Of a DNA stretch of 64,000 nt, positions 1 to 64,000 are shown one piece after another. Below the pieces are notes generated by a model. It did not search any database. It was not told where the DNA came from and was given only the letters and a program-made list of their open reading frames with translations. The translations under genes and the position numbers were made by a program. Position 1 is the stretch's first letter, and every line of letters begins with the position of its first letter. The stretch comes from Buxus sempervirens. Its lineage: Eukaryota; Streptophyta; Magnoliopsida; Buxales; Buxaceae. The DNA is taken from the NCBI GenBank assembly GCA_947561395.2, contig OX387194.1, positions 33,056,036 to 33,120,035 on the forward strand, read 5' to 3'.

Positions 1-1049
1 ATTCTTTTCTCAAGCAGATTTTGATAAGCAATAAAATTATTTTTCACAAAACTGCTTTTAGCTCGGAGTTCTAATAACATTAATTGTTTATGTGCTTGAT
101 TCCCTTTCGTAGGATTTGTCAACTTCACAGACTTAGGAATACTTGGTCTTTGTTTATATCAACTAATATATCTCAAGCTTCAAAGGGATATGACATGGAC
201 AACTTGATGTGTTCATTAATGCTGGGTCGTTCTGATCCAATTCTCTTTGTTTCACCCCCTTGCAAAAACAGCTGTAGTTTTGGCTTATATAAATGTAGTC
301 AGGTTCTGTTTTCCCTGTTTCAATATTAACTTATTTAATTGCTATCTCTAACACATGTTGTTTGAACTATATAAAATGTTTTAAAAATGGCACATATTGA
401 GGACTACTTTAAGCAGTTGTAGTTTCACTTGTCCATGTTTTTATTTGATTCTCAATAGCTATTCACCTCCTTCAACTAGAAATTACTCAAAATTAGTTTT
501 TCAACCTTTCATAATTATCTTATATGAAGTCTTTATTCTCTAAGTGCAAGGCGAATAAAAGGACAAGATCCCGTGCAAAACTGTTAATAAATAAAAGTAA
601 AAAAGGAAAGGGATTTTGATTTTGCTTAGAAATCAAGGCGACATTTTGCGTTTTGTTTATTATATGTTTGTTCCTTCGTTTCTACTTTCTTTTACTCTAT
701 GTACCATGTTTGAGGTGGAAAGGAGAAAGGTGATGTTCTGTAGCTCTAGAAACTTTTCTGCAAGATTGCTTTGGAGAATTGAACGTTTAGTTTGTCTGGC
801 TGTACATCTGGCGGAAGGGTTCGTCATGTGCTACAATTAGCCAGCACGCTTGTGGATAAACTCGTTAGGGTTTTCCACGCAATACACACAAGCACTTACG
901 CACACAGACACATGCTTTCCTGTTATTGATATCATCTTCAACTGAATGCTTTAATTCTTTTGGTTGCATGTCTCTTTTCATGAGTGTTTATTTAATAATC
1001 TATGTTAATCCAGTCTTTAAAGTTATAAATTACTTAATCTACCATGCAG
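1..1049. other. AT-rich sequence without a recognised gene
   Basis: The open frames here are short and show no family signature. The stretch ends in a polypyrimidine tract and a CAG acceptor directly before the exon at 1050, so part of it may be intron of the decayed gene that follows. Confidence 0.5.
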
Positions 1050-1148
1050 GATGATTGCAGACCCAGCTTTCTTATACAAGCTTCTTTTAGAGCAGGCTGC
1101 CACAGTTGGTTGTTCTGTTTGGTGGGAGGTGAAGAATCGCGGGGAAAG
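1050..1148 (+). pseudogene. RETICULATA-related (DUF3411) exon fragment
   Basis: This 99-nt open exon lies between a CAG acceptor and a GTATAT donor. It encodes about 33 residues containing ADPAFLYKLLLEQ and WWEVKNRGER. That spacing (D-P-x-F-x-x-K-L, then E-x-x-x-R) resembles the start of the DUF3411 domain of plant RETICULATA-related chloroplast membrane proteins. No neighbouring DUF3411 exon was found in the window. The next recognisable exons belong to a DnaJ protein, so this is either a lone captured exon or a chance neighbour. The identification is from memory of the family and is moderate; the exon structure is seen directly. Confidence 0.45.
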
Positions 1149-2054
1149 GTATATGCCTTTGTCTGACGAGGAGAAATTTAGTAAAATTATGTCTGATATA
1201 CTTATTTAGTTCAATTATGGCTTGTTGACTTATTTAGTCCAAACAATATCTTTGATCGAACAATCACATCTCGCTTTTTAGTCTGAGATTACCCACAAGA
1301 CCAGTAAATTTTTGCAATTGCAGGTTGAGAATTTCCTCTTCCCAGGATAAATACTAAGAAGTGATATATTGTTCAAACTTCAAACACAAGAAATTGGCTA
1401 CTTCTACCATCTCTGATTATATGTCTGAAGATCTATAATTGCCATCTTTTTGGTTCCTTGTTTCCCCCATCTTGATTTGAGAAGTTATAAAAACTTCAAC
1501 ATTTGACTGTATAAATTCTTTGCATGTTATCATTATTCATCCATTTTCTAGATGCCAGTGCCATAATTGGGAATCTCTTATTTATCTGGTTTTTTGGGTC
1601 AAATTTGAATTAGTTGAACCTGAATTTTTTGAATTTTATGTGAAAAGTTAATATTGAAATTATTTGCTTTTATACTTACTTAGGAATAAATAACTTTTGA
1701 TTCTTATAAATAGATATATATACTAGAAATTGTTAAAAACAATTGTTTCTAACAGTTAATGAGACTATATTTGGAGGTATATTATTACCGGTTGTAGTTA
1801 TATATAAAGCAAATCTATTCATATTGCATGTCCTTGACCCCGTGTTAGATTCTATATCTCTTCTCACAAATTTTTATAGATGGGCTGCCTTCCATAGAAT
1901 CTGTGCCAAATTTATGTTAGTAGTTTCTTAACGGATCTTTCTTTCTTTCTTTCTTATTAGAATTTAAACTGATTCCAAGAAAGAGTTCTCTTTTCCTGTC
2001 GTGTGTTGCCTTTTCTTCATTTATAATTGGAATATTATCTATTTATAATTTCAG
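1149..2054. other. AT-rich intron or spacer
   Basis: No coding signature is seen. It ends at the acceptor before the DnaJ-like exon. Confidence 0.5.
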
Positions 2055-4127
2055 ATGAAGGATATTGCTACTGTAAACTTTCAACGGATCCGTGAAGCAT
2101 ATGAAATATTAACAGATGAGAAAAAAGAGTAATATATGACATTTATGGTATGGAAGGATTAACTTCAGGTTTGGAGCTTGGTCCAAAACTGAATAAAGCA
2201 GAAGAGATTAAGGAAGAATTCGAGAGACTGCGGCGTCAGAAAGAACAAGAAAAGGTTTCTGCTCATGTCCGACCTTCTGGTTCAATTCTGGTAAATTTGT
2301 CATTGCCGCAATTTCTTAATGGCAGTGGCATAATGAGAGGGTACACTTGCTGATCTTTTACATGTTTGTTCCATAACTTGGCTTAAATTTAGTCAGAATA
2401 AGATTGATAATTTGTTGGAAGTTTATTCTTTGCTTGGTTTCTGCATTGGTTACATAGTCTCAGCTGACACTATTTTCTTGTAATCTTAATTGAAAAGCTT
2501 CTTATACCACAATTTGATCTCCTAATGGCCTTCTGTCCCATGCCTACGTACATAACAATAAATTGTGCATTCTTATTTTGCCTTACATGGTCACTGATAC
2601 TTAGTTGACATGCAAGATCAGAATGGCAATGTCAAGTGAGGTCCACTCGCAAATATCCAAGCACAACACGATTGCTCTTGGTGGAAATTTGGCAGTTACT
2701 GGAAAGTCTGGTGGTGGAGCTGCCACGGCTGTGTTGAGGCACTAGATTTCTTCAGTTGCTTCAATAGAGTTCATGGCTTCAGTTGGTTTACGGTCAATTA
2801 TTGGGGTACAGACGTCTCGGTATGGTGATTCCTTTTGTAAGTTAGATCTATTGCTCAGTGTCATTTGCCAATACTTTTTCATTCTATGTCACTACCATGC
2901 ACTCTTATTCTATTTCTCTTTTTTCTCCAGTCAGATATCGCTTCATTCAACTGCCACCAGTGGAATTGCAATATCTTTGAGAGATGGCTCAATCAATCTT
3001 TCAAATTCCTGGACTCGCCAACTATCTGAGACATCAAGCGGAAATGTATTTCTCTTTTCATTTTAAGTAACTCAAATAATTTTGTTCCTAGTCAAGTTCT
3101 GGAAGATCAAGAAAGAATAACCTATGATCAACTCTAGGTTAACCTTTGTGATGTTAGAGGCGGGGAAAATTTTAATTTTTTCAGAAATTTCTTTTGTTTA
3201 TCATTCTGTGATGATTATTTGGGAAGCAAATTTTGCTTTCATATCTTTTTTTTGAAATGAAATAAAAATAAAATAGTATCTCAGAAAAAAAGGGAAAAAT
3301 TAGGAAGTTTTCTTGTTTGCAAAGCGTTGCATCTCTACTTTTTTTTTTTTCTATAATTGTATTCTAATTAATCCTTCTCCAACTGTATCATATGCTGTTT
3401 TCTAACACTAAAGGTAACTGATTATGGCATCCATTTAAAAAAACGAATAAAAATAGGAAAAAGGATAACCGGTCAGGGTATTTATTATAAAATTTTGACA
3501 TTTTTTTATGGTTATTATAAATTTTTGAGATCACATTATGAACTTACCTTCAAAAAATGGAGCTTGCATGTATGCTGTTTTATGGGCCTGGAAAGGGAGA
3601 CCAGATCATAATCATTGAAGTTTTCAACACATTGACAAGGATTATATTGAAACTTCTTACTCTACTTCTTTCTTCAGTGAACATTTGTGTTATCTATTTG
3701 ATCAAAGAAAATTATGGAGGAAGAATACACTTAGAAAGATTGAACGAGTTTAGTTCAGCTGCATAACAATTATATGTTTCATACATGTTTATTTAAACTA
3801 TTTTAGTTTTACTTAAAACTTTAGTTTTATCATATGGGAGTTGAAATAATAAGATGATGTTAATGGGAGAAGAATAGTTTCATATTTTTTTAAAAGTAAT
3901 TTACATCTTATTAGTTGCATACCCTTTTTGTTCTCTTTGGTTCTTATTGTCTATTAAAATCAAATCTTTAGTTATCTATTAAAAAAATAGTTAATAAATT
4001 GCTTTTTGATAGAGTATATTGCCTTTTCTTCCAGATACAGCTGGCTTTAGGGCCAGAATCGTCTATTGCTGTTGGATGGGCAAAAAAGGATGAGAAAGCC
4101 TCTGCTGCTGGCGAGCTGAAGTTACAG
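2055..4127 (+). pseudogene. DnaJ13/OWL1-like co-chaperone pseudogene
   Basis: Four exon remnants occur in family order. The first (2055-2292) holds the end of a J domain ([15 protein letters not shown]) and [15 protein letters not shown]. The second (about 2623-2820) holds [14 protein letters not shown] and [20 protein letters not shown]. The third (about 2935-3046) holds [20 protein letters not shown] and [11 protein letters not shown]. The fourth (4035-4127) holds LGPESSIAVGWAKKDEKASA. These match the plant DnaJ C13/OWL1 type, a J-domain co-chaperone of Hsp70. The copy is broken. A frameshift with a stop falls inside DEKKE/IYDIYG near 2130, an in-frame TAG replaces a codon before ISSVASIEF near 2743, the J-domain start is missing, and the fourth exon runs into repeat DNA after GELK. 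Plant-type introns remain, so it arose by segmental duplication or is a decayed gene, not a processed copy. Confidence 0.8.
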
Positions 4128-4174
4128 ATATTTCCGGTTTTATTTGTGCCAAGAATTACAATTTGAAAACCCGG

Positions 4175-4254
4175 CACTGGCCATGATCGGTACTGAGTCG
4201 CACTGGCTGGTATGTACTGGCCATGACCAGTACTGAGTCGCACTGGCTGGTATG
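4175..4254. repeat. 40-bp tandem duplication
   Basis: A 40-bp unit beginning ACTGGCCATGATCGG occurs twice back to back with one or two differences. It lies in DNA (about 4128-4340) that interrupts the DnaJ-like exon. The ACTGG/CCAGT-rich sequence on both sides suggests a small inserted element of unknown class. Confidence 0.8.
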
Positions 4255-4339
4255 TACTTGTATTAGGTGGAAGCAGTACAGTTACTGAACTGTACCAGCC
4301 AATACGACTTGGTACTGGCCGAGAAATAAAACTATGCCA

Positions 4340-5110
4340 ATAATCCTACATGCTTGTCCTGAAAATAAGGAACTTGATAAAGCAAAAATTGAAGAAAATG
4401 GTAAGTGGATCCCTTAAGAGCATTGTATGAAGTTTGTTTCTTTTTCCTCAGTGACTTTTAATCCATAGTGGAGTCCTATTCATGCACCAGTCTCCTTCTC
4501 AAATGGATTTTGTATTTGAAGTGGCAGGGTTTGACTATTTTATCTTTTCCAATTAAGCATTATTAAAGATTTGATGTTGGATCAAACAGCATCTTCATTT
4601 TCTTTTGGTAATTAGTAATGATGATATATATTATGAACGAAAATTTAAGCTGAGCCTTATATCCAAGAAGGTTGGCAGAAGAAAAATCAGTCATCAAAGG
4701 TGTATGTAAAGGACAAATATCTAGTCACAGAGGATGGATGGAACAAAGAAATAATGATCCAAATATTCTTGACTGGTGTGTTGTTTTTCCCCCTTGCCTT
4801 CCAAGATCTGTTCTTTCCCTTCCTTCCTAATTGGTTAACATACAGAAGACATGAAATCAACAAAGCTCCTGAGCATGGAAGTGGATGGCATTTCTCTGGC
4901 TGATGTGCAGTGAAGTCCTTTGAAGCTCTCTGATTCTCTTTTGAGATGTTCATACACCTTGAGGTGTGTTTTTGTTCTGCAAATGCCATCAGTATAATGT
5001 TTTGGTTGTCATTCTAGTTCTTCCAAGTTTCAAACAGATTATTTGTATATATTTTTAAATTTTTTTTAGTTTTTATTTTTGAGAATTAGCTGTTTTCTTC
5101 ATTTATAATA
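4340..5110. other. No recognised gene
   Basis: AT-rich sequence. A stretch near 4660-4760 reads as a short charged peptide, but I cannot assign it to a family. Confidence 0.4.
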
Positions 5111-5340
5111 GGCCAAAACCATTTCATTTTGCAATTAATAGTTGATGAAGTTGATTCAGTCTTATTGATGAAGGGAGAATGCCCAATTTGTCTAGAAGAG
5201 GTTTGTATCATATTATATAAGATTTTAACTTATTTTTCTTTACATATTGTATATCAAGTAATGAATTAATTTTTTCCTTGTAGGAAGGCCAGGCACAACA
5301 GTTTAATTGCATGTTGGATTATATGCATCAAACAACATTT
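5111..5340 (+). pseudogene. Possible RING-finger fragment in two exons
   Basis: The first part (to about 5200) encodes DEVDSVLLMKGECPICLEE, the opening C-x-x-C of a C3HC4 RING. It is followed by a GTTTGT donor-like site. The second part (5284-5337) follows a TAG acceptor and encodes QQFNCMLDYMHQTTF before a stop. The remaining zinc ligands expected of a RING (C-x-H-x-x-H and C-x-x-C) are not seen, so no working domain remains. The assignment rests on one short motif. Confidence 0.3.
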
Positions 5341-5529
5341 CGATAAAATATGGATTTCATTGTTTATATTTCTTCAGTTTCATTTGTTGATTATGTTTAT
5401 AGATTTCATTGTTTATATGAAATCTTGTATGGTGTTTGTATGGATTTTAGTGTTTATGGGTGATTGTATGGATTTCTTACAGGTAATTTTTTAAATAGAA
5501 AAGCAATTACTAACAACAATTTCTACGTG

Positions 5530-6151
5530 CAGGTTAAGTGAATTAGCGGCGGTAAAACAATTACCGCCGCTAATTGTAATTAACGGCGGCAAATTACCGC
5601 CGGTGCTCAATGGGAGGAAACACAACCGAAGGTTTTTCTGGCGGTAGATCTCCGCCGTTAATAATGCAAGAAATATTAGCGTCGACAACATACCGCCGGA
5701 AAACCAATGAAAGGAGCCGACCGTGATGTACAGTAGCGGCGGTAAGTTTCCGCCGTTAATTCAACCAAAGCCGGCGGTAAGCTACCGCCGGATATGTCCT
5801 ATAAGTACCGGCGGGAAGTACACAGCCGCTATATAGGGTTTTTTAACGGCGGGAGTTACCGCCGGTAAAGGATTGAATCACCGGCTATTAACTCCCGCCT
5901 GTTATTATTTGATCATTAACGGCGGTAGATTACGTCGTTAATTGTTTAAATCAGCGGCGGTGGATTACAGCCGCTATTGGATGTCCAATAGCGGTGGGAC
6001 ATACTGGGCGCCGCAAGGAGCGACGGTAATTCCATTACCGTCGATGCTTTCAAAGGCTGGGTCGCGTCCCGCCCCTAAATCAATTAGCGGCGGGTGGTGA
6101 TCCTTTACCGGCGGTGTATTACCGCCGGTAAAAATGTGATTTTTTGTAGTG
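5530..6151. mobile_element. Small CACTA-like element made of subterminal repeats
   Basis: About 600 bp consists almost wholly of direct and inverted copies of GGCGGTAATTACCGCC-type motifs. The right end reads TTTTTTGTAGTG (to 6151), the reverse complement of the CACTACAAAAAA terminus of the large CACTA next door. A left CACTA terminus is not clear; ACTAACAACAA near 5508 may be a decayed version. It abuts the RTE LINE fragment. It is probably a non-autonomous relative of the 40-kb element. Confidence 0.65.
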
Positions 6152-6228
6152 GCTTTAAAATAAGCTGTGCGAAGACTGAATATATAAAATGCCATTTTAA
6201 TACAAATAGCAATATAACTAATGAAACT
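6152..6228 (+). mobile_element. RTE-type LINE fragment, part left of the CACTA insertion
   Basis: The sequence translates to GFKISCAKTEY..KCHFNTNSN, the piece after the catalytic core of an RTE reverse transcriptase. It aligns with the second LINE copy near 56540-56620 in this window. The reading continues at 46627 on the other side of the CACTA insertion. Confidence 0.8.
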
Positions 6229-6255
6229 CACTACAAAAAACCGGGGTTTTAGCGG

Positions 6256-8061
6256 TGTGAGACATGGGGAAAAAATCAATTTAATGACTTCCCTGATCAT
6301 CACGCGGGATTCATTAAAAACACGGAGTCGCCACCATTCAATCTAGGTGTGAATGGACACCAAAAATATCAAATAAGCACAAAAGGCAAATTTAGGGCAA
6401 AATATCCCTCCTAAAAAAACAACCAGAGATGGGTAAGGGGATTAGGTTATGAACAGGGGAAGGTATTAGGCACCCCTATTCATCCACACAAGGTGGTTAC
6501 CAGGTATTGTTCATGTTAAAATAAAGGAAAAAGGCTTGCTATAAAAATCACAAAAAATCACAAAAAAGACAAACATGTATGGTTTTTTCATATGAATAGC
6601 CTGATTGATCCAGAACATTCAAATATGATCATACCACTCCTAGGGTTTCATGATTAAAATAAAATTGAAATAAAATCAAATAAAACCAAAATAAAGTGAA
6701 AAATCCAAAAATATGGCTTTAAGTCAAATTCTAGAAATCTAGAAAAATATGATTTTTATAAAATATTTCAAAATTGAACTTGAATAATCCAGAACATAGA
6801 TAAAGCCCAAATTTCACGTTAAATCCAGAAATAAAAACCAAAAATACCCACATTAATAAAAAAAATCAAAAGGGGAGAACTTAGACCGTAGGGTCTTATC
6901 TCAAAAGTGGAAAAACGGCTCAAAAACCATATCATGAAACCCTAGAATTTACTGTCAGGCTTCTGGATCCAGATCTACCATATTGATCATGATAAATCCA
7001 GAATCTTAGCCTAATATCCCAAAAATCACGAAAACAGTGCTGTAGGTGCAAAAGTGGTTAAAAATCCAAATTTTGGAAAAATAGGATTTCATGCTATAAT
7101 CACCATGAACTTATAAGATTAATCCAGATATAAAATAAAATCATTAAAACATGATCAGGATATCAAAATCAGCCATATCTCACAAATTAGAGCACATGGG
7201 GGCCTACCCTACGGATCCACCTGTTCTCTTTTCCCCTAGCTCTCTCTTCACGTTTTACGGCTAGAGAGACTCTTGAGGTACTTGGAGATAGGTTTGGGTA
7301 CACAAACACAATCACAGGCCTTATTCTAAAAGAAAGAGAAAAACAGATATGGGTCCTATCCTAGGGATCCACCTGTTCCCCTTTCCCCTAGCTCTTTCTT
7401 CACGTTTTACGGCTAGAGAGACTCTTGAGGTACTTAGAGACAAGTTTAGGGATACAAAATAAAATAGATGGCCTTATTCTACAGCAATAGAGATGATCCT
7501 ATTACTTCTAGAATTGAAAATATGAAATAAAAAGGAAAAGGGACTTACCTGGATTGAGCAAGCAAAGCAGCAGGGATTCCTTTCCTTCTCTTGGAGCTCT
7601 TGATTCTTCAAAATTTCGTGGCCCCTAGGCTAAGAATCTCTCCTCTATTTATAGGCAAGCACAGGGACAAGGCTGGAAAAGAAGGATATATCCTGATCCT
7701 CAGGATAGAGTAAAAGTTGGAGATAATGCCCATCCATAGCCAACCAAGGTGACTTCAGCGAATAAAAGACATAATTCACTTGCTTAAAGGGATATTGGAC
7801 TAAAGATAAAGCTCGGAAATCGAGAGAAGAATAAAAATCTCACGAGTCTTTAGTGACCGTAAATGATCCACGGTCCAATGGTGCTCGTATTTCCATTACG
7901 GGCACACCTGACCGTAGAGATATTTCAGGCGCGACCGGCCCGTGAATGAAATACGGGCAAAGCATGCTTAGTCAATATTTATGCATTTTTGACCTCTTTT
8001 AAGCTCTAATTACATGTTTTTATTACTTTCTCACTCTGTAGTGCAATTTGGGGTGTCTACA
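6256..8061 (-). repeat. 3' LTR of element B
   Basis: About 1806 bp. On the minus strand it starts TGTAGACACC (at 8061) and ends CTCACA (at 6256), like both LTRs of element A. It contains the two ~80-bp internal direct repeats ending in a BamHI-like GGATCC stretch (7205-7470), a TATA-like box (7646-7654) and a four-unit CCGT-N9-ACGG array (7855-7966). Confidence 0.92.
7855..7966. promoter_or_regulatory. CCGT-N9-ACGG array in LTR B
   Basis: Four palindromic units lie about 200 bp upstream of the LTR TATA-like box. Two are degenerate (TCGT for CCGT, TCAG for ACGG). Confidence 0.75.
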
Positions 8062-8078
8062 GCTGCCCCCTCTTTGCT
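8062..8078 (-). other. Polypurine tract of element B
   Basis: On the minus strand, AGCAAAGAGGGGGCAGC directly precedes the LTR start, identical to that of element A. It is the expected primer for plus-strand DNA synthesis. Confidence 0.85.
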
Positions 8079-8406
8079 GGTAATTGGAACCAATTACAAG
8101 CAGAGAGCAAAAAGACCCACCAATTGCATTTTCTGAGATTTTTGTCTAACCAATTGCACTTTGCAAGGATTAAATGGGTGATTTTATAAAAAGAATTTAT
8201 TTTGGAAGATCTGCTAAAAAGTCTATCAGCTTAAGGGCCAAATCCTCCTCTCTCCTCTCACTAAGCACTCGTGGCTATGAAGTGAGATTTGAGTCAAAAA
8301 TATTTTTAAACAAAAGTGAGTATGGTGGCAATCCTTGCAACTTACAACTAATATAGACATTAATCTTCTGATAAATGTGGAGAAAATGATAAAATATGCA
8401 ATTTTT

Positions 8407-8507
8407 GGCTTTGCCCGTATTTGTATCACGGACCAATGCCTCCCGTATTTTGATCACGGGCAAACGGGACCGTATTACTTTCACGGTCGTCTGAGGCCCG
8501 TACTGAG
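8407..8507. promoter_or_regulatory. CCGT-N9-ACGG array upstream of the B PMD-gene remnant
   Basis: Four units, at spacings of 28, 27 and 28 bp, lie upstream of the untranslated first exon of the short gene at 9754. The last unit is imperfect (AAGG). Confidence 0.75.
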
Positions 8508-8519
8508 TTTAAGGATTTT

Positions 8520-8884
8520 ATTCTCCTCTTAAGACCGCGACCGCGAACCCTTCTTCATTTCTCCTCGTATTCAAGCCCTTATTTCTCTGAGACCGTAACT
8601 TTACCTCCGGTCCTCTCTCTTCTTCTTCAACAGTCCGACGACTCTTGTTGTTCTCCGTCGACTCTCTCCCTCCGGCGACCACTATTTTCCTTCGGCGATC
8701 ATTGCTTTCCAGCGACCACTTGCCTTCTTCCTTGGGCTACTATTACCTTCTTCTGCAACCATCCGAACAGTGTTCGAAGGTTCTCCATTGACTTGCTCAA
8801 ATTCGTTGGCTTCTTTTTCTCTAGGAGCTTGGTGGATCAAGGTTCGACTGCTGCTTACTTGTATTTCTTTCTTGATCATTCCTG
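8520..8884 (+). other. Putative 5'-untranslated exon of the B PMD-gene remnant
   Basis: The pyrimidine-rich leader ends at a strong donor, CCTG|GTAAGT (GT at 8885). The matching acceptor CCGTAG lies directly before the ATG at 9754, giving an 869-nt untranslated intron. Element A keeps the same acceptor and ATG context near 42881. Confidence 0.5.
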
Positions 8885-9753
8885 GTAAGTGGCCGAAACA
8901 CTCATTCCTGTTGCAACCAATACATTGCAAGTGACCATACGACTGAACTAGCTTAGCTTATGCATGAATTTGCTCTGATCTTCTTGCCATCCGAAATTTG
9001 TTATGCTATGATCTGAATGCCCAATATATGCTGAATCCGTTATTGTTTTGATAATTGATTTATGAACAAATAAGCTCCATCCTGCTATGATTTATGTTGT
9101 AAATCCTGATTCATTTTGGTTTGTCTGAAATTTGCTCTTGTGTTAGCAATCTTTGAGTTTAGGTTCCTGATGGGATGAAGACTTAATCCATATATGTGAT
9201 TTACTGATTTCTCCTCCAAGTGACACATGCCTGTAACTTTTCTTATTCAGATTTGATTTCTGCTTTGATCTTGTATGCTTCCAATTGAAATTCTGATTCC
9301 CTTTTGTCCTTGGCAAATTGGACCAAATTCCTTGCCAACTGATTTTCCTGACTTTGCATGATATTTCTGATTTTGTCTTTATGCATAAGATGCAGCTATA
9401 TCTCACTTCAACTCGAATGATTTAGGATACCTTCCTCATTTACTATCCCATCTCACTGTTTAGAGCATCATTTTGCCTTTTCCTTGTTGTCATCTACTTG
9501 GCCTGTCCTGAAACCAAACAAAACAAGATGATTAGGCATAAGCAATTAAAACAAACCATTATATGATAATTGAATTTCCTAAAAATTTCTTGAAATGAAA
9601 AGGATAATCTTCTTTGATCAATTCCTGATTTAGTTAGGAATATCTAAATCATTTTTTCCATTTTCCTTTTTTTTCTGTAAACCTGGTAATCATGAAAATC
9701 AAGCAATAAAATTTTAACAAGAATAATGAACATCTCCCTGATTTGAACCGTAG

Positions 9754-10072
9754 ATGGCCCGCCTTCGATCAGCTTCTAGGGATCCTGCAGATGAGCCTTC
9801 CTCTTCGAGGGTTAGGCGAGATCATTCTGATGTAGCCACTTCTTCGAGGGCCGAGAGGGATTCGGATTCTGATATCCCAGATCTCCCTTCTGGGGATTCG
9901 CGTGAGGCGACCCCAGAGGTATTCTCTAACTCCTTTGAATTTAATATTCTTTTATAAAAACATCCCCTTGATCCTGTCTTCTTTCCAATTATTTCCTTAG
10001 CTGGCAGTTGAGTCTTCAGGCCGTGGTCGGGGCAGAGGACGAGGTCGTAGCCGTAGGGGCGGACCTGCATAG
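9754..10072 (+). pseudogene. Mini version of the antisense PMD gene, core deleted in frame
   Basis: Exon 1 (9754-9918, 55 codons) starts MARLRSASRDPADEPSSSR and is Ser/Arg/Asp-rich. After an 82-nt GT-AG intron, exon 2 (10001-10072) encodes LAVESSGRGRGRGRGRSRRG and stops after GGPA. In element A the same N terminus and RGG C terminus are separated by nearly 2.7 kb holding the whole plant mobile domain. The B junction falls at CTTCAGGCC, which occurs at both breakpoints in A, pointing to a microhomology deletion. The splice keeps frame, so a 78-residue basic peptide could still be made. Whether it is expressed is unknown. Confidence 0.7.
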
Positions 10073-10288
10073 CTAGTAGATTAGGATCTTTCATGTATAT
10101 TTGTATTTTTTGACAAAAGTGATGTAAACATTCATATATATATAAAAGAAATTTGATTTATGTTCCTTTGTGTTCTTTTCTTTTTTCTTTTCAGTATTTA
10201 TTACATAATGAATGTTAAAACAGGGACAGGTGAAGCTTAGGGAAACAAAGAAATTAAAACTGCCCATTTTTGCATTTTTCCGGAAAGG

Positions 10289-10421
10289 AACCGTACTTAA
10301 CATACGAGTCAGCCGTGCCCGTAATATTTATATGGGCGCACTGTGCCCGTAAATATTTCACGGTCACAGTGTGTCCGTATTCTTTATACGGGCACGCTAT
10401 GCCCGTATTCTAATTACGGAT
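10289..10421. promoter_or_regulatory. CCGT-N9-ACGG array upstream of the B DUF7745 gene
   Basis: Five units at exactly 28-bp spacing (four linkers of 11 nt) end about 25 bp before a TATA box and about 120 bp before the gene start. Two of the ten half-sites are imperfect. Confidence 0.85.
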
Positions 10422-10443
10422 TTTACTGCCTTAACGATTTTTT

Positions 10444-10451
10444 CTATATAA
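10444..10451 (+). promoter_or_regulatory. TATA box of the B DUF7745 gene
   Basis: CTATATAA lies about 95 bp upstream of the ATG. The same box occurs at the same place in element A (39650-39657, minus strand). Confidence 0.7.
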
Positions 10452-10543
10452 ACCCATATGGAACATCATTGTGACACTTTTAACAATTTGAAAACTCCCT
10501 GAGCACGTCGTCTCTCGCTTTCCTTGGCTTCTTTGGCGCTTCC

Positions 10544-12299
10544 ATGGCTTCCCTTGCCCCGCTCTCTTCTGCCATTGAATCTCCTCCTGCAAGACAACAT
10601 GTTAGATCCAAACCTCCTAATCTCACTAGGTATAACGTTGTAGATTCTTTCTTTGACAAATGGGTTAACTCCATGACTCTTGCTGAAGAAAGTCGTTGGG
10701 ATTCCATCCACTTAGGCCATATCCTGCACATCCCTAAAATTCCCTTTAAGTGGGAAATCATTGAAGCTCTTATTGGGCATTGGGTTCCTGAGCTGAATCT
10801 CTTCCGTTTTGATGATAAAGAGTTGACTCCTACTATAGAAGAGATTGAAACCATCCTTGGCTTAAGATTTTCTGAGAAAGTTGTAAACCCACCCCTAAAG
10901 CCTAGCTACAAAAAGGAAGCTTCCACCTTCTTAGGTATAGGGAAGAAAGACCTAGGGGATTCTGACGCACTTCTGACCTTGTCTAAAACCTTTCTGATTG
11001 AAAAGCTTCTAAGGGGAGAGGACAAGGATGCCCGGTTCAATGCTTTGACCCTGATAGTGGTTAATCAACTATTTTTTCCACGGGGTGACGACCAGGTTGA
11101 CTTGGCTCTTATCTCAGTTATCTGCCAGGTTAGGGAAGGTGAGAGACTGGCTCCTATGATCTTGGTAGAGATGTATCAAGCTTTTACTGACTGTTATTTT
11201 AGGAAGAAGAAGCGCTTCCTTGCATGTGCCCCTATCCTACAGGTAAGAAAAATAACATAAATTTTTTTTTCTTTCTTCTCTTTTTTCTTTTTCTTTCTTT
11301 TTCTTTCTCTCTCTTTTTTCTTCTCTTCCTTTTTCTTTCTCTCTCTTTTTTTTTCTCTTCTTTTTTTTTTTTGAACTGAATCAAGATACATCCCTTTTTC
11401 TGCAGCTTTGGTTATTGGACCACTTGAGTCAGGTTGAAGAAATAACTCGCCGCTTCTTTCCACGATTGAAATTTCCTGTTTTGATGAGCAACAGGGGCTG
11501 TCCTAACATCCATGGTGGTAAGCAAGGTTGGTTCACTTTCTTAGGTACTCTCCAGGATGATCAGGTGAGATGGCGTGGCACTTATCAGCCTAATCTAGAG
11601 ACAGTGATTAGCTTCAGAGATAGAAATTATCTGGTCCTAGCAGGCTTTAAATCTGCTATGCTTTATCTCCCTTTGAGAGTTCTTCGACAGTTTGGAGCAA
11701 CAAAGGGGATTACGATCCCATATGGATATGAGGACTTCCTTGGACCACTTACACCAGCCACCATGGGGCTGAATGCTTGATTAATGAATGAGTGGTCTTA
11801 TGTCCATTTTCTGTGAGGTCCAGTCTTTTCTGAGTCTCATGTAAAAGACTATCTCTTTTGGATCAAAGAGCAGGTGCAGAGTCATGCCCCAGTACCAGAG
11901 GAGCCTCCTACAGTTCTTCCCCCTACCTATGAGGATATCCTGGAGTCTGAAAGAGCAACCCACAAACGGCTTCAAAAAATATGGGTACGAGAAGCCCAGG
12001 AACTTAGGATAAAGGGTATTGATATGGAGAGGCAGCTCGAAGAGCAGACATCTTGCCGCATTGACATGGAAAAGAAGCTTGAAGAACAAAAGCAGGCTTG
12101 TCACTCTGAAGTCTGCTCGATTCGTAGGAAATATCAGGATGCTTTGACTGACCTTAGGACTTTAAAGCTCAGGCTGTCACTTTCAGATGAGGTCTTCTCC
12201 TTTCTAGGCAATCCAGATGCACCAGGAGCTTCAGGGATCATTGCAACACAGGCCGCACGGATTCGTGAGCTTGAGGAGCAGCTAAAGCATAGGGATTAG
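10544..12299 (+). pseudogene. DUF7745-type antisense gene of element B
   Basis: Two exons (10544-11242 and 11406-12299) flank a 163-nt GT-AG intron with an extreme pyrimidine tract; the predicted product is 530 residues. The first exon carries WEIIEALIGHWVPELNLFRF..ELTPTIEEIETILGLRF, then LAPMILVEMYQAF and FLACAPILQ. The second has LAGFKSAMLYLPLRVLRQFG, an ending typical of the plant DUF7745 family, which is often found in Ogre-type elements. The C-terminal third is a predicted coiled coil rich in Glu, Gln and Arg. Exon 1 is open; exon 2 has two stops, TGA near 11778 and TGA near 11814, where element A has sense codons. The gene runs opposite to gag-pol of its element. Function is unknown. 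Confidence 0.85.
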
Positions 12300-13204
12300 A
12301 TTCTTTTATCATTCATTTTTTTTCTTTTTTCATACCTTTGTACAAAAGTAAACTCTAATAGTGGAAAGACAAAGGATTTAATACAAAAGTAGGTTTTATA
12401 TTATTGGCATCAGAATTCTCAGATGCTTGTAAAAACAAAAGTTTTATAAAAAGTACTTGATTTCTCATCACTGGCCAAAAGTATAGTTTTTTTTTGAAAA
12501 GCTAGTCCAAAGCACTTAATCACATATAATCAAAGGAATTAAAATCAGGTTACATTATGAAAAGGGTGGCCCAGTCCATGGGGAAAGACCAAATCTGTCT
12601 ATCCTACAGCCCTTAGAATCTCACCCTAATGGCTTTTCCTTCATGGCTAATCTTGCTAATCTGCTCACTTGCTTAAGCTCATGCTGTCTTCAACTTGAAC
12701 CACATGATCAACTCAATCCTTTGATTTTTTTTTTCATGCCCTTATTGCCCCTAGCGCCACTTATGGTTTTCACTATGGCTGGCTTCTGTATTCCGTCATC
12801 ACCAATATTACTCTGATATTTGAATGAATATACTGAAATCACCGAAGGTTTAAGAATAGGACGAAACAAAGGCTAAGCTCGATTTATGAAATAAAAGGTA
12901 TTAAAGGCTCAAAATTTTCTAAGTGTGAAAATAGGTCAACCGGACTTACAGTCATGATGATTTCAATCCCATTTCCCCTTTTTCCTTGTATTTGGCTTTC
13001 ATTTGCCATTATTTTTCTTTTCTTTATTTATTTATTTTTTTGCCCCTATTGGCTTTGCCCCTTATTGGTTTTGCCCCAGTATAAAACTGTAAGTCCGGCT
13101 TAGGTTTATCAACTAAGACGAACAGGCTCAAATTGGCTTGACTTGGGATAAAATTTTGGGAAACAAGGAAAGGTGGCCTCAGATCATTTCCTAGTAATAT
13201 TCAT
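12300..13204. other. Spacer between the antisense gene end and pol end of element B
   Basis: No gene is seen. It aligns with 36865-37797 of element A, including the stretch of repeated GCCCCTATTGGC-like text. The two convergent transcription units of the element would both terminate here. Confidence 0.7.
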
Positions 13205-14612
13205 TTATGGAAAATATCTCTTTACTGCATCAGAGTTTATTGGCTCAGGAAAATCCTTCCCATCCATTTCTGTTAAGATGAGAGCACCTCCTGATAGGAC
13301 CTTCTTGACAACGTAAGGCCCTTCCCAATTTGGGTTTGAATTTTCCACATGGGTCTTCCAAAAAGGGTAAGATCTTCTTTAATACCAAATTTCCTTCTTG
13401 GAAAGTTCTGGGCTTCACCTTTTTATTGTAAGCCCTGGCCATTCTCTTCTGCTACAATTGGCCACGAGAAAGCGCCTTCAAATGCTTTTCTTCTATTAAA
13501 TTGAGTTGATCATGTCTTGACTGGATCCATTCAGCTTCTTCTAATTCAGCTTCCATTAGCACTCTTAGTGAAGGTATTTCCACTTCCACTGGTAACACTG
13601 CTTCCATTCCATAGACTAGGGAATATGGGGTTGCCCCTGTAGAAGTCCAAATTGAGGTTCTGTAGGCATGTAGAGCAAGTGGCAGCATCTCATGCCAATC
13701 TTTGAAACTCACTACCATCTTTTGAATGATCTTCTTTATGTTCTTATTTGCTGCTTCCACTGCCCCATTCATTTTTTATCTATAAGGAGCTGACTTATGA
13801 TGGGTAATCTGAAACTGTTCACACATTTTCTTCATATCCTTATTCTTAAGGTTTGAAGCATTGTCTGATATTATGGCACTTGGCAAACCATAGCGACAAA
13901 TGATGTTGTGCTTTACAAACTTAAGAACATGACCACTTGTGATGTTTGCATACGAAGCTGCTTCTACCCACTTGGTAAAATAATCGATTGCTACAAGTAT
14001 AAATCTATGTCCATTTGATGCCTTTGGAGAGATCATTCCAATGACGTCTATGCCCCACATAGAGAAGGGCCATGGAGATGTCATATTATGCAACGCACTT
14101 GGAGGTGCATTCTTGTTATCAGCATACACTTGGCATAAATGACATCTTTTGACATGTATATAGCAATCATGTTCCATAGTCGACCAATAATATCCCAATC
14201 GCAGAATCTTCTTAGCAAGCATGTGCCCGTTCATATGGGGTCCACAAACTCCTCCATGTACCGTATCAATTAGCCTTTCTGATTCATTCTTGGCAACACA
14301 TCTAAGTAGGATATCGTTGTGCGATCTCTTGTAGAACTGCCTTCCACTTAATAGGAACTGACCTGCCAATCTCTGTATTGTTCTTTTCTCTGTAGAAGTG
14401 ACATTTTCAGGTAAACTCCGATCATTTAGGAAATTCTTAATGTTTTGAAACCATGGTTCTTCTTCCTTTGGTGCCCCCTCTAGAACAAGGCAATAAGCAG
14501 GTTCATCCCTAACTTCAATTTCTAGTGGTTTAATATCAACACTTTCCGGCATACTAACCATTGAAGCCAATGTTACTAAAGCATCTGCAAATTGGTTCTC
14601 GGCCATTGGCAT
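13205..14612 (-). pseudogene. Integrase region of element B
   Basis: The fragments cover the zinc-binding HHCC part (HGGVCGPHMNGH..CHLCQ), the catalytic core (GIDVIGM, SDNASN) and, after a stop near 13775 at APYR, the MNGAVEAANKN piece with the third acidic residue. The C-terminal part breaks again near 13450. It ends at the same KRYFP stop position as element A (TAA at 13205-13207). A and B share the domain order, so these are decayed copies of one polyprotein. It cannot make integrase. Confidence 0.9.
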
Positions 14613-16319
14613 ATAATTAAAACAAATTCAAGTGAACTTGATGCTTATTTCTTCCAAATACTGGTGATAGGGGATCAACTTGTGATCTTTAGTCTTCCAT
14701 TCACCAGTTGTTTGGAAGATGATAAGACTCGAATCTCCATATACGTCAAGTTCCTCTACTTCATGATCTAAGGCTGCTTGTAACCCAATTATACATGCTT
14801 CATATTCTGCTATATTGTTTGTACACTAGAATCTCAATTTTACTGCGATTGGGATATGCGACCCATCTGGCTTGACCAAAACAACCCCTATTCCATTTCC
14901 ATTCATATTGGCGGCCCCATCGAAGAACATTTGCCATGAGCTTTCATTTTCTTCTTCTTCTGTGAACAGTATTTCTTCATCAGGAAAATTGGTCTTCAAA
15001 GGTTGGTATTCTGGTAGAGGATGTGCAGCTAAGTGATCAGCAATGGCTTGACCCTTAATGGATTTCTGTGTGATATAGGTGAGGTCAAATTCAGATAGTA
15101 ACAACTGCCACTTCACTGTTCTGCCAGTTAAAGCTGGTTTTTCAAACAAGTACTTCAACAGATCCATTCGGGATATCAAAAAGGTGGAATGACTAAGGAA
15201 ATAGTGTCTCAGTCTTTGAGTTGCCCATACTAAAGCACAACAAGTTTTTTCCAAAGGGGAATACTTTGCTTCATATTCTGTGAATTTCTTGCTTAGGTAG
15301 TAAATCGCCCTTTCCTTTCTACCTGTCTCATCATGCTGCCCTAAAAAACATCCCATTGACGTCTCCAAAACTGACAAGTATAGAATTAGTGGTCTTCCTG
15401 GGGTTGGTGGCACTAGCACAGGTGGGTTCAATAGATATTCTTTTATTGTGTCAAAGGCTTTTTGGCAATCGTCATTCCAGACCGTCGGGTTATTCTTTCT
15501 TAGAAGCTTGAAAATCGGTTCACAGATAGCGGTGAGCTGTGCTATGAACCGGCTTATATATTGAATCCTTCCAAGGAAACCACGAACTTCCTTCTCCGTT
15601 CTAGGTGATGGCATTTCAATGATTGCTTTAGCTTTGGCTGGGTCAATCTCAACTCCCTTTCTGCTTACAATAAATCCCAACAATTTTCCTGATGTAGCCC
15701 CAAAGACACATTTTGCAGGGTTAAGCCTTAGACTGTATTTCCTGAGTCTGTCAAATACCTTCTTCAAGTTGATCAAATGGTCTTCTTCTTTACATGATTT
15801 GGCTATCATATCATCCACATAGACCTCCATCTCCTTATGGATCATATCATGGAATAAGGCTGTCATGGCCCGCTAGTAGGTTGCCCCTGCATTCTTAAGC
15901 CCAAATGGCATGACAGTGTAGTGGAAGGTACCCCAAGGTGTAATGAAGGCTGTCTTCTCTTGATCTTCCTTAGCCATCTTAATCTGATTGTACCCTGAGC
16001 AGCCGTCCATGAATGAGAACAGGCTATACACTGCAGTGTTGTCTACTAATATGTCTATGTGTGGAAGTGGAAAATCATCCTTTAAGCTTGCCTTATTCAA
16101 GTCTCTGTAGTCTACACACATTCTGACTTTTCCATCCTTCTTTGGTACTAGTACTGTATTTGCAAGCCATTCTGGGTATGTGGAGACCGCCAAGAATCCG
16201 GCTTGAAATTGCTTAACTACTTCATCTTTGACTTTCAGTGTCCATTCAGGTTTCAACCTTCTCAGTTTCTGCTTAATTGGCTTAACATCTGGCAGAATTG
16301 GTAACCTATGTACAACCAT
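14613..16319 (-). pseudogene. Reverse transcriptase and RNase H region of element B
   Basis: From 16319 downward it reads reverse transcriptase (KKDGKVRMCVDYRDLNKAS, PFGLKNAGATY), breaks at a TAG near 15870 where element A has a Gln codon, then continues with EVYVDDMIAKS (the YVDD active site), the first RNase H (tether region) and the start of the archaeal-type second RNase H (WQMFFDGAANMNG). It breaks again at a TAG near 14824, before CTNNIAEYEA. Dual RNase H domains are a hallmark of the Tat lineage. Confidence 0.9.
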
Positions 16320-17068
16320 GTCTGTGTCTAATCAAGGCATATCTCGATAGGACCATGCAAACACATCTTTGTAGTCAGCTAAGAACCGTATCATTTCATC
16401 CCGCTATACCTTAGATAGGCATACCCCAATCTTCACTATTTGTGGGTCCTCTTTGGTTCCTAGGTTTACAGATATGGTCTCTTCAATATTGGGTTGGACC
16501 CCCTTTTCATGACGCTCTAATTGATATGTGATTTCTTTTGGAGGGTCGTCTTCTTCGTCCTCGGTCTCTTCTTCAACCCCCATTAGGTCAAAGTCGAGCT
16601 CGAGGTCGAAGTCATACTCAACCCGATCCAATTCTATTTGCTTATATGGTTCATAAATGGTTTGGACCTTTTTGAAAAATTTATCTTTTCTATAAAAAAT
16701 TGAAAAATCTTTTTGTATTTTTTGAGAGCCTTCTAAAAAATCTTTTCCTGAAGACGAAGGCTCATTAAAACCTTCAGGAAAAGGGCCTTCCACTAATAGA
16801 GTTTTTTTTTGGAAGCCATGTCTGTTTGCCAAACAAACGCGGCTTCAAAAGTAAGGGGAGTTTCCTCCCAATTATTCAGAATAAAAGAATCTGAGGCAGG
16901 GATACAAGCCTGCTCCTCAAGCTCAGGATCCGCATCAGAAATCACCAATACTGGGTGAGTTGCATCGCCTGCTTCTTCTGTAGGGCTGGTCCCAGATGGA
17001 ACCTGTATTGCAGCCCAATCAATAAAAGGTAGCTCCTCTGCTCCTTCTTCTTTGTTGCCTTTAGTCAT
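16320..17068 (-). pseudogene. Protease-RT linker region of element B
   Basis: An acidic linker (LEEQACIPA, DFDLELDFDLMGVEEETEDE) precedes the reverse transcriptase. It is broken by a frameshift at a run of A near 16800 and by stops near 16403 (TAG, Gln in element A) and near 16330. The same acidic linker is open in element A. Confidence 0.85.
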
Positions 17069-17087
17069 GGCAAAAAAGGCTCGAATG

Positions 17088-17990
17088 TCCTAAAAAAAGT
17101 CCTGCTCCCGCTCTACCTGTGATTCAGGTTCAACCAATGCTTGGGTAGGTGGAGGTGGAACATATGGTTGCAAGGTAGGGACATAAGGCTTTTGAAAAGG
17201 ATTGACATTATAGTATGGTGGTTTGGACTGATCTTGAGGGGGAGACAGCTGAATCTTATGAGAAAGCTTTGGAAAAGTCTCCCTAATGTGAGGGAATTTC
17301 ATGCTTCTTTCCTGCTTCTGTCCTTTCCAAGCTCTTGATCTGGACCCCAACCCTGCTCTATGGACCAGCTTCTTAGCCTTTACCGGTTCTATTCTTCCTT
17401 GCTGGTTAACCCCTAGACCTTTTCCAGGGTGGAAATTGTACATTCCCATCATTTTCTTGACCATCTTCTCAGCACAGGTCATCTTTCCTTCTTTTTCCTG
17501 ATGCCCTCCATGTATAAAATTGACAGTTTCAAATTGAAAAGAGTGAAATGTCAACTTGTCTGCAGTCATTTCCATGTTTCTAAAGGGTACATCAGGGGAC
17601 CACATGGGAGGAACCAAGCTCTCAACTAGGACAATAATCACCTTTTGCCCTTTTATATACTTAACTCTCTGGTGGAGGGTAGATGGTATAGCCCTAGCTG
17701 TATGAATCCACGGCCTTCCTAGGAGTAGGTTGAAGGCTGCAGGTATATCCATCACGTTAAATGTGATGTTAAAAATATACGGTCCAATTGTGACCGGCAG
17801 TTCAACCTCCCCTAGGGAGTGTGTTTTGGAGCTATCAAAGGCTCTTATGATTCTTCCATTTTGTTTGATTTTATTTTGCTCCAGACCGAGCTTAACAAAG
17901 GTTATTAATGGGCAGACATTCAGAGCCGACCCATTATCAATCAAGACTCGGGCTATCATGCAACCCTTACTGAGCACAGCTATGTGCAAA
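17088..17990 (-). pseudogene. Aspartic protease region of element B
   Basis: It reads HIAVLSKGCMIARVLIDNGS, where D-N-G stands at the aspartic protease active site (D-[ST]-G in most Ty3/gypsy elements; the same DNG is in element A). LLGRPWIH follows, then a glycine-rich HPGKGLGVN segment that resembles a G-patch. It ends in a stop at 17087-17089. Its upstream end at about 17990 is the deletion breakpoint, so it starts abruptly without gag. Confidence 0.85.
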
Positions 17991-17992
17991 GG

Positions 17993-19361
17993 TACGTATT
18001 ACAAGAGTCTTATTAAATGTGTTTCCTTGTATTTCGCCGTCGAATCATCTTGATTATCAAGATTTTTGTTTTTCATAATAGGTACTTGTACACCCTAAAG
18101 TTATATGTGCGCAATCGAGCACAACCGGAGGGGTCAATTGCAAAAGGGTATATTGTGAAAGAATGTATGATATTCTGTTCCCGATACTTACCTAACGTAG
18201 AATGAAAAACTAATCGGCTGCAAAGAAACTATGATGAAACTACAATTGGAAGTGCCCAACCATATAAATTATCCAATATTGAGTGGGCACAAGCGCATCG
18301 TTATGTACTTTTCAATGACGAAAGGGTTGCAAGTTTTCGAATGTAAGAAGTTACTTGCTTACCTCATCCATTTGTTTCTATATTACAATATTTTCATATT
18401 CTTTGAATTAATCATTGTATTTTGACTTACAGGCGCCATCTAAGCCTTCTTAAGATGTTAACTCCAAGGGCAAGGGAACATGACATACAAAAGAAACATA
18501 ATAATGAATTCATGCAGTGGTTTAAAGAACATGTAAGAAACCTTATTTCATTTATAGTTATAGCTCCACATGTGTTGTTTAATATTGCATTTCTCAACCT
18601 ACTTGGCCCCTTATTTATAGGCCGAGACACTAAAAGCATCAAATAGTGCCGTCTCCGAGGACATTATGTTGTTGTCACAGGGGCCACAATCAATGGCAAA
18701 AAAATTCAAGGGATACATAAGTAATGGATATCGTTTTTGCACGATAAAGAAAGAGAAATCCTCAAAGAGTCATAATAGCGGTGTTGTGGTACAAGCAAAC
18801 ACTACTAACTACGCTAGTACGAAAGATAAAAATCCAATAACAAGTTATATATCTTTTTACGGGCGTCTGACTGATGTGGTCGAATTGGCATATTCATAGC
18901 AGCTTAGACATGTACTGTTTAAGTGTGATTGGGTTGATATCATAACACAAGGAAGAGGCATTAAGATAGATGAGTTAGGATTTACACTTGTGAACTTCAA
19001 ACGGTTATTATATACTGGTCAACATGTCATGGATGATCCGTTTGTGTTCGCATCTCAAGTTGAACAAGTTTTCTTTGTAGTGGATCCAATCGATGAAGAG
19101 TGGAATGTTGTTGTGAAGACTAAGCCAAGGGACTTGTTTGAATTGATCACAAATGATGATCAACCCATTGATTGCAAGCCATATGCTACCCAACTTGTAA
19201 CAAATAATGAAGAAGAGGTTGATGGGTTGAGTTGGGCAAGGGAAGACGTACCTGGCACAACAGTTGATGCTCATTCTCATACGAGTACAGAACAGCTCGC
19301 ATCTTCTAGTGATCCTGTTCATGACGAACATGGATCGGATTCTAATGATGACCATGAATGA
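17993..19361 (+). pseudogene. CACTA TNP2-type transposase, C-terminal part (DUF4218/DUF4216)
   Basis: Exons follow each other with GT-AG borders. The first (about 18082-18345) has LKLYVRNRAQPEGSIAKGY and EWAQAHRYVLFND, the end of DUF4218. The second (about 18434-18531) has REHDIQKKHNNEFMQWFKEH. The third (about 18622-19361) has FKGYISNGYRF, KSHNSGVVVQA, VLFKCDWVD, FTLVNF and DPIDEEWNVVVKTKPRDLF, the DUF4216 domain, with an acidic tail ending DSNDDHE. In-frame stops lie at TGA near 18204 and TAG near 18898. The catalytic Transposase_21 domain, expected upstream, is missing because the deletion at 17992 cut into an intron. TNP2-type proteins bind the element ends and catalyse excision; this one cannot. 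Confidence 0.88.
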
Positions 19362-19525
19362 ATTGTATTTGAATTGTAGTGATCCTGTTCATTCTCATTT
19401 TTTGTCTTGAATACGACACACTATTTTCTTCTATTAAACTAACAAACAATAACCCTTTATGATGAATCAGATTGTTATTGACTTGTATGATTTTATTTTC
19501 TACAGCATATAGTGTATTTTATTAG

Positions 19526-21110
19526 ATGGCAGAGGGTGGGCCAGCTAGGAGGGGTAGAGGCCCTACTAGATGCCTGGATATACTAAAACTTCGACTTGGA
19601 GAAAAGTTCAACATCGATGTAGATGAATTGGGGCAGCCAATTGGACCAAATGCCTCCAAATTGGCTAGTTTTTGTGGGACACTGGCATGCGATGGACGTG
19701 TTATACCCCTGAATCGCTTTGGCTAGCGAGAAGTCACAGATAGGGAGAAGGACCGAGCGTGGTCGCTTGTAAAGGTATATAATCGAAATTTTAATGTAGT
19801 TCATTGCTCAAGATGTCCACATATTTAGCTAATTGGTATTAACTTTTAAATTTCAATTTGTTATGCACCGTAGGAAAAGTTTGAGGTTGAAGAGAGGTTA
19901 CGTGATGTTATCATGCAATCAATTAATAAAAAATGGAGGGACTATAAGTCCGATTTGAAGCAGAACCATTACGATCCATACGAAAACAAATGCTAAACGT
20001 ATAAATCATCGCCCACCAGATGTGGTAGAGGAGCAATGGGCGATTATAGTAGAGTACTGGAACTCACAAAGCGCCCAGGTAATTTGTTAATTAGTTAATA
20101 TGTCTTCTAAAGCTACTGCATCCTTGTTTATTGACTTTGTATGATTATATGTTGCAGAACGCGTCAACAAGGAATAAAACTAATCGTGCCAACCAGAACC
20201 TTAATCATACGGCTGGGACAAAGAGCTTTGCCAGGGTCAGAAACGAACAGGTATAACAAATGGCTTGTATATGAATATTTATGTGATAAGATTAAATATT
20301 TATGTGAATGAGGATTGTATATGAATGCTAAGTTTTGCATTCTTTTTTGTTTTTCAGGTTGAATGGCTTTATTTTAGACCAATTCGGTCTAGACAATGCT
20401 CTATTTTTATGGGAGATGCTGTCGAAATTTTTATTATTTTTTCCTAATTTATCTCTACATGTGTTCTTTATTTTTATATTTCTTCATCTTTTTAATCGGG
20501 TCAATTGTATTAATTTCTGCTTGTGGATGTTTAAATGATTTATGATGAATTAACACCATATTTTTTCATTAGGGATTGGCAGGCCGTGCTGAGACTTTTA
20601 TAAGAACGCATACTCGAAAAGATGGCACCCCAATCAATGATGAAGCAGCTGACAAGATAGTAAGTTATTTCCTCTTATTGTAGGTATAATTGTAGCATAC
20701 GATTAACTTTATTAGCATCTATTTTGATAACTCAATGATTGCATAAATATTTTTTTCAGGATCAAATGCGAACTATCATGGAATAAGGCATGCCAGATTC
20801 GACAGCCCGAGATGATGTATATACTCAAGTCATGGGGCATGACACACATGGCAGGGTGCGGTGTTGTGGGTTTGGCCACACACCCACCAGGCTGTGGAGT
20901 AGTGCATCCTCGAGTACGTCATCTCGGTTTGTCGATACGGATGAGTTTAATAGGATACGAGAACAATTGCAATGTACAGAAGAGCGGCTAGAAGAAGAGA
21001 TGCGACAACGACAAACAATTGAAGCAACTATTGCACAGCATGCCAGAGAATTTGCAGAATTTAGAAACTTAATGATGAGTAACCGTCAAACACAGATATT
21101 ATATATATAA
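19526..21110 (+). pseudogene. CACTA second gene, Transposase_24 (PF03004) type
   Basis: Exons at 19526-19773, about 19874-20079, 20158-20251, 20575-20659 and 20760-21110 read in order. Signatures are RRGRGPTRCLDILKL, GQPIGPNASKLASFCGTL, INKKWRDYKSDLK, PPDVVEEQWAIIVEYW, GRAETFIRTHTRKDGTPIND and a C-terminal heptad-rich helix (EFNRIREQLQCTEERLEEEM). This is the accessory protein that follows TNP2 in plant CACTA elements. Breaks are a TAG after NRFG (19725), a frameshift near 19993 and a TAA near 20786. Its position just before the subterminal repeats fits a CACTA element read left to right. Confidence 0.85.
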
Positions 21111-21294
21111 ATGCTTTACAAAAATACATATAGCACAAATTCATATCATCTTTATATTTAAATACTACACTTAATGATCTTTGTTACAATTTATAGTTTC
21201 CTGGCGAAACTTATGCAAATGATAGTCCTCCTCGGGATTTTAGCTAGACATGCATTCTTATTATTTGAGGTGAGTAACACAAGATAGCATCGGT

Positions 21295-21296
<2 letters not shown>

Positions 21297-21331
<35 letters not shown>
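21297..21331. repeat. (TA)n microsatellite
   Basis: About 17 uninterrupted TA units lie downstream of the Transposase_24 gene. Confidence 0.95.
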
Positions 21332-21334
<3 letters not shown>

Positions 21335-21639
21335 TAAATTGATTTGTCTACTTATAATTTTACTGACGCATGATTCATTGCTATTTTCATGCAAGGCTAT
21401 TAAATTTATTCGAGTTGCAATATCACTTGTTAATGGAAACCATCAATTTACTGTTATTTAGTTTAATTTATATGACATGAATGTTTGGAGTACTTTAATT
21501 TTATTAGAATCTCTTTTAATTCACTTTCTTTTTTGTAATTCTTTTTCTCTATTTGTTATAAAATTTGCTACGAAATAAGGTATTTTATAGGATTTTCATG
21601 GCATTAATTATAATTTTCGTATATGTAGGTAAAGGCTTT

Positions 21640-21986
21640 TAGCGGCGGTAATTACTGCCGCTAAAAGCCAAAAGTTTTAAGCGGCAGTAATTGAATCGTA
21701 TTTAACTTATACAAATTATTTGCGGCGGTACTAACTGCCGCTAAAGGCATATGCAAGCACGTGAGGATTTTAGCGGTGGTAATTACCGCCGCTAATTAGA
21801 GGGTATTAACGGCGATAAATGTTTCCATCGTAAAAAATTTCTTATTAAGCGGCGGGAAAACCCGCCGGTAAAACTGGTTTTATCGGCAGTAATTACCGCT
21901 ATTAAATTCCCATCGGCTATTTCTCCGAAATAGCGGCGGTAATTTTTCTACCGCCGTTGTGGGCGTCGCGATTAGTTTAGCGGCTG
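21640..21986. repeat. CACTA right subterminal repeats
   Basis: About a dozen direct and inverted copies of a TAGCGGCGGTAATT / AATTACCGCCGCTA motif occur here. They continue at 46526-46600 after the insertion of element A. In CACTA elements such repeats are the binding sites of the element-encoded accessory protein. Confidence 0.88.
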
Positions 21987-22093
21987 GGTATTGTAGACAC
22001 CCCAAATTGCACTATAAAATGAGAAAATAGTAAAAACATGTAATTAGAGCTTAAATCAAGTCAAAAATGCATAAAAATTGACTAAACAGGCTT

Positions 22094-22201
22094 TGCCCGT
22101 ATTTCATTCACGGGCCGGTCGCGCTCGAAATTTCTTTACGGTCAGGTGCGCTCGTGATCTAAATACGGGCACCATTGGACCGTAAATCATTTACGGTCAC
22201 T
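22094..22201. promoter_or_regulatory. CCGT-N9-ACGG array in the 5' LTR of element A
   Basis: Four palindromic units, the first a perfect GCCCGT-N9-ACGGGC. Two half-sites have decayed by C to T or C to A changes (CTCGT, CTCGA) relative to the 3' LTR. Confidence 0.88.
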
Positions 22202-22398
22202 AAAGGCTCGTGCGAGTTTTATTCTTCTCTCGTTTTCCGAGCTTTATCTTTAGTCCAATATCCCTTTAAATGAGCGAATTATGTGTTTTATTCGTTGAAG
22301 CCACCTTGGTTGGCTATGGATGGGCATTATCTCCAACTTTCACTCTATCCTGAGGGTCAGGATATATCCTTCTGGACCAACCATGCCCCTGTGCTTGC

Positions 22399-22411
22399 CT
22401 ATAAATAGAGG
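22399..22411 (+). promoter_or_regulatory. LTR TATA box, element A
   Basis: CTATAAATAGAGG is a strong plant-type TATA box and is repeated in the 3' LTR (45115-45127) and in LTR B. Confidence 0.75.
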
Positions 22412-22511
22412 TGAGATTCTTAGGCTAAGGGCCACGAAATTTTGAAATCCAAGGAACTCCAAGAGAAGAGAAGAGCCCCTGCTGCCTTGCCTGCCCAATT
22501 CAGGTAAGTCC

Positions 22512-25500
22512 TGTGCGCACCCGATTTCGGTCGCACGACGAGGTGCACGCAAAACGATGCGTGCCTCGGGATTGTTTGGAGTCGCCACTGCCTGATGGGG
22601 TGCAGGCAGACACCTGGGTGCCTAAGTTCTTCTACTAAGGCTTGGTCTGCGGCTTGAGATTCTAAGTAGGTTCTCGGTTGCGGTCTGGGGAAGTCCGTAG
22701 ACACCCCAGTCCACCTCGTCAAGTGACGGGTCCCATAAGTTTCCTTGGTTTGAGTCAACTTTGGTCTCTCACTTATCCGATGCCTAATCCGGCATTCAAT
22801 TTTGGTTAAGTCTGGCGGGACTGCCAAAGTGGTGTGGGTCCCTTTACTTGATTTTATCTTCTTATTATTGAATGAAGTGAGTCTGATTGGGTGGGCCCCG
22901 TTGGAGGGCCCACGGATCCCTTGGTGGGCTTGGTTGAGCCCACGTGTCCCTTGGTGGGCCTCAGTCTAAACCTGAGAGGCCCTTTGGGCTTCGGTTTAAG
23001 TAAATTGAATTTACTTAAATTCCAATTTGATTTATTTAAGTGAGTTCTATACACAAGTGAGCCGGGACTGTTTATGGGCCCTTGAGTGGGCCACATAATT
23101 GGCTGTCAAGTGGTTTGAGTTATCTTTGATTAACCTTTGCCAAAATGGGCCAAGCATTGCGCTTGGGGCCCTTTACCTGGGCTTGGGCTTGAAAGCCCAA
23201 GACTTCTTGAGTTAGGGTTTTGACACCCTAACCTTGGTTTAATGGGCTTAGTGGGCCCGACAGGCCCTGCCCGTGGTCTCGGCCAAATCACAACCTACTT
23301 TAAGCATGCATGGCCCAAATAGGGCTTGGGTGGGCCTCAAATGGTCTGGCCTACTCAAATCTCTCATTTATCTTAGTTAAGCATGAATGGGTTGGTCGGG
23401 CTTGGTGGGCCCCGTTGGAAGGCCCACCAGAAATCAATTTGGACCGAGTCGGTCCATGGCCCATTTTGGGTTTCCGGGTGACCCGGAAACCCTTCTGGTT
23501 CACTCAGATTGATCAAACACACCAAAAAGCAGCACAAGATCAGAAAATTAGCAAAAATGCAATCTGGCAGTGTAGCCGGCCTAAGATGCCGATTACACAT
23601 AAGGCTCAGTGTATCCGGCATCTGTTGCCGGATACACACATGACTTAGTGTATCCGGCATTTGTTGCTAGCTACACACATGACTCTGTTGATCCGGCTTG
23701 AGTTGCCGGATCACCATACAGAGTCTACTTTTTTGGATTTTTTCAATGGGGTTGGTTTCTTGGGTCTCCTAGGATGTTCTGGGGGTCGTGTGGGCCCCTG
23801 TGTGGGCCCAAAGTGGTTCCAAAATAGAGAAGAATGAGCTTCTCTTTAGGGAAAACTAAGAGGATGGGAGGAGGTTAGGGATTTGCCTCCTCTCTCTAAA
23901 CCAAATCAACACACAAACAAGGACTCAAGTGTCCCTGTTTTGGCTCCCTTCCTTCTTCTAAAAACCCACCATTACTTTACATAGAAAAAGCAAAACGAGG
24001 CATCCATAAGCATGTTCAAGTCACAACCAAACTGAAGAACAAGATAGGCCATTAAGAGTTAAAAAAAAAAAAGCAAGTTCTCCGTGCATGCAAATCATAT
24101 TAAGCAGTAGCACATGTATGGTACCTAGATATGCTTCTAATGAATGAACAAGTAAGCATGCTTACAAAGTCGGCACAAGGCCGAATGGGCTGTTTTTTCA
24201 TGACCCAAAATAATGACTAACAAGGCAAAATCATGATCAACACATACAAAACAGCAAATAAGATGGGATACTCACATGATCCTAAAGAGGGCAAAACATA
24301 TATTTTAAACAATAATCAATCCGTGACTGCGTACGACAACAACTAGGCCTTATGTGAATAAACAAATAGAGGATACACTTAGCATGCATCAGGTGATATA
24401 TTCATCATCCTACCCACATACATCACCCATTCATCCTAAAAAGGAAGCACTTGAAGAAGGGAAGAGGGGGGTTACTCGTGGGGTACATTAGACGATTAAT
24501 CAAGAGGGAATATGCTCCCTTCTAAACTAAAGGAAAGCACACCCAACAGCCGTGAAAATAAAACAAGAACACATACAAGACATTTCAAAAAAGAAACCGA
24601 TCGAGAGCATGGGAGGAACAATACTTATGAAACATCATGAAATGCCTCCATTTTCACATATGTAGTGTAAAAGGGAACAAGGAACGATACCTTGGGGTGG
24701 AAGACCCTTCTTGTTGTGCGTAGAGGTCCTCTTGAAGCCAACCGAAGTGCTGGAGCAGCACCTTCACACACCAAGAGCACCACCTTCACCTTCCTCTAAG
24801 GCTCAAGTGAAGGAGAAGAAGATCAAGAAGAGGTTAGATGGTTTCTAGGTGGTCTCCTTGGGACTAGGGAGCAAGGAGAGGTGGAGGAGCATGGGGGAGA
24901 GAGAATGGAGCTCATGAGAGAGTTGAGAGAGCTCCCAAAAAAATCAATCGATCACTTGTTTGTGCTAGGGTTTTCTTTTTATAAGGAATGACAAAAATTC
25001 AATTATTTCCCTACTTTATCACCAAAACCCTACCCCTTTTCCATTCATGCCCCTTTTTTAAGAAAACTAATGATTGCATTCTTTTCTTAGCCTCCAAGTA
25101 AACTTGGAGGCTAAGTTTGCTTGGACGTGAAGAATTCGGCCAACCATTTATTATTTTTTTATTTTTATTTTTTCTTTATGTACTTAATTCATTTGCCTTT
25201 TTTTATTATTATTTTATTAAGATCTTTGTTTTATGCATCTTTTAATTTTCTTTTCTTTTTCTTTTACTTTAAATACTTTAATTAGATTTTTTGCAAAAAT
25301 ATTATTTTTTAATTCAAAACTTTTCATTTTGCTGCTCTTTCTTCACTGTTTGCCACGTGTGCAGATTTTTCAGAAACTTTAACCGCCCACAACTCGCTCG
25401 TCTGATATCCGATTTTGGCAAACTTAGTGGCGTTGGAATTAGTGCGAGATTCCCTATCCACTGAATTTCAGTTTAGCAGCAAACTCGAGTTTTTTAGTAG

Positions 25501-25881
25501 AAGCGCCGGGCCGCGTCCGGGAGCCGATTTTGCTCATATTTCCTTATCCGGGACTCCGATTCCAGCAAACTCAGTTGCGTTGGAATCGTGTCGAGATGCT
25601 CTTTCTGTTGGTATCAAATGAGGTAGCTGATCTGGGGTTTAGCAGAAAGTCAATTTCTGATTTTCTCAGATTTGACCAGCCCATAACTTCTTCATCTGGA
25701 CTCCGATTTGAGCAAACTCTGTTCCATTAGAATCATATCGGAATCCTCTTTCCAATGGTAGGAAGCATGGTGACTGATTTGCACCGGATAAAAAGTCAAC
25801 TTTTTAACTTTCTCAAGTTTGACTTTTCAATTAAAATTTCATTTTCTGCATTTTGGGAGGTGCAAAAATGAGGTGCTTACA
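22512..25881 (+). mobile_element. Solo LTR of the TGTGCGCACC family
   Basis: The 3370-bp unit begins TGTGCGCACC, ends GTGCTTACA and is flanked by the 5-bp duplication AGTCC (22507-22511 and 25882-25886). It has no internal coding region, so it is the product of recombination between two LTRs. It is GGGCCC/GGCCCAC-rich in its first 1.3 kb. It carries four CCGG-N9-CCGG palindromes at 39-bp spacing (23575-23715). Related LTRs lie at 49395-50345 (reverse), 59248 and 62692. Confidence 0.92.
23575..23715. promoter_or_regulatory. CCGG-N9-CCGG palindrome array in the solo LTR
   Basis: Four units sit at exact 39-bp spacing (17-bp site plus 22-bp linker), e.g. CCGGCATCTGTTGCCGG. Units one and three have one decayed half (CCGA, CTAG). 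Confidence 0.85.
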
Positions 25882-27168
25882 AGTCCCTTTACCCTTTTAT
25901 TTTTCTGTCTTCAATTCTAGAAGTAATAGGATCTTCTCCATTGCTGTAGAATAAGGCCATCTTTTTTATCTTGTATTACCAAACTTGTCTCTAAGTACCT
26001 CAAGAGTCTCTCTAGCCGTAAAACGTGAAGAGAGAGTTAGGGGAAAAGAGAACAGGTGGATCCCTAGAATAGAACCCCATATCTGTTTTTTCCTTTTTTC
26101 TAGAATAAAGCCTTTGATTGTGTTTGTGTAACCAAACCTATCTCCAAGTACCTCAAGAGTCTCTCTAGCCGTAAAACGTGAAGAGAGAGCTAGGGGAAAC
26201 GAGAACAGGTGGATCCGTAGGGTAGACCCGCATGTGCTCAAATTTGTGAGATATGGCTGCTTTTGATATCATGATCATGTTTTAATGGTTTTTATTTTAT
26301 ATCTGAATGAATCATGTGAATCTATGATATTTATAGCATGAGATCCCCTCTTTTTTATAAAATTTGGATTTTTCACCACTTTTGCACCTACAGCACTGTT
26401 TTCGTGATTTTTGTGATTTTAGGCTAAGATCTTGGATCTATCATGATCAATATGGTAGATCTGAATCTAAAAGCCTGAAAGTAAATTCTAGGGTTTCATG
26501 ATATGGTCTTTGAGTCGTTTTTCACTTTTGAGAGAAGACCCTACGGTCTCAGTTCTCCCCTTTTGATGTTCTTCATCAACGTGGGTATTTTTGGTTTTGA
26601 TTTCTTGATTTAATGTGAAATTTGGGCTATATCTATGTCCTGGACTATTCAAGTTCAATTTTGAAATATTGTATAAAAATCATATTTTTCTAGATTTCTA
26701 GAATTTGACTTGAAGCCAGATTTTTGGATTTTTCACTTTAAATTGATTTTATTTGATTTTATCTCAATTTTTTTTTGATCATGAAACCCTAGGAATGGTA
26801 TGATCATATTTGAAAGTTCTGGATCAATCAGACTATTCATATGAAAAAACCATACAATTTTGTCTTTTTTGTGATTTTTATAGCAAGCTTTTTCCTTTAT
26901 TTTTAACATGAACAAATACCTGGCAACCACCTTGTGTGGATGAATAGGGGTGCCTAACACCTTCCCCTGTTCATAACCTAATCCCCTTACCCATCTCTGG
27001 TTGTTTTTTTAGGAGGGATATTTTTACCCTAAAATTTTCCTTTTGAGCTTATTTGATATTTTGGTGTCCATTCACACCTAAATTGAATGGTGGCGACTCT
27101 GTGTTTTTAATTAATCCCGCGTGATGATTTAGGAAGTCATTAGATTGATTTTTCCCATATCTCACAAC

Positions 27169-27187
27169 TGGCGACTCTGCTGGAGAC
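27169..27187 (+). other. Primer binding site of element A
   Basis: TGGCGACTCTGCTGGAGAC begins two bases after the LTR. A TGGCGACTC... primer site, attributed to tRNA-Arg, is characteristic of Ogre-type elements. A second TGGCGACTCTG lies inside the LTR end at 27092-27102. Confidence 0.85.
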
Positions 27188-28400
27188 TTGTGGATTTAAG
27201 CCTTTTGGTTTTTGTTCATGTTTTTGATATTTTTGGATTTGCTTGCTATTTTTAGCATTGTCTTTGTTTTGCTTGCTATTTGGGGTTCTTAAGCATGTTT
27301 GGTATGTTCTAAATATGAATTATTGCTTAAGAGTTCATGGGGGTAGAAACCTGCTTAATTTTGATTTATAGGATTGTTTCTAGAAACATGCGTAGGGGAG
27401 GTCCGTTTCCTGAACTATGCTGATTTCTTGTTATATTTTTATAATAGCATGTTTTAATTTTCAGCATGATCTCCATGATGTGTTTTTGGGTTGTATAGCA
27501 TGATCATATGTTTGTATGATTGGATGATTTTTATGAGCATGATTTAGGCGCTATAGGATTGCTTTATTTACTTGTTTACTTTAAATATGCTTTCCTATTA
27601 TGCCTTAGTTTGTTTATGCATGGCTGCGAAAAGAGTGGCAAGGGTTTGGGACGTTGTGGATGCACCCTATTTTTACAATGCACTGTGCACATTTTATTTT
27701 TTTACACAGCCTACCCTTAACCTATAGGAAGTTGAACCCGAATGTGTGTAGCTTGGCGCAACGATGTCGATACTTCGGAAAGCGAAAGTGAAAACATTCA
27801 CCTTAGAACTTTGAGCCAATGATGTGATGATAATGTGGATCTGGGATTCTGGTCATCACTAGGCTTGAGTGCTAAGTTGCCATTAGGCCAAAACCCAAAA
27901 CCCCTACGCTTGAAGGTGGAATTACACGTTTTTTGCTAAAGTACACAATTACGTGGGTATATGGGTTTGTAATTGTGGGAAGGCCGTTTGCATGGCTACA
28001 AACCAGGGCATAATGTAGATGCCATATTGAAGGTAAACAAGGTAACAAGGTAAACTTAATTTGTGCATTATTTTCATGTCATAGGGGTGTCATGGTGCCC
28101 ATTGGTTCGGGATAAAATTGGTCCCGAAATATGCAGGTTTCCTAAAATTGGTGTAGCCCATTGGAAGAGTCTCGAACTCTGTTTAGAATCAATCCTACCC
28201 AACGTTTGTACAAGAGGCAACAAAAGGGTACCAAAGTATGGTATGGTGTCGATTTGGAGGGAACATGTGCCCTCCTAAACATGTATTTGTTTTGCAAATA
28301 TGTCAAAGCCCACTTCGGGGCAGTTTAGAGGCCTAGCATGGGTGAACCGTATGTTTGGATGAGCAATCAAAGTGATCAAACCATGAAAAAACTGAAGAAA
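27188..28400 (+). other. Leader of element A, first part
   Basis: About 1.2 kb without a recognisable frame. Long untranslated leaders are usual in this lineage. Element B lacks the region, so no comparison is possible. Confidence 0.6.
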
Positions 28401-28412
28401 CATAAAGCAGCT

Positions 28413-28551
28413 CCGTAGTTATAATACGGGCTGGGCTCGCCCGTAGTAAACATACGGTCTGGGCTCGCCCGTATTAATCATACGGTCACGGCCTGCTCGT
28501 AATTTAAATACGGGCACAACCGGACCGTACTGTGTATACGGGCTTAGCGGA
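28413..28551. promoter_or_regulatory. CCGT-N9-ACGG array in the leader of element A
   Basis: Five units at exact 28-bp spacing; nine of ten half-sites are intact (one CCGT is TCGT). It lies about 1.1 kb upstream of the gag frame, between LTR and coding region, where no promoter is expected from the classical model. Confidence 0.88.
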
Positions 28552-28645
28552 GAATTCAATTTTAATCAGTTTTCTCAACTAGATTCTGTTCCTTTAACTT
28601 TAAATGATGAAAGAGAGATGAGTTTGAATGAAATGCTTCAAAAAA

Positions 28646-29425
28646 AAATCTTTGGGCCTTTGAAAGCCTTTGAATTTCAGATCTTTTTCAAAAATATCCT
28701 TGGGCCTCTGAAAGCCTTTGAATTTCAGACTTTTTCTAAAAGCATCCCTGGGCCTCTGAAAGCCTTTGAATCAGACTTTTTCAAAAAATCCTTGGGCCTC
28801 TGAAAGCCTTTGAATTTCAGAATTTAACCTTTTGGGCCTCTGAAAGCCTTTGAATTTCAGACTTTTTCCAAAAAACCCTTGGGCCTCTAGAAGCCTTTGA
28901 ATTTCAGAATTTGACCTTGGGCCTCTGGAAGCCTTTGAATTTCAGAATTTAACCTTTTGGGCCTCTGAAAGCCTTTGAATTTCAGAATTTAACCTTGGGC
29001 CTCTGGAAGCCTTTGAATTTCAGACTTTAACCCTTTGGGCCTCTGGAAGCCTTTGAATTTCAGACTTTAACCTTTTGGGCCTCTGAAAGCCTTTGAATTT
29101 CAGACTTTAACCCTTTGGGACTCTGGAAGCCCTTGAATTTCAGATTTTAACCTTTTGGGCCTCTGAAAGCCTTTAAATTTCAGAATTTAACCTTTTGGAC
29201 CTCTGAAAGCCTTTGAATTTCAGACTTTTTCTAAAAGCACCCCTGGGCCTCTGAAAGCCTTTGAATTTCAGACTTTTCCTAAAAATACCCCTGGGCCTCT
29301 GAAAGCCCTTGAATTTCAGACTTTTTCTAAAAATACCCCTAGGCCTCTGAAAGCCTTTGAATTTCAGACTTTTTCCAAAAATACTCCTGGGCCTCTGAAA
29401 GCCTTTGAATTTCAGATCTTTTTCT
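28646..29425 (+). repeat. Leader minisatellite of element A
   Basis: About 18 imperfect copies contain the core GGGCCTCTGAAAGCCTTTGA, with spacers of two kinds (short AATTTAACCTT-type and longer TTTTTCTAAAAATACCC-type). Unit length varies from about 39 to 55 bp. The array ends just before the gag acceptor-like site. Confidence 0.93.
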
Positions 29426-29566
29426 CTTATGGGACCCGTTGGAAGCCCTAGAATATTCCAACAATTCTAAAAAAAAAAGTAAAGAAGAAGCAAATAAAAA
29501 AACTAATCCAAACATTTGTTCACCCAGCTAATACATAGGCATTCCTAGGTAGGTGAAGGAGATTAA

Positions 29567-31719
29567 ATGGGCATTAATATATTTTGTTTATTTTTTCCAG
29601 GTACCAATACACTTGCAATCATAGCTCCTGTAACCAGATCAAGAGCTCGCACCATGAATCCCATTGAGAATGAAGCTGATGCTCCTCATCCTGATGTTGC
29701 CCTGCTCCAAGAACAAGTAGCAGGACTAGCCCGGATGCTAGAGAACATACTATCTGTGCAAGCCCAACAAGTGCAGGCCCAAAATCAAGCATCCACTTCC
29801 AACCCTGGACCTCCACCCCAAATCAATATTCCACCTCCAGTTCAACCAATTCCTGAACCTATCTATGAACCCACCCCTGAACCTATACTGATTAGGGATG
29901 AGATAGTTGAGTCAGACAAGGCTAAGGAAAAGGAAAAAAAAGGGAAGAGGTCGAAAGGAAGTTCCTGCATAAACTAGAAATGATCCAGGATGAACTAAGA
30001 GAAGTAAAAGGGGTAAGCAACTTCGGGGGCACCAACTTTGAAGACTTATGCCTGTACCCCAAAATTAACCTGCCGACTAAGTTTAAGTGCCCAAACCTAG
30101 ACAAGTATGATGGCACAGGCTGCCCCATGAGCCACCTGAAGTTATACTGTGGTGCCCTATGCCAGTTTGGGCGGGATGAAGGTGTATTCATCCAGCTTTT
30201 CCAAAGGAGCCTGACTAGAACTGCATTGAGATGGTTCGCTACTCTAGACCATGGAAAGATCAGAAGATGGAAGGACCTAGCAGATGCCTTCCTGGCTCAA
30301 TACCGGTTCAATTCAGAGATCGTGCCAGACAGGTACGACGTAATGAGAATGAGCAAAGGAAGGGATGAGACTGTAAGGCAGTATGCCAAGAGGTGGAGGG
30401 AGACTGCCTCTCAAGTCAGGCTACCTATGCTAGAGCAGGAAATGATTTCCACCTTCATCAGCACATTGGGCCAACCCTTCTACAGCCATTTGGTGGGTTA
30501 GACCACCACAAATTTTGCTGCCTTGGTTCAAGTGGCTGACCGAATAGAAGACAGGATCAGGCCAGGTAAGATAATTGACCACTCTGTCATGGTTAGTCAG
30601 CAAGACCCTAATCTGAAGAAAGGAAGTGGGATAAAGAAGAATGGGAACAAGAAAGAAGGGGAGCTGAACATGGTATAGCCACCATCTGGCCCTAACAAGC
30701 CCATACAAATCAACACATCCGCTCACTTTCCTACTCCATCTGCTCCATCTACCCAGGCCCCCATGAGGGTTAATGTTCCAGCAGCACCTTCAGACCAAAA
30801 AAGGGTTTTTACTAAAGAGGAGAAGGATGCCTATTTTGCAGCAAGGAGAAATAGGGTTTTCACCCCTATTCCCATGACTCCTTCTCAATTGCTGCCCACT
30901 TTATTGCAGGCAGGGTATATCACCTTAAGAGAGCCCAATCCGAATGCATCTAAGGGGAGAAATTATGACCCCTCCACCACTTGTGATTTCCATATGGGTG
31001 CACCTGGGCACCCTACTGACAAGTGTTGGCCTTTAAAACATGCTATTCAGGATTTATTAGACCAGAATACCCTGTCTTTCAATACAGGGGCTCCTAATCC
31101 TTCGAGAACCGATATTGGACAAAACCCGCTGCCCCAGCATCACGGGGCAGGCCCATCTAATGTCATAGGAGTTATCTCCTCTGATAAAATAACCTTTGAC
31201 CCATCTCAATTAATTGCTCCTATAGGGACAACGGTCAAAGTTTATTTTGACAGAAGAAATGAAGACAAAGAAGTAAATGTGATTTCAAAAGGGAATGATA
31301 GTGCTGCAAAGAACATTAGCTCATCTTTGGACCCGGTCTCATCTCTCATGGCCCAAATGAACATTGCAAAACCGCCTTTGGTCATTAATTGCAGTCCATC
31401 CACCTTTACTCCACCCATTCAATCTAAACCACCCTTGGTCATAAACTGTGACCCTCTTAGTGCATCAGTCACTTCTACAACCCCTCAATCAAAACAACTT
31501 CCACCATTGGTTGTTAATGTTCCCCTTACTCAGACTTCCACATCCAAGTCCAAACTTCCTCCATTAGTGGTAAATGTCCCTAAGCCTTCCTACTCTGAAT
31601 CGGCTGTACCATGGAACTACAGTGAGACATTTACTACTACATTCCCTGCAGTTGAAAGCAAAGAAGAAGTAAACCTCATGACAAGATCAGGAAAAGGTAT
31701 GGGGGAGGAAGAAAAATAG
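29567..31719 (+). pseudogene. gag: gag region of element A
   Basis: An acceptor-like TTTTTTCCAG (to 29600) precedes PVTRSRARTM, so gag may start at the ATG at 29654 or upstream. The first part has a coiled-coil segment (LQEQVAGLARMLENILSVQ) and a Pro-rich linker. The retrotransposon gag domain follows (YDGTGCPMSHLKLYC, ALRWFATLD, MRMSKGRDETVRQYAKRWRE). A single knuckle-like C/H segment (CDFHMGAPGHPTDKCWPLKH) then leads into a linker. Breaks: a frameshift at a run of A near 29940, and TAG stops at 30499, 30676 and 31717. From 29980 on, everything to the end of pol is in one frame, so the ancestral product was a single polyprotein. Gag would form the particle packaging the RNA. Confidence 0.88.
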
Positions 31720-31725
31720 AAAGAA

Positions 31726-34509
31726 ATGGGAAAAGAAAAGAAGGAAGAAGAAAAAAATAAAGGAAAGGCCAAGGTAGGGGAAGATGCCCCTCAGGTAGTT
31801 GACAGTGATGATGCTGACCTCATTAAGCTCATAAAAAAGAGTGAGTTCAATGTTGTCGAACAGTTAAATAAAGTCCCTGCCCAGATCTCAATTCTGGGAT
31901 TATTGTTGAATTCTGAAAAACATAGGGAATCTCTGTTGAGGGTACTTCAGGGGGCCCATGTGCCCAAAAATATTGAACCAGACCAACTAGGACGGATGGT
32001 TGGGATAATTTTATCCCACAATGTGATAACTTTTTCTGAGACTGAAATCAGTCTAGCAGGGTACCATCATGTAGATCCTTTGCACATAGCTGTGCTCAGT
32101 AAGGGTTGCATGATAGCCCGGGTCTTAATTGATAATGGGTCGGCTCTCAATGTCTGCCCATTAATAACCTTTGTTAAGCTCAATCTGGAGCAAAACAAAA
32201 TCAAACAAAATGGAAGAATCATAAGAGCCTTTGACAGCTCTAAAACACACTCCCTAGGGGAGGTTGAACTGCCGGTCACAATTGGACTGTATATTTTTAA
32301 CATCACATTTGAGGTGATTGATATACTTGCAGCCTTCAACCTACTCCTAGGAAGGCCGTGGATTCACGCAACTAGGGCTATACCATCTACCCTCCACCAA
32401 AGAGTCAAATATATTAGAGGGCAAAAGGTGATTACTGTCCTAGCTGAAAATTTGGTTCCTCCCATGTGGTCCCCTGATGTACCCTTCATAAACATGGAAA
32501 TGACTGCAGACAAGTTGACATTTCACTCTTTTCAGTTTGAAACTGTTAATTTTATACCTGGGGGGTATCAGAAAAAAGAAAGAAAATTGACCTGTGCTGA
32601 GAAGATGGTCAAGAATGTGCTAGAAAAGTACCATTTTCACCCAGGAAAAGGTCTGGGGGTTAACCTACAAAGAAGGCTGGAAACAGTAAAGGTTAAGAAG
32701 ATGGTCCCTAGAGCAGGATTGGGATCCAAGCCAAGGAAGTCGAGAAGACAGGAGCAGACAGAAGACATGAAATTCCCTCACATCAGGGAAACTTTTCCAA
32801 GGCTTTCTCATATGATTCAACTGTCTCCTCCCCAGGATCAGTCCAAACCTTCATACTACAATATCAACCCATTCCAAAAACCCAAGTCCTCAACCGTGCA
32901 ACCATATGTTCCACCTCCACCTCCACAAGCATTGGGTGGGCCTAGGCCACATACAGAACAGAAGCATGATTTCTTTGAGGACGCGGGAGCCTTTTTTGCC
33001 ATGACAGAAGGCAAACAAGAAGAAGTAGCAGAGGAGCTACCTTTTATTGATTGGGCTGCAGTAGAAGTTCCATCTGGAACCAGCCCTACAGAAGAAGCAG
33101 GCGATGCAACTCACCCAGTATTGGTGATTTCAGATGCAGACCCTGAGCTTGAGGAGCAGGCTTGTATCCCTGCTCCAGTTTCTTTTATTCTGAATAATTG
33201 GGAGGAAACTCTCCTTACTTTTGAAGCCACATTTGTTTGGCAAACAAACATGGCTTCCCAAAAAAAAACTCCATTAGTGGAATGCCCTTTTCCTGAAGGT
33301 TTTAATGAGCCTTCGTCTTCAGGGAAAGATTTTGTAGAAGGCTCTCAAAAAACACAAAAAGATTCTTCAATTTTTTCTAGAAAAGATAAATTTTTCAAAA
33401 AGGTCCAAACCATTTATGAACCATATAAGCAAACGGAATTGGATCAGGATGAGTATGACTTCGACCTTGAGCTCGACTTTGACTTAATGGGGGTTGAGGA
33501 AGAGACCGAGGACAAAGAAGACGACGTTCCAAAAGAAATCACATATCAATTAGAGCGTCATGAAAAGGGGGTCCAACCCAATATTGAAGAGACCATATCA
33601 ATAAACCTAGGGACCGAAGATGACCCAAAAATAGTGAAGATTAGGGTATGTCTATCTGAGGTACAGAGGGAAGAAATGATACGATTTTTGGCTGATTATG
33701 AAGATGTATTTGCATGGTCGTATCGGGATATGCCAGGGTTAGACACTGATATGGTTGTGCGCAGGCTACCCATTTTATCAGATGTTAAGCCAGTTAAGCA
33801 GAAACTGAGAAGGTTAAAACCTGAATGGACATTGAAGGTCAAAGATGAAGTGGTCAAGCAATTCCAAGCCGGATTCTTGGCGGTCTCCACATACCCTGAA
33901 TGGCTTGCAAATATAGTACCCGTGCCAAAGAAGGATGGAAAGGTCAGAATGTGCGTAGATTATAGAGATTTGAATAAGGCAAGTCCAAAGGATGATTTTC
34001 CACTTCCACACATCGACATCTTGGTGGACAACACTGCTGTACATAGCCTGTTCTCATTCATGGACGGCTTCTCGGGGTACAATCAAATTAAGATGGCAAA
34101 GGAGGATCAGGAGAAAACGGCTTTCATTACACCTTGGGGTACCTTCCACTACACTGTCATGCCATTTGGGCTTAAGAACGCTGGGGCAACCTACCAAAGG
34201 GCCATGACAGCCTTATTCCATGATATGATCCATAAGGAGATGGAGGTCTATGTGGATGATATGATAGCCAAATCATGTGAAGAAGAAGACCACCTGATCA
34301 ATTTAAAGAAGGTATTTGACTGGCTTAGGAAATACAGTCTAAGGCTTAACCCTGCAAAATGTGTCTTTGGGGCTACATCAGGAAAATTGTTGGGCTTTAT
34401 TGTAAGCAGAAGGGGAATAGAGATCGACCCAGCCAAAGCCAAAGCAATCATTGAAATGCCATCACCTAGAACAGAGAAGGAAGTTCATGGTTTCCTTGGA
34501 AGGATTTAG
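31726..34509 (+). pseudogene. pol: Protease and reverse transcriptase region of element A
   Basis: This 927-codon open stretch is the longest in the window. The protease has LIDNGSALNVC with DNG at residues 136-138 and LLGRPWIH after it. A G-patch-like HPGKGLG (about 305-311), a Pro-rich stretch and an acidic linker (DFDLELDFDLMGVEEETED) follow. The reverse transcriptase has KKDGKVRMCVDYRDLNKAS, FMDGFSGYNQIKMA, PFGLKNAGATYQRAM and the YVDD active site at 842-845. The stretch ends at a TAG (34507-34509) in GFLGRI-YISRF, where element B has a Gln codon. The reading frame continues unchanged beyond it. Confidence 0.93.
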
Positions 34510-36864
34510 TACATAAGCCGGTTCATAGCACAGCTCACTGCTATCTGTGAACCAATTTTCAAGCTTCTAAGAAAGAATAACCCGACAGTCTGGAATGACG
34601 ATTGCCAAGAAGCCTTTGACACAATAAAGGAGTATTTATTGAACCCACCTGTGTTAGTACCACCAACTCCAGGAAGACCACTGATTTTATACTTGTCAGT
34701 TTTGGAGATGTCAATGGGGTGTGTCTTGGGACAGCATGATGATACAGGTAGAAAGGAAAGGGCGATTTATTATCTAAGTAAAAAGTTCACAGAATATGAA
34801 GCAAAGTATTCTCCTTTGGAAAAGACTTGTTGTACTTTAGTGTGGGCAACTCAGAGACTAAGGCACTATTTCCTTAGTCACTCCACATTATTAATATCCC
34901 GAATGGATCCTTTGAAGTATTTATTTGAGAAATCGGCTTTAACTGGCAGAACAGCGAAGTGGCAGTTATTACTCTCTGAATTTGACCTCACCTATATCAC
35001 ACAGAAGGCCATTAAGGGTCAAGCCATTGTGGATCACTTAGCTGCACACCCTTTACCAAAACACCAACTCTTAAAGACCAACTTCCCTGATGAGGCAATC
35101 CTGTTTATTGAAGAAGAAGAAGGTGAAAGCTCTTGGCAAATCTTCTTTGATGGGGCCGCCAATATGAATGGAAATGGAATAGGGGCTGTTTTGATTAAGC
35201 CAGATGGGGCACACATCCCAATCGCAGTGAAGTTAAGGTTCCAATGCACAAATAATATAGCAGAGTATGAAGCATGCATAATTGGGTTGCAAGCTGCCTT
35301 AGACCATGAAGTAGAGGAACTTGACGTATATGGAGATTCGAGTCTTATCATCTTCGAAACAACTAGTGAATGGAAAACCAAGGATCACAAATTGATCCCC
35401 TATCACCAGTATTTGGAAGAAATAAGCACCAAGTTTACTCGAATTTCCTTCAATTATATGCCAAGGGCCAAAAACCAGTTTGCGGATGCTTTAGCTACAT
35501 TGGCTTCAATGGTCAGTATGCCAGAAGGTGTTGATATTATGCTACTAGAAATTGAAGTCAGGGATGAACCAGCTTATTGTCTTGTTCTAGAAGAAACACC
35601 AGAAGAAGAAGTACCATGGTTTCAAGACATTAAGAACTTCCTAAACGATCGGAGTTTGCCAGAAAATGTCACTTCTACAAAGAAAAGAATAATACAAAGG
35701 TTGGCAGGACAGTTCTTATTAAATGGTGGGCAGTTATACAAAATATCACACAACGATATCCTACTTAGATGTGTTGCCAAGACCAAATCAAAAAGGCTAA
35801 TTGATACGGTACATGGAGGAGTTTGTGGACTCCATATGAACGGGCACATGCTTGCTAAGAAGATTCTGCGATTGGGATATTACTGGTTGACTATGGAACA
35901 CGATTGCTATATACATGTCAAAAGGTGTCATTTATGCCAAGTATATGCTGATAACAAGAATGCACCTCCAAGTGCATTGCATAATATGACATCTCCATGG
36001 CCCTTCTCTATGTGGGGCATAGACGTCATTGGAATGATCTCTCCAAAGGCATCAAATGGACATAGATTTATACTTGTAGCAATCGATTATTTTACCAAGT
36101 GGGTAGAAGTGGCTTCGTATGCAAACATCACAAATAGTCATGTTCTTAAGTTTGTAAAGCACAGCATCATTTGTCGCTATGGTTTGCCAAGTGCTATAAT
36201 ATCAGACAATGCTTCGAACCTTAAGAATAAGGATATGAGGAAAATGTGTGAACAGTTTCAGATTACCCATCATAAGTCAGCTCCTTACAGACCAAAGATG
36301 AACGGGGCAGTGGAAGCAGCAAATAAGAACATAAAGACGATCATTCAGAAGATGGTAGTGAGTTTTAAAGATTGGCATGAAATGCTGCCACTCGCTCTAC
36401 ATGCTTACAGAACCTCGATTCGGACTTCTACAGGGGCAACCCCGTATTCCTTAGTATATGGGATGGAAGCAGTTTTACCAGTGGAAGTGGAAATACCTTC
36501 ACTAAGAGTGCTAATGGAAGCTGAATTAAAAGAAGCTGAATGGGTACAGTCAAGACATGATCAACTCAATTTAATAGAGGAAAAGCGGTTAAGAGCGCTG
36601 TGTCATGGCCAATTGTATCAGAAGAGAATGGCCAGGGCTTACAATAAGACGGTGAAGCCCAGAACGTTTCAAGAAAGAAATTTGGTATTGAAGAAAATTT
36701 TACCCTTTTTGGAAGACTCTCGTGGAAAATTTAAACCAAATTGGGAAGGACCTTATGTTGTCAAGAAGGTCCTATCAAGGGGTGCTCTCATCTTAACAGA
36801 AATGGATGGGAAAGATTTTCCTGAGCCAATTAACTCTGATGCAGTAAAGAGATATTTTCCTTGA
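34510..36864 (+). pseudogene. pol: Dual RNase H and integrase region of element A
   Basis: The frame continues from the reverse transcriptase through the TAG. The first RNase H is followed by an archaeal-type RNase H (FFDGAANMNGNG, AEYEACIIGLQAAL, YGDSSLI), the arrangement of the Tat lineage. The integrase has a zinc-binding HHCC part (HGGVCGLHMNGH, CHLCQ) and the catalytic D-D35E triad: GIDVIGM, SDNASN and GAVEAAN, with 35 residues between the last two acidic residues. The C terminus ends KRYFP. From 34639 the ORF is open for 741 codons. Apart from the upstream TAG the region looks intact. Confidence 0.93.
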
Positions 36865-37797
36865 ATGAATATTACTAAGAAATGATCTGAGGCCATATTT
36901 CCTTATTTCCTAAAATTTTCATCCCTAGTCAAGCCAATTTGAGCCTGTTCGTCTTCTTTGATAAACCTAAATCGGACTTACAGTCTTATACTAGGGCAAA
37001 GCCAATAGGGGCAAAAAAGGAGGAAAAAAAAAGAAAAAAAATAAAAAGAGAAAAAATAGGGGCAAATGAAAGCCAAATGCAAAAGAAGGGAAATGGGATT
37101 AAATACATCATGACTGTAAGTCCAGTTGACCTATTTTCACACTTGGAAAATTTTGAGCCTTTAATACCGTTTCTTTCATAAACCGAGCTTAGCCTTTGTT
37201 TCGTCATATTCTTAAGCCCTCGGTGATTTTAGTATATTCATTCAACTTTCAGAGTAGGATTAGTGATGACGGAATGCAGAAGCCGGCCCTAGTGAAAACC
37301 GTAATTGGCGCTAGGAGCAACAGGGGCAAAAAGAAAAAAAAGAAGAAAAAAAAAAGAAAAAGAAAAAAGAAAGAGAAGAATCAAAGGTTGAGTTGATCAT
37401 GTGGTCTAAGTTTGAAATCAACATGAGCATTGAAAATATAGCAGAATAGCAGGGTTAATCATGAAGGAAAAGCCATTAGGGGATGACTCTAAAGGTCGTA
37501 GGATAGACAGATTTGGTCTCTCCCTATTGATTGGGCCACCCTTTTCATTATGCAACCTGATTTTTAATTCCTTTAATTATATGTGATTAAGTGTTTTGGA
37601 TCAGTTTTCAAAAAAAAAAAAACTATACTTTGGCCAGTGATGAGAAATCAAATACTTTTTCATAAAACTTTTGTTTTTATAAGCATCTGAGAATTCTGAG
37701 GCCAATAATATAAAACCTATTTTGAATTAAATCTATTGTCTTTCCACTAGTGGAGTTTGCTTTTGTATAAAAGTATGAAAAAAAAGAATAAAAGAAT
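36865..37797. other. Spacer between pol and the antisense genes of element A
   Basis: No coding frame is seen. Purine-rich stretches (37010-37060, 37325-37380) and a run of A near 37608 occur. Sense and antisense transcripts converge here. Confidence 0.7.
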
Positions 37798-39558
37798 CTA
37801 AGCCCTATTCCCTAACTGCTCTTCAAGCTCCCTAATCCTAGCTGCCTGAGTTGCAATAATTCCAGAAGCTCCCTCTGCATCAGGGTCGCTCAAAAAGGAG
37901 ATGATCTCATCTGAAAGTGAATGCTTGATCTTCAGTGCCCTAAGGTCAGCCAGGGAATCTTGATATTTCTTCCGCATCGCTCGGACTTCAAAGCGACAAG
38001 CCTGTCTTTGTTCTTCAAGTTTCTCCTCCATGGCAATGCGGCAAGATCTCTGCTCTTCAAGTTGCCTCTCCAGATTAATACCATTTATCCTGAGCTCTTG
38101 TGCTTCTCGTACCCATATTTGTTGAAGCCGCTTGTGGGTGGCCCTTTCAAACTCCAGGATATCCTCATAAGAAGGGGGAAGAACTGCAGGAGGATCCCTT
38201 GGTACTGGGGCATGACTCTGCACCTGCTCTTTGATCCAGAATTGATAATCCTTCACATGGGACTCAGAAAAGACTGGACCCCGCAGAAAACGAACATAGG
38301 ACCACTCATTCATTAATTGAGCATTTAGCCCCATGGTGGCTGGTGTAAGTGGCCCAAAGAGCTTCTCATATCTAGTGGGGATCATAATCCCCTGGGTCGC
38401 TCTAAATTGCCGAAGAACCCTCAAAGGAAGATAAAGAACAGCAGATTTCAAGCCTGCTAGGACCAAAAAGTTCTTATCTCTGAAGCTGATCACTGTCTCT
38501 AGAGTGGGCTGATAAGTGCCAGGCCATCTCACTTGATCATCCTGGAGAGTACCCAAGAAAGTGAACCAGCCCTGCTTGCCGCCTTGGATGTTAGGACACC
38601 CCCTATTGCTCATCAAAACAGGAACTTTCAATCTTGGAAAGAAGCGGCTAGTTATCTCTTCAACCTGGCTAAGGTGGTCAAGCAACCAAAGCTGCAGAAA
38701 CAGGGAGTATTTCAATTTATTTTCAAAGCAAAGAAAAAAAAGAAAAAAGAAAAGAAAATAAAGAAAGAAAGAAAAAAAAGAAAAAGAAAAAAAAAGAAGA
38801 AAAGAAAAAAAGAAAAAAAAAGAAAAAGAGAAAAAAAATTTCTATGTTATTTTTCTTACCTGTAGGATAGGGGCACATGCAAGGAAGCGCTTCTTCTTCA
38901 TAAAATAGCAGTCAGTTAAAGCCTGGTATATCTCTGCTAAGATCATAGGGGCCAACCTCTCACGTTCCCTAACCTGACAGATAACTTAGATAAGAGCCAA
39001 GTCAACCTGGTCATCACCCTGTGGAAAAAGCAACTGATTGACCACTACCAGAGTCAAGGCATTAAACCTAGCATCCTTGTCTTCACTCCTTAGAAGTTTT
39101 TCAGTCAAAAAGGTCTTGGAAAAGGTCAATAGTGCATCAGAATTTCCTAAGTCCTTCTTCCCTATACCCAAGAAAGTGGAAGCCTCTTTTTTGTAACTAG
39201 GCTTTAGGGGTGGGTTCACAACTTTTTCAGAAAATCTTAGGCCAATGATGGTTTCAATTTCTTCTATGGTAGGAGTCATTTCTTTATCATCAAAGCGGAA
39301 GAGATTCAGTTCAGGTACCCAGTGTCCAATCAAAGCTTCAATGATTTCCCACTTAAAGGGAATTTTAGGGAGGTGTAGGATGTAGCCTAAGTGGATGGAA
39401 TCCCAGCGAATCTTCTCATCAAGGGTCATGGAGTTAACCCATCTATCATAGAAGGAGTCCACAATATTGTACCTGGTGAGATTAGGAGGTTTTGATCTAA
39501 CAGGTTGTCTTGCAGGAGAAGATTCACCTGTAGAAGAGAAAGGGGCGAGGGAAGCCAT
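37798..39558 (-). pseudogene. DUF7745-type antisense gene of element A
   Basis: Two exons on the minus strand (39558-38860, 38691-37798) flank a 168-nt intron. Exon lengths (699 and 894 nt) are the same as in element B. The product of 530 codons has the motif order WEIIEALIGHWVPELNLFRF, TPTIEEIETIIGLRF, LAPMILAEIYQAL, FLACAPILQ, LAGLKSAVLYLPLRVLRQF, then a long coiled coil (LERQLEEQRSCRIAMEEKLE). Exon 1 is broken by one TAA near 38987, where B has a Ser codon; exon 2 is open, unlike in B. Unequal decay in the two copies indicates that both derive from a coding gene. The intron survives because the gene is antisense to the genomic RNA and is not spliced from it. Function is unknown. Confidence 0.87.
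38692..38859 (-). other. Intron of the antisense DUF7745 gene
   Basis: On the minus strand it runs from GTAAGAAAAAT to CTGCAG and is almost wholly pyrimidine. The plus strand therefore reads as a polypurine Lys-Glu run that is not a gene. Confidence 0.8.
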
Positions 39559-39649
39559 GGAAGCACCAAAGGAGACAAGGAAAGCAGAAAACGGAAGGCT
39601 CAGGGAGTTTTCAAACTTTTAAAAGTGTCACAATGACGCTCCCCATGAG

Positions 39650-39657
39650 TTTATATA
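39650..39657 (-). promoter_or_regulatory. TATA box of the antisense DUF7745 gene
   Basis: CTATATAA on the minus strand, about 95 bp before the ATG, in the same context as in element B. Confidence 0.7.
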
Positions 39658-39667
39658 GAAAAAATCG

Positions 39668-39811
39668 TTAATGCAGTAAAATCCGTAAATAGAATACGGG
39701 CATATCGCGCCCGTATAAAGAATACGGACAAACTGTGACCGTGAAAACTTTACGGGCACAGTGCGCCCGTGTTCATACTACGGGCACGGGTTGCTCGTAG
39801 TCTAAGTACGG
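39668..39811. promoter_or_regulatory. CCGT-N9-ACGG array upstream of the antisense DUF7745 gene
   Basis: Five units at exact 28-bp spacing lie about 10 bp beyond the TATA box. It matches the array of element B in position and unit number, but the N9 spacers differ, while most half-sites are kept. Confidence 0.88.
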
Positions 39812-40025
39812 TTACTTCCGAAAAATGCAAAAAATTGGGCAGTTTCAATTTCTTTGTTTTCCTAAGCTTCACCTGTCCCTGTTTTAACATTCATCATAAA
39901 AACTGAAAAGAAAGAAAAAAAGAGCACAAATGAATGAAAACCAAACTTCTTTTATATATATATATAAATGAGTACATCACTTTTGTCAAAAATACAAATG
40001 TACATGAAGAATCCTAATCTACTGT

Positions 40026-42881
40026 CTATGCAGGTCCACCCCTACAGCCACGGCCTCGTCCTCCGCCCCGACCACGGCCTGAAGATTGCCTGCGCTCAAA
40101 GACATGCCGCACAATATTGCGGGCTGTGCTACGGGTCATCTTGCTCAAAATAGACTGGATATCATGCCACATATATAAAGGCACAAGGCCAGCAATGGGA
40201 TGATCAGGAGGAACGTACCCGGAAGTATCTACATATCCCGTAGACTCGGGATCAAAATCAGTACGGGAAGAATCCGCCGAAGGATTAGCAGTAGCAGGCG
40301 TCTCCTCTACAGCCTCCATAGCAGGACCAGCAGGAGCAGATGTCCCAGGCACATCAGCATCAGGACCAGGCTCTACAGGATCAGCTGTAGCCTCCTCCAT
40401 CACCACGGCCTCCACGGCAAGCTCTACCACAGCGGCATCCATAACCGACTCCATATCTACATCCGCAAATGCATCATGAGCAGTCTCAGCTACTGGGGCC
40501 GACTCTGGCACATCCTCAGCAGCAGGTGCAATATTAGCCTCGATCTCAGGCTCTGCTGCAGGTGCCTCTACCGGACTGGGAGAAGTCACAAACTCCATCC
40601 GTGCCACAGAAAATACCTCGCCACGAAGATGCAGGGGCACAGGTGAAGCAGGTGAATAAGGGCCGGCTGTGTCCTCCTGAAACTAAGAGAAGAAATTTCA
40701 GTCAGAACAAGACAAACTAATACGAGATGCTGAGTATGAGATGGACCCGCCTGGTCCTATGCATCAAATGGACCCTCCTGGCCCTGTGCTCTGGCTAGCT
40801 GCCCCCGGAGGTCTGAGATCGTGATATAAAGGGCGTCCCGCTCGGCAATCGCAGCATCTCGCTGGCGCTCTAGATCAGCATACCGAGACTGGATCTCTGC
40901 CAACTAAGCCTCCCGAAATAGAAAAGGAGGAGTCAAAAAATGCCGAGTTCAAATGAAATGAAAATAGAATATCACAAAGGGAGAAAGCATACCGTCGTAT
41001 CATAGGCCCTAATCACTACCCCTCCTATCTCTGTGACTCCACCACGGACAGGCATAGGTGGCATGAGGCACCCAACTGAAGCTCGCCTGAACCAGGCATC
41101 ATAGTCACCCACCTCTAATAATGTCTCTGCCTCAGTCCACTCTAGGAACTGGGCAAGATCAACAGGCATAGGAGGAAAGGAGGGGGTAGTATCTGGAGGA
41201 ATGGCAGGAATCCGCGGCTCTCCCACATGCTGAAAGAAGAAGCGCTCGCCGCAATACCAGATGCTGCCCATCTGACCAATAAAGAACTGATATCTCTGAC
41301 GTCTCTGGTCAGGGGCAAAAGCATCATCTCTGGCCGCATATAGGGCCAACACCTCATGAATGTCCTCCATCCTGGGGACGAGCAGCTGAAAAATAGAAAA
41401 AAAAAAGATATTAGACATATGATTCAGGAGAAGAAAAAGAAAAGAAAAAAGAAGAGAGAAGAAGAAGTTAAGTAGATTACCTCAGACCGGTACAGACTGT
41501 CCAGATGGGCCCGGGCGGACCTAGGACGACTCTTTTCAGAGTCGTGCTCCACATGACACCATCTACGTGCCATGGGATACGTCTCCTCAGACATCGTAGA
41601 GGTAGGACGGAAATAGGGTATATAAACCCTAGCAAAGAACTGCAGAAAGAAGAAAAAAGATCAGAAGAATAGAAAAAGGAAAAAAAAAAAGAGAAGAAAG
41701 AAAGAGAAAGAAAAAGAGAAATAATTGTTTCACCTGCAGGAAGGGCCAGAAGAATCTGCACCCAACCCCAGCTCCTCTGGAAGTAGAGAGGTTGCTCACT
41801 GACCGGCGCAGGCCAGCCAAAATGGTACCAAAAATGAGCGGGCCCCATGCATACCTCCTCGCTCGCTGCAAGTCTCCCAATAAACTCAGAAAATGAGGAC
41901 TAACTAAAGTCGTGTCCTCTAGGAAGAAGCAGGATCCCATCATATACAGAAAAAGAAATCGAAAGGCATACGGGAAAACTGGATCACCGGCGGCAAGCTG
42001 GCCAAACTGCCTCATCCGGAAAGTCTCTCTCAACCATATCAGAGACAATCTCGCTCTCCCTCTATCCCATGCCTCAGGAGGCAGCACAATATATCCAAGG
42101 TAAGCGGCGATCTCCTCGGCATCTGGCATCACCATCTCAGGAATAATATCACCGGTCATCCTAATCCCGGTGATAAGGGTGAAGTCAGAAGGCCGGATCC
42201 CGATCTCGACATCTGGGAAGTGGAAGCTCAAAGTCTCCGGGAAGAATCTCTCGAGCAGTGCAGCAATGAGGGCCCGATCCATGCGCACGTCCGGAATAGT
42301 AATAAATAGGCCAAAGCCATATAAGCCTAGCTCCCGGCGGTAAGCTGAACTGCAAGCTCCCAAGAATCTAATGAAGCTGGCCCAGCTCACTCTAAAATGG
42401 GACATCGGATACTCCAAAGGGATATCCGCCCTAATGCACGTTGAGGGATGAGTCCTCAAGCTATGCAAGAGGTCGGTATCCCTAATCTAGGCAGCCACCT
42501 CCTCAGAAACCTCAACTCTGGTCCTGGCCTCATCTCTACCACGGCCTCCTCTACGGCCCTCATCATGGCCTCTGTCTCTGTCTCCACCTCGGCGCCTGCT
42601 ACGGCTCCTGTCAAGGCCTGAAGCCTCAACTGCCGGCTAAGGAAATAATTGGAGAGAAGAAGGAATCAGGATGTATTTTATGAAAGAATATTGAATTCAG
42701 AAGAGTTAGAGAATACCTATGGGGTCGCCTCACGCGAATCCCCAGAAGGAAGATCTGGGATATCTGAATCCGAATCCCTCTCGGCTCTCGAAGACGAGAC
42801 CACATCAGCAGGATCACGCCTAACCCTCGAAGAGGAAGGCTCATCTGCAGGATCCCTGGAAGATGATCGAAGGCGGGCCAT
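40026..42881 (-). pseudogene. Antisense plant mobile domain (PMD) gene with RGG tail
   Basis: Predicted exons on the minus strand: 42881-42717, 42636-41734, 41639-41481, 41385-40993, 40903 to about 40740, 40682-40026, all with GT-AG-type borders except the fifth donor, which is unclear. The second and third exons hold the PMD (Pfam PF10536-like) order: ALIAALLERFFPETLSFHFP, GIRPSDFTLITGIRM, ARLSLIWLRETF, FLFLYMMGSCFF, LGDLQRARRYAWGPLIFGTI. The fourth exon has QFFIGQMGSIWYCGERFF; the fifth is a short coiled coil (LERQRDAAIAERDAL). The last is acidic, Ala/Pro/Glu-rich, and ends SSGRGRGGGRGRGCRGG. Total length is about 800 residues. Stops: TAG at the end of exon 1 (Glu in B), TAG near 42487, TAG near 40757. 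PMD proteins in plants (e.g. MAIL/MAIN) act in silencing-related pathways and also occur in transposons; its role here is inferred only. Confidence 0.8.
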
Positions 42882-42892
42882 CTACGGTTCAA

Positions 42893-44230
42893 ATCAGGGA
42901 GATGTTAATTATTCTTGTTAAAATTTTTATTGTTTGATTATTATTCTAACCAAGTTTAATTGATTGGCAGGAAAAAGGAAAAATGGAGAACGGAAGAAAG
43001 TGATTCAAAAACTCCCGATCAAAATCAGAAATCAACTAAGGAGTTTATTTTTGTTGAGAAATTTTATTGTTCTTTGCTTTAATGAATAGGAAGTTCAGGT
43101 TTCTTGTATATGAAAAAAAAAAAAGAAGAGAAGAAAAAAAAAATTATGTATATTGATCTTAATTTTCTCTTTTGGGATTTTCTATAAAGACCTAACCATT
43201 CAACTTTATTTGGTTTCAAGATAGAAGTTTAAGTCTATTTGCATGGATATTGGAATTGCAGAGCCGGAAAGCCATTATTCATCTCAAGATAAGGGACTTC
43301 AATAAGAGGCTGGCCATTCGAAGACAAGAACCTCAGAATTTCAGTCAAGAATCAGAAAAATTGCAAATAACAGTTCAGAGGTGTCAATTAACAAGGAAAA
43401 TGCAAAGAGTAGTAAGTAAACCAGTTATCAGCTCAAAAACAGAAAATCTGTGACTTGAGATAATCATCTCTAATTCAAGGAGCAGAAGAAATAAAAGTGT
43501 CATTCAGGACATATCATTCACAAGGAAAAGCAGCATATTACAATGATGAACAAACCAATGTTGGGGAGTTTAATCATTCCAGAATTCAAGAGCATAGAAA
43601 TAGTGAATCAAATCAGACCAATGTAGACAAAGTAAGCATTTGGTTTAATCAAGAGCAAAAAAAAAAAAAAATTGGATTTTACTGTCACATGTATTGCTCA
43701 TAAGAGAAGTTTACAGAAATTTTGGCCAAGCAGAAAAATCACATGAGGAGTAAATCAGGCCAAGCAAAGATTCAGGTCTAAGAAACAAATCAGAAAATTT
43801 TTTTTTGGGTCGAATGCATATCTCCCAACAGTGAACATGGAATTGGGGATTATTCTCAAACCATAAACAGTCAAACTCATGCATGAACCAGACTTGATGC
43901 TATTACTGTTTGTGCCCAATAGAAGAGAGGTTCGATCACCTACCTATTTAGACCGAAATATGAAATTTTGTTAAACCTCAAGGAGTGCTCACGACCGTTT
44001 GGGGATGATTCGAAGCACACTCAAAAACCTAATCACACTCACGGCAGTGGAAGAAGAAGCAATGAATCCCCAGAGGAATCGGTCGTCGCCGGATCACCGG
44101 AATGAACAGTGGTCGCCGGCGAAGTCGTGTGAGGCGTCAGAGAGTTGGAGAAGAAGAGGAAGGACCGGAGAAGAGAGTGCGGTCGCAGAGAAATTAGGGT
44201 GAAATGCGAGCAAGAAGAGAAGAAGTCGCG
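42893..44230 (-). other. Leader and untranslated intron of the antisense PMD gene
   Basis: An acceptor CCGTAG abuts the ATG at 42881, as in element B. Pyrimidine-rich leader sequence lies near 44000-44230 on the minus strand. No coding frame was seen between. Confidence 0.5.
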
Positions 44231-44250
44231 GTCGCGGTATTAAGAAGAGA

Positions 44251-44355
44251 GTAAAATCCGTAAACTCAGTACGGGCTTCAGGTGACCGTGGAAGTAATAC
44301 GGTCTGGCACGCCCGCGATCAAAATACGAGCCGAATCAGTCCGTAATGAAAATAC
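44251..44355. promoter_or_regulatory. CCGT-N9-ACGG array upstream of the antisense PMD gene
   Basis: Four units at spacings of 28, 27 and 28 bp; two half-sites are imperfect. It corresponds to 8407-8507 in element B. Confidence 0.85.
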
Positions 44356-44690
44356 GGGCAAAGCCAAAAAAGCATATTTTTATTATTTTCTCCACATTTT
44401 TCAAGAGATTAATATTTATATTAGTTGTAAGTTGCAAGGATTGCCACCATACCCACTTTTGTTTAAAAATTTTGACTCAAATCTCACTTCATAGCCACGA
44501 GTGCTCAGTGAGAGGAGAGGGGAGGATTTGGGCCTTAAGCTGAGGGATTTTTTAGCAAATCTTCCAAAATAAATTCTTTTTATAAAATCATCCATTTAGT
44601 CCTTACAAAGTGCAATTGATTAGACAAAAATCTCAGAAAGTGCAATTGGTGGGTCTTTTTGCTCTCTGCTTGTAATTGGTTCCAATTACC

Positions 44691-44707
44691 AGCAAAGAGG
44701 GGGCAGC
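44691..44707 (+). other. Polypurine tract of element A
   Basis: AGCAAAGAGGGGGCAGC directly precedes the 3' LTR. Confidence 0.88.
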
Positions 44708-46520
44708 TGTAGACACCCCAAATTGTACTATAAAATGAGAAAATAGTAAAAACATGTAATTAGAGCTTAAATTAAGTCAAAAATGCATAAAAATTGACTA
44801 AACAGGCTTTGCCCGTATTTCATTCACGGGCCGGTCGCGCCCGAAATATCTTTACGGTCAGGCGCGCCCGTGATCTAAATACGGGCACCATTGAACCGTA
44901 AATCATTTACGGTCTCTAAAGACTCGTGCGAGTTTTATTCTTATCTCGATTTCCGAGCTTTATCTTTAGTCCAATATCCCTTTAAATGAGCGAATTATGT
45001 CTTTTATTCGCTGAAGCCACCTTAGTTGGCTATGGATGGGCATTATCTCCAACTTTCACTCTATCCTGAGGGTCAGGATATATCCTTCTGGACCAACCAT
45101 GCCCCTGTGCTTGCCTATAAATAGAGGTGGGATTCTTAGGCTAAGGGCCACGAAATTTTGAAATCCAAGGAACTCCAAGAGAAGAGAAGAACCCCTGCTG
45201 CCTTGCCTGCTCAATCCAGGTAAGTCCCTTTACCCTTTTATTTTTCTGTCTTCAATTCTAGAAGTAATAGGATTTTCTCCATTGCTGTAGAATAAGGCCA
45301 TCTTTTTTATCTCTTATTACCAAACTTGTCTCTAAGTACCTCAAGAGTCTCTCTAGCCGTAAAACATGAAGAGAGAGCTAGGGGAAAAGAGAACAGGTGG
45401 ATCCCTAGAATAGAACCCCATATTTGTTTTTTCCTTTTTTTTTTCTAGAATAAAGCCTTTGATTGTGTTTGTGTAACCAAACCTATCTCTAAGTACCTCA
45501 AGAGTCTCTCTAGCAATAAAACGTGAAGAGAGAGCTAGGGGAAACGAGAACAAGTGGATCCGTAGGGTAGACCCGCATGTGCTCAAATCTGTGAGATATG
45601 GCTGCTTTTGATATCATGATCATGTTTTAATGGTTTTTATTTTATATCTGAATGAATCATGTGAATCTATGATGTTTATAGCATGAGATCCCCTCTTTTT
45701 TATAAAATTTGGATTTTTCACCACTTTTGCACCTACAGCACTGTTTTCGTGATTTTTGTGATTTTAGGCTAAGATCTTAGATCTATCATGATCAATATGG
45801 TAGATCTGAATCTAAAAGCCTGAAAGTAAATTCTAGGGTTTCATGATATGGTCTTTGAGTCGTTTTTCACTTTTGAGAGAAGACCCTACGGTCTCAGTTC
45901 TCCTCTTTTGATGTTCTTCATCAACGTGGGTATTTTTGGTTTTGATTTCTTGATTTAATGTGAAATTTGGGCTATATCTATGTCCTGGACTATTCAAGTT
46001 CAATTTTGAAATATTGTATAAAAATCATATTTTTCTAGATTTCTAGAATTTACTTGAAGCCAGATTTTTGGATTTTTCACTTTAAATTGATTTTATTTGA
46101 TTTTATCTCAATTTTGTTTTGATCATGAAACCCTAGGAATGGTATGATCATATTTGAAAGTTCTAGATCAATCAAACTATTCATATGAAAAAACCATACA
46201 ATTTTGTCTTTTTTGTGATTTTTGGTGATTTTTATAGCAAGCTTTTTCCTTTATTTTTAACATGAACAAATACCTGGCAACCACCTTGTGTGGATGAATA
46301 GGGGTGCCTAACACTTTCCCCTGTTCATAACCTAATCCCCTTACCCATCTCTGGTTGTTTTTTTAGGAGGGATATTTTTACCCTAAAATTTTCCTTTTGA
46401 GCTTATTTGATATTTTGGTGTCCATTCACACCTAAATTGAATGGTGGCGACTCTGTGTTTTTAATTAATCCCGCGTGATGATTTAGGAAGTCATTAGATT
46501 GATTTTTCCCATATCTCACA
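44708..46520 (+). repeat. 3' LTR of element A
   Basis: 1813 bp, TGTAGACACC to CTCACA, uninterrupted. It has a better preserved CCGT-N9-ACGG array (44811-44914), a TATA box at 45115-45127 and the two internal direct repeats. Confidence 0.94.
44811..44914. promoter_or_regulatory. CCGT-N9-ACGG array in the 3' LTR of element A
   Basis: Four units, spaced 28, 27 and 28 bp. The third is a perfect GCCCGT-N9-ACGGGC and the fourth ACCGT-N9-ACGGT. Confidence 0.88.
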
Positions 46521-46525
46521 GGTAT

Positions 46526-46626
46526 TAAGCGGCGGGAGGGTTTACCGCCGTTAAATATTTAACGGCGGTAATTTGACTTCTACCGGCAAGATTCTACCGC
46601 CGATAAAAGTCGACTTTTTTGTAGTG
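46526..46626. repeat. CACTA right terminal segment
   Basis: Last subterminal GGCGG/CCGCC repeats and the terminal TTTTTTGTAGTG. Confidence 0.9.
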
Positions 46627-47271
46627 ACTATTAGATCTGACAATCAGGATATCCCTTTAAATAATAAGTTCAAATATCCTAGATCAATAATACAGAAAGA
46701 TAAAGAAATGGATGAAGATGTTTCATATAGGATTAGAGCTGGTTAGCTTAAGTAGAAGAGTGTTTCTATGGTTTTGTGTGATAAGCGTGTTCCACTTAAA
46801 TTAAAGGGTAAATTTTATAAGACAACAATTAGTCCAACTATGTTGTATGATACAGAATGTTGGGTAGCAAAGAATCAACATTTTCAGAAGATGAGTGTTA
46901 CCGAGATGAGGATGATAAGATGGACTTATAGGAAAACTAAGAAAAAAAAAAAAGAAACAAAGACATTCTAAAGTGGTTAGCATAGCATGCATTAGGGATA
47001 AAATGGAGGAAAGTAGGTTAAGGTGGTTTGGTCATGTAAAGCATAGACCTAGAGATGCATTTGTTAGAAGGTATGAGAATATGCATATTGAATGGCCTAA
47101 GCAAGCAAGAAGGAGACATAAAAAGACATTGATGGAGTCTATACAATAATATTTACAAAAACATAGAATAACTAAAGATATGATTTTTGGTAGAGCAGGA
47201 TGGAGAGTCAAGATTCATATCGCCGATCCCACTTTGGTGGGAATTGGCTTATGATGATGATGGTGATGATT
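46627..47271 (+). mobile_element. RTE-type LINE fragment, part right of the CACTA insertion
   Basis: It continues the reading left at 6228: NQDIPLNNKF, VLCDKRVPLKLKGKFYKTTI, KNQHFQKMSVTEMRMIRW, then ESRLRWFGHVKHRPRDAFVR and DPTLVGIGL. It ends in ATGATGATGATGGTGATGATT, the short tandem repeat tail typical of RTE elements. Several stops and a run of A near 46940 break the frame. It matches the second copy at 55990-57253. Confidence 0.85.
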
Positions 47272-48480
47272 ACCACAAGTACAAAAACAAAAGATACTAG
47301 AAGAGATAACAAAAGAGGTCACTTGACAGAACAAGTACATAAACAAAGGAAATTGCATGACATACTTTAGTCATATACTTGCCTCTAAAACAGCACAGGA
47401 AGGTAGACATATTAATTTAGGACACTCTTAACGGAGAACTTTTTATTTATTTATATGTTATTTAAACATTTATGCCACGTGGTTGGATAAACTAGAAGCC
47501 ACGTGCTAGAGACCACACTTTGTAATCTTTGGTCAAGGTTCCAAACCTCAACCAATTTCTGAAGGTGTGTAAATAACAACAGAAACAAATGAAATTAGCA
47601 CCACCCAAATAATCGGAAAAAACATCTTGATATCAATTTCCAAACCTTTCTGATTGCTTTTGCAAGAAATATTTCCTTTCTTGAAATAATGTGCACAACT
47701 TAGCCATGATTCTAGTGAAGTAGAAATGGTAAACCCCACCATTAAACTTCATTTTGGTGCCATTAGGTTTATCCTCAACAACAATTTATTGCAAAACTGA
47801 ATTCCCTTTTAGTATATACTGATTAAAATCATGCAATGCACAAGAGAAATGTCATTCTGTGTTGATAACTAATGAATATTGGAAAAATAGTTTCCAATCT
47901 TATCACTACAGCAGAGGTCAGTAACTAAAACTCAAACTCTTTACAACTTTGGTTCTGTGCCTTCCCAATGTGAAGAACAGCATAATTAAGAGATTTCTGG
48001 TGGTTTACTAACGTCAAGCTTCATCTTAATGACAATACAAAATCCAAACATCAAAGGGCGGGATAGTTTTCTAAGCGAGCAACCACATCAAAGAAAATAT
48101 TTTAATCATATAGATAAAGCCAGCAAATAAGTAATATAAAAACAATTTTCTCTGACTCATAGGATTTTGAGGATATACAAAGTATCACAACATCGTTCCC
48201 CCCAGAGTCTTAGCAATAACTCTTCTAAAGTTCAAATAGATTCAAAGATTAATTAGGCATTTTCAAATATTAAGTTATGGCTTAATCATGATTAAATCAG
48301 TTCAGGACATGCGTAAATAAACTTCATCATGCACAACCGTAGAGGAATTATAAATATCATACAATAAAGAGTATTCTATTGGTTGACTGCAAACTATGTG
48401 ATGCTTAAAGTAACATCTTTCCAGGAATAAAAATTAATACATTATCTCCTTGAATCTTCCTTAACCATACATCTATATCT
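47272..48480. other. No recognised gene
   Basis: AT-rich DNA without a family signature on either strand. Confidence 0.5.
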
Positions 48481-48489
48481 ATTTCAAAT

Positions 48490-49330
48490 ATCAATCCCTG
48501 TGATAGAAGTTGTAGGATTCCAATTACAAGGATATGCAGGCTAGAGCAGGGTCGAATCTATTAACTATGGCCAAAAACTGCAATAGAGAGCAGAAAATTG
48601 ATAAGTGCATGACTAAGAGCACGTCCTCCTTCACAATCAAACTACTAACCAAGTTTTTATGAGCCTTATAATTGACTAGTGTACGGAAAAATTTAGGATT
48701 GCTATCATCTTCTTCGACATAAAACACCCTAGATTCCTGCCTCTAGCTAATGACTTCTTTCTGTAAAATCAACTCCATATTATATCTTAGGGAATTTCTT
48801 TTCTCCGTCTCAACAATAAAGAGGTTGCCCACCACCTTCATTTTGTCAAGCTCCTCAATTTTTCCTATATTCCTCTCCTTGATTGTGTTCAGATTACCAA
48901 CAACATTCCTGTTCCAATCCTTGATTTTGCCTTATAACACTTCAATACCTCCACGAAGATGAATCCAAGCCAACCAACCTTACCCACCTTCCCTTCAGCC
49001 CACCATACCTTACCCACATACCATTCAGCCCACCATACCTTAACTAAATCTCTTAACATCTTTTTGGGTCAACCACACGTCTTCAAAACGAGAAAGAACA
49101 AAACCATTATGGGTAAACTCCATATACACAAAGGGGAATGATCTGAAACAGGAATAGGCAAAATCCTTTTGAAAAGGATCTAAATCCAAACGTGCTTTGG
49201 CTTTCAACCCAATATTTTAATGGTGGTCTCTTCAGCACCAACCAAACAAGATTCTATTAGGGCCAAGGTGACACTAGCCTAAGAAAATTGAAGCTAATAG
49301 CTCTCCTTGAATTTAATGTAGCTATCTAGG
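48490..49330 (-). mobile_element. L1-type LINE ORF2 fragment
   Basis: On the minus strand it reads an endonuclease end (PVSDHSPLCIY), a linker (KDWNRNVVGNLNTIKERNIG, then KIEELDKM) and SRVFYVEEDDSNPKFFRTLV. This is the segment between endonuclease and reverse transcriptase of plant L1 elements. Many stops and a small 30-bp GGTAAGGTATGGTGGGCTGA duplication interrupt it. Neither end of the element was found. Confidence 0.65.
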
Positions 49331-49394
49331 AAAGTAGCAGCCATCAACTCAATTTTTTGAGCAATGCAAGCACATAGGTCTAATTATGTATTTA

Positions 49395-50345
49395 TTAAGC
49401 ATTAGATATTTAATAAATGTAATTAGTAAAGAAATCGGCTGTGGGCCTTCCAACGGGGCCCACCAAGCCCGACAAACTTACCTTTTGTTAAATAAAGATA
49501 ATTAAGCTAATGAAGTGGGCCATACCATGGAAGGCCCACCAAAGCCCAATCTTGGGTGCATGCGGATTAGTTTAAGGTTGGTTTGGCTGAGACCACGAGC
49601 GGGGCCTATCGGGCCCACCAAGCCCACTCACCAAACAAGGAGGGGGTCAAAACCCTAATTCCTTAGGCTAAGGGCCCCAAGCCCAAGGCCTAGCTCACTT
49701 TGGCGCAGATTAATAAAGATAACTTCAAATCATTTGGTCACTATCGTGAGGCCCACCCAGGGGCCCACAAATCAGTTCCAACTCACTTTGCATGAAAATC
49801 ATTTAAAATCCCAACTTGAACTTTAAAGTAAAGTCAATTCAACTGAACCAAAGCACAAAGGGCCTCTCAGGCTTAGACTGGGGCCCAACCAGAGGCATGT
49901 GGGCTGGACTCAGCCCACCAAGGAACCCGCGGGCCTTCCAACGAGGTCTGCCCGATTAGACTCTGATCATTCTAAGCTAAGAAGATAAAATCAAGTAAAG
50001 AGACCCACACCACTTTGGCGGTCTCGCCAGACTTAATCGAATGTGCATGCTGGATTAGGAATCGGATGAGTAGACCAAAGTTGACTCAAACCAGGGAAAC
50101 CTATGGGACTCGTCATCCAACGGGGTGGACTGGGGTATCTACGGACTTCCCCAGACCGCAACCGAGAACTTACTTATACTCTCAAGCCGCAGACCGCCTA
50201 ATAGAAAAACGTAGGCACCCAGGTGTCTGCCTACACCCCATCAAGCAGTGGCGACTCCAAATTCCCTTTTTACCCATTCGGAGGCACGCACTCTCACGTG
50301 TGCCCCGCCTCGCCGCGTGCGATTTCACATGCACACACCCAGTAA
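49395..50345 (-). repeat. LTR fragment of the TGTGCGCACC family, reverse orientation
   Basis: On the minus strand it starts near GTGTGTGCATGTG and continues with GGAGTCGCCACTGCTTGATG and the GGCCCAC-rich part, aligned with 22512-23450. It is cut off before the palindrome array. Sequence 50346-50460 up to a CTACA end may belong to another LTR. Confidence 0.75.
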
Positions 50346-50469
50346 GGTATAAGAGTCAGGAATAACACTCTACCTAATGAGCCTTTTAGGGACAAAACCA
50401 TACAAGCTTAAGCCCAAAAGCCGATAATACCTCGCTAGGTTGGGTTGTTATAGGTCTACACAGGTTTTC

Positions 50470-52425
50470 ATTAAAAGTTTACTTTGAAATGCTATAATTA
50501 TTTAACCATATAGAATTTTGAAAAACTGCTATATGTTATTTTAGTACTATGAGTTAAGAATCTAACAAATCAAATTTCAAGGGATTTGGTTGAGAAATGA
50601 TCAAGTTATAAGGTTGGGAATATTACTAGTACATAAGGAATAGAATTGACTTATGTAAGATTAAAATTCTATAAAAATGACATGAAATTTTTTTTATATT
50701 TTTAAATCATTTCTTATAAATCTACTAATATTGATGCTATTATTATACAAAAAGGTGTGTTATAATTAGTTTATCTACAATTTACGAGTTTTCTTTTAAT
50801 TGAAAATGATTTAGTAATATAAGATGCCAAATTTATATGTGGATAATTTATGATAATTTTCAGATTTGTTATAATTAAATACTGATTTCTTAGGTGTCTT
50901 AAGGCTGGTTTTACGTTGATAAATTTTCGGATTTATATTTCATTTTCAAACAGTTTTGATTTATTAAGTGATAATGCATGGTTTTGGTTCTTCAAATATT
51001 TTGTAAAGAAATACTGGTGTTTGGTTTTGGTTTATTTATTAACTATAAATATTTATGGTTTTCATATGTATCTTGTGGGTTATTCTTATGCTCGTATATT
51101 TCAGGGTCAATCTAGTACCTCCTTAGGAAAGGAAGCTAAGTCCACCGTATTCCAGAATGCCATGGATTAGGTAAAGAATTAACCACCTCCAATATACCTT
51201 TACAACCAACAGCAGATTATGATCACGCTAGGAATACCTAGCTAAGCAAGCCATTGCTCAAATAATTCTTTCTATTGTTAAGGTCACTTGGATAATCTTA
51301 CTACTAATAAATCATATGTTATAATTTAGGTACTCATTTAAGAATTTAAAACAAGATTTCCAAAATTTATTGTTGATGCTCAAGCAGGAGTTGAGCGCCA
51401 AACTAAGACACTACAAATACAATCACGGCTCGAGCTTGCTTGAGACAAAGTTCATGGATTAGAGCTTCTCACTCAAGCATGGGTTGAGCGAGGGACGATC
51501 GTCAATGCAAAAGAAATAGAGGAACCTTGCCACTTGAGCCTGATGCTCGTGGGGATGAGCGGATGCTTTTAGGTTTTGAGGTGTTTTTTTTTTCTGTCAA
51601 TTTTCTAAGAAATGGCGCATGCGTCCCCCATTAGCGTGGGTCACGCGCTACACTCAAACAAGGATTTCAACGCGGCACTCGATGGCTGCTCAAGTGTGGG
51701 TCATGCGCCACGCTAAAAAAACCCTAAAATGTAAAAAATTTCACCCTTCTTCTAATCATTCTTATGCCGAAATAAAATCAAATACCCTGAAATTCACCAA
51801 CAAAATCCTACAAGTACAATATATGATTTAGAAGTTAAAATCTCCAACTCTAAATCATTCACATCGTGATTTAGATCTCGTATGAATTCGTTTCAATAAC
51901 TGAAACCTTTCCCATGAGTAAAACATATTATTCATGAATAACAACAGGTATTTTCACATAAATAACATATGGATCATCGTCAAACAACTATTAAAATCAT
52001 AAATAAACATTCAACATGGATTCCACATGGTATAATCCCCACACAACATCATATACTTCATAAATCGTCAATCCCAAGATATAGACACATAAACCTATGA
52101 GATATCATGCATCTAAGCATAGGAAGTGCATTAAACCCGCTTAGCTTTTGCAGATTGATGGATGGGTAGCACCAAAAATAGTTTTTCTGCACAAAATCTC
52201 TTTTCCCAAACCTCCAAAATGCAACCTCTTTTACAAAAATGGGACCAGGTGTCTAATCCCCTCTTAACCTTCTTTTAAAGTCAAATGACTCTAATGCCCT
52301 TCATAAGAGAGCACGAACCACAAAATTAATCACAATAGATCTAAAGCTAAATAAAGAATGATTCGGCGGGTTTTTAGACAGCCATCTCTCACACACCCGC
52401 TAATAAGATTCAAGCAATATAAGGA
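50470..52425. other. No recognised gene; possible LTR remains
   Basis: AT-rich with a cluster of GCTCAA..TTGAGC-like inverted motifs at 51375-51560 and CGCGCTACACTC-type text near 51630-51720. No coding domain is recognised. Confidence 0.4.
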
Positions 52426-52459
52426 CTTACGACTAGTGGCGGAACTAGGACTCCATATC

Positions 52460-52461
<2 letters not shown>

Positions 52462-52491
<30 letters not shown>
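52462..52491 (+). repeat. 30-nt G homopolymer
   Basis: Thirty consecutive G, directly after CTCCATATCTT. The exact length is uncertain in most sequencing methods. Confidence 0.9.
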
Positions 52492-52492
<1 letters not shown>

Positions 52493-52499
52493 ATTTCAA

Positions 52500-52810
52500 T
52501 TAACACTTCTCATGAAATATAGAAATTTTAATGAGTTGGTGGTGGGTAAACCAGAAATTTTAGAGGGGATTCTCATGAAATATAGAAATTTCAATGAGTT
52601 GGGGGTGGGTAAACCAGAAATTTTAGAGGGGATTCTCATGAAATATAGAAATTTCAATGAGTTGGGGGTGGGTAAACCAGAAATTTTAGAGGGGATTCTC
52701 ATGAAATATAGAAATTTCAATGAGTTGGAGGGCAAACCAAAAATTTTAGAAAGGATTCTTATGAAATATAAAAATTTTCAATGGGTTGGGGGGGCAAACC
52801 AGAAATTTTA
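52500..52810 (+). repeat. 63-bp tandem repeat
   Basis: Nearly five copies of a unit containing CATGAAATATAGAAATTTCA and GGGTAAACCAGAAATTTTAG. Copies two to four are nearly identical; outer ones are diverged. 63 is a multiple of three, so both strands show a repetitive open frame that is not a gene. Confidence 0.93.
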
Positions 52811-52921
52811 GGGTGGGCAAAACTTAAATTTTAATTAAAAAATATATAAAACATATACATTTTTTTATTAAAAATTAAAAGTTAGGGGGGGCTGAACGTG
52901 GTTCCGCCACTGCTTATGACT

Positions 52922-54228
52922 TACTTAAGGTTCAACTCTAATTAGTAGTTAAATCTTTGACCAAGGCCTTTTTTTGTTCTCAATGTGTATATGTTGATGG
53001 GAATCCAAGAGAGATAGAGAGAGTCAGAGTTGCTACTGCTACTGTGTGAAGGGAGAAGATGGTGATGGGGAATTGGAGGCATTGCTAGAACAAGAAGGGG
53101 TTGAGAGATAGGTTGACGTTGAGAACTCTCCACCGAAATCATCCTCCTACTATCAATGGCCAATGCTTTCTTTCTTTCACTTTTTTTAGGTTTGGATGGT
53201 TGTCAGATGAGTTAGGACATGTAGATGGGAGGTTTGACTGTAATTAGGAGAGGATGGCTTACAGAGGTGGTATGAATACCCTGAGAGAGGGAGAATTGAT
53301 AGACGATAAAGAAAACAATTAAGGAACAAAAGCAATGGTTGTGCTTAGCTGTGTCCACAACCGAAACAGAAACCTCCTCCGATCGTCACCTCTATTCTTT
53401 CTTTCTTTCTTTTTTTTATCTATTTTTAGGCAAGTTCTAATTTTTTCCTTTCGTTTGCTTTAGTTTCAAACATATTAGAAAGCACGAGATAGGCCTGGAT
53501 GGGCGTTACAGCTTCGGTTAAAAAGTATAACAAAAACAGAGCATCCAAAGCAATTGAATGCTCTGTTTTTTTTTTCAGCATTTTAGCCTTTGTTAGGTCA
53601 CTGTTTTGGCAAATTCCTTCCACGGAGTATATTTTCTTTGATTTAACATGAATTTTAATCCAAAATCCATCCTAAGTTCAACTGAAATTTTAATCAGATA
53701 CAAAATCAGGCTTGTAAAGACCTAAAGGAACCAAGTAAAAGCAACTTTGAAGTTTCTACTATTGTGGAGTATGGCCATGAAACTTGTCTTCATTTTTTTT
53801 AAAGTTTATCAATCCACAAAACCGTACATAATGACCATGAACATCTAATAAAACTTAAACTACCATACCTATAAAAAATCTGTAACTTGGAACAAAGAAG
53901 ATTCTTTGACACATAACATATAGGTATTTGTTTTTCGTAGGGAATTCCCAGCTCTCATTCTGAGGTGAATTTTTCCTTAAATTGATTGAGAATAGAAGAG
54001 CTTTTTTTCCTAGGCTTCTGTTATCTCTTTTTTTTCTTCGTTTTTTCCTCTTTTCACTTGTTTTTTCCATTTTTTTTCCTTTTTTTTTGGCAAAATTAAC
54101 TTTTAGTGATACTTTATAGTAATAATTAAAATTCAGTTTACTAGAAAGGCAAACCGAGTTTCCAAGTTTACCCTTTTTCTGTTTGATGCCAGGGAACCTA
54201 ATCCCAATATTTCAAGTCCCAACCCTCA
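52922..54228. other. No recognised gene
   Basis: AT-rich, with polypyrimidine tracts near 53390 and 54020-54090. Confidence 0.45.
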
Positions 54229-54564
54229 ATGAAGTCTCAGGGTATTCATACCACCTCAATGTTTGCCGGTGAAGACGCCGTCAGCCTTCGTGAAACCTCT
54301 CCACCTCAATGTTCGCATGATTCGAGAGCAAGCGCGATAACACTTATTGACTTCAATATAGTTAGTAGGTTCTCCTCTCTTCGCTTTCATGTCTTCCGTC
54401 GTTTCTTCCCTCTCTCAGCCAAAACCCTCATCAAAGAGAGCGACAGTGGTAACTTTCAGCATCAACACTCCAGCGAAGAAGATTTGTATCAACCTCCACG
54501 AACCGATGAGCGTGCAGTAATCAACCTTGCTCTCAACTATGTGAGAATCAATGGGTTCCGGTAA
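54229..54564 (+). CDS. Unassigned open frame, possible first exon
   Basis: The 111-codon frame has better coding character than its surroundings. It is Ser-rich, with basic VFRRFFPLSAKTLIK and an acidic EEDLYQPPRTDERAVINLAL end. A GGTAAC site near 54560 could be a donor, since GFR ends just there. The basic N-terminal half with few acids would suit a mitochondrial presequence. I could not match it to a family with confidence, and no following exon was seen. It may be noise. Confidence 0.2.
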   Translation: MKSQGIHTTSMFAGEDAVSLRETSPPQCSHDSRASAITLIDFNIVSRFSSLRFHVFRRFFPLSAKTLIKESDSGNFQHQHSSEEDLYQPPRTDERAVINLALNYVRINGFR

Positions 54565-55985
54565 CATTCAAGATCTTTATTTTTCCTAATTATGTTTTGG
54601 GGTTTCAATTTTTATTCATATGCAAGGTGAAGGCGTTTGTGTGCATTTTGTGTGGATATTTTGAATTTAGAAGCAAACGATTGAAGTGCTGAGAAAATTA
54701 TGAAGAGCTCTTGTTATTCATTTTCTGTAATACAGTAATTGGGCTTGATGAATGATCATTAAATTAACGATCGGTAAAAGACAATTTTGTTTGTTTGAAT
54801 TAGGAATGGCCAAAATCGGGTTAGGTGGCGGGTTTGGGTTTAGCTCACCCAATATTAAAATATTATTTCGAATATATAATATATATAAAAAATTCATGTT
54901 TTATTTATAAATATATTAATAATTTATATACTCTATTTGATATACTACAACCGGATCTACCATGACTCGCCCCATTACCACTGAAATGGGCTGGTTAGGA
55001 TTTGGTATTCCCTAAATCCTTATAAGGGCGGGTTCGGTTTTAGCAAAACCTGCCTTCTTGTCATACCTAGTTTGAATAGAATGACTTCTATGAGTTGAGG
55101 GTTTGAACTTTGAAGTGCCTATGTTTGTTTCAATTCATTTGGCCTTTTAATCATCTCAGGTTCGTGTAGTACCCCATGCACATCATATAAATTTGTGAAA
55201 TTCAAATCTTCCAAGGCCCCGACTGGTGAGGGAATTGGGGGTGAAATTTGTGGTAAGAATGGGAACTGGTTCACAATTCCAATTCTTTTGGTTGGTTAGA
55301 TATTTTAAAATTGTCATTATATTTACAACTCAATTCCTTGGAATTGGCTTTTTAGATTATATTTAAAATTATCTAATTCCCTACCCAATAAATGAGAATT
55401 TGGGATTCATTACGAAGAATTAAGCAACTCGATTAAAAAGAAAAAAAACGTATCATTCTCTTTGTTCATCTTTGTGGGTCGATGCTTTTCTTTCGTCTTC
55501 GTTTTCTAGTGTTGCAAACAAATGGCGGTTGTATGTATTGCCTCCGCTTCGTCTTTCTCGCCTCCTTTCTTTCTCTATTTCTTTTAATAATATATTCATT
55601 TTCTAGGTTTCTGCTTGTCGTTCCTCATTGTTATTTGGGTTGTTGCAAAGGAACAAACGAGATAGTGGTATGTACTCTCTCATCTTCCTCTCTCTCTCTC
55701 TCTTTCTATCTACTTCTCTCTCTCTCTCATCTTCTTCTAAACTTTTGTTCCATTGTTTTTCTTCTAGCAACCTTTCTTTCCTTGTCCGCTTTGTCTTTGT
55801 TGCAAACGAGGTGATACTCCTCGGCTTCTTTGTCTCTTATATTTACTCTCTCCTCTTCGTATTTTTATCCATCTTTGTTTTTCCCTTTGTTTGTTCTATC
55901 TTTTTTGGCTGCTATTATGTACTCTTTTTTTTTGTTTTAAACTAACGATCTATGTTCTTCATATTAAAACATTCTTAATATAACA
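54565..55985. other. No recognised gene; CT-rich low complexity
   Basis: It contains a (CT)n stretch at 55688-55735 and other pyrimidine-rich runs that create Ser/Leu-rich shadow frames. Confidence 0.5.
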
Positions 55986-55989
55986 ATAA

Positions 55990-57253
55990 TACCAATATAT
56001 AAGAATAAGGAAGATGTACAACAGTGTGCAAATAACCGTGGCATTAAACTTATGATTCATGCTATGAAAGTGTGGGAAAGAGTAATTGAACATAGGTTAA
56101 GGCTAATCAATAGAGTGATAGATTGGATTTATCCCTGGAAGATCCACTACCAAAACTATATTTTTACTTAGATAGTTAATAGAAAATTCTAGAGAAAAGA
56201 AAAAAGATTTGCATATGATTCTTATTGATTTAGAAAAAGCATATGATAAGGTTCCAGGAGAATTAATTTGATAGACTTTGTATAAAAAAAGTGTACCAAT
56301 AAAATATATTTATATAATAAAGGATATGTACGAGGGAGCTTTAACTAAAGTGAAAACTGGTAGTGGGGAGACAACTGATTTTCTAGTTAAATAGGTTTGC
56401 ATCAAGGGTCAGCTATCAACCTTTATCTTTTCGCGTTAGTTATGGATGAGTTGACAAATTCAAGATAAGGTGTCTTGGTGAGTTGCTATACATAAATAAA
56501 TATTAAGCTAGAATTGTGGAGAAATACCTTAGAATCGAATTGTTTTCAAATAACCTGTGCAAAGACTGAATATATGAAATGCCCTTTTAATACAAATAAC
56601 AATATAGCCAATGAAACTATTAAGATTGACAATCAAGATATGCCTTTAAATAATAAGTTCAAAATCCTGGATCAATGATACAAAAAGATGGAAAAATTGA
56701 TGAATCTATTGCACATAGGATTAAAGCTGGTTAGCTTAAGTGGAGGGGTGATTCTAGGGTTTTGTGTGATAAGCGTGTTCCACTTAAACTAAAGGATAAG
56801 TTTTATAAGATAGCAATTAGACCAGCTATATTTCTATGTTGCAGAATGTTGGCAACAAATAATCAACATGTTGAGAAGATGAGTGTTACCAAGATAAGGA
56901 TTTTAAGAGTTGCAGCAAAACTAAGAAAGTCAAAATAAGATATGAAAACATTTGAAAGTGGTTAGGTATAGACTATATTAGGGATAAAAATGAAGAAGAG
57001 TAGGTTAAGATGGTTTAGTTATGTAAAGTTGAGACCAAGAGATGCACTTGTAAGAAAGTGTTAGAGTATAGATATGGAAGGATCTAAATGAGTAAAAGGC
57101 AAATATAAAAAGACATGGATGGAGTGTATAAAACAAGACTTACAAAAACTAGATTAATTGAAGATATAATTTTTTATAAAGTGGGTTGGAAAGACAAGAT
57201 TCTTGTTGCTAACCCCACTTTGGTGGAAACCGGCTTATGATAATGATGATGAT
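55990..57253 (+). mobile_element. RTE-type LINE, second copy, 5'-truncated
   Basis: Reading in order with frameshifts: ANNRGIKLMIHAMKVWERVI, LHMI-type [52 protein letters not shown], then KLELWRNTLESN, CAKTEYMKCPFNTN and DKRVPLKLKDKFYKIAIRPA. The tail is ATGATAATGATGATG. It is the same family as the split copy around the CACTA, which shows what the left part of that copy once held. Confidence 0.85.
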
Positions 57254-57620
57254 TTTTATATTTGAATGAGGTCCACTTTGTTGTGCATGTCTCCTTATGT
57301 GAGACTTAAAGTTTTACAATGCCACTGTGGACACACAAAGTTTTGGTTTCCTAGATATCTGGGAAGTAGGTTAGATAGAATATCCTCTTGGTGGTTAAAG
57401 TGGCTTATCCTAATTAAAGTCTAATATTATTGGTGGATGGGTAGACAAATTAGGAGTCTTAGTTGTGATAGGATTAAGATTTAGTATTCTTTCAAGCGAA
57501 AAGAGATCTCGGATCAAGGGCTATCAACCCGACAGTGCTCCGTTGGTCCATTTAGTGGATCCTCCCCCAAAAAACAAGATCATATTAAGCAGCAACTTCG
57601 AGGGTACAAAACTCGGGTAC
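57254..57620. other. No recognised gene
   Basis: Mixed sequence between the LINE tail and the Ogre LTR tip. Confidence 0.5.
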
Positions 57621-57750
57621 GACCAGCCCGTAAATAAAATACGGGCAAAGCATTCCTGATCAGATTTTATGCATTTTTGACTTGTTTTAAGCTTTAATTA
57701 TATATTTTCCATTATTTTCTCATTTTGTAGTGCAATTTGGGGTGTCTACA
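57621..57750 (-). repeat. Stranded tip of an Ogre-family LTR
   Basis: On the minus strand it starts TGTAGACACCCC (57750) and runs 130 bp to a single CCGT-N9-ACGG-type palindrome (57627-57647), matching LTR B. The rest of the LTR is absent. Confidence 0.85.
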
Positions 57751-59247
57751 AGGAACTTCTAAAATCAAGTTTTGTTTAAAAGGCAATAAATCAAGACATT
57801 AACAATGTTCCTAACTTTTGATTAAAACTTCTCTATTTTTACTATCTATTAATGTCTAACTTTTCCTCATTTAGAACCTAAGGTGTCAAAACTTATTAAC
57901 TCCGTTATTTAGTACTTCCCGAATGTATCTTAGGTCTATATTGAAGTTTAAGAATGGGTTAGGTTACCCAAAACTCAAATCTAAATAGGCTGTGACCTCT
58001 TTTTACTTAAAATATCTCCAAAAGTTTCATATTTACAATCATTGTTCCAAATTACTATTCTTTAATTCAAATTTAATTCCACCACTTCCTACATCTTAAA
58101 TTAATCTAATTATAGGTGTTACAACTTTAGAATTTACAGAAAAATCATTAAAAATTAAATCTGGCCACAAATCCCAAAATCTGGAATTTCTGACATGGGT
58201 TGCTCGAAGAGGCGCTCGAGCGACTATTCTAGCGGCTATAATTTCAGGTTTCTTTTTAGATACACAGGCAAGTCACCCATGGTTGCGCTCAAGCGGTTTC
58301 TCGAGCAACTGGGTTTCAAGTTCTGTTTTAAGGTATATAGATAACGCGCTCGAGCGGCCTTTCGAGCGCTCTACCCAAAACTCAGTTTTTTCTAGGTTTT
58401 TCATAATTTCCGAAACTTCTCAAATTTCTATAGTTTTAAATTGTTCCTAAACTTCTAAATTTCATTCTAAAATACTTCTAAGACAATCCTAATCAAATCT
58501 TGGTGATTATAATTTATCTAAGTTTTTCCCCACTAATTTGATCTCCTATATTCATTACTTTTCAAGATTCTTAAAGGGAGATTTAAATCACCAAATCAAA
58601 ACTTTATGATCATCAAACTTTTCCAATGAAATCCAACTTAAAAACCAATACGATCAAACATCAAAATCACAAGAAAACATGCAGTTCCTCCAGTTTCAAG
58701 GGTTTGCTACTTGCCTTTTTTATGAACCCAGATTTGTCGAAAACTCCTTGTGTCCATTTTATGATCTCGATAGCACCCCTCTAGACTTCTCCAATTCAGA
58801 TCTCCATCGTTCAGTTTGAAGTCCTCCATGAGTAGATCAAAACCATAAAATTTTAGTCCATTCCAACGGTTGGATCTTTCTAGCTCGTCGTTCGAAGTTG
58901 GTTGGTCGGCCATCTCTGCAACTCCTTTTTCTTTCTAAATCTGATTTTCCACCACTTTTCTAGGTTAATTCGCACCACCTTAGACTCTACCAAATCCTAT
59001 CTCCACCGTTCAAATTAAAGTACCTAGAATGAAGATCATAACCTCCAAATTTCAGCTCATTCCAACGGTTGGATCTCCGGGGATCGCCGTTCAAAGTCTG
59101 CTGGTCGGACCTTTGCAGCACCTCCCTTCTCTTTTCTTCCCTCTCTTTTCTCTCATTCTCTTCTTCCCCTTATTTTTCTCGAAGCCCTAGCACGAATTCC
59201 CCTCTCTTTCTCCTTATTTTTGATTTGCTAAAAACCCTAAACCTTTC
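57751..59247. other. Unclassified repeat, possible LTR or leader
   Basis: No coding domain. It carries three GCTCGA-N8-TCGAGC-type palindromes (58200-58370) and two similar stretches (58780-58920 and 58980-59110) about a CCAACGGTTGGATC motif, which look like diverged duplicates. Confidence 0.4.
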
Positions 59248-59828
59248 TGTGCGCATGGTCGCATCGGCGAGGGTGCACGGAAATGGTGCGTGCCTCCGGA
59301 TGGGTAAAAAGGTAATTTGGAGTCGTCACTGCCTGATGGGGTGCAGGCAGACACCTGGGTGCCCTAGGGATATCTATTTTGGTCTACGGTTTGAGATTCT
59401 GAGAAAGGGCTCGGTTACAGTCCGGGTAAGTCCGTAGACACCCCGGTCCGCCCCGTCGAGTGACGGGTCCCATTAGTTTCCCTGATTTGAGTCAACTAGG
59501 TTTCTCACTCACCCTGCTTCTATGCCAGTATGCACACTTATTTTAGGTCTAGGTGGGGACCACCAAAGTGGTGAGAGTCCTCCTTCTTTTATTTGATTTT
59601 TATCTTTTTTATCCAAATGATGTGGGTCTGATATGGGCCCTGTTGGAAGGCCCATGAGATGCCAAGTAGGGCTTAGGCTAAGCCCAATTCCCATTTGGGG
59701 TTATGTTGGATAACCCCGTATACTAGATTCGGTCATTTGGTTTGGGGGTTAATTGAATGCACAAGACAATTAGTGGGTTTAGATTCTTTTAAACTTATTG
59801 GAAATGGGGGTTTAATAGGCCCAACCGC

Positions 59829-59875
59829 AGAACAGGTGCGGTTCAGGGACGAACCGCTCTGTGTATGCGATTCCG
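59829..59875. promoter_or_regulatory. CCGC-N9-GCGG pair
   Basis: AACCGC-N9-GCGGTT is followed, 29 bp on, by AACCGC-N9-GCGATT. Confidence 0.7.
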
Positions 59876-61227
59876 GCCCAGAATGCCCAAAAGGCAACTC
59901 TTCTTGCAGGCTTTAGGTTATTGTGCCTCTAGTGATGTTCCAGTAGTCGTGTGGGCCCCTGTGTGGGCCCACAGTGGTTCAAATCGGAACAAATGGGCTT
60001 CCTTTTGAGGGTTTTGAAATCAAGATCAAGGGAGATGGATGAGGATCCAACTTCTCTCCCATTTGGACCAAAACTAACAAATAAACAGGGGCTTAAGTGT
60101 CCTTGCTTTGGCCTCCTCTCAATCTGAAACTTCGGGAATCAGCAAACATGAATGAATAAACATGAAGATCATCAAATGGACTCAAAAGAGGGCTTTTAAT
60201 TACAACAATGTATGGTGTGTGTTTTCTGTGTTTAGGAACTAAAAAAATGTGAACCAAAGTCACTTCAAATCAACATAGATACGAATACACACCGTAAATG
60301 TAAGATAAAAACCATGGGATTGACTTCACATGAAAGTCAAAACAGCAACCAAACATGAGTTGGAACCCTAACTAAAACACATAAAAACAGTAAAACATGC
60401 TTATCAAACTTGGCATATGTAACGCATAACTTCACTTATATACATGCTTTAAATACCTGGTCACGAGGGTAAACTCACATGCATGCATAAGACTACAATC
60501 ATATTCAAACAAATAAAAGAAAGCATGTACCATACATCACTTATATCATAACCATACGAATCCAGCTAAAAAGCATCTAAAGAAGGGAATAGTGGGGGGC
60601 TACATGTGGAGTACATTGGAAGATATGAGAGGAACACTCTCCTTTATCAAATAGAAGGAAAGATAACAGTAACTTCAAAACAAAACAGGGATCTTAGGAT
60701 ACCTAAAATCGACTAGGAAATCACTCACCTTGCCCTTCATTTGAATGAAACTTCCTCCTTACATTTTGGAGGTTGTAAAGTCCCATACAATTATAAACAG
60801 GAATGAGGGAGAGATAAAAGGATGCTCATCAAATGCAAACAGAATATTAGAACATGCTCAAGGGTGTTTATGCTTCAAACAAGCCCATATTCATATATGC
60901 TAATCAAAACTACATAAAGAGCTCACCTTGGGGCTTTGAACCCTTGTAGAATACGTGTGGAGCCTCCTTGGATCTGGGACCAAGGCTGGAGCCTCTCTTG
61001 GCACCACCAACAGCTGCTCTTCCCTTCCTTGCTTGGGTGAGAGTGAGGAAGAAGAAGGAAACGAAGGGGGTGAGTGATCTTAGAGATGTGAGCTGGTTGA
61101 GGAGACAAAGAGAGCTAGAGGGAAGGATTTCGGATCAAAGACAATGGGGGAGAAGGGGTGGAAACCAGCCAAGAGAAGCCAGCCTCTGTCCCATGTTCGG
61201 ATTTTGCTTTTATAGAAAACTGGGACA

Positions 61228-61482
61228 AAACCGCATACTCAGTACGGTTTGGTCGAAAATGAACAGTAACCGCACAGTATGTGCGGTTTGGTCAAAACCG
61301 CAGGGTATATGCAGTTTTGGCCCTGTCTTTTCAGCAATGATTAGGGAACAAATTGGTCAGACGCAGTCTGACGTGCCATACAACCGTACTGTATGTGCGG
61401 TTGACTTTTCGGTGCCCTTGCTCTGATTGGCTCGGGAGAGCGGTGGCCGAAAAAATCAACCGCATATTGTGTACGGTTGCGG
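61228..61482. promoter_or_regulatory. Five CC[GC][CT]-N9-[AG]CGG palindromes
   Basis: Five 4-9-4 sites of the type AACCGC-N9-ACGGTT. The first three are spaced 39 and 28 bp; the last two are further away. They follow a TATA-like CTTTTATAGAAAAC by about 20 bp. Confidence 0.75.
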
Positions 61483-62691
61483 CAAATCTTTCAAATTTTC
61501 CTTTTTCTCTCCCCCTTTTTGGTTGAGTTGACTGCTGAGGCAACTCAGCCGCTCACTCGGACGAATTAGCCTTCCCCAATTTTATTATTTCTCATTTATC
61601 TTAATTAGTTCAATTAAGATATTTTACCCCTCCTTCTAATTTCTTCTTAAGAATCTTATACAAAATAAAGACTTTATTTTATTTTATTTTTGTGCTAATG
61701 TAATTTCTTATTTTAAAATATTACTAAAACACCCCAAAGCTCCTCTTATCCCCAAATTTAAGGCTCATTATCAACCATAATCACCAATATACCATTTTTC
61801 CTATTTTTAAGCAAAATTTGATATTTAAATTCAAACCTAACCCAAATTAAGTCTCGTTAAATATTTCAAGTCTAATAATTATTTACTTACTCAATATATT
61901 AATTTGGCTAATTAGAAAATAACTAAAATACCTTTTCCTTGTAATTCCATATTTAACCTTTGAATCTTTTTCCAAAAGTTTTCCTCTTTTTTCCTTAAAT
62001 CAATCTTTACCATATAATGCACTTGGATTAATACCTATCTTCTCTAACATTCATATTTAAGTCACTTTCCCAATTTATCTAAATCAACCCTGCTCTTTCC
62101 TATTTAAATGAAGCCACTATTTAAATTCCTAATTACTCAAAATCATTGTTTATTTATTTAGTTACTAATATCTCTTTGGATCATAATATTATTCCTCCAA
62201 TACCTAAATTAAATCTTAACTTCTCAATATTTAGGCTTATTTAATTTATTTTATTTTAGAAAAATCCAAGGTTTTACAATGTCTAGCTTGACGTATGTGA
62301 AAATGAGAGCATGGTGAGCATCTTCCTTTTTTACTACTTGGAGCATGTCATTTCCACTGTTTCTCCACCACTTCTTCATCATTTCTTTTACATTTTTTAA
62401 GACTCCCATGGTAAGGGGATGTTATTATTTCGAATGGGAGAAGAGTGACGTAATCTTGATGGTCAAAAGGTCATGATAATGGGGCTGTTTGTGCATTTAT
62501 TTGAGGGGAGCATGTTCCCCATTCCATACGTCTAATGTATCCTTAAGCCCCCCATTCCCTTCTTGTTAAATGTTCTTTTCCTTGCTCATTTTGTATCCTT
62601 GCATCATGTGTTAGATTGTTTCATGTATCCTTAAGTAAAAAAATTCTATAAGTAAAAAAATTTCAGATTGAGAAGTATGTCCATTCCCTGG

Positions 62692-64000
62692 TGTGCGCAC
62701 CCGATTTTGGATCGCACGACGAGGTGCATGAAGAAGTGATGCTCGCCTCGGGACTGGTTTGGAGTCGCCACTGCCTGAGAGGTGCAGGCAGACACAAAAT
62801 GGGCACCTATTCGAGCCTAATTATTCTGGTCTGCGGCTTATTAGAGTTCTGAGTAAGTTCTCGGTTACGTCTAGGGAAGCCCGAAGACACCCTAGCCCGC
62901 CCCGTTGATTGACAGGTCCCGTGGGTCTCCTTGGTCTTGAGTCAACTTAATTCTCACCCTTCCTAGACCAGCATGCACACTTATTCGGTCTGGTGGGGAC
63001 CGTTGATGGTGTGGGTCCCCTTTTTATTTGATTTTATCTTTCTATTAAGTAATGAAGTGGGTTTGGTATGGGCCCCGTTGGAAGGCCCAATGGAATCCAA
63101 GTTGGGCTAAAGCCAGGCCCAAGGCCCAATTCAAGTTATTGGGTAACCCTTATTGGATTATGGCTATTTGGTTTAAGGGTTCAATTATACTTACACAAAG
63201 TTAGTGGGTTGAGGTTTTTTAGGGCCCATTGGGCTTGGATTTGGCCCAAGGGCAATTAACCAAGTGGCCTTGGGCCCATTTATCAAAATGGGCCTTGGTT
63301 GCGCCAGACTGGGCATGGGCCCTATTGGAGGGCCCAAGAAGCCTTTGGTGGGTCCGTTGGGCCCACAGTCTCAAAATGGGTTAGGAAATACCCAGTGGGT
63401 CAAATTATATTAAAATGGTCGGATTGGGTCCAACCGGGTCAAGAAAAATGGATTTTTAAGTTACTTACAGGTTTGACCGTATTTCCATCACGGTCTGGGC
63501 TGAACCGTAATTTTAATACGGTTCAGGCCAGACCGTAGATTAACTACGGGCACGCCTGGACCGTTCTGAGTTTACGGGCATCCTCAATTTCGCACTTTTG
63601 TGTCGATTCAACTTGGGATCAGTCCGGCTATCTCCTTGGGACCTCTAATGGCTTCTATGGTGATTCCAGGGCCTTCAGAATCCTTCATTTCCTCCTTTGG
63701 GCTTGAAAAGGACATTTTTCTTCTTTGATTCTTCTTTGAAGAAACTGGATCCTTTCTTATTCGTTTACCTCCAATTTTAAGAATGGAATATGGGGTATTT
63801 ACAGGGAATTGAGTAACCTCAAAGAAGTCATATCCCAATTTAACATAGAACAAGGAGGACCATTAAATTGGTTGATCAAAGTGTCCTTTGGACACTTTCT
63901 TTCTTTCTTTCTTTCTTTTATATATGATCAACTCCTTTCTAAATTCAGCTTGCCATGAAATGCTATTTATGACTATCTTTAATGATCCTTCTGAATTTGA
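62692..64000 (+). repeat. LTR of the TGTGCGCACC family, cut by the window end
   Basis: TGTGCGCACCCGATTTTGG aligns with the solo LTR start, then GGAGTCGCCACTGCCTGA and the GGCCC-rich part. It carries a CCGT-N9-ACGG array (63475-63579) in place of the CCGG array. Whether it is a full element or a solo LTR cannot be told. Confidence 0.8.
63475..63579. promoter_or_regulatory. CCGT-N9-ACGG array in the right-edge LTR
   Basis: Four units at exact 28-bp spacing with all eight CCGT/ACGG half-sites intact, the cleanest array in the window. Confidence 0.9.

Follow-up and report, generated by a model that had tools for sequence, protein, structure and literature searches.

Plant transposable elements with regulatory proteins of their own come in several forms. 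Maize Spm encodes TnpA, a protein that recognizes repeated sites and activates the methylated promoter of the element, and the VANDAL transposons of Arabidopsis encode proteins of the VANC type, which are DUF1985 proteins. VANC21 is reported to bind arrayed motifs, and the targets of VANC6 to carry other motifs (PMC5735166, PMC10398659). Among LTR retrotransposons, elements of the Tat/Retand group carry additional antisense ORFs—gene23 in Grande, TRP28 in Retand—and tandem repeats have been noted in them (PMC7264820, PMC11963269). Gene23 of Grande is antisense and has a promoter of its own, and a DNA-binding role in regulation has been suggested for such genes (PMC7264820, PMC11963269); the function of the Retand and Grande antisense genes is stated to be unknown (PMC11963269, PMC7264820). 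The function of the plant mobile domain (PMD), which recurs in Ty3/gypsy elements, is stated to be unknown, too (PMC9289625). Two PMD proteins, MAIN and MAIL1, are reported to be required by genes with a particular promoter motif (PMC7156037, PMC9899485), and PMD genes of tea to give rise to phased siRNAs (PMC10673657).

The retrotransposon described here, element A of a 64-kb stretch of Buxus sempervirens DNA (the window), has something in common with each of these. As in Tat/Retand elements, its antisense genes lie between pol and the 3′ LTR, but their domain is PMD/DUF7745 rather than TRP28, and promoter-shared palindrome arrays of the kind found in A are not described for Tat/Retand elements in the available sections of PMC7264820 and PMC11963269. 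As in VANDAL, dense, short motifs occupy non-coding regions, the motif arrays differ between related families, and the element-encoded proteins diverge. VANDAL, however, is a DNA transposon (a MULE), whereas A has LTRs, gag-pol and a 5-bp target duplication; VANDAL motifs are same-orientation copies of YAGTATTAY, whereas those of A and its relatives are spaced dyads, repeated with an exact 28- or 39-bp period at promoters; and VANDAL encodes VANC, whereas A encodes antisense PMD proteins, for which motif binding and a VANC-like removal of DNA methylation in trans would be predictions. The resemblance to Spm TnpA—an element-encoded protein, and repeated sites—is similarly partial, for Spm is a DNA transposon with other sites and another protein. 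MAIN, MAIL1 and PP7L link PMD proteins with a promoter motif as well as with the control of transposons, but they are host genes, and their DOWN motif, which in the MORC1 promoter reads CATGCAGTTT, has no likeness to the dyads of A; nor is it enriched in the window, where it has three matches, allowing up to one mismatch, against 5.2 expected. Palindrome arrays of this sort are announced in none of the paper titles in the open-licence PMC literature that we searched. New here are further kinds of site with the same geometry, a joint difference between lineages, a fixed distance to the TATA box, and a candidate for the protein concerned.

Element A and its CCGT arrays

Element A (21992–46520, plus strand) is a complete, Tat-like, Ty3/gypsy LTR retrotransposon, delimited by self-BLAST, its junctions and Pfam domains, and flanked on both sides by the 5-bp target duplication GGTAT. 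Its 5′ LTR (21992–27166) is split by an LTR-like insert at 22512–25880, with a target duplication of its own, AGTCC; its 3′ LTR occupies 44708–46520, and both LTRs open with TGTAGACACC. Two bases past the end of the 5′ LTR at 27166, where a tRNA-Arg primer binding site would lie, starts TGGCGACTCTGCTGGAGA. The gag and pol frames (29567–36864, plus strand) contain Retrotrans_gag (PF03732), RVT_1 (PF00078), RT_RNaseH (PF17917), RVT_3 (PF13456) and rve (PF00665); the dual RNase H (RT_RNaseH plus RVT_3), in company with gag, RT and integrase, is the mark of the Tat clade.

Two antisense genes, AS1 and AS2, lie between pol and the 3′ LTR. AS1 (37798–39558, minus strand), defined by Pfam matches and frames, is a DUF7745/PMD-like gene of at least two exons; in A's copy, exon 1 is interrupted by a single in-frame stop. 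AS2 (40029–42486, minus strand, exon limits approximate) is a PMD gene, with PF10536 in exon 1 at an E value of 2.6e-16. Against a gathering cut-off of 34.9 bits, PF10536 scores 60.2 in AS2 of A, 53.2 in AS2 of E1 (an element of the sister lineage discussed below) and 36.0 in AS1 of element B; AS1 of A reaches 23.8, below the cut-off, but its DUF7745 score, 46.3 against a cut-off of 26, lies above. TRP28 (PF04195) is absent from the antisense frames of A, whose only Pfam matches at E values up to 1 are PMD, DUF7745 and a weak DUF2982, and DUF1985 is absent from the frames scanned against Pfam. No homologues of AS1 or AS2 exons were found at E 0.001 in a set of 5.8 billion proteins, no PDB sequence matched at E values up to 1, and the single-sequence structure model of AS2 is poor (pLDDT 45).

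Five arrays of the palindrome CCGT-N9-ACGG are distributed along A. There are four units in the 5′ LTR (22097–22196, steps of 28/27/28 bp, the left half-site being altered in two units), five in the leader (28413–28541, 28-bp period), five at the AS1 promoter (39683–39811, 28 bp), four at the AS2 promoter (44258–44357, 28/27/28) and four in the 3′ LTR (44813–44912, 28/27/28): 22 units, 16 of them perfect. The window as a whole contains 29 perfect sites, whereas 100 dinucleotide shuffles gave a mean of 0.05 and a maximum of 1; fourteen of the 29 have a perfect neighbour 27 or 28 bp further along, and the shuffles contain no such pair. When the gap between half-sites was varied from 0 to 29, a gap of 9 accounted for 29 sites and every other gap for two or fewer. 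The N9 spacers of A's units are 19% GC, against 39% for the window. Of 40 units, 34 have an outer G at −2, and 34 have an outer C at +18; in the orientation of transcription, the consensus of the 40 is G-(C/A)-CCGT-A ... (T/C)-ACGG-(G/T)-C. The initial annotation of this DNA had described five arrays of four or five units in these places, with an AT-rich spacer of always nine bases, a spacing of 28 and rarely 27 bp, and an outer base pair that is often palindromic, and these counts bear it out on each point.

The 13 perfect sites of the window that lie outside A belong to element B (eight), to an LTR fragment (one, at 57628) and to another LTR family, D (four, at 63477–63577). B (6256–17992, minus strand) is an inverted, partial relative of A, 88–90% identical to it in the main self-BLAST alignments, with arrays in its LTR (7857–7956), AS2 promoter (8415–8514) and AS1 promoter (10291–10419). 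The array of family D, of four units, is again in an LTR, which begins near 62692. A short LTR element found elsewhere, F (stretches L125–L126), has a DUF7745 gene, with PMD just under the cut-off, and CCGT arrays; nothing in these stretches matches the gag or pol of A at E 1e-5.

We also assembled a wider sample of 264 kb by adding to the window 20 further stretches from its genome, most of them picked around such sites and therefore non-random. In this sample there are 82 CCGT sites with a gap of 9 and no more than seven with any other gap from 0 to 19, and the steps from site to site are 28 bp (35 cases), 27 (1), 54–56 (9) and 83–111 (6). In the genome assembly searched (676.5 Mb, 247 contigs), 35 of the first 50 distinct places listed have a further perfect site within 90 bp. 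The genome-wide control with the reversed pattern, 41,383 sites against 24,928, is an unfair baseline because the reversed pattern lacks the CpG. Outside the plant, the two-unit array pattern is absent from viral contigs and present in at least 120 stretches of prokaryote genomes; the prokaryote matches carry little weight, since with 16 fixed bases, by our own arithmetic, tens of chance matches are to be expected in 257 Gb.

A sister lineage and other kinds of site

The sister lineage of A consists of four elements, E1 to E4, in which AS1 is about 76–78% identical to that of A, and AS2 44–54%. In E1 (C1:3409247–3431933), the LTRs, which are 98.2% identical to each other and start like A's, the leader, and the AS1 and AS2 promoters all carry arrays of ATCCGG-N9-CCGGAT with a period of 39 bp, and there is no CCGT array inside the element. 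E2 and E3 first came to light through the 5′ LTR and the leader, and E4 through its 3′ LTR and AS2 promoter; the layout of E1 predicted the rest, and seven more ATCCGG arrays were found there (AS1, AS2 and LTR of both E2 and E3, and AS1 of E4). Thus all 12 of the 12 arrays at AS1, AS2 and one LTR of the four elements are of the ATCCGG kind, as are the leaders of E1 and E3; the AS2 arrays contain two perfect units. In the 264-kb sample, CCGG sites number 43 at gap 9 and six or fewer at other gaps, with steps of 39 bp (24), 38 (2) and 78 (3).

The lineage of A is equally uniform in the copies that were sampled. A genome query with exon 1 of A's AS2 gave 149 scored copies among 4751 candidates, and ten of these, chosen by hand among the higher-placed copies free of internal stops, were followed up at AS1, AS2 and LTR. 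Of the 30 arrays sought, 21 were located, and 21 of 21 are CCGT; the other nine (three each at AS2, LTR and AS1) were not found in the stretches read. Two more arrays, in stretches L153 and L164, are CCGT-like and stand in a different context.

The two kinds of site have CCGn-N9-nCGG in common, the constant part being CCG-N11-CGG, and their periods, 28 and 39 bp, are 11 bp apart, which is close to one helical turn. A third kind, AACCGC-N9-(G/A)CGGTT, occurs at 61231–61314: three units, the last degenerate, with steps of 39 and 28 bp and a minus-strand TATA 17 bp away. Further AACCGC units lie at 59825, 61384 and 61460. The ATCCGG kind is also found within the bounds of A, in the LTR that interrupts its 5′ LTR, as an array of four units at 23568–23723 (period 39, two units perfect); other LTRs of the family to which this insert belongs are CCGT.

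It had been proposed at the outset that one factor recognizes all of the element's transcription units together. The core of this proposal gains support, for site and period differ jointly at all the sister-lineage promoters examined, and this is stronger evidence than the proposal originally had. Two results would have spoken against it, half-sites no better conserved than spacers and arrays just as common away from promoters; in the copies compared, half-sites are the better conserved, and the arrays occupy fixed positions at promoters.

Which protein might be concerned is suggested by rates of divergence. Between A and the E elements, dN is 0.05 for integrase, 0.42–0.53 for AS2 and 0.14–0.16 for AS1, where a piece of E3 that spans 60 codons gives 0.08; synonymous sites are near or past saturation. 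Between A and B, dN/dS for AS1 is 0.12 and 0.18, which indicates purifying selection; exon 1 of B's AS2 was not found. Within the E group, dN tends to be higher for AS2 (0.016–0.081) than for AS1 (0.012–0.034), and exon 1 dS is 0.40–0.58 against 0.09–0.19. AS2 is the leading candidate for a specificity factor because it is the most divergent protein between two lineages that differ in their site, although the link is a single contrast between two clades, and the divergence of AS2 between A and E may reflect fast evolution or regional exchange, instead of a change of site.

Half-site conservation and promoter position

If bound proteins have shaped these arrays, half-sites should persist in related copies while spacers vary, as the initial annotation had it. 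This holds among the copies of the LTR, of the AS1 promoter and of the AS2 promoter. Between A and B, differences fall on 6 of 104 half-site positions, 20 of 117 in N9, 22 of 108 in linkers and 60 of 360 in near flanks (p=0.011 for half-sites against N9, p=0.0019 against N9, linkers and flanks together), figures to be read with the proviso that defining the units on A may have reduced the half-site count, and that the p values of all the conservation tests are guides, the copies being related. Pairwise differences among nine CCGT LTR heads are 3.5% in half-sites, 26.9% in N9, 17.2% in linkers and 10.2% in flanks, with 27 of 32 half-site columns invariant versus 16 of 36 in N9 (p=0.0009); among nine ATCCGG LTR heads they are 2.1, 17.7, 13.5 and 4.1%, with 29 of 32 columns invariant versus 19 of 36 (p=0.001), the LTR-head comparison omitting the fragment at 57613–57750, the more distant LTR in stretch L142 (mixed CCGC/CCGT sites) and the heads of the ten copies sampled later. 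Nine AS1 promoters give 5.2, 23.8, 15.7 and 14.0% (p=0.0007), and nine AS2 promoters 8.4, 25.0, 29.9 and 21.2% (p=0.004). Among the four E elements alone, half-site conservation is non-significant at AS1 promoters (p=0.11) and has p=0.046 at AS2 promoters. In the LTR and AS1 arrays, N9 diverges even beyond its flanks. When only CpG is compared between half-sites and other positions, the effect has the same direction and is weak (p 0.023 for all aligned bases, 0.18 for the 3′ region); non-CpG positions give p 0.17 and 0.12.

The arrays keep fixed distances from core promoters. AS1 arrays end 26 bp before the TATA box in A, where the box is on the minus strand, and in B, and 17 bp before it in E1–E4. 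LTR arrays end 204 bp before TATAWAW in eight CCGT copies—in A's 3′ LTR, the array begins 105 bp into the LTR and the box is at 45116—161 bp before it in eight ATCCGG copies, and 200 bp in E4. The 17-bp distance recurs in the LTRs of the second family, in four stretches, and at the AACCGC array. In all, 9 of 58 arrays, representing all three kinds of site, are followed by TATAWAW at exactly 17 bp; 11 of 58 are followed by it at 10–35 bp, where 3.9 are expected, many of these arrays being homologous copies. AS2 promoters are TATA-less: the array of A adjoins a CT-rich start region that resembles the sister lineage's, and past the array A and E have a common stretch, GCGACCGCGACTT...TCTTCTTGCTC. 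The leader array of A has no TATAWAW within 260 bp. The original claim that arrays mark every putative promoter stands for LTR, AS1 and AS2; in the LTR, the array is set back from the TATA box instead of adjoining it.

Candidate readers of the arrays

The observed sites, with their spacing, their position at promoters, the conservation of their half-sites and their concerted difference between two lineages, could be those of a dimeric, lineage-specific factor, plausibly AS2, that activates or un-silences all units of the element jointly. We infer the binding, the identity of the factor with AS2 and the positive effect, and would give this reading an even chance of being right. Several observations tell against it: the poor structure model of AS2 and the absence of a PDB match, the CCGT arrays in LTRs of the second family, where our queries found no AS2, the leader array with no TATA box close by, the in-frame stop in A's AS1, the unlike DOWN motif of MAIN and MAIL1, and the non-significant half-site conservation at the AS1 promoters of the E group. 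Each half-site would be contacted separately by the dimer, through CCG and the neighbouring bases, across the AT-rich N9, and four or five dimers would be arranged in constant phasing, 28 or 39 bp apart, upstream of the LTR, AS1 and AS2 core promoters. The reader protein would most likely be encoded by the element lineage itself, AS2 being the leading candidate, and its binding would activate the LTR, AS1 and AS2 promoters, or shield them from silencing, together. The outcome would be a positive loop, in which the PMD genes are driven by sites of their own and the LTR is activated or un-silenced besides. Each lineage would read only its own kind of site, a retrotransposon counterpart of VANC anti-silencing. 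CCG is a context for both CG and CHG methylation, and since it is present in every half-site, occupancy and methylation could compete.

Taken further, the arrays would make up an address code in the LTR retrotransposons of this plant. The geometry of the dyad (CCGn-N9-nCGG, period 28 or 39 bp) would be constant, the letters would differ between lineages at all their promoters jointly, and the reader would be an antisense PMD protein of the element's own, which turns on and un-silences kin alone; other LTR families would exploit the same address. This fuller version we offer tentatively, as somewhat less likely than not.

Host-factor sites are frequent in LTRs, and the arrays might be sites of host transcription factors, hijacked by the elements; each of the two lineages would then depend on a host factor of its own, and the antisense PMD proteins would have some other task. 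We think this unlikely, though it accounts for a good deal: CCGT arrays are common to two LTR families, in one of which, the second family, our queries did not find AS2, and half-site conservation and TATA spacing fit any activator. It accounts less well for the presence of one kind of site at all the promoters of an element and of another kind, promoter by promoter, in the other lineage, or for the combination of an unchanged CCG core and N9 length with a different fourth base and period, which looks like a shift of specificity within a single protein family; and a CCG-N11-CGG site is not known to us from any plant factor.

The arrays might, instead, recruit a repressor, be it the PMD protein itself or silencing machinery of the host, in the service of self-limitation or host defence, and the CG and CHG methylation context in each half-site would suit that role. 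Array positions 17–26 bp before TATA are neutral between activator and repressor, but sites of a host repressor should be lost by the element, whereas half-sites are kept among copies, and we regard repression as improbable even though MAIN and MAIL1, PMD proteins of the host, are reported to be needed for transposon silencing (PMC7156037).

That the palindromes are RNA hairpins, for packaging or processing, or neutral tandem repeats, is very improbable: a full-length transcript would contain the internal-region arrays and those of one LTR, and weak covariation is seen both in CCGT units, at the first two outer positions (shuffle P 0.0145 for position 1 and 0.0055 for position 2), and in CCGG units, at the first outer and the first inner position (P 0.001 and 0.003), but the stem would have four pairs and a nine-base loop, covariation is absent directly inside CCGT half-sites, the arrays are placed by core promoters, on both strands, and neutral repeats would not hold half-sites while N9 diverges. 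Covariation thus lends hairpins little support, and the packaging factor that had been among the first suggestions is unlikely.

A lineage-specific, self-encoded activator or anti-silencing factor is the reading that we prefer. The arrays give the antisense genes of these retrotransposons a concrete, predicted target, and the two lineages, which live in one genome with similar promoters and different sites, offer a test of specificity. If the reading is true, self-recognition and escape from silencing, described for VANC in DNA transposons, would also have evolved in LTR retrotransposons, and the joint change of a site and the protein that reads it could be watched.

Sequence retained within the spacers of array units

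In many arrays, by a tally that was not systematic, CTGAGT (or ACTCAG) is retained within the nine-base spacer (N9) of an end unit, and this is so across the different kinds of palindromic site and across families. Examples occur at 44258–44274 and 63561–63577 in the window, and at L135:974 and L127:3836 in further stretches of the same genome. It is as if this end unit answered to additional sequence demands, or as if the arrays were related by common descent. In the LTR arrays of the second family, a separate LTR family with CCGT arrays (L139:283–493), the 21-bp palindromes are nearly or fully perfect (GCCCGTACTTCAAGTACGGGC), and so N9 is palindromic there, too.

Element A and its upstream flank

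Both LTRs of element A, the Tat-like retrotransposon, contain CAGGTAAGT (22501–22509 and 45217–45225), at about +510. In sequence this resembles a consensus splice donor; the transcripts of the LTR may undergo splicing. Immediately 5′ of gag (28643–29477), the leader carries about 18 tandem copies of a 40–48-bp repeat, which itself contains an inverted repeat, TCTGAA…TTCAGA. Between A and its inverted partial relative, element B, are remnants resembling a CACTA-type transposon (18900–21110), with DUF4216 and a weak Transposase_24 match below its cut-off.

PMD and PMD-like genes in other elements

A short LTR element in L125 and L126 (C1:36000–55999) has CCGT arrays in its 5′ and 3′ LTRs alike. 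Its sole recognized gene is DUF7745/PMD-like (PMD, plant mobile domain); nothing in these two stretches matched the gag or pol of A. Among the E elements, the sister lineage of A with ATCCGG arrays (L135, L145, L146 and L147), synonymous divergence is two- to six-fold greater in exon 1 of the antisense PMD gene AS2 than in exon 1 of AS1, its DUF7745/PMD-like neighbor. The AS2 region may thus have been exchanged between lineages.
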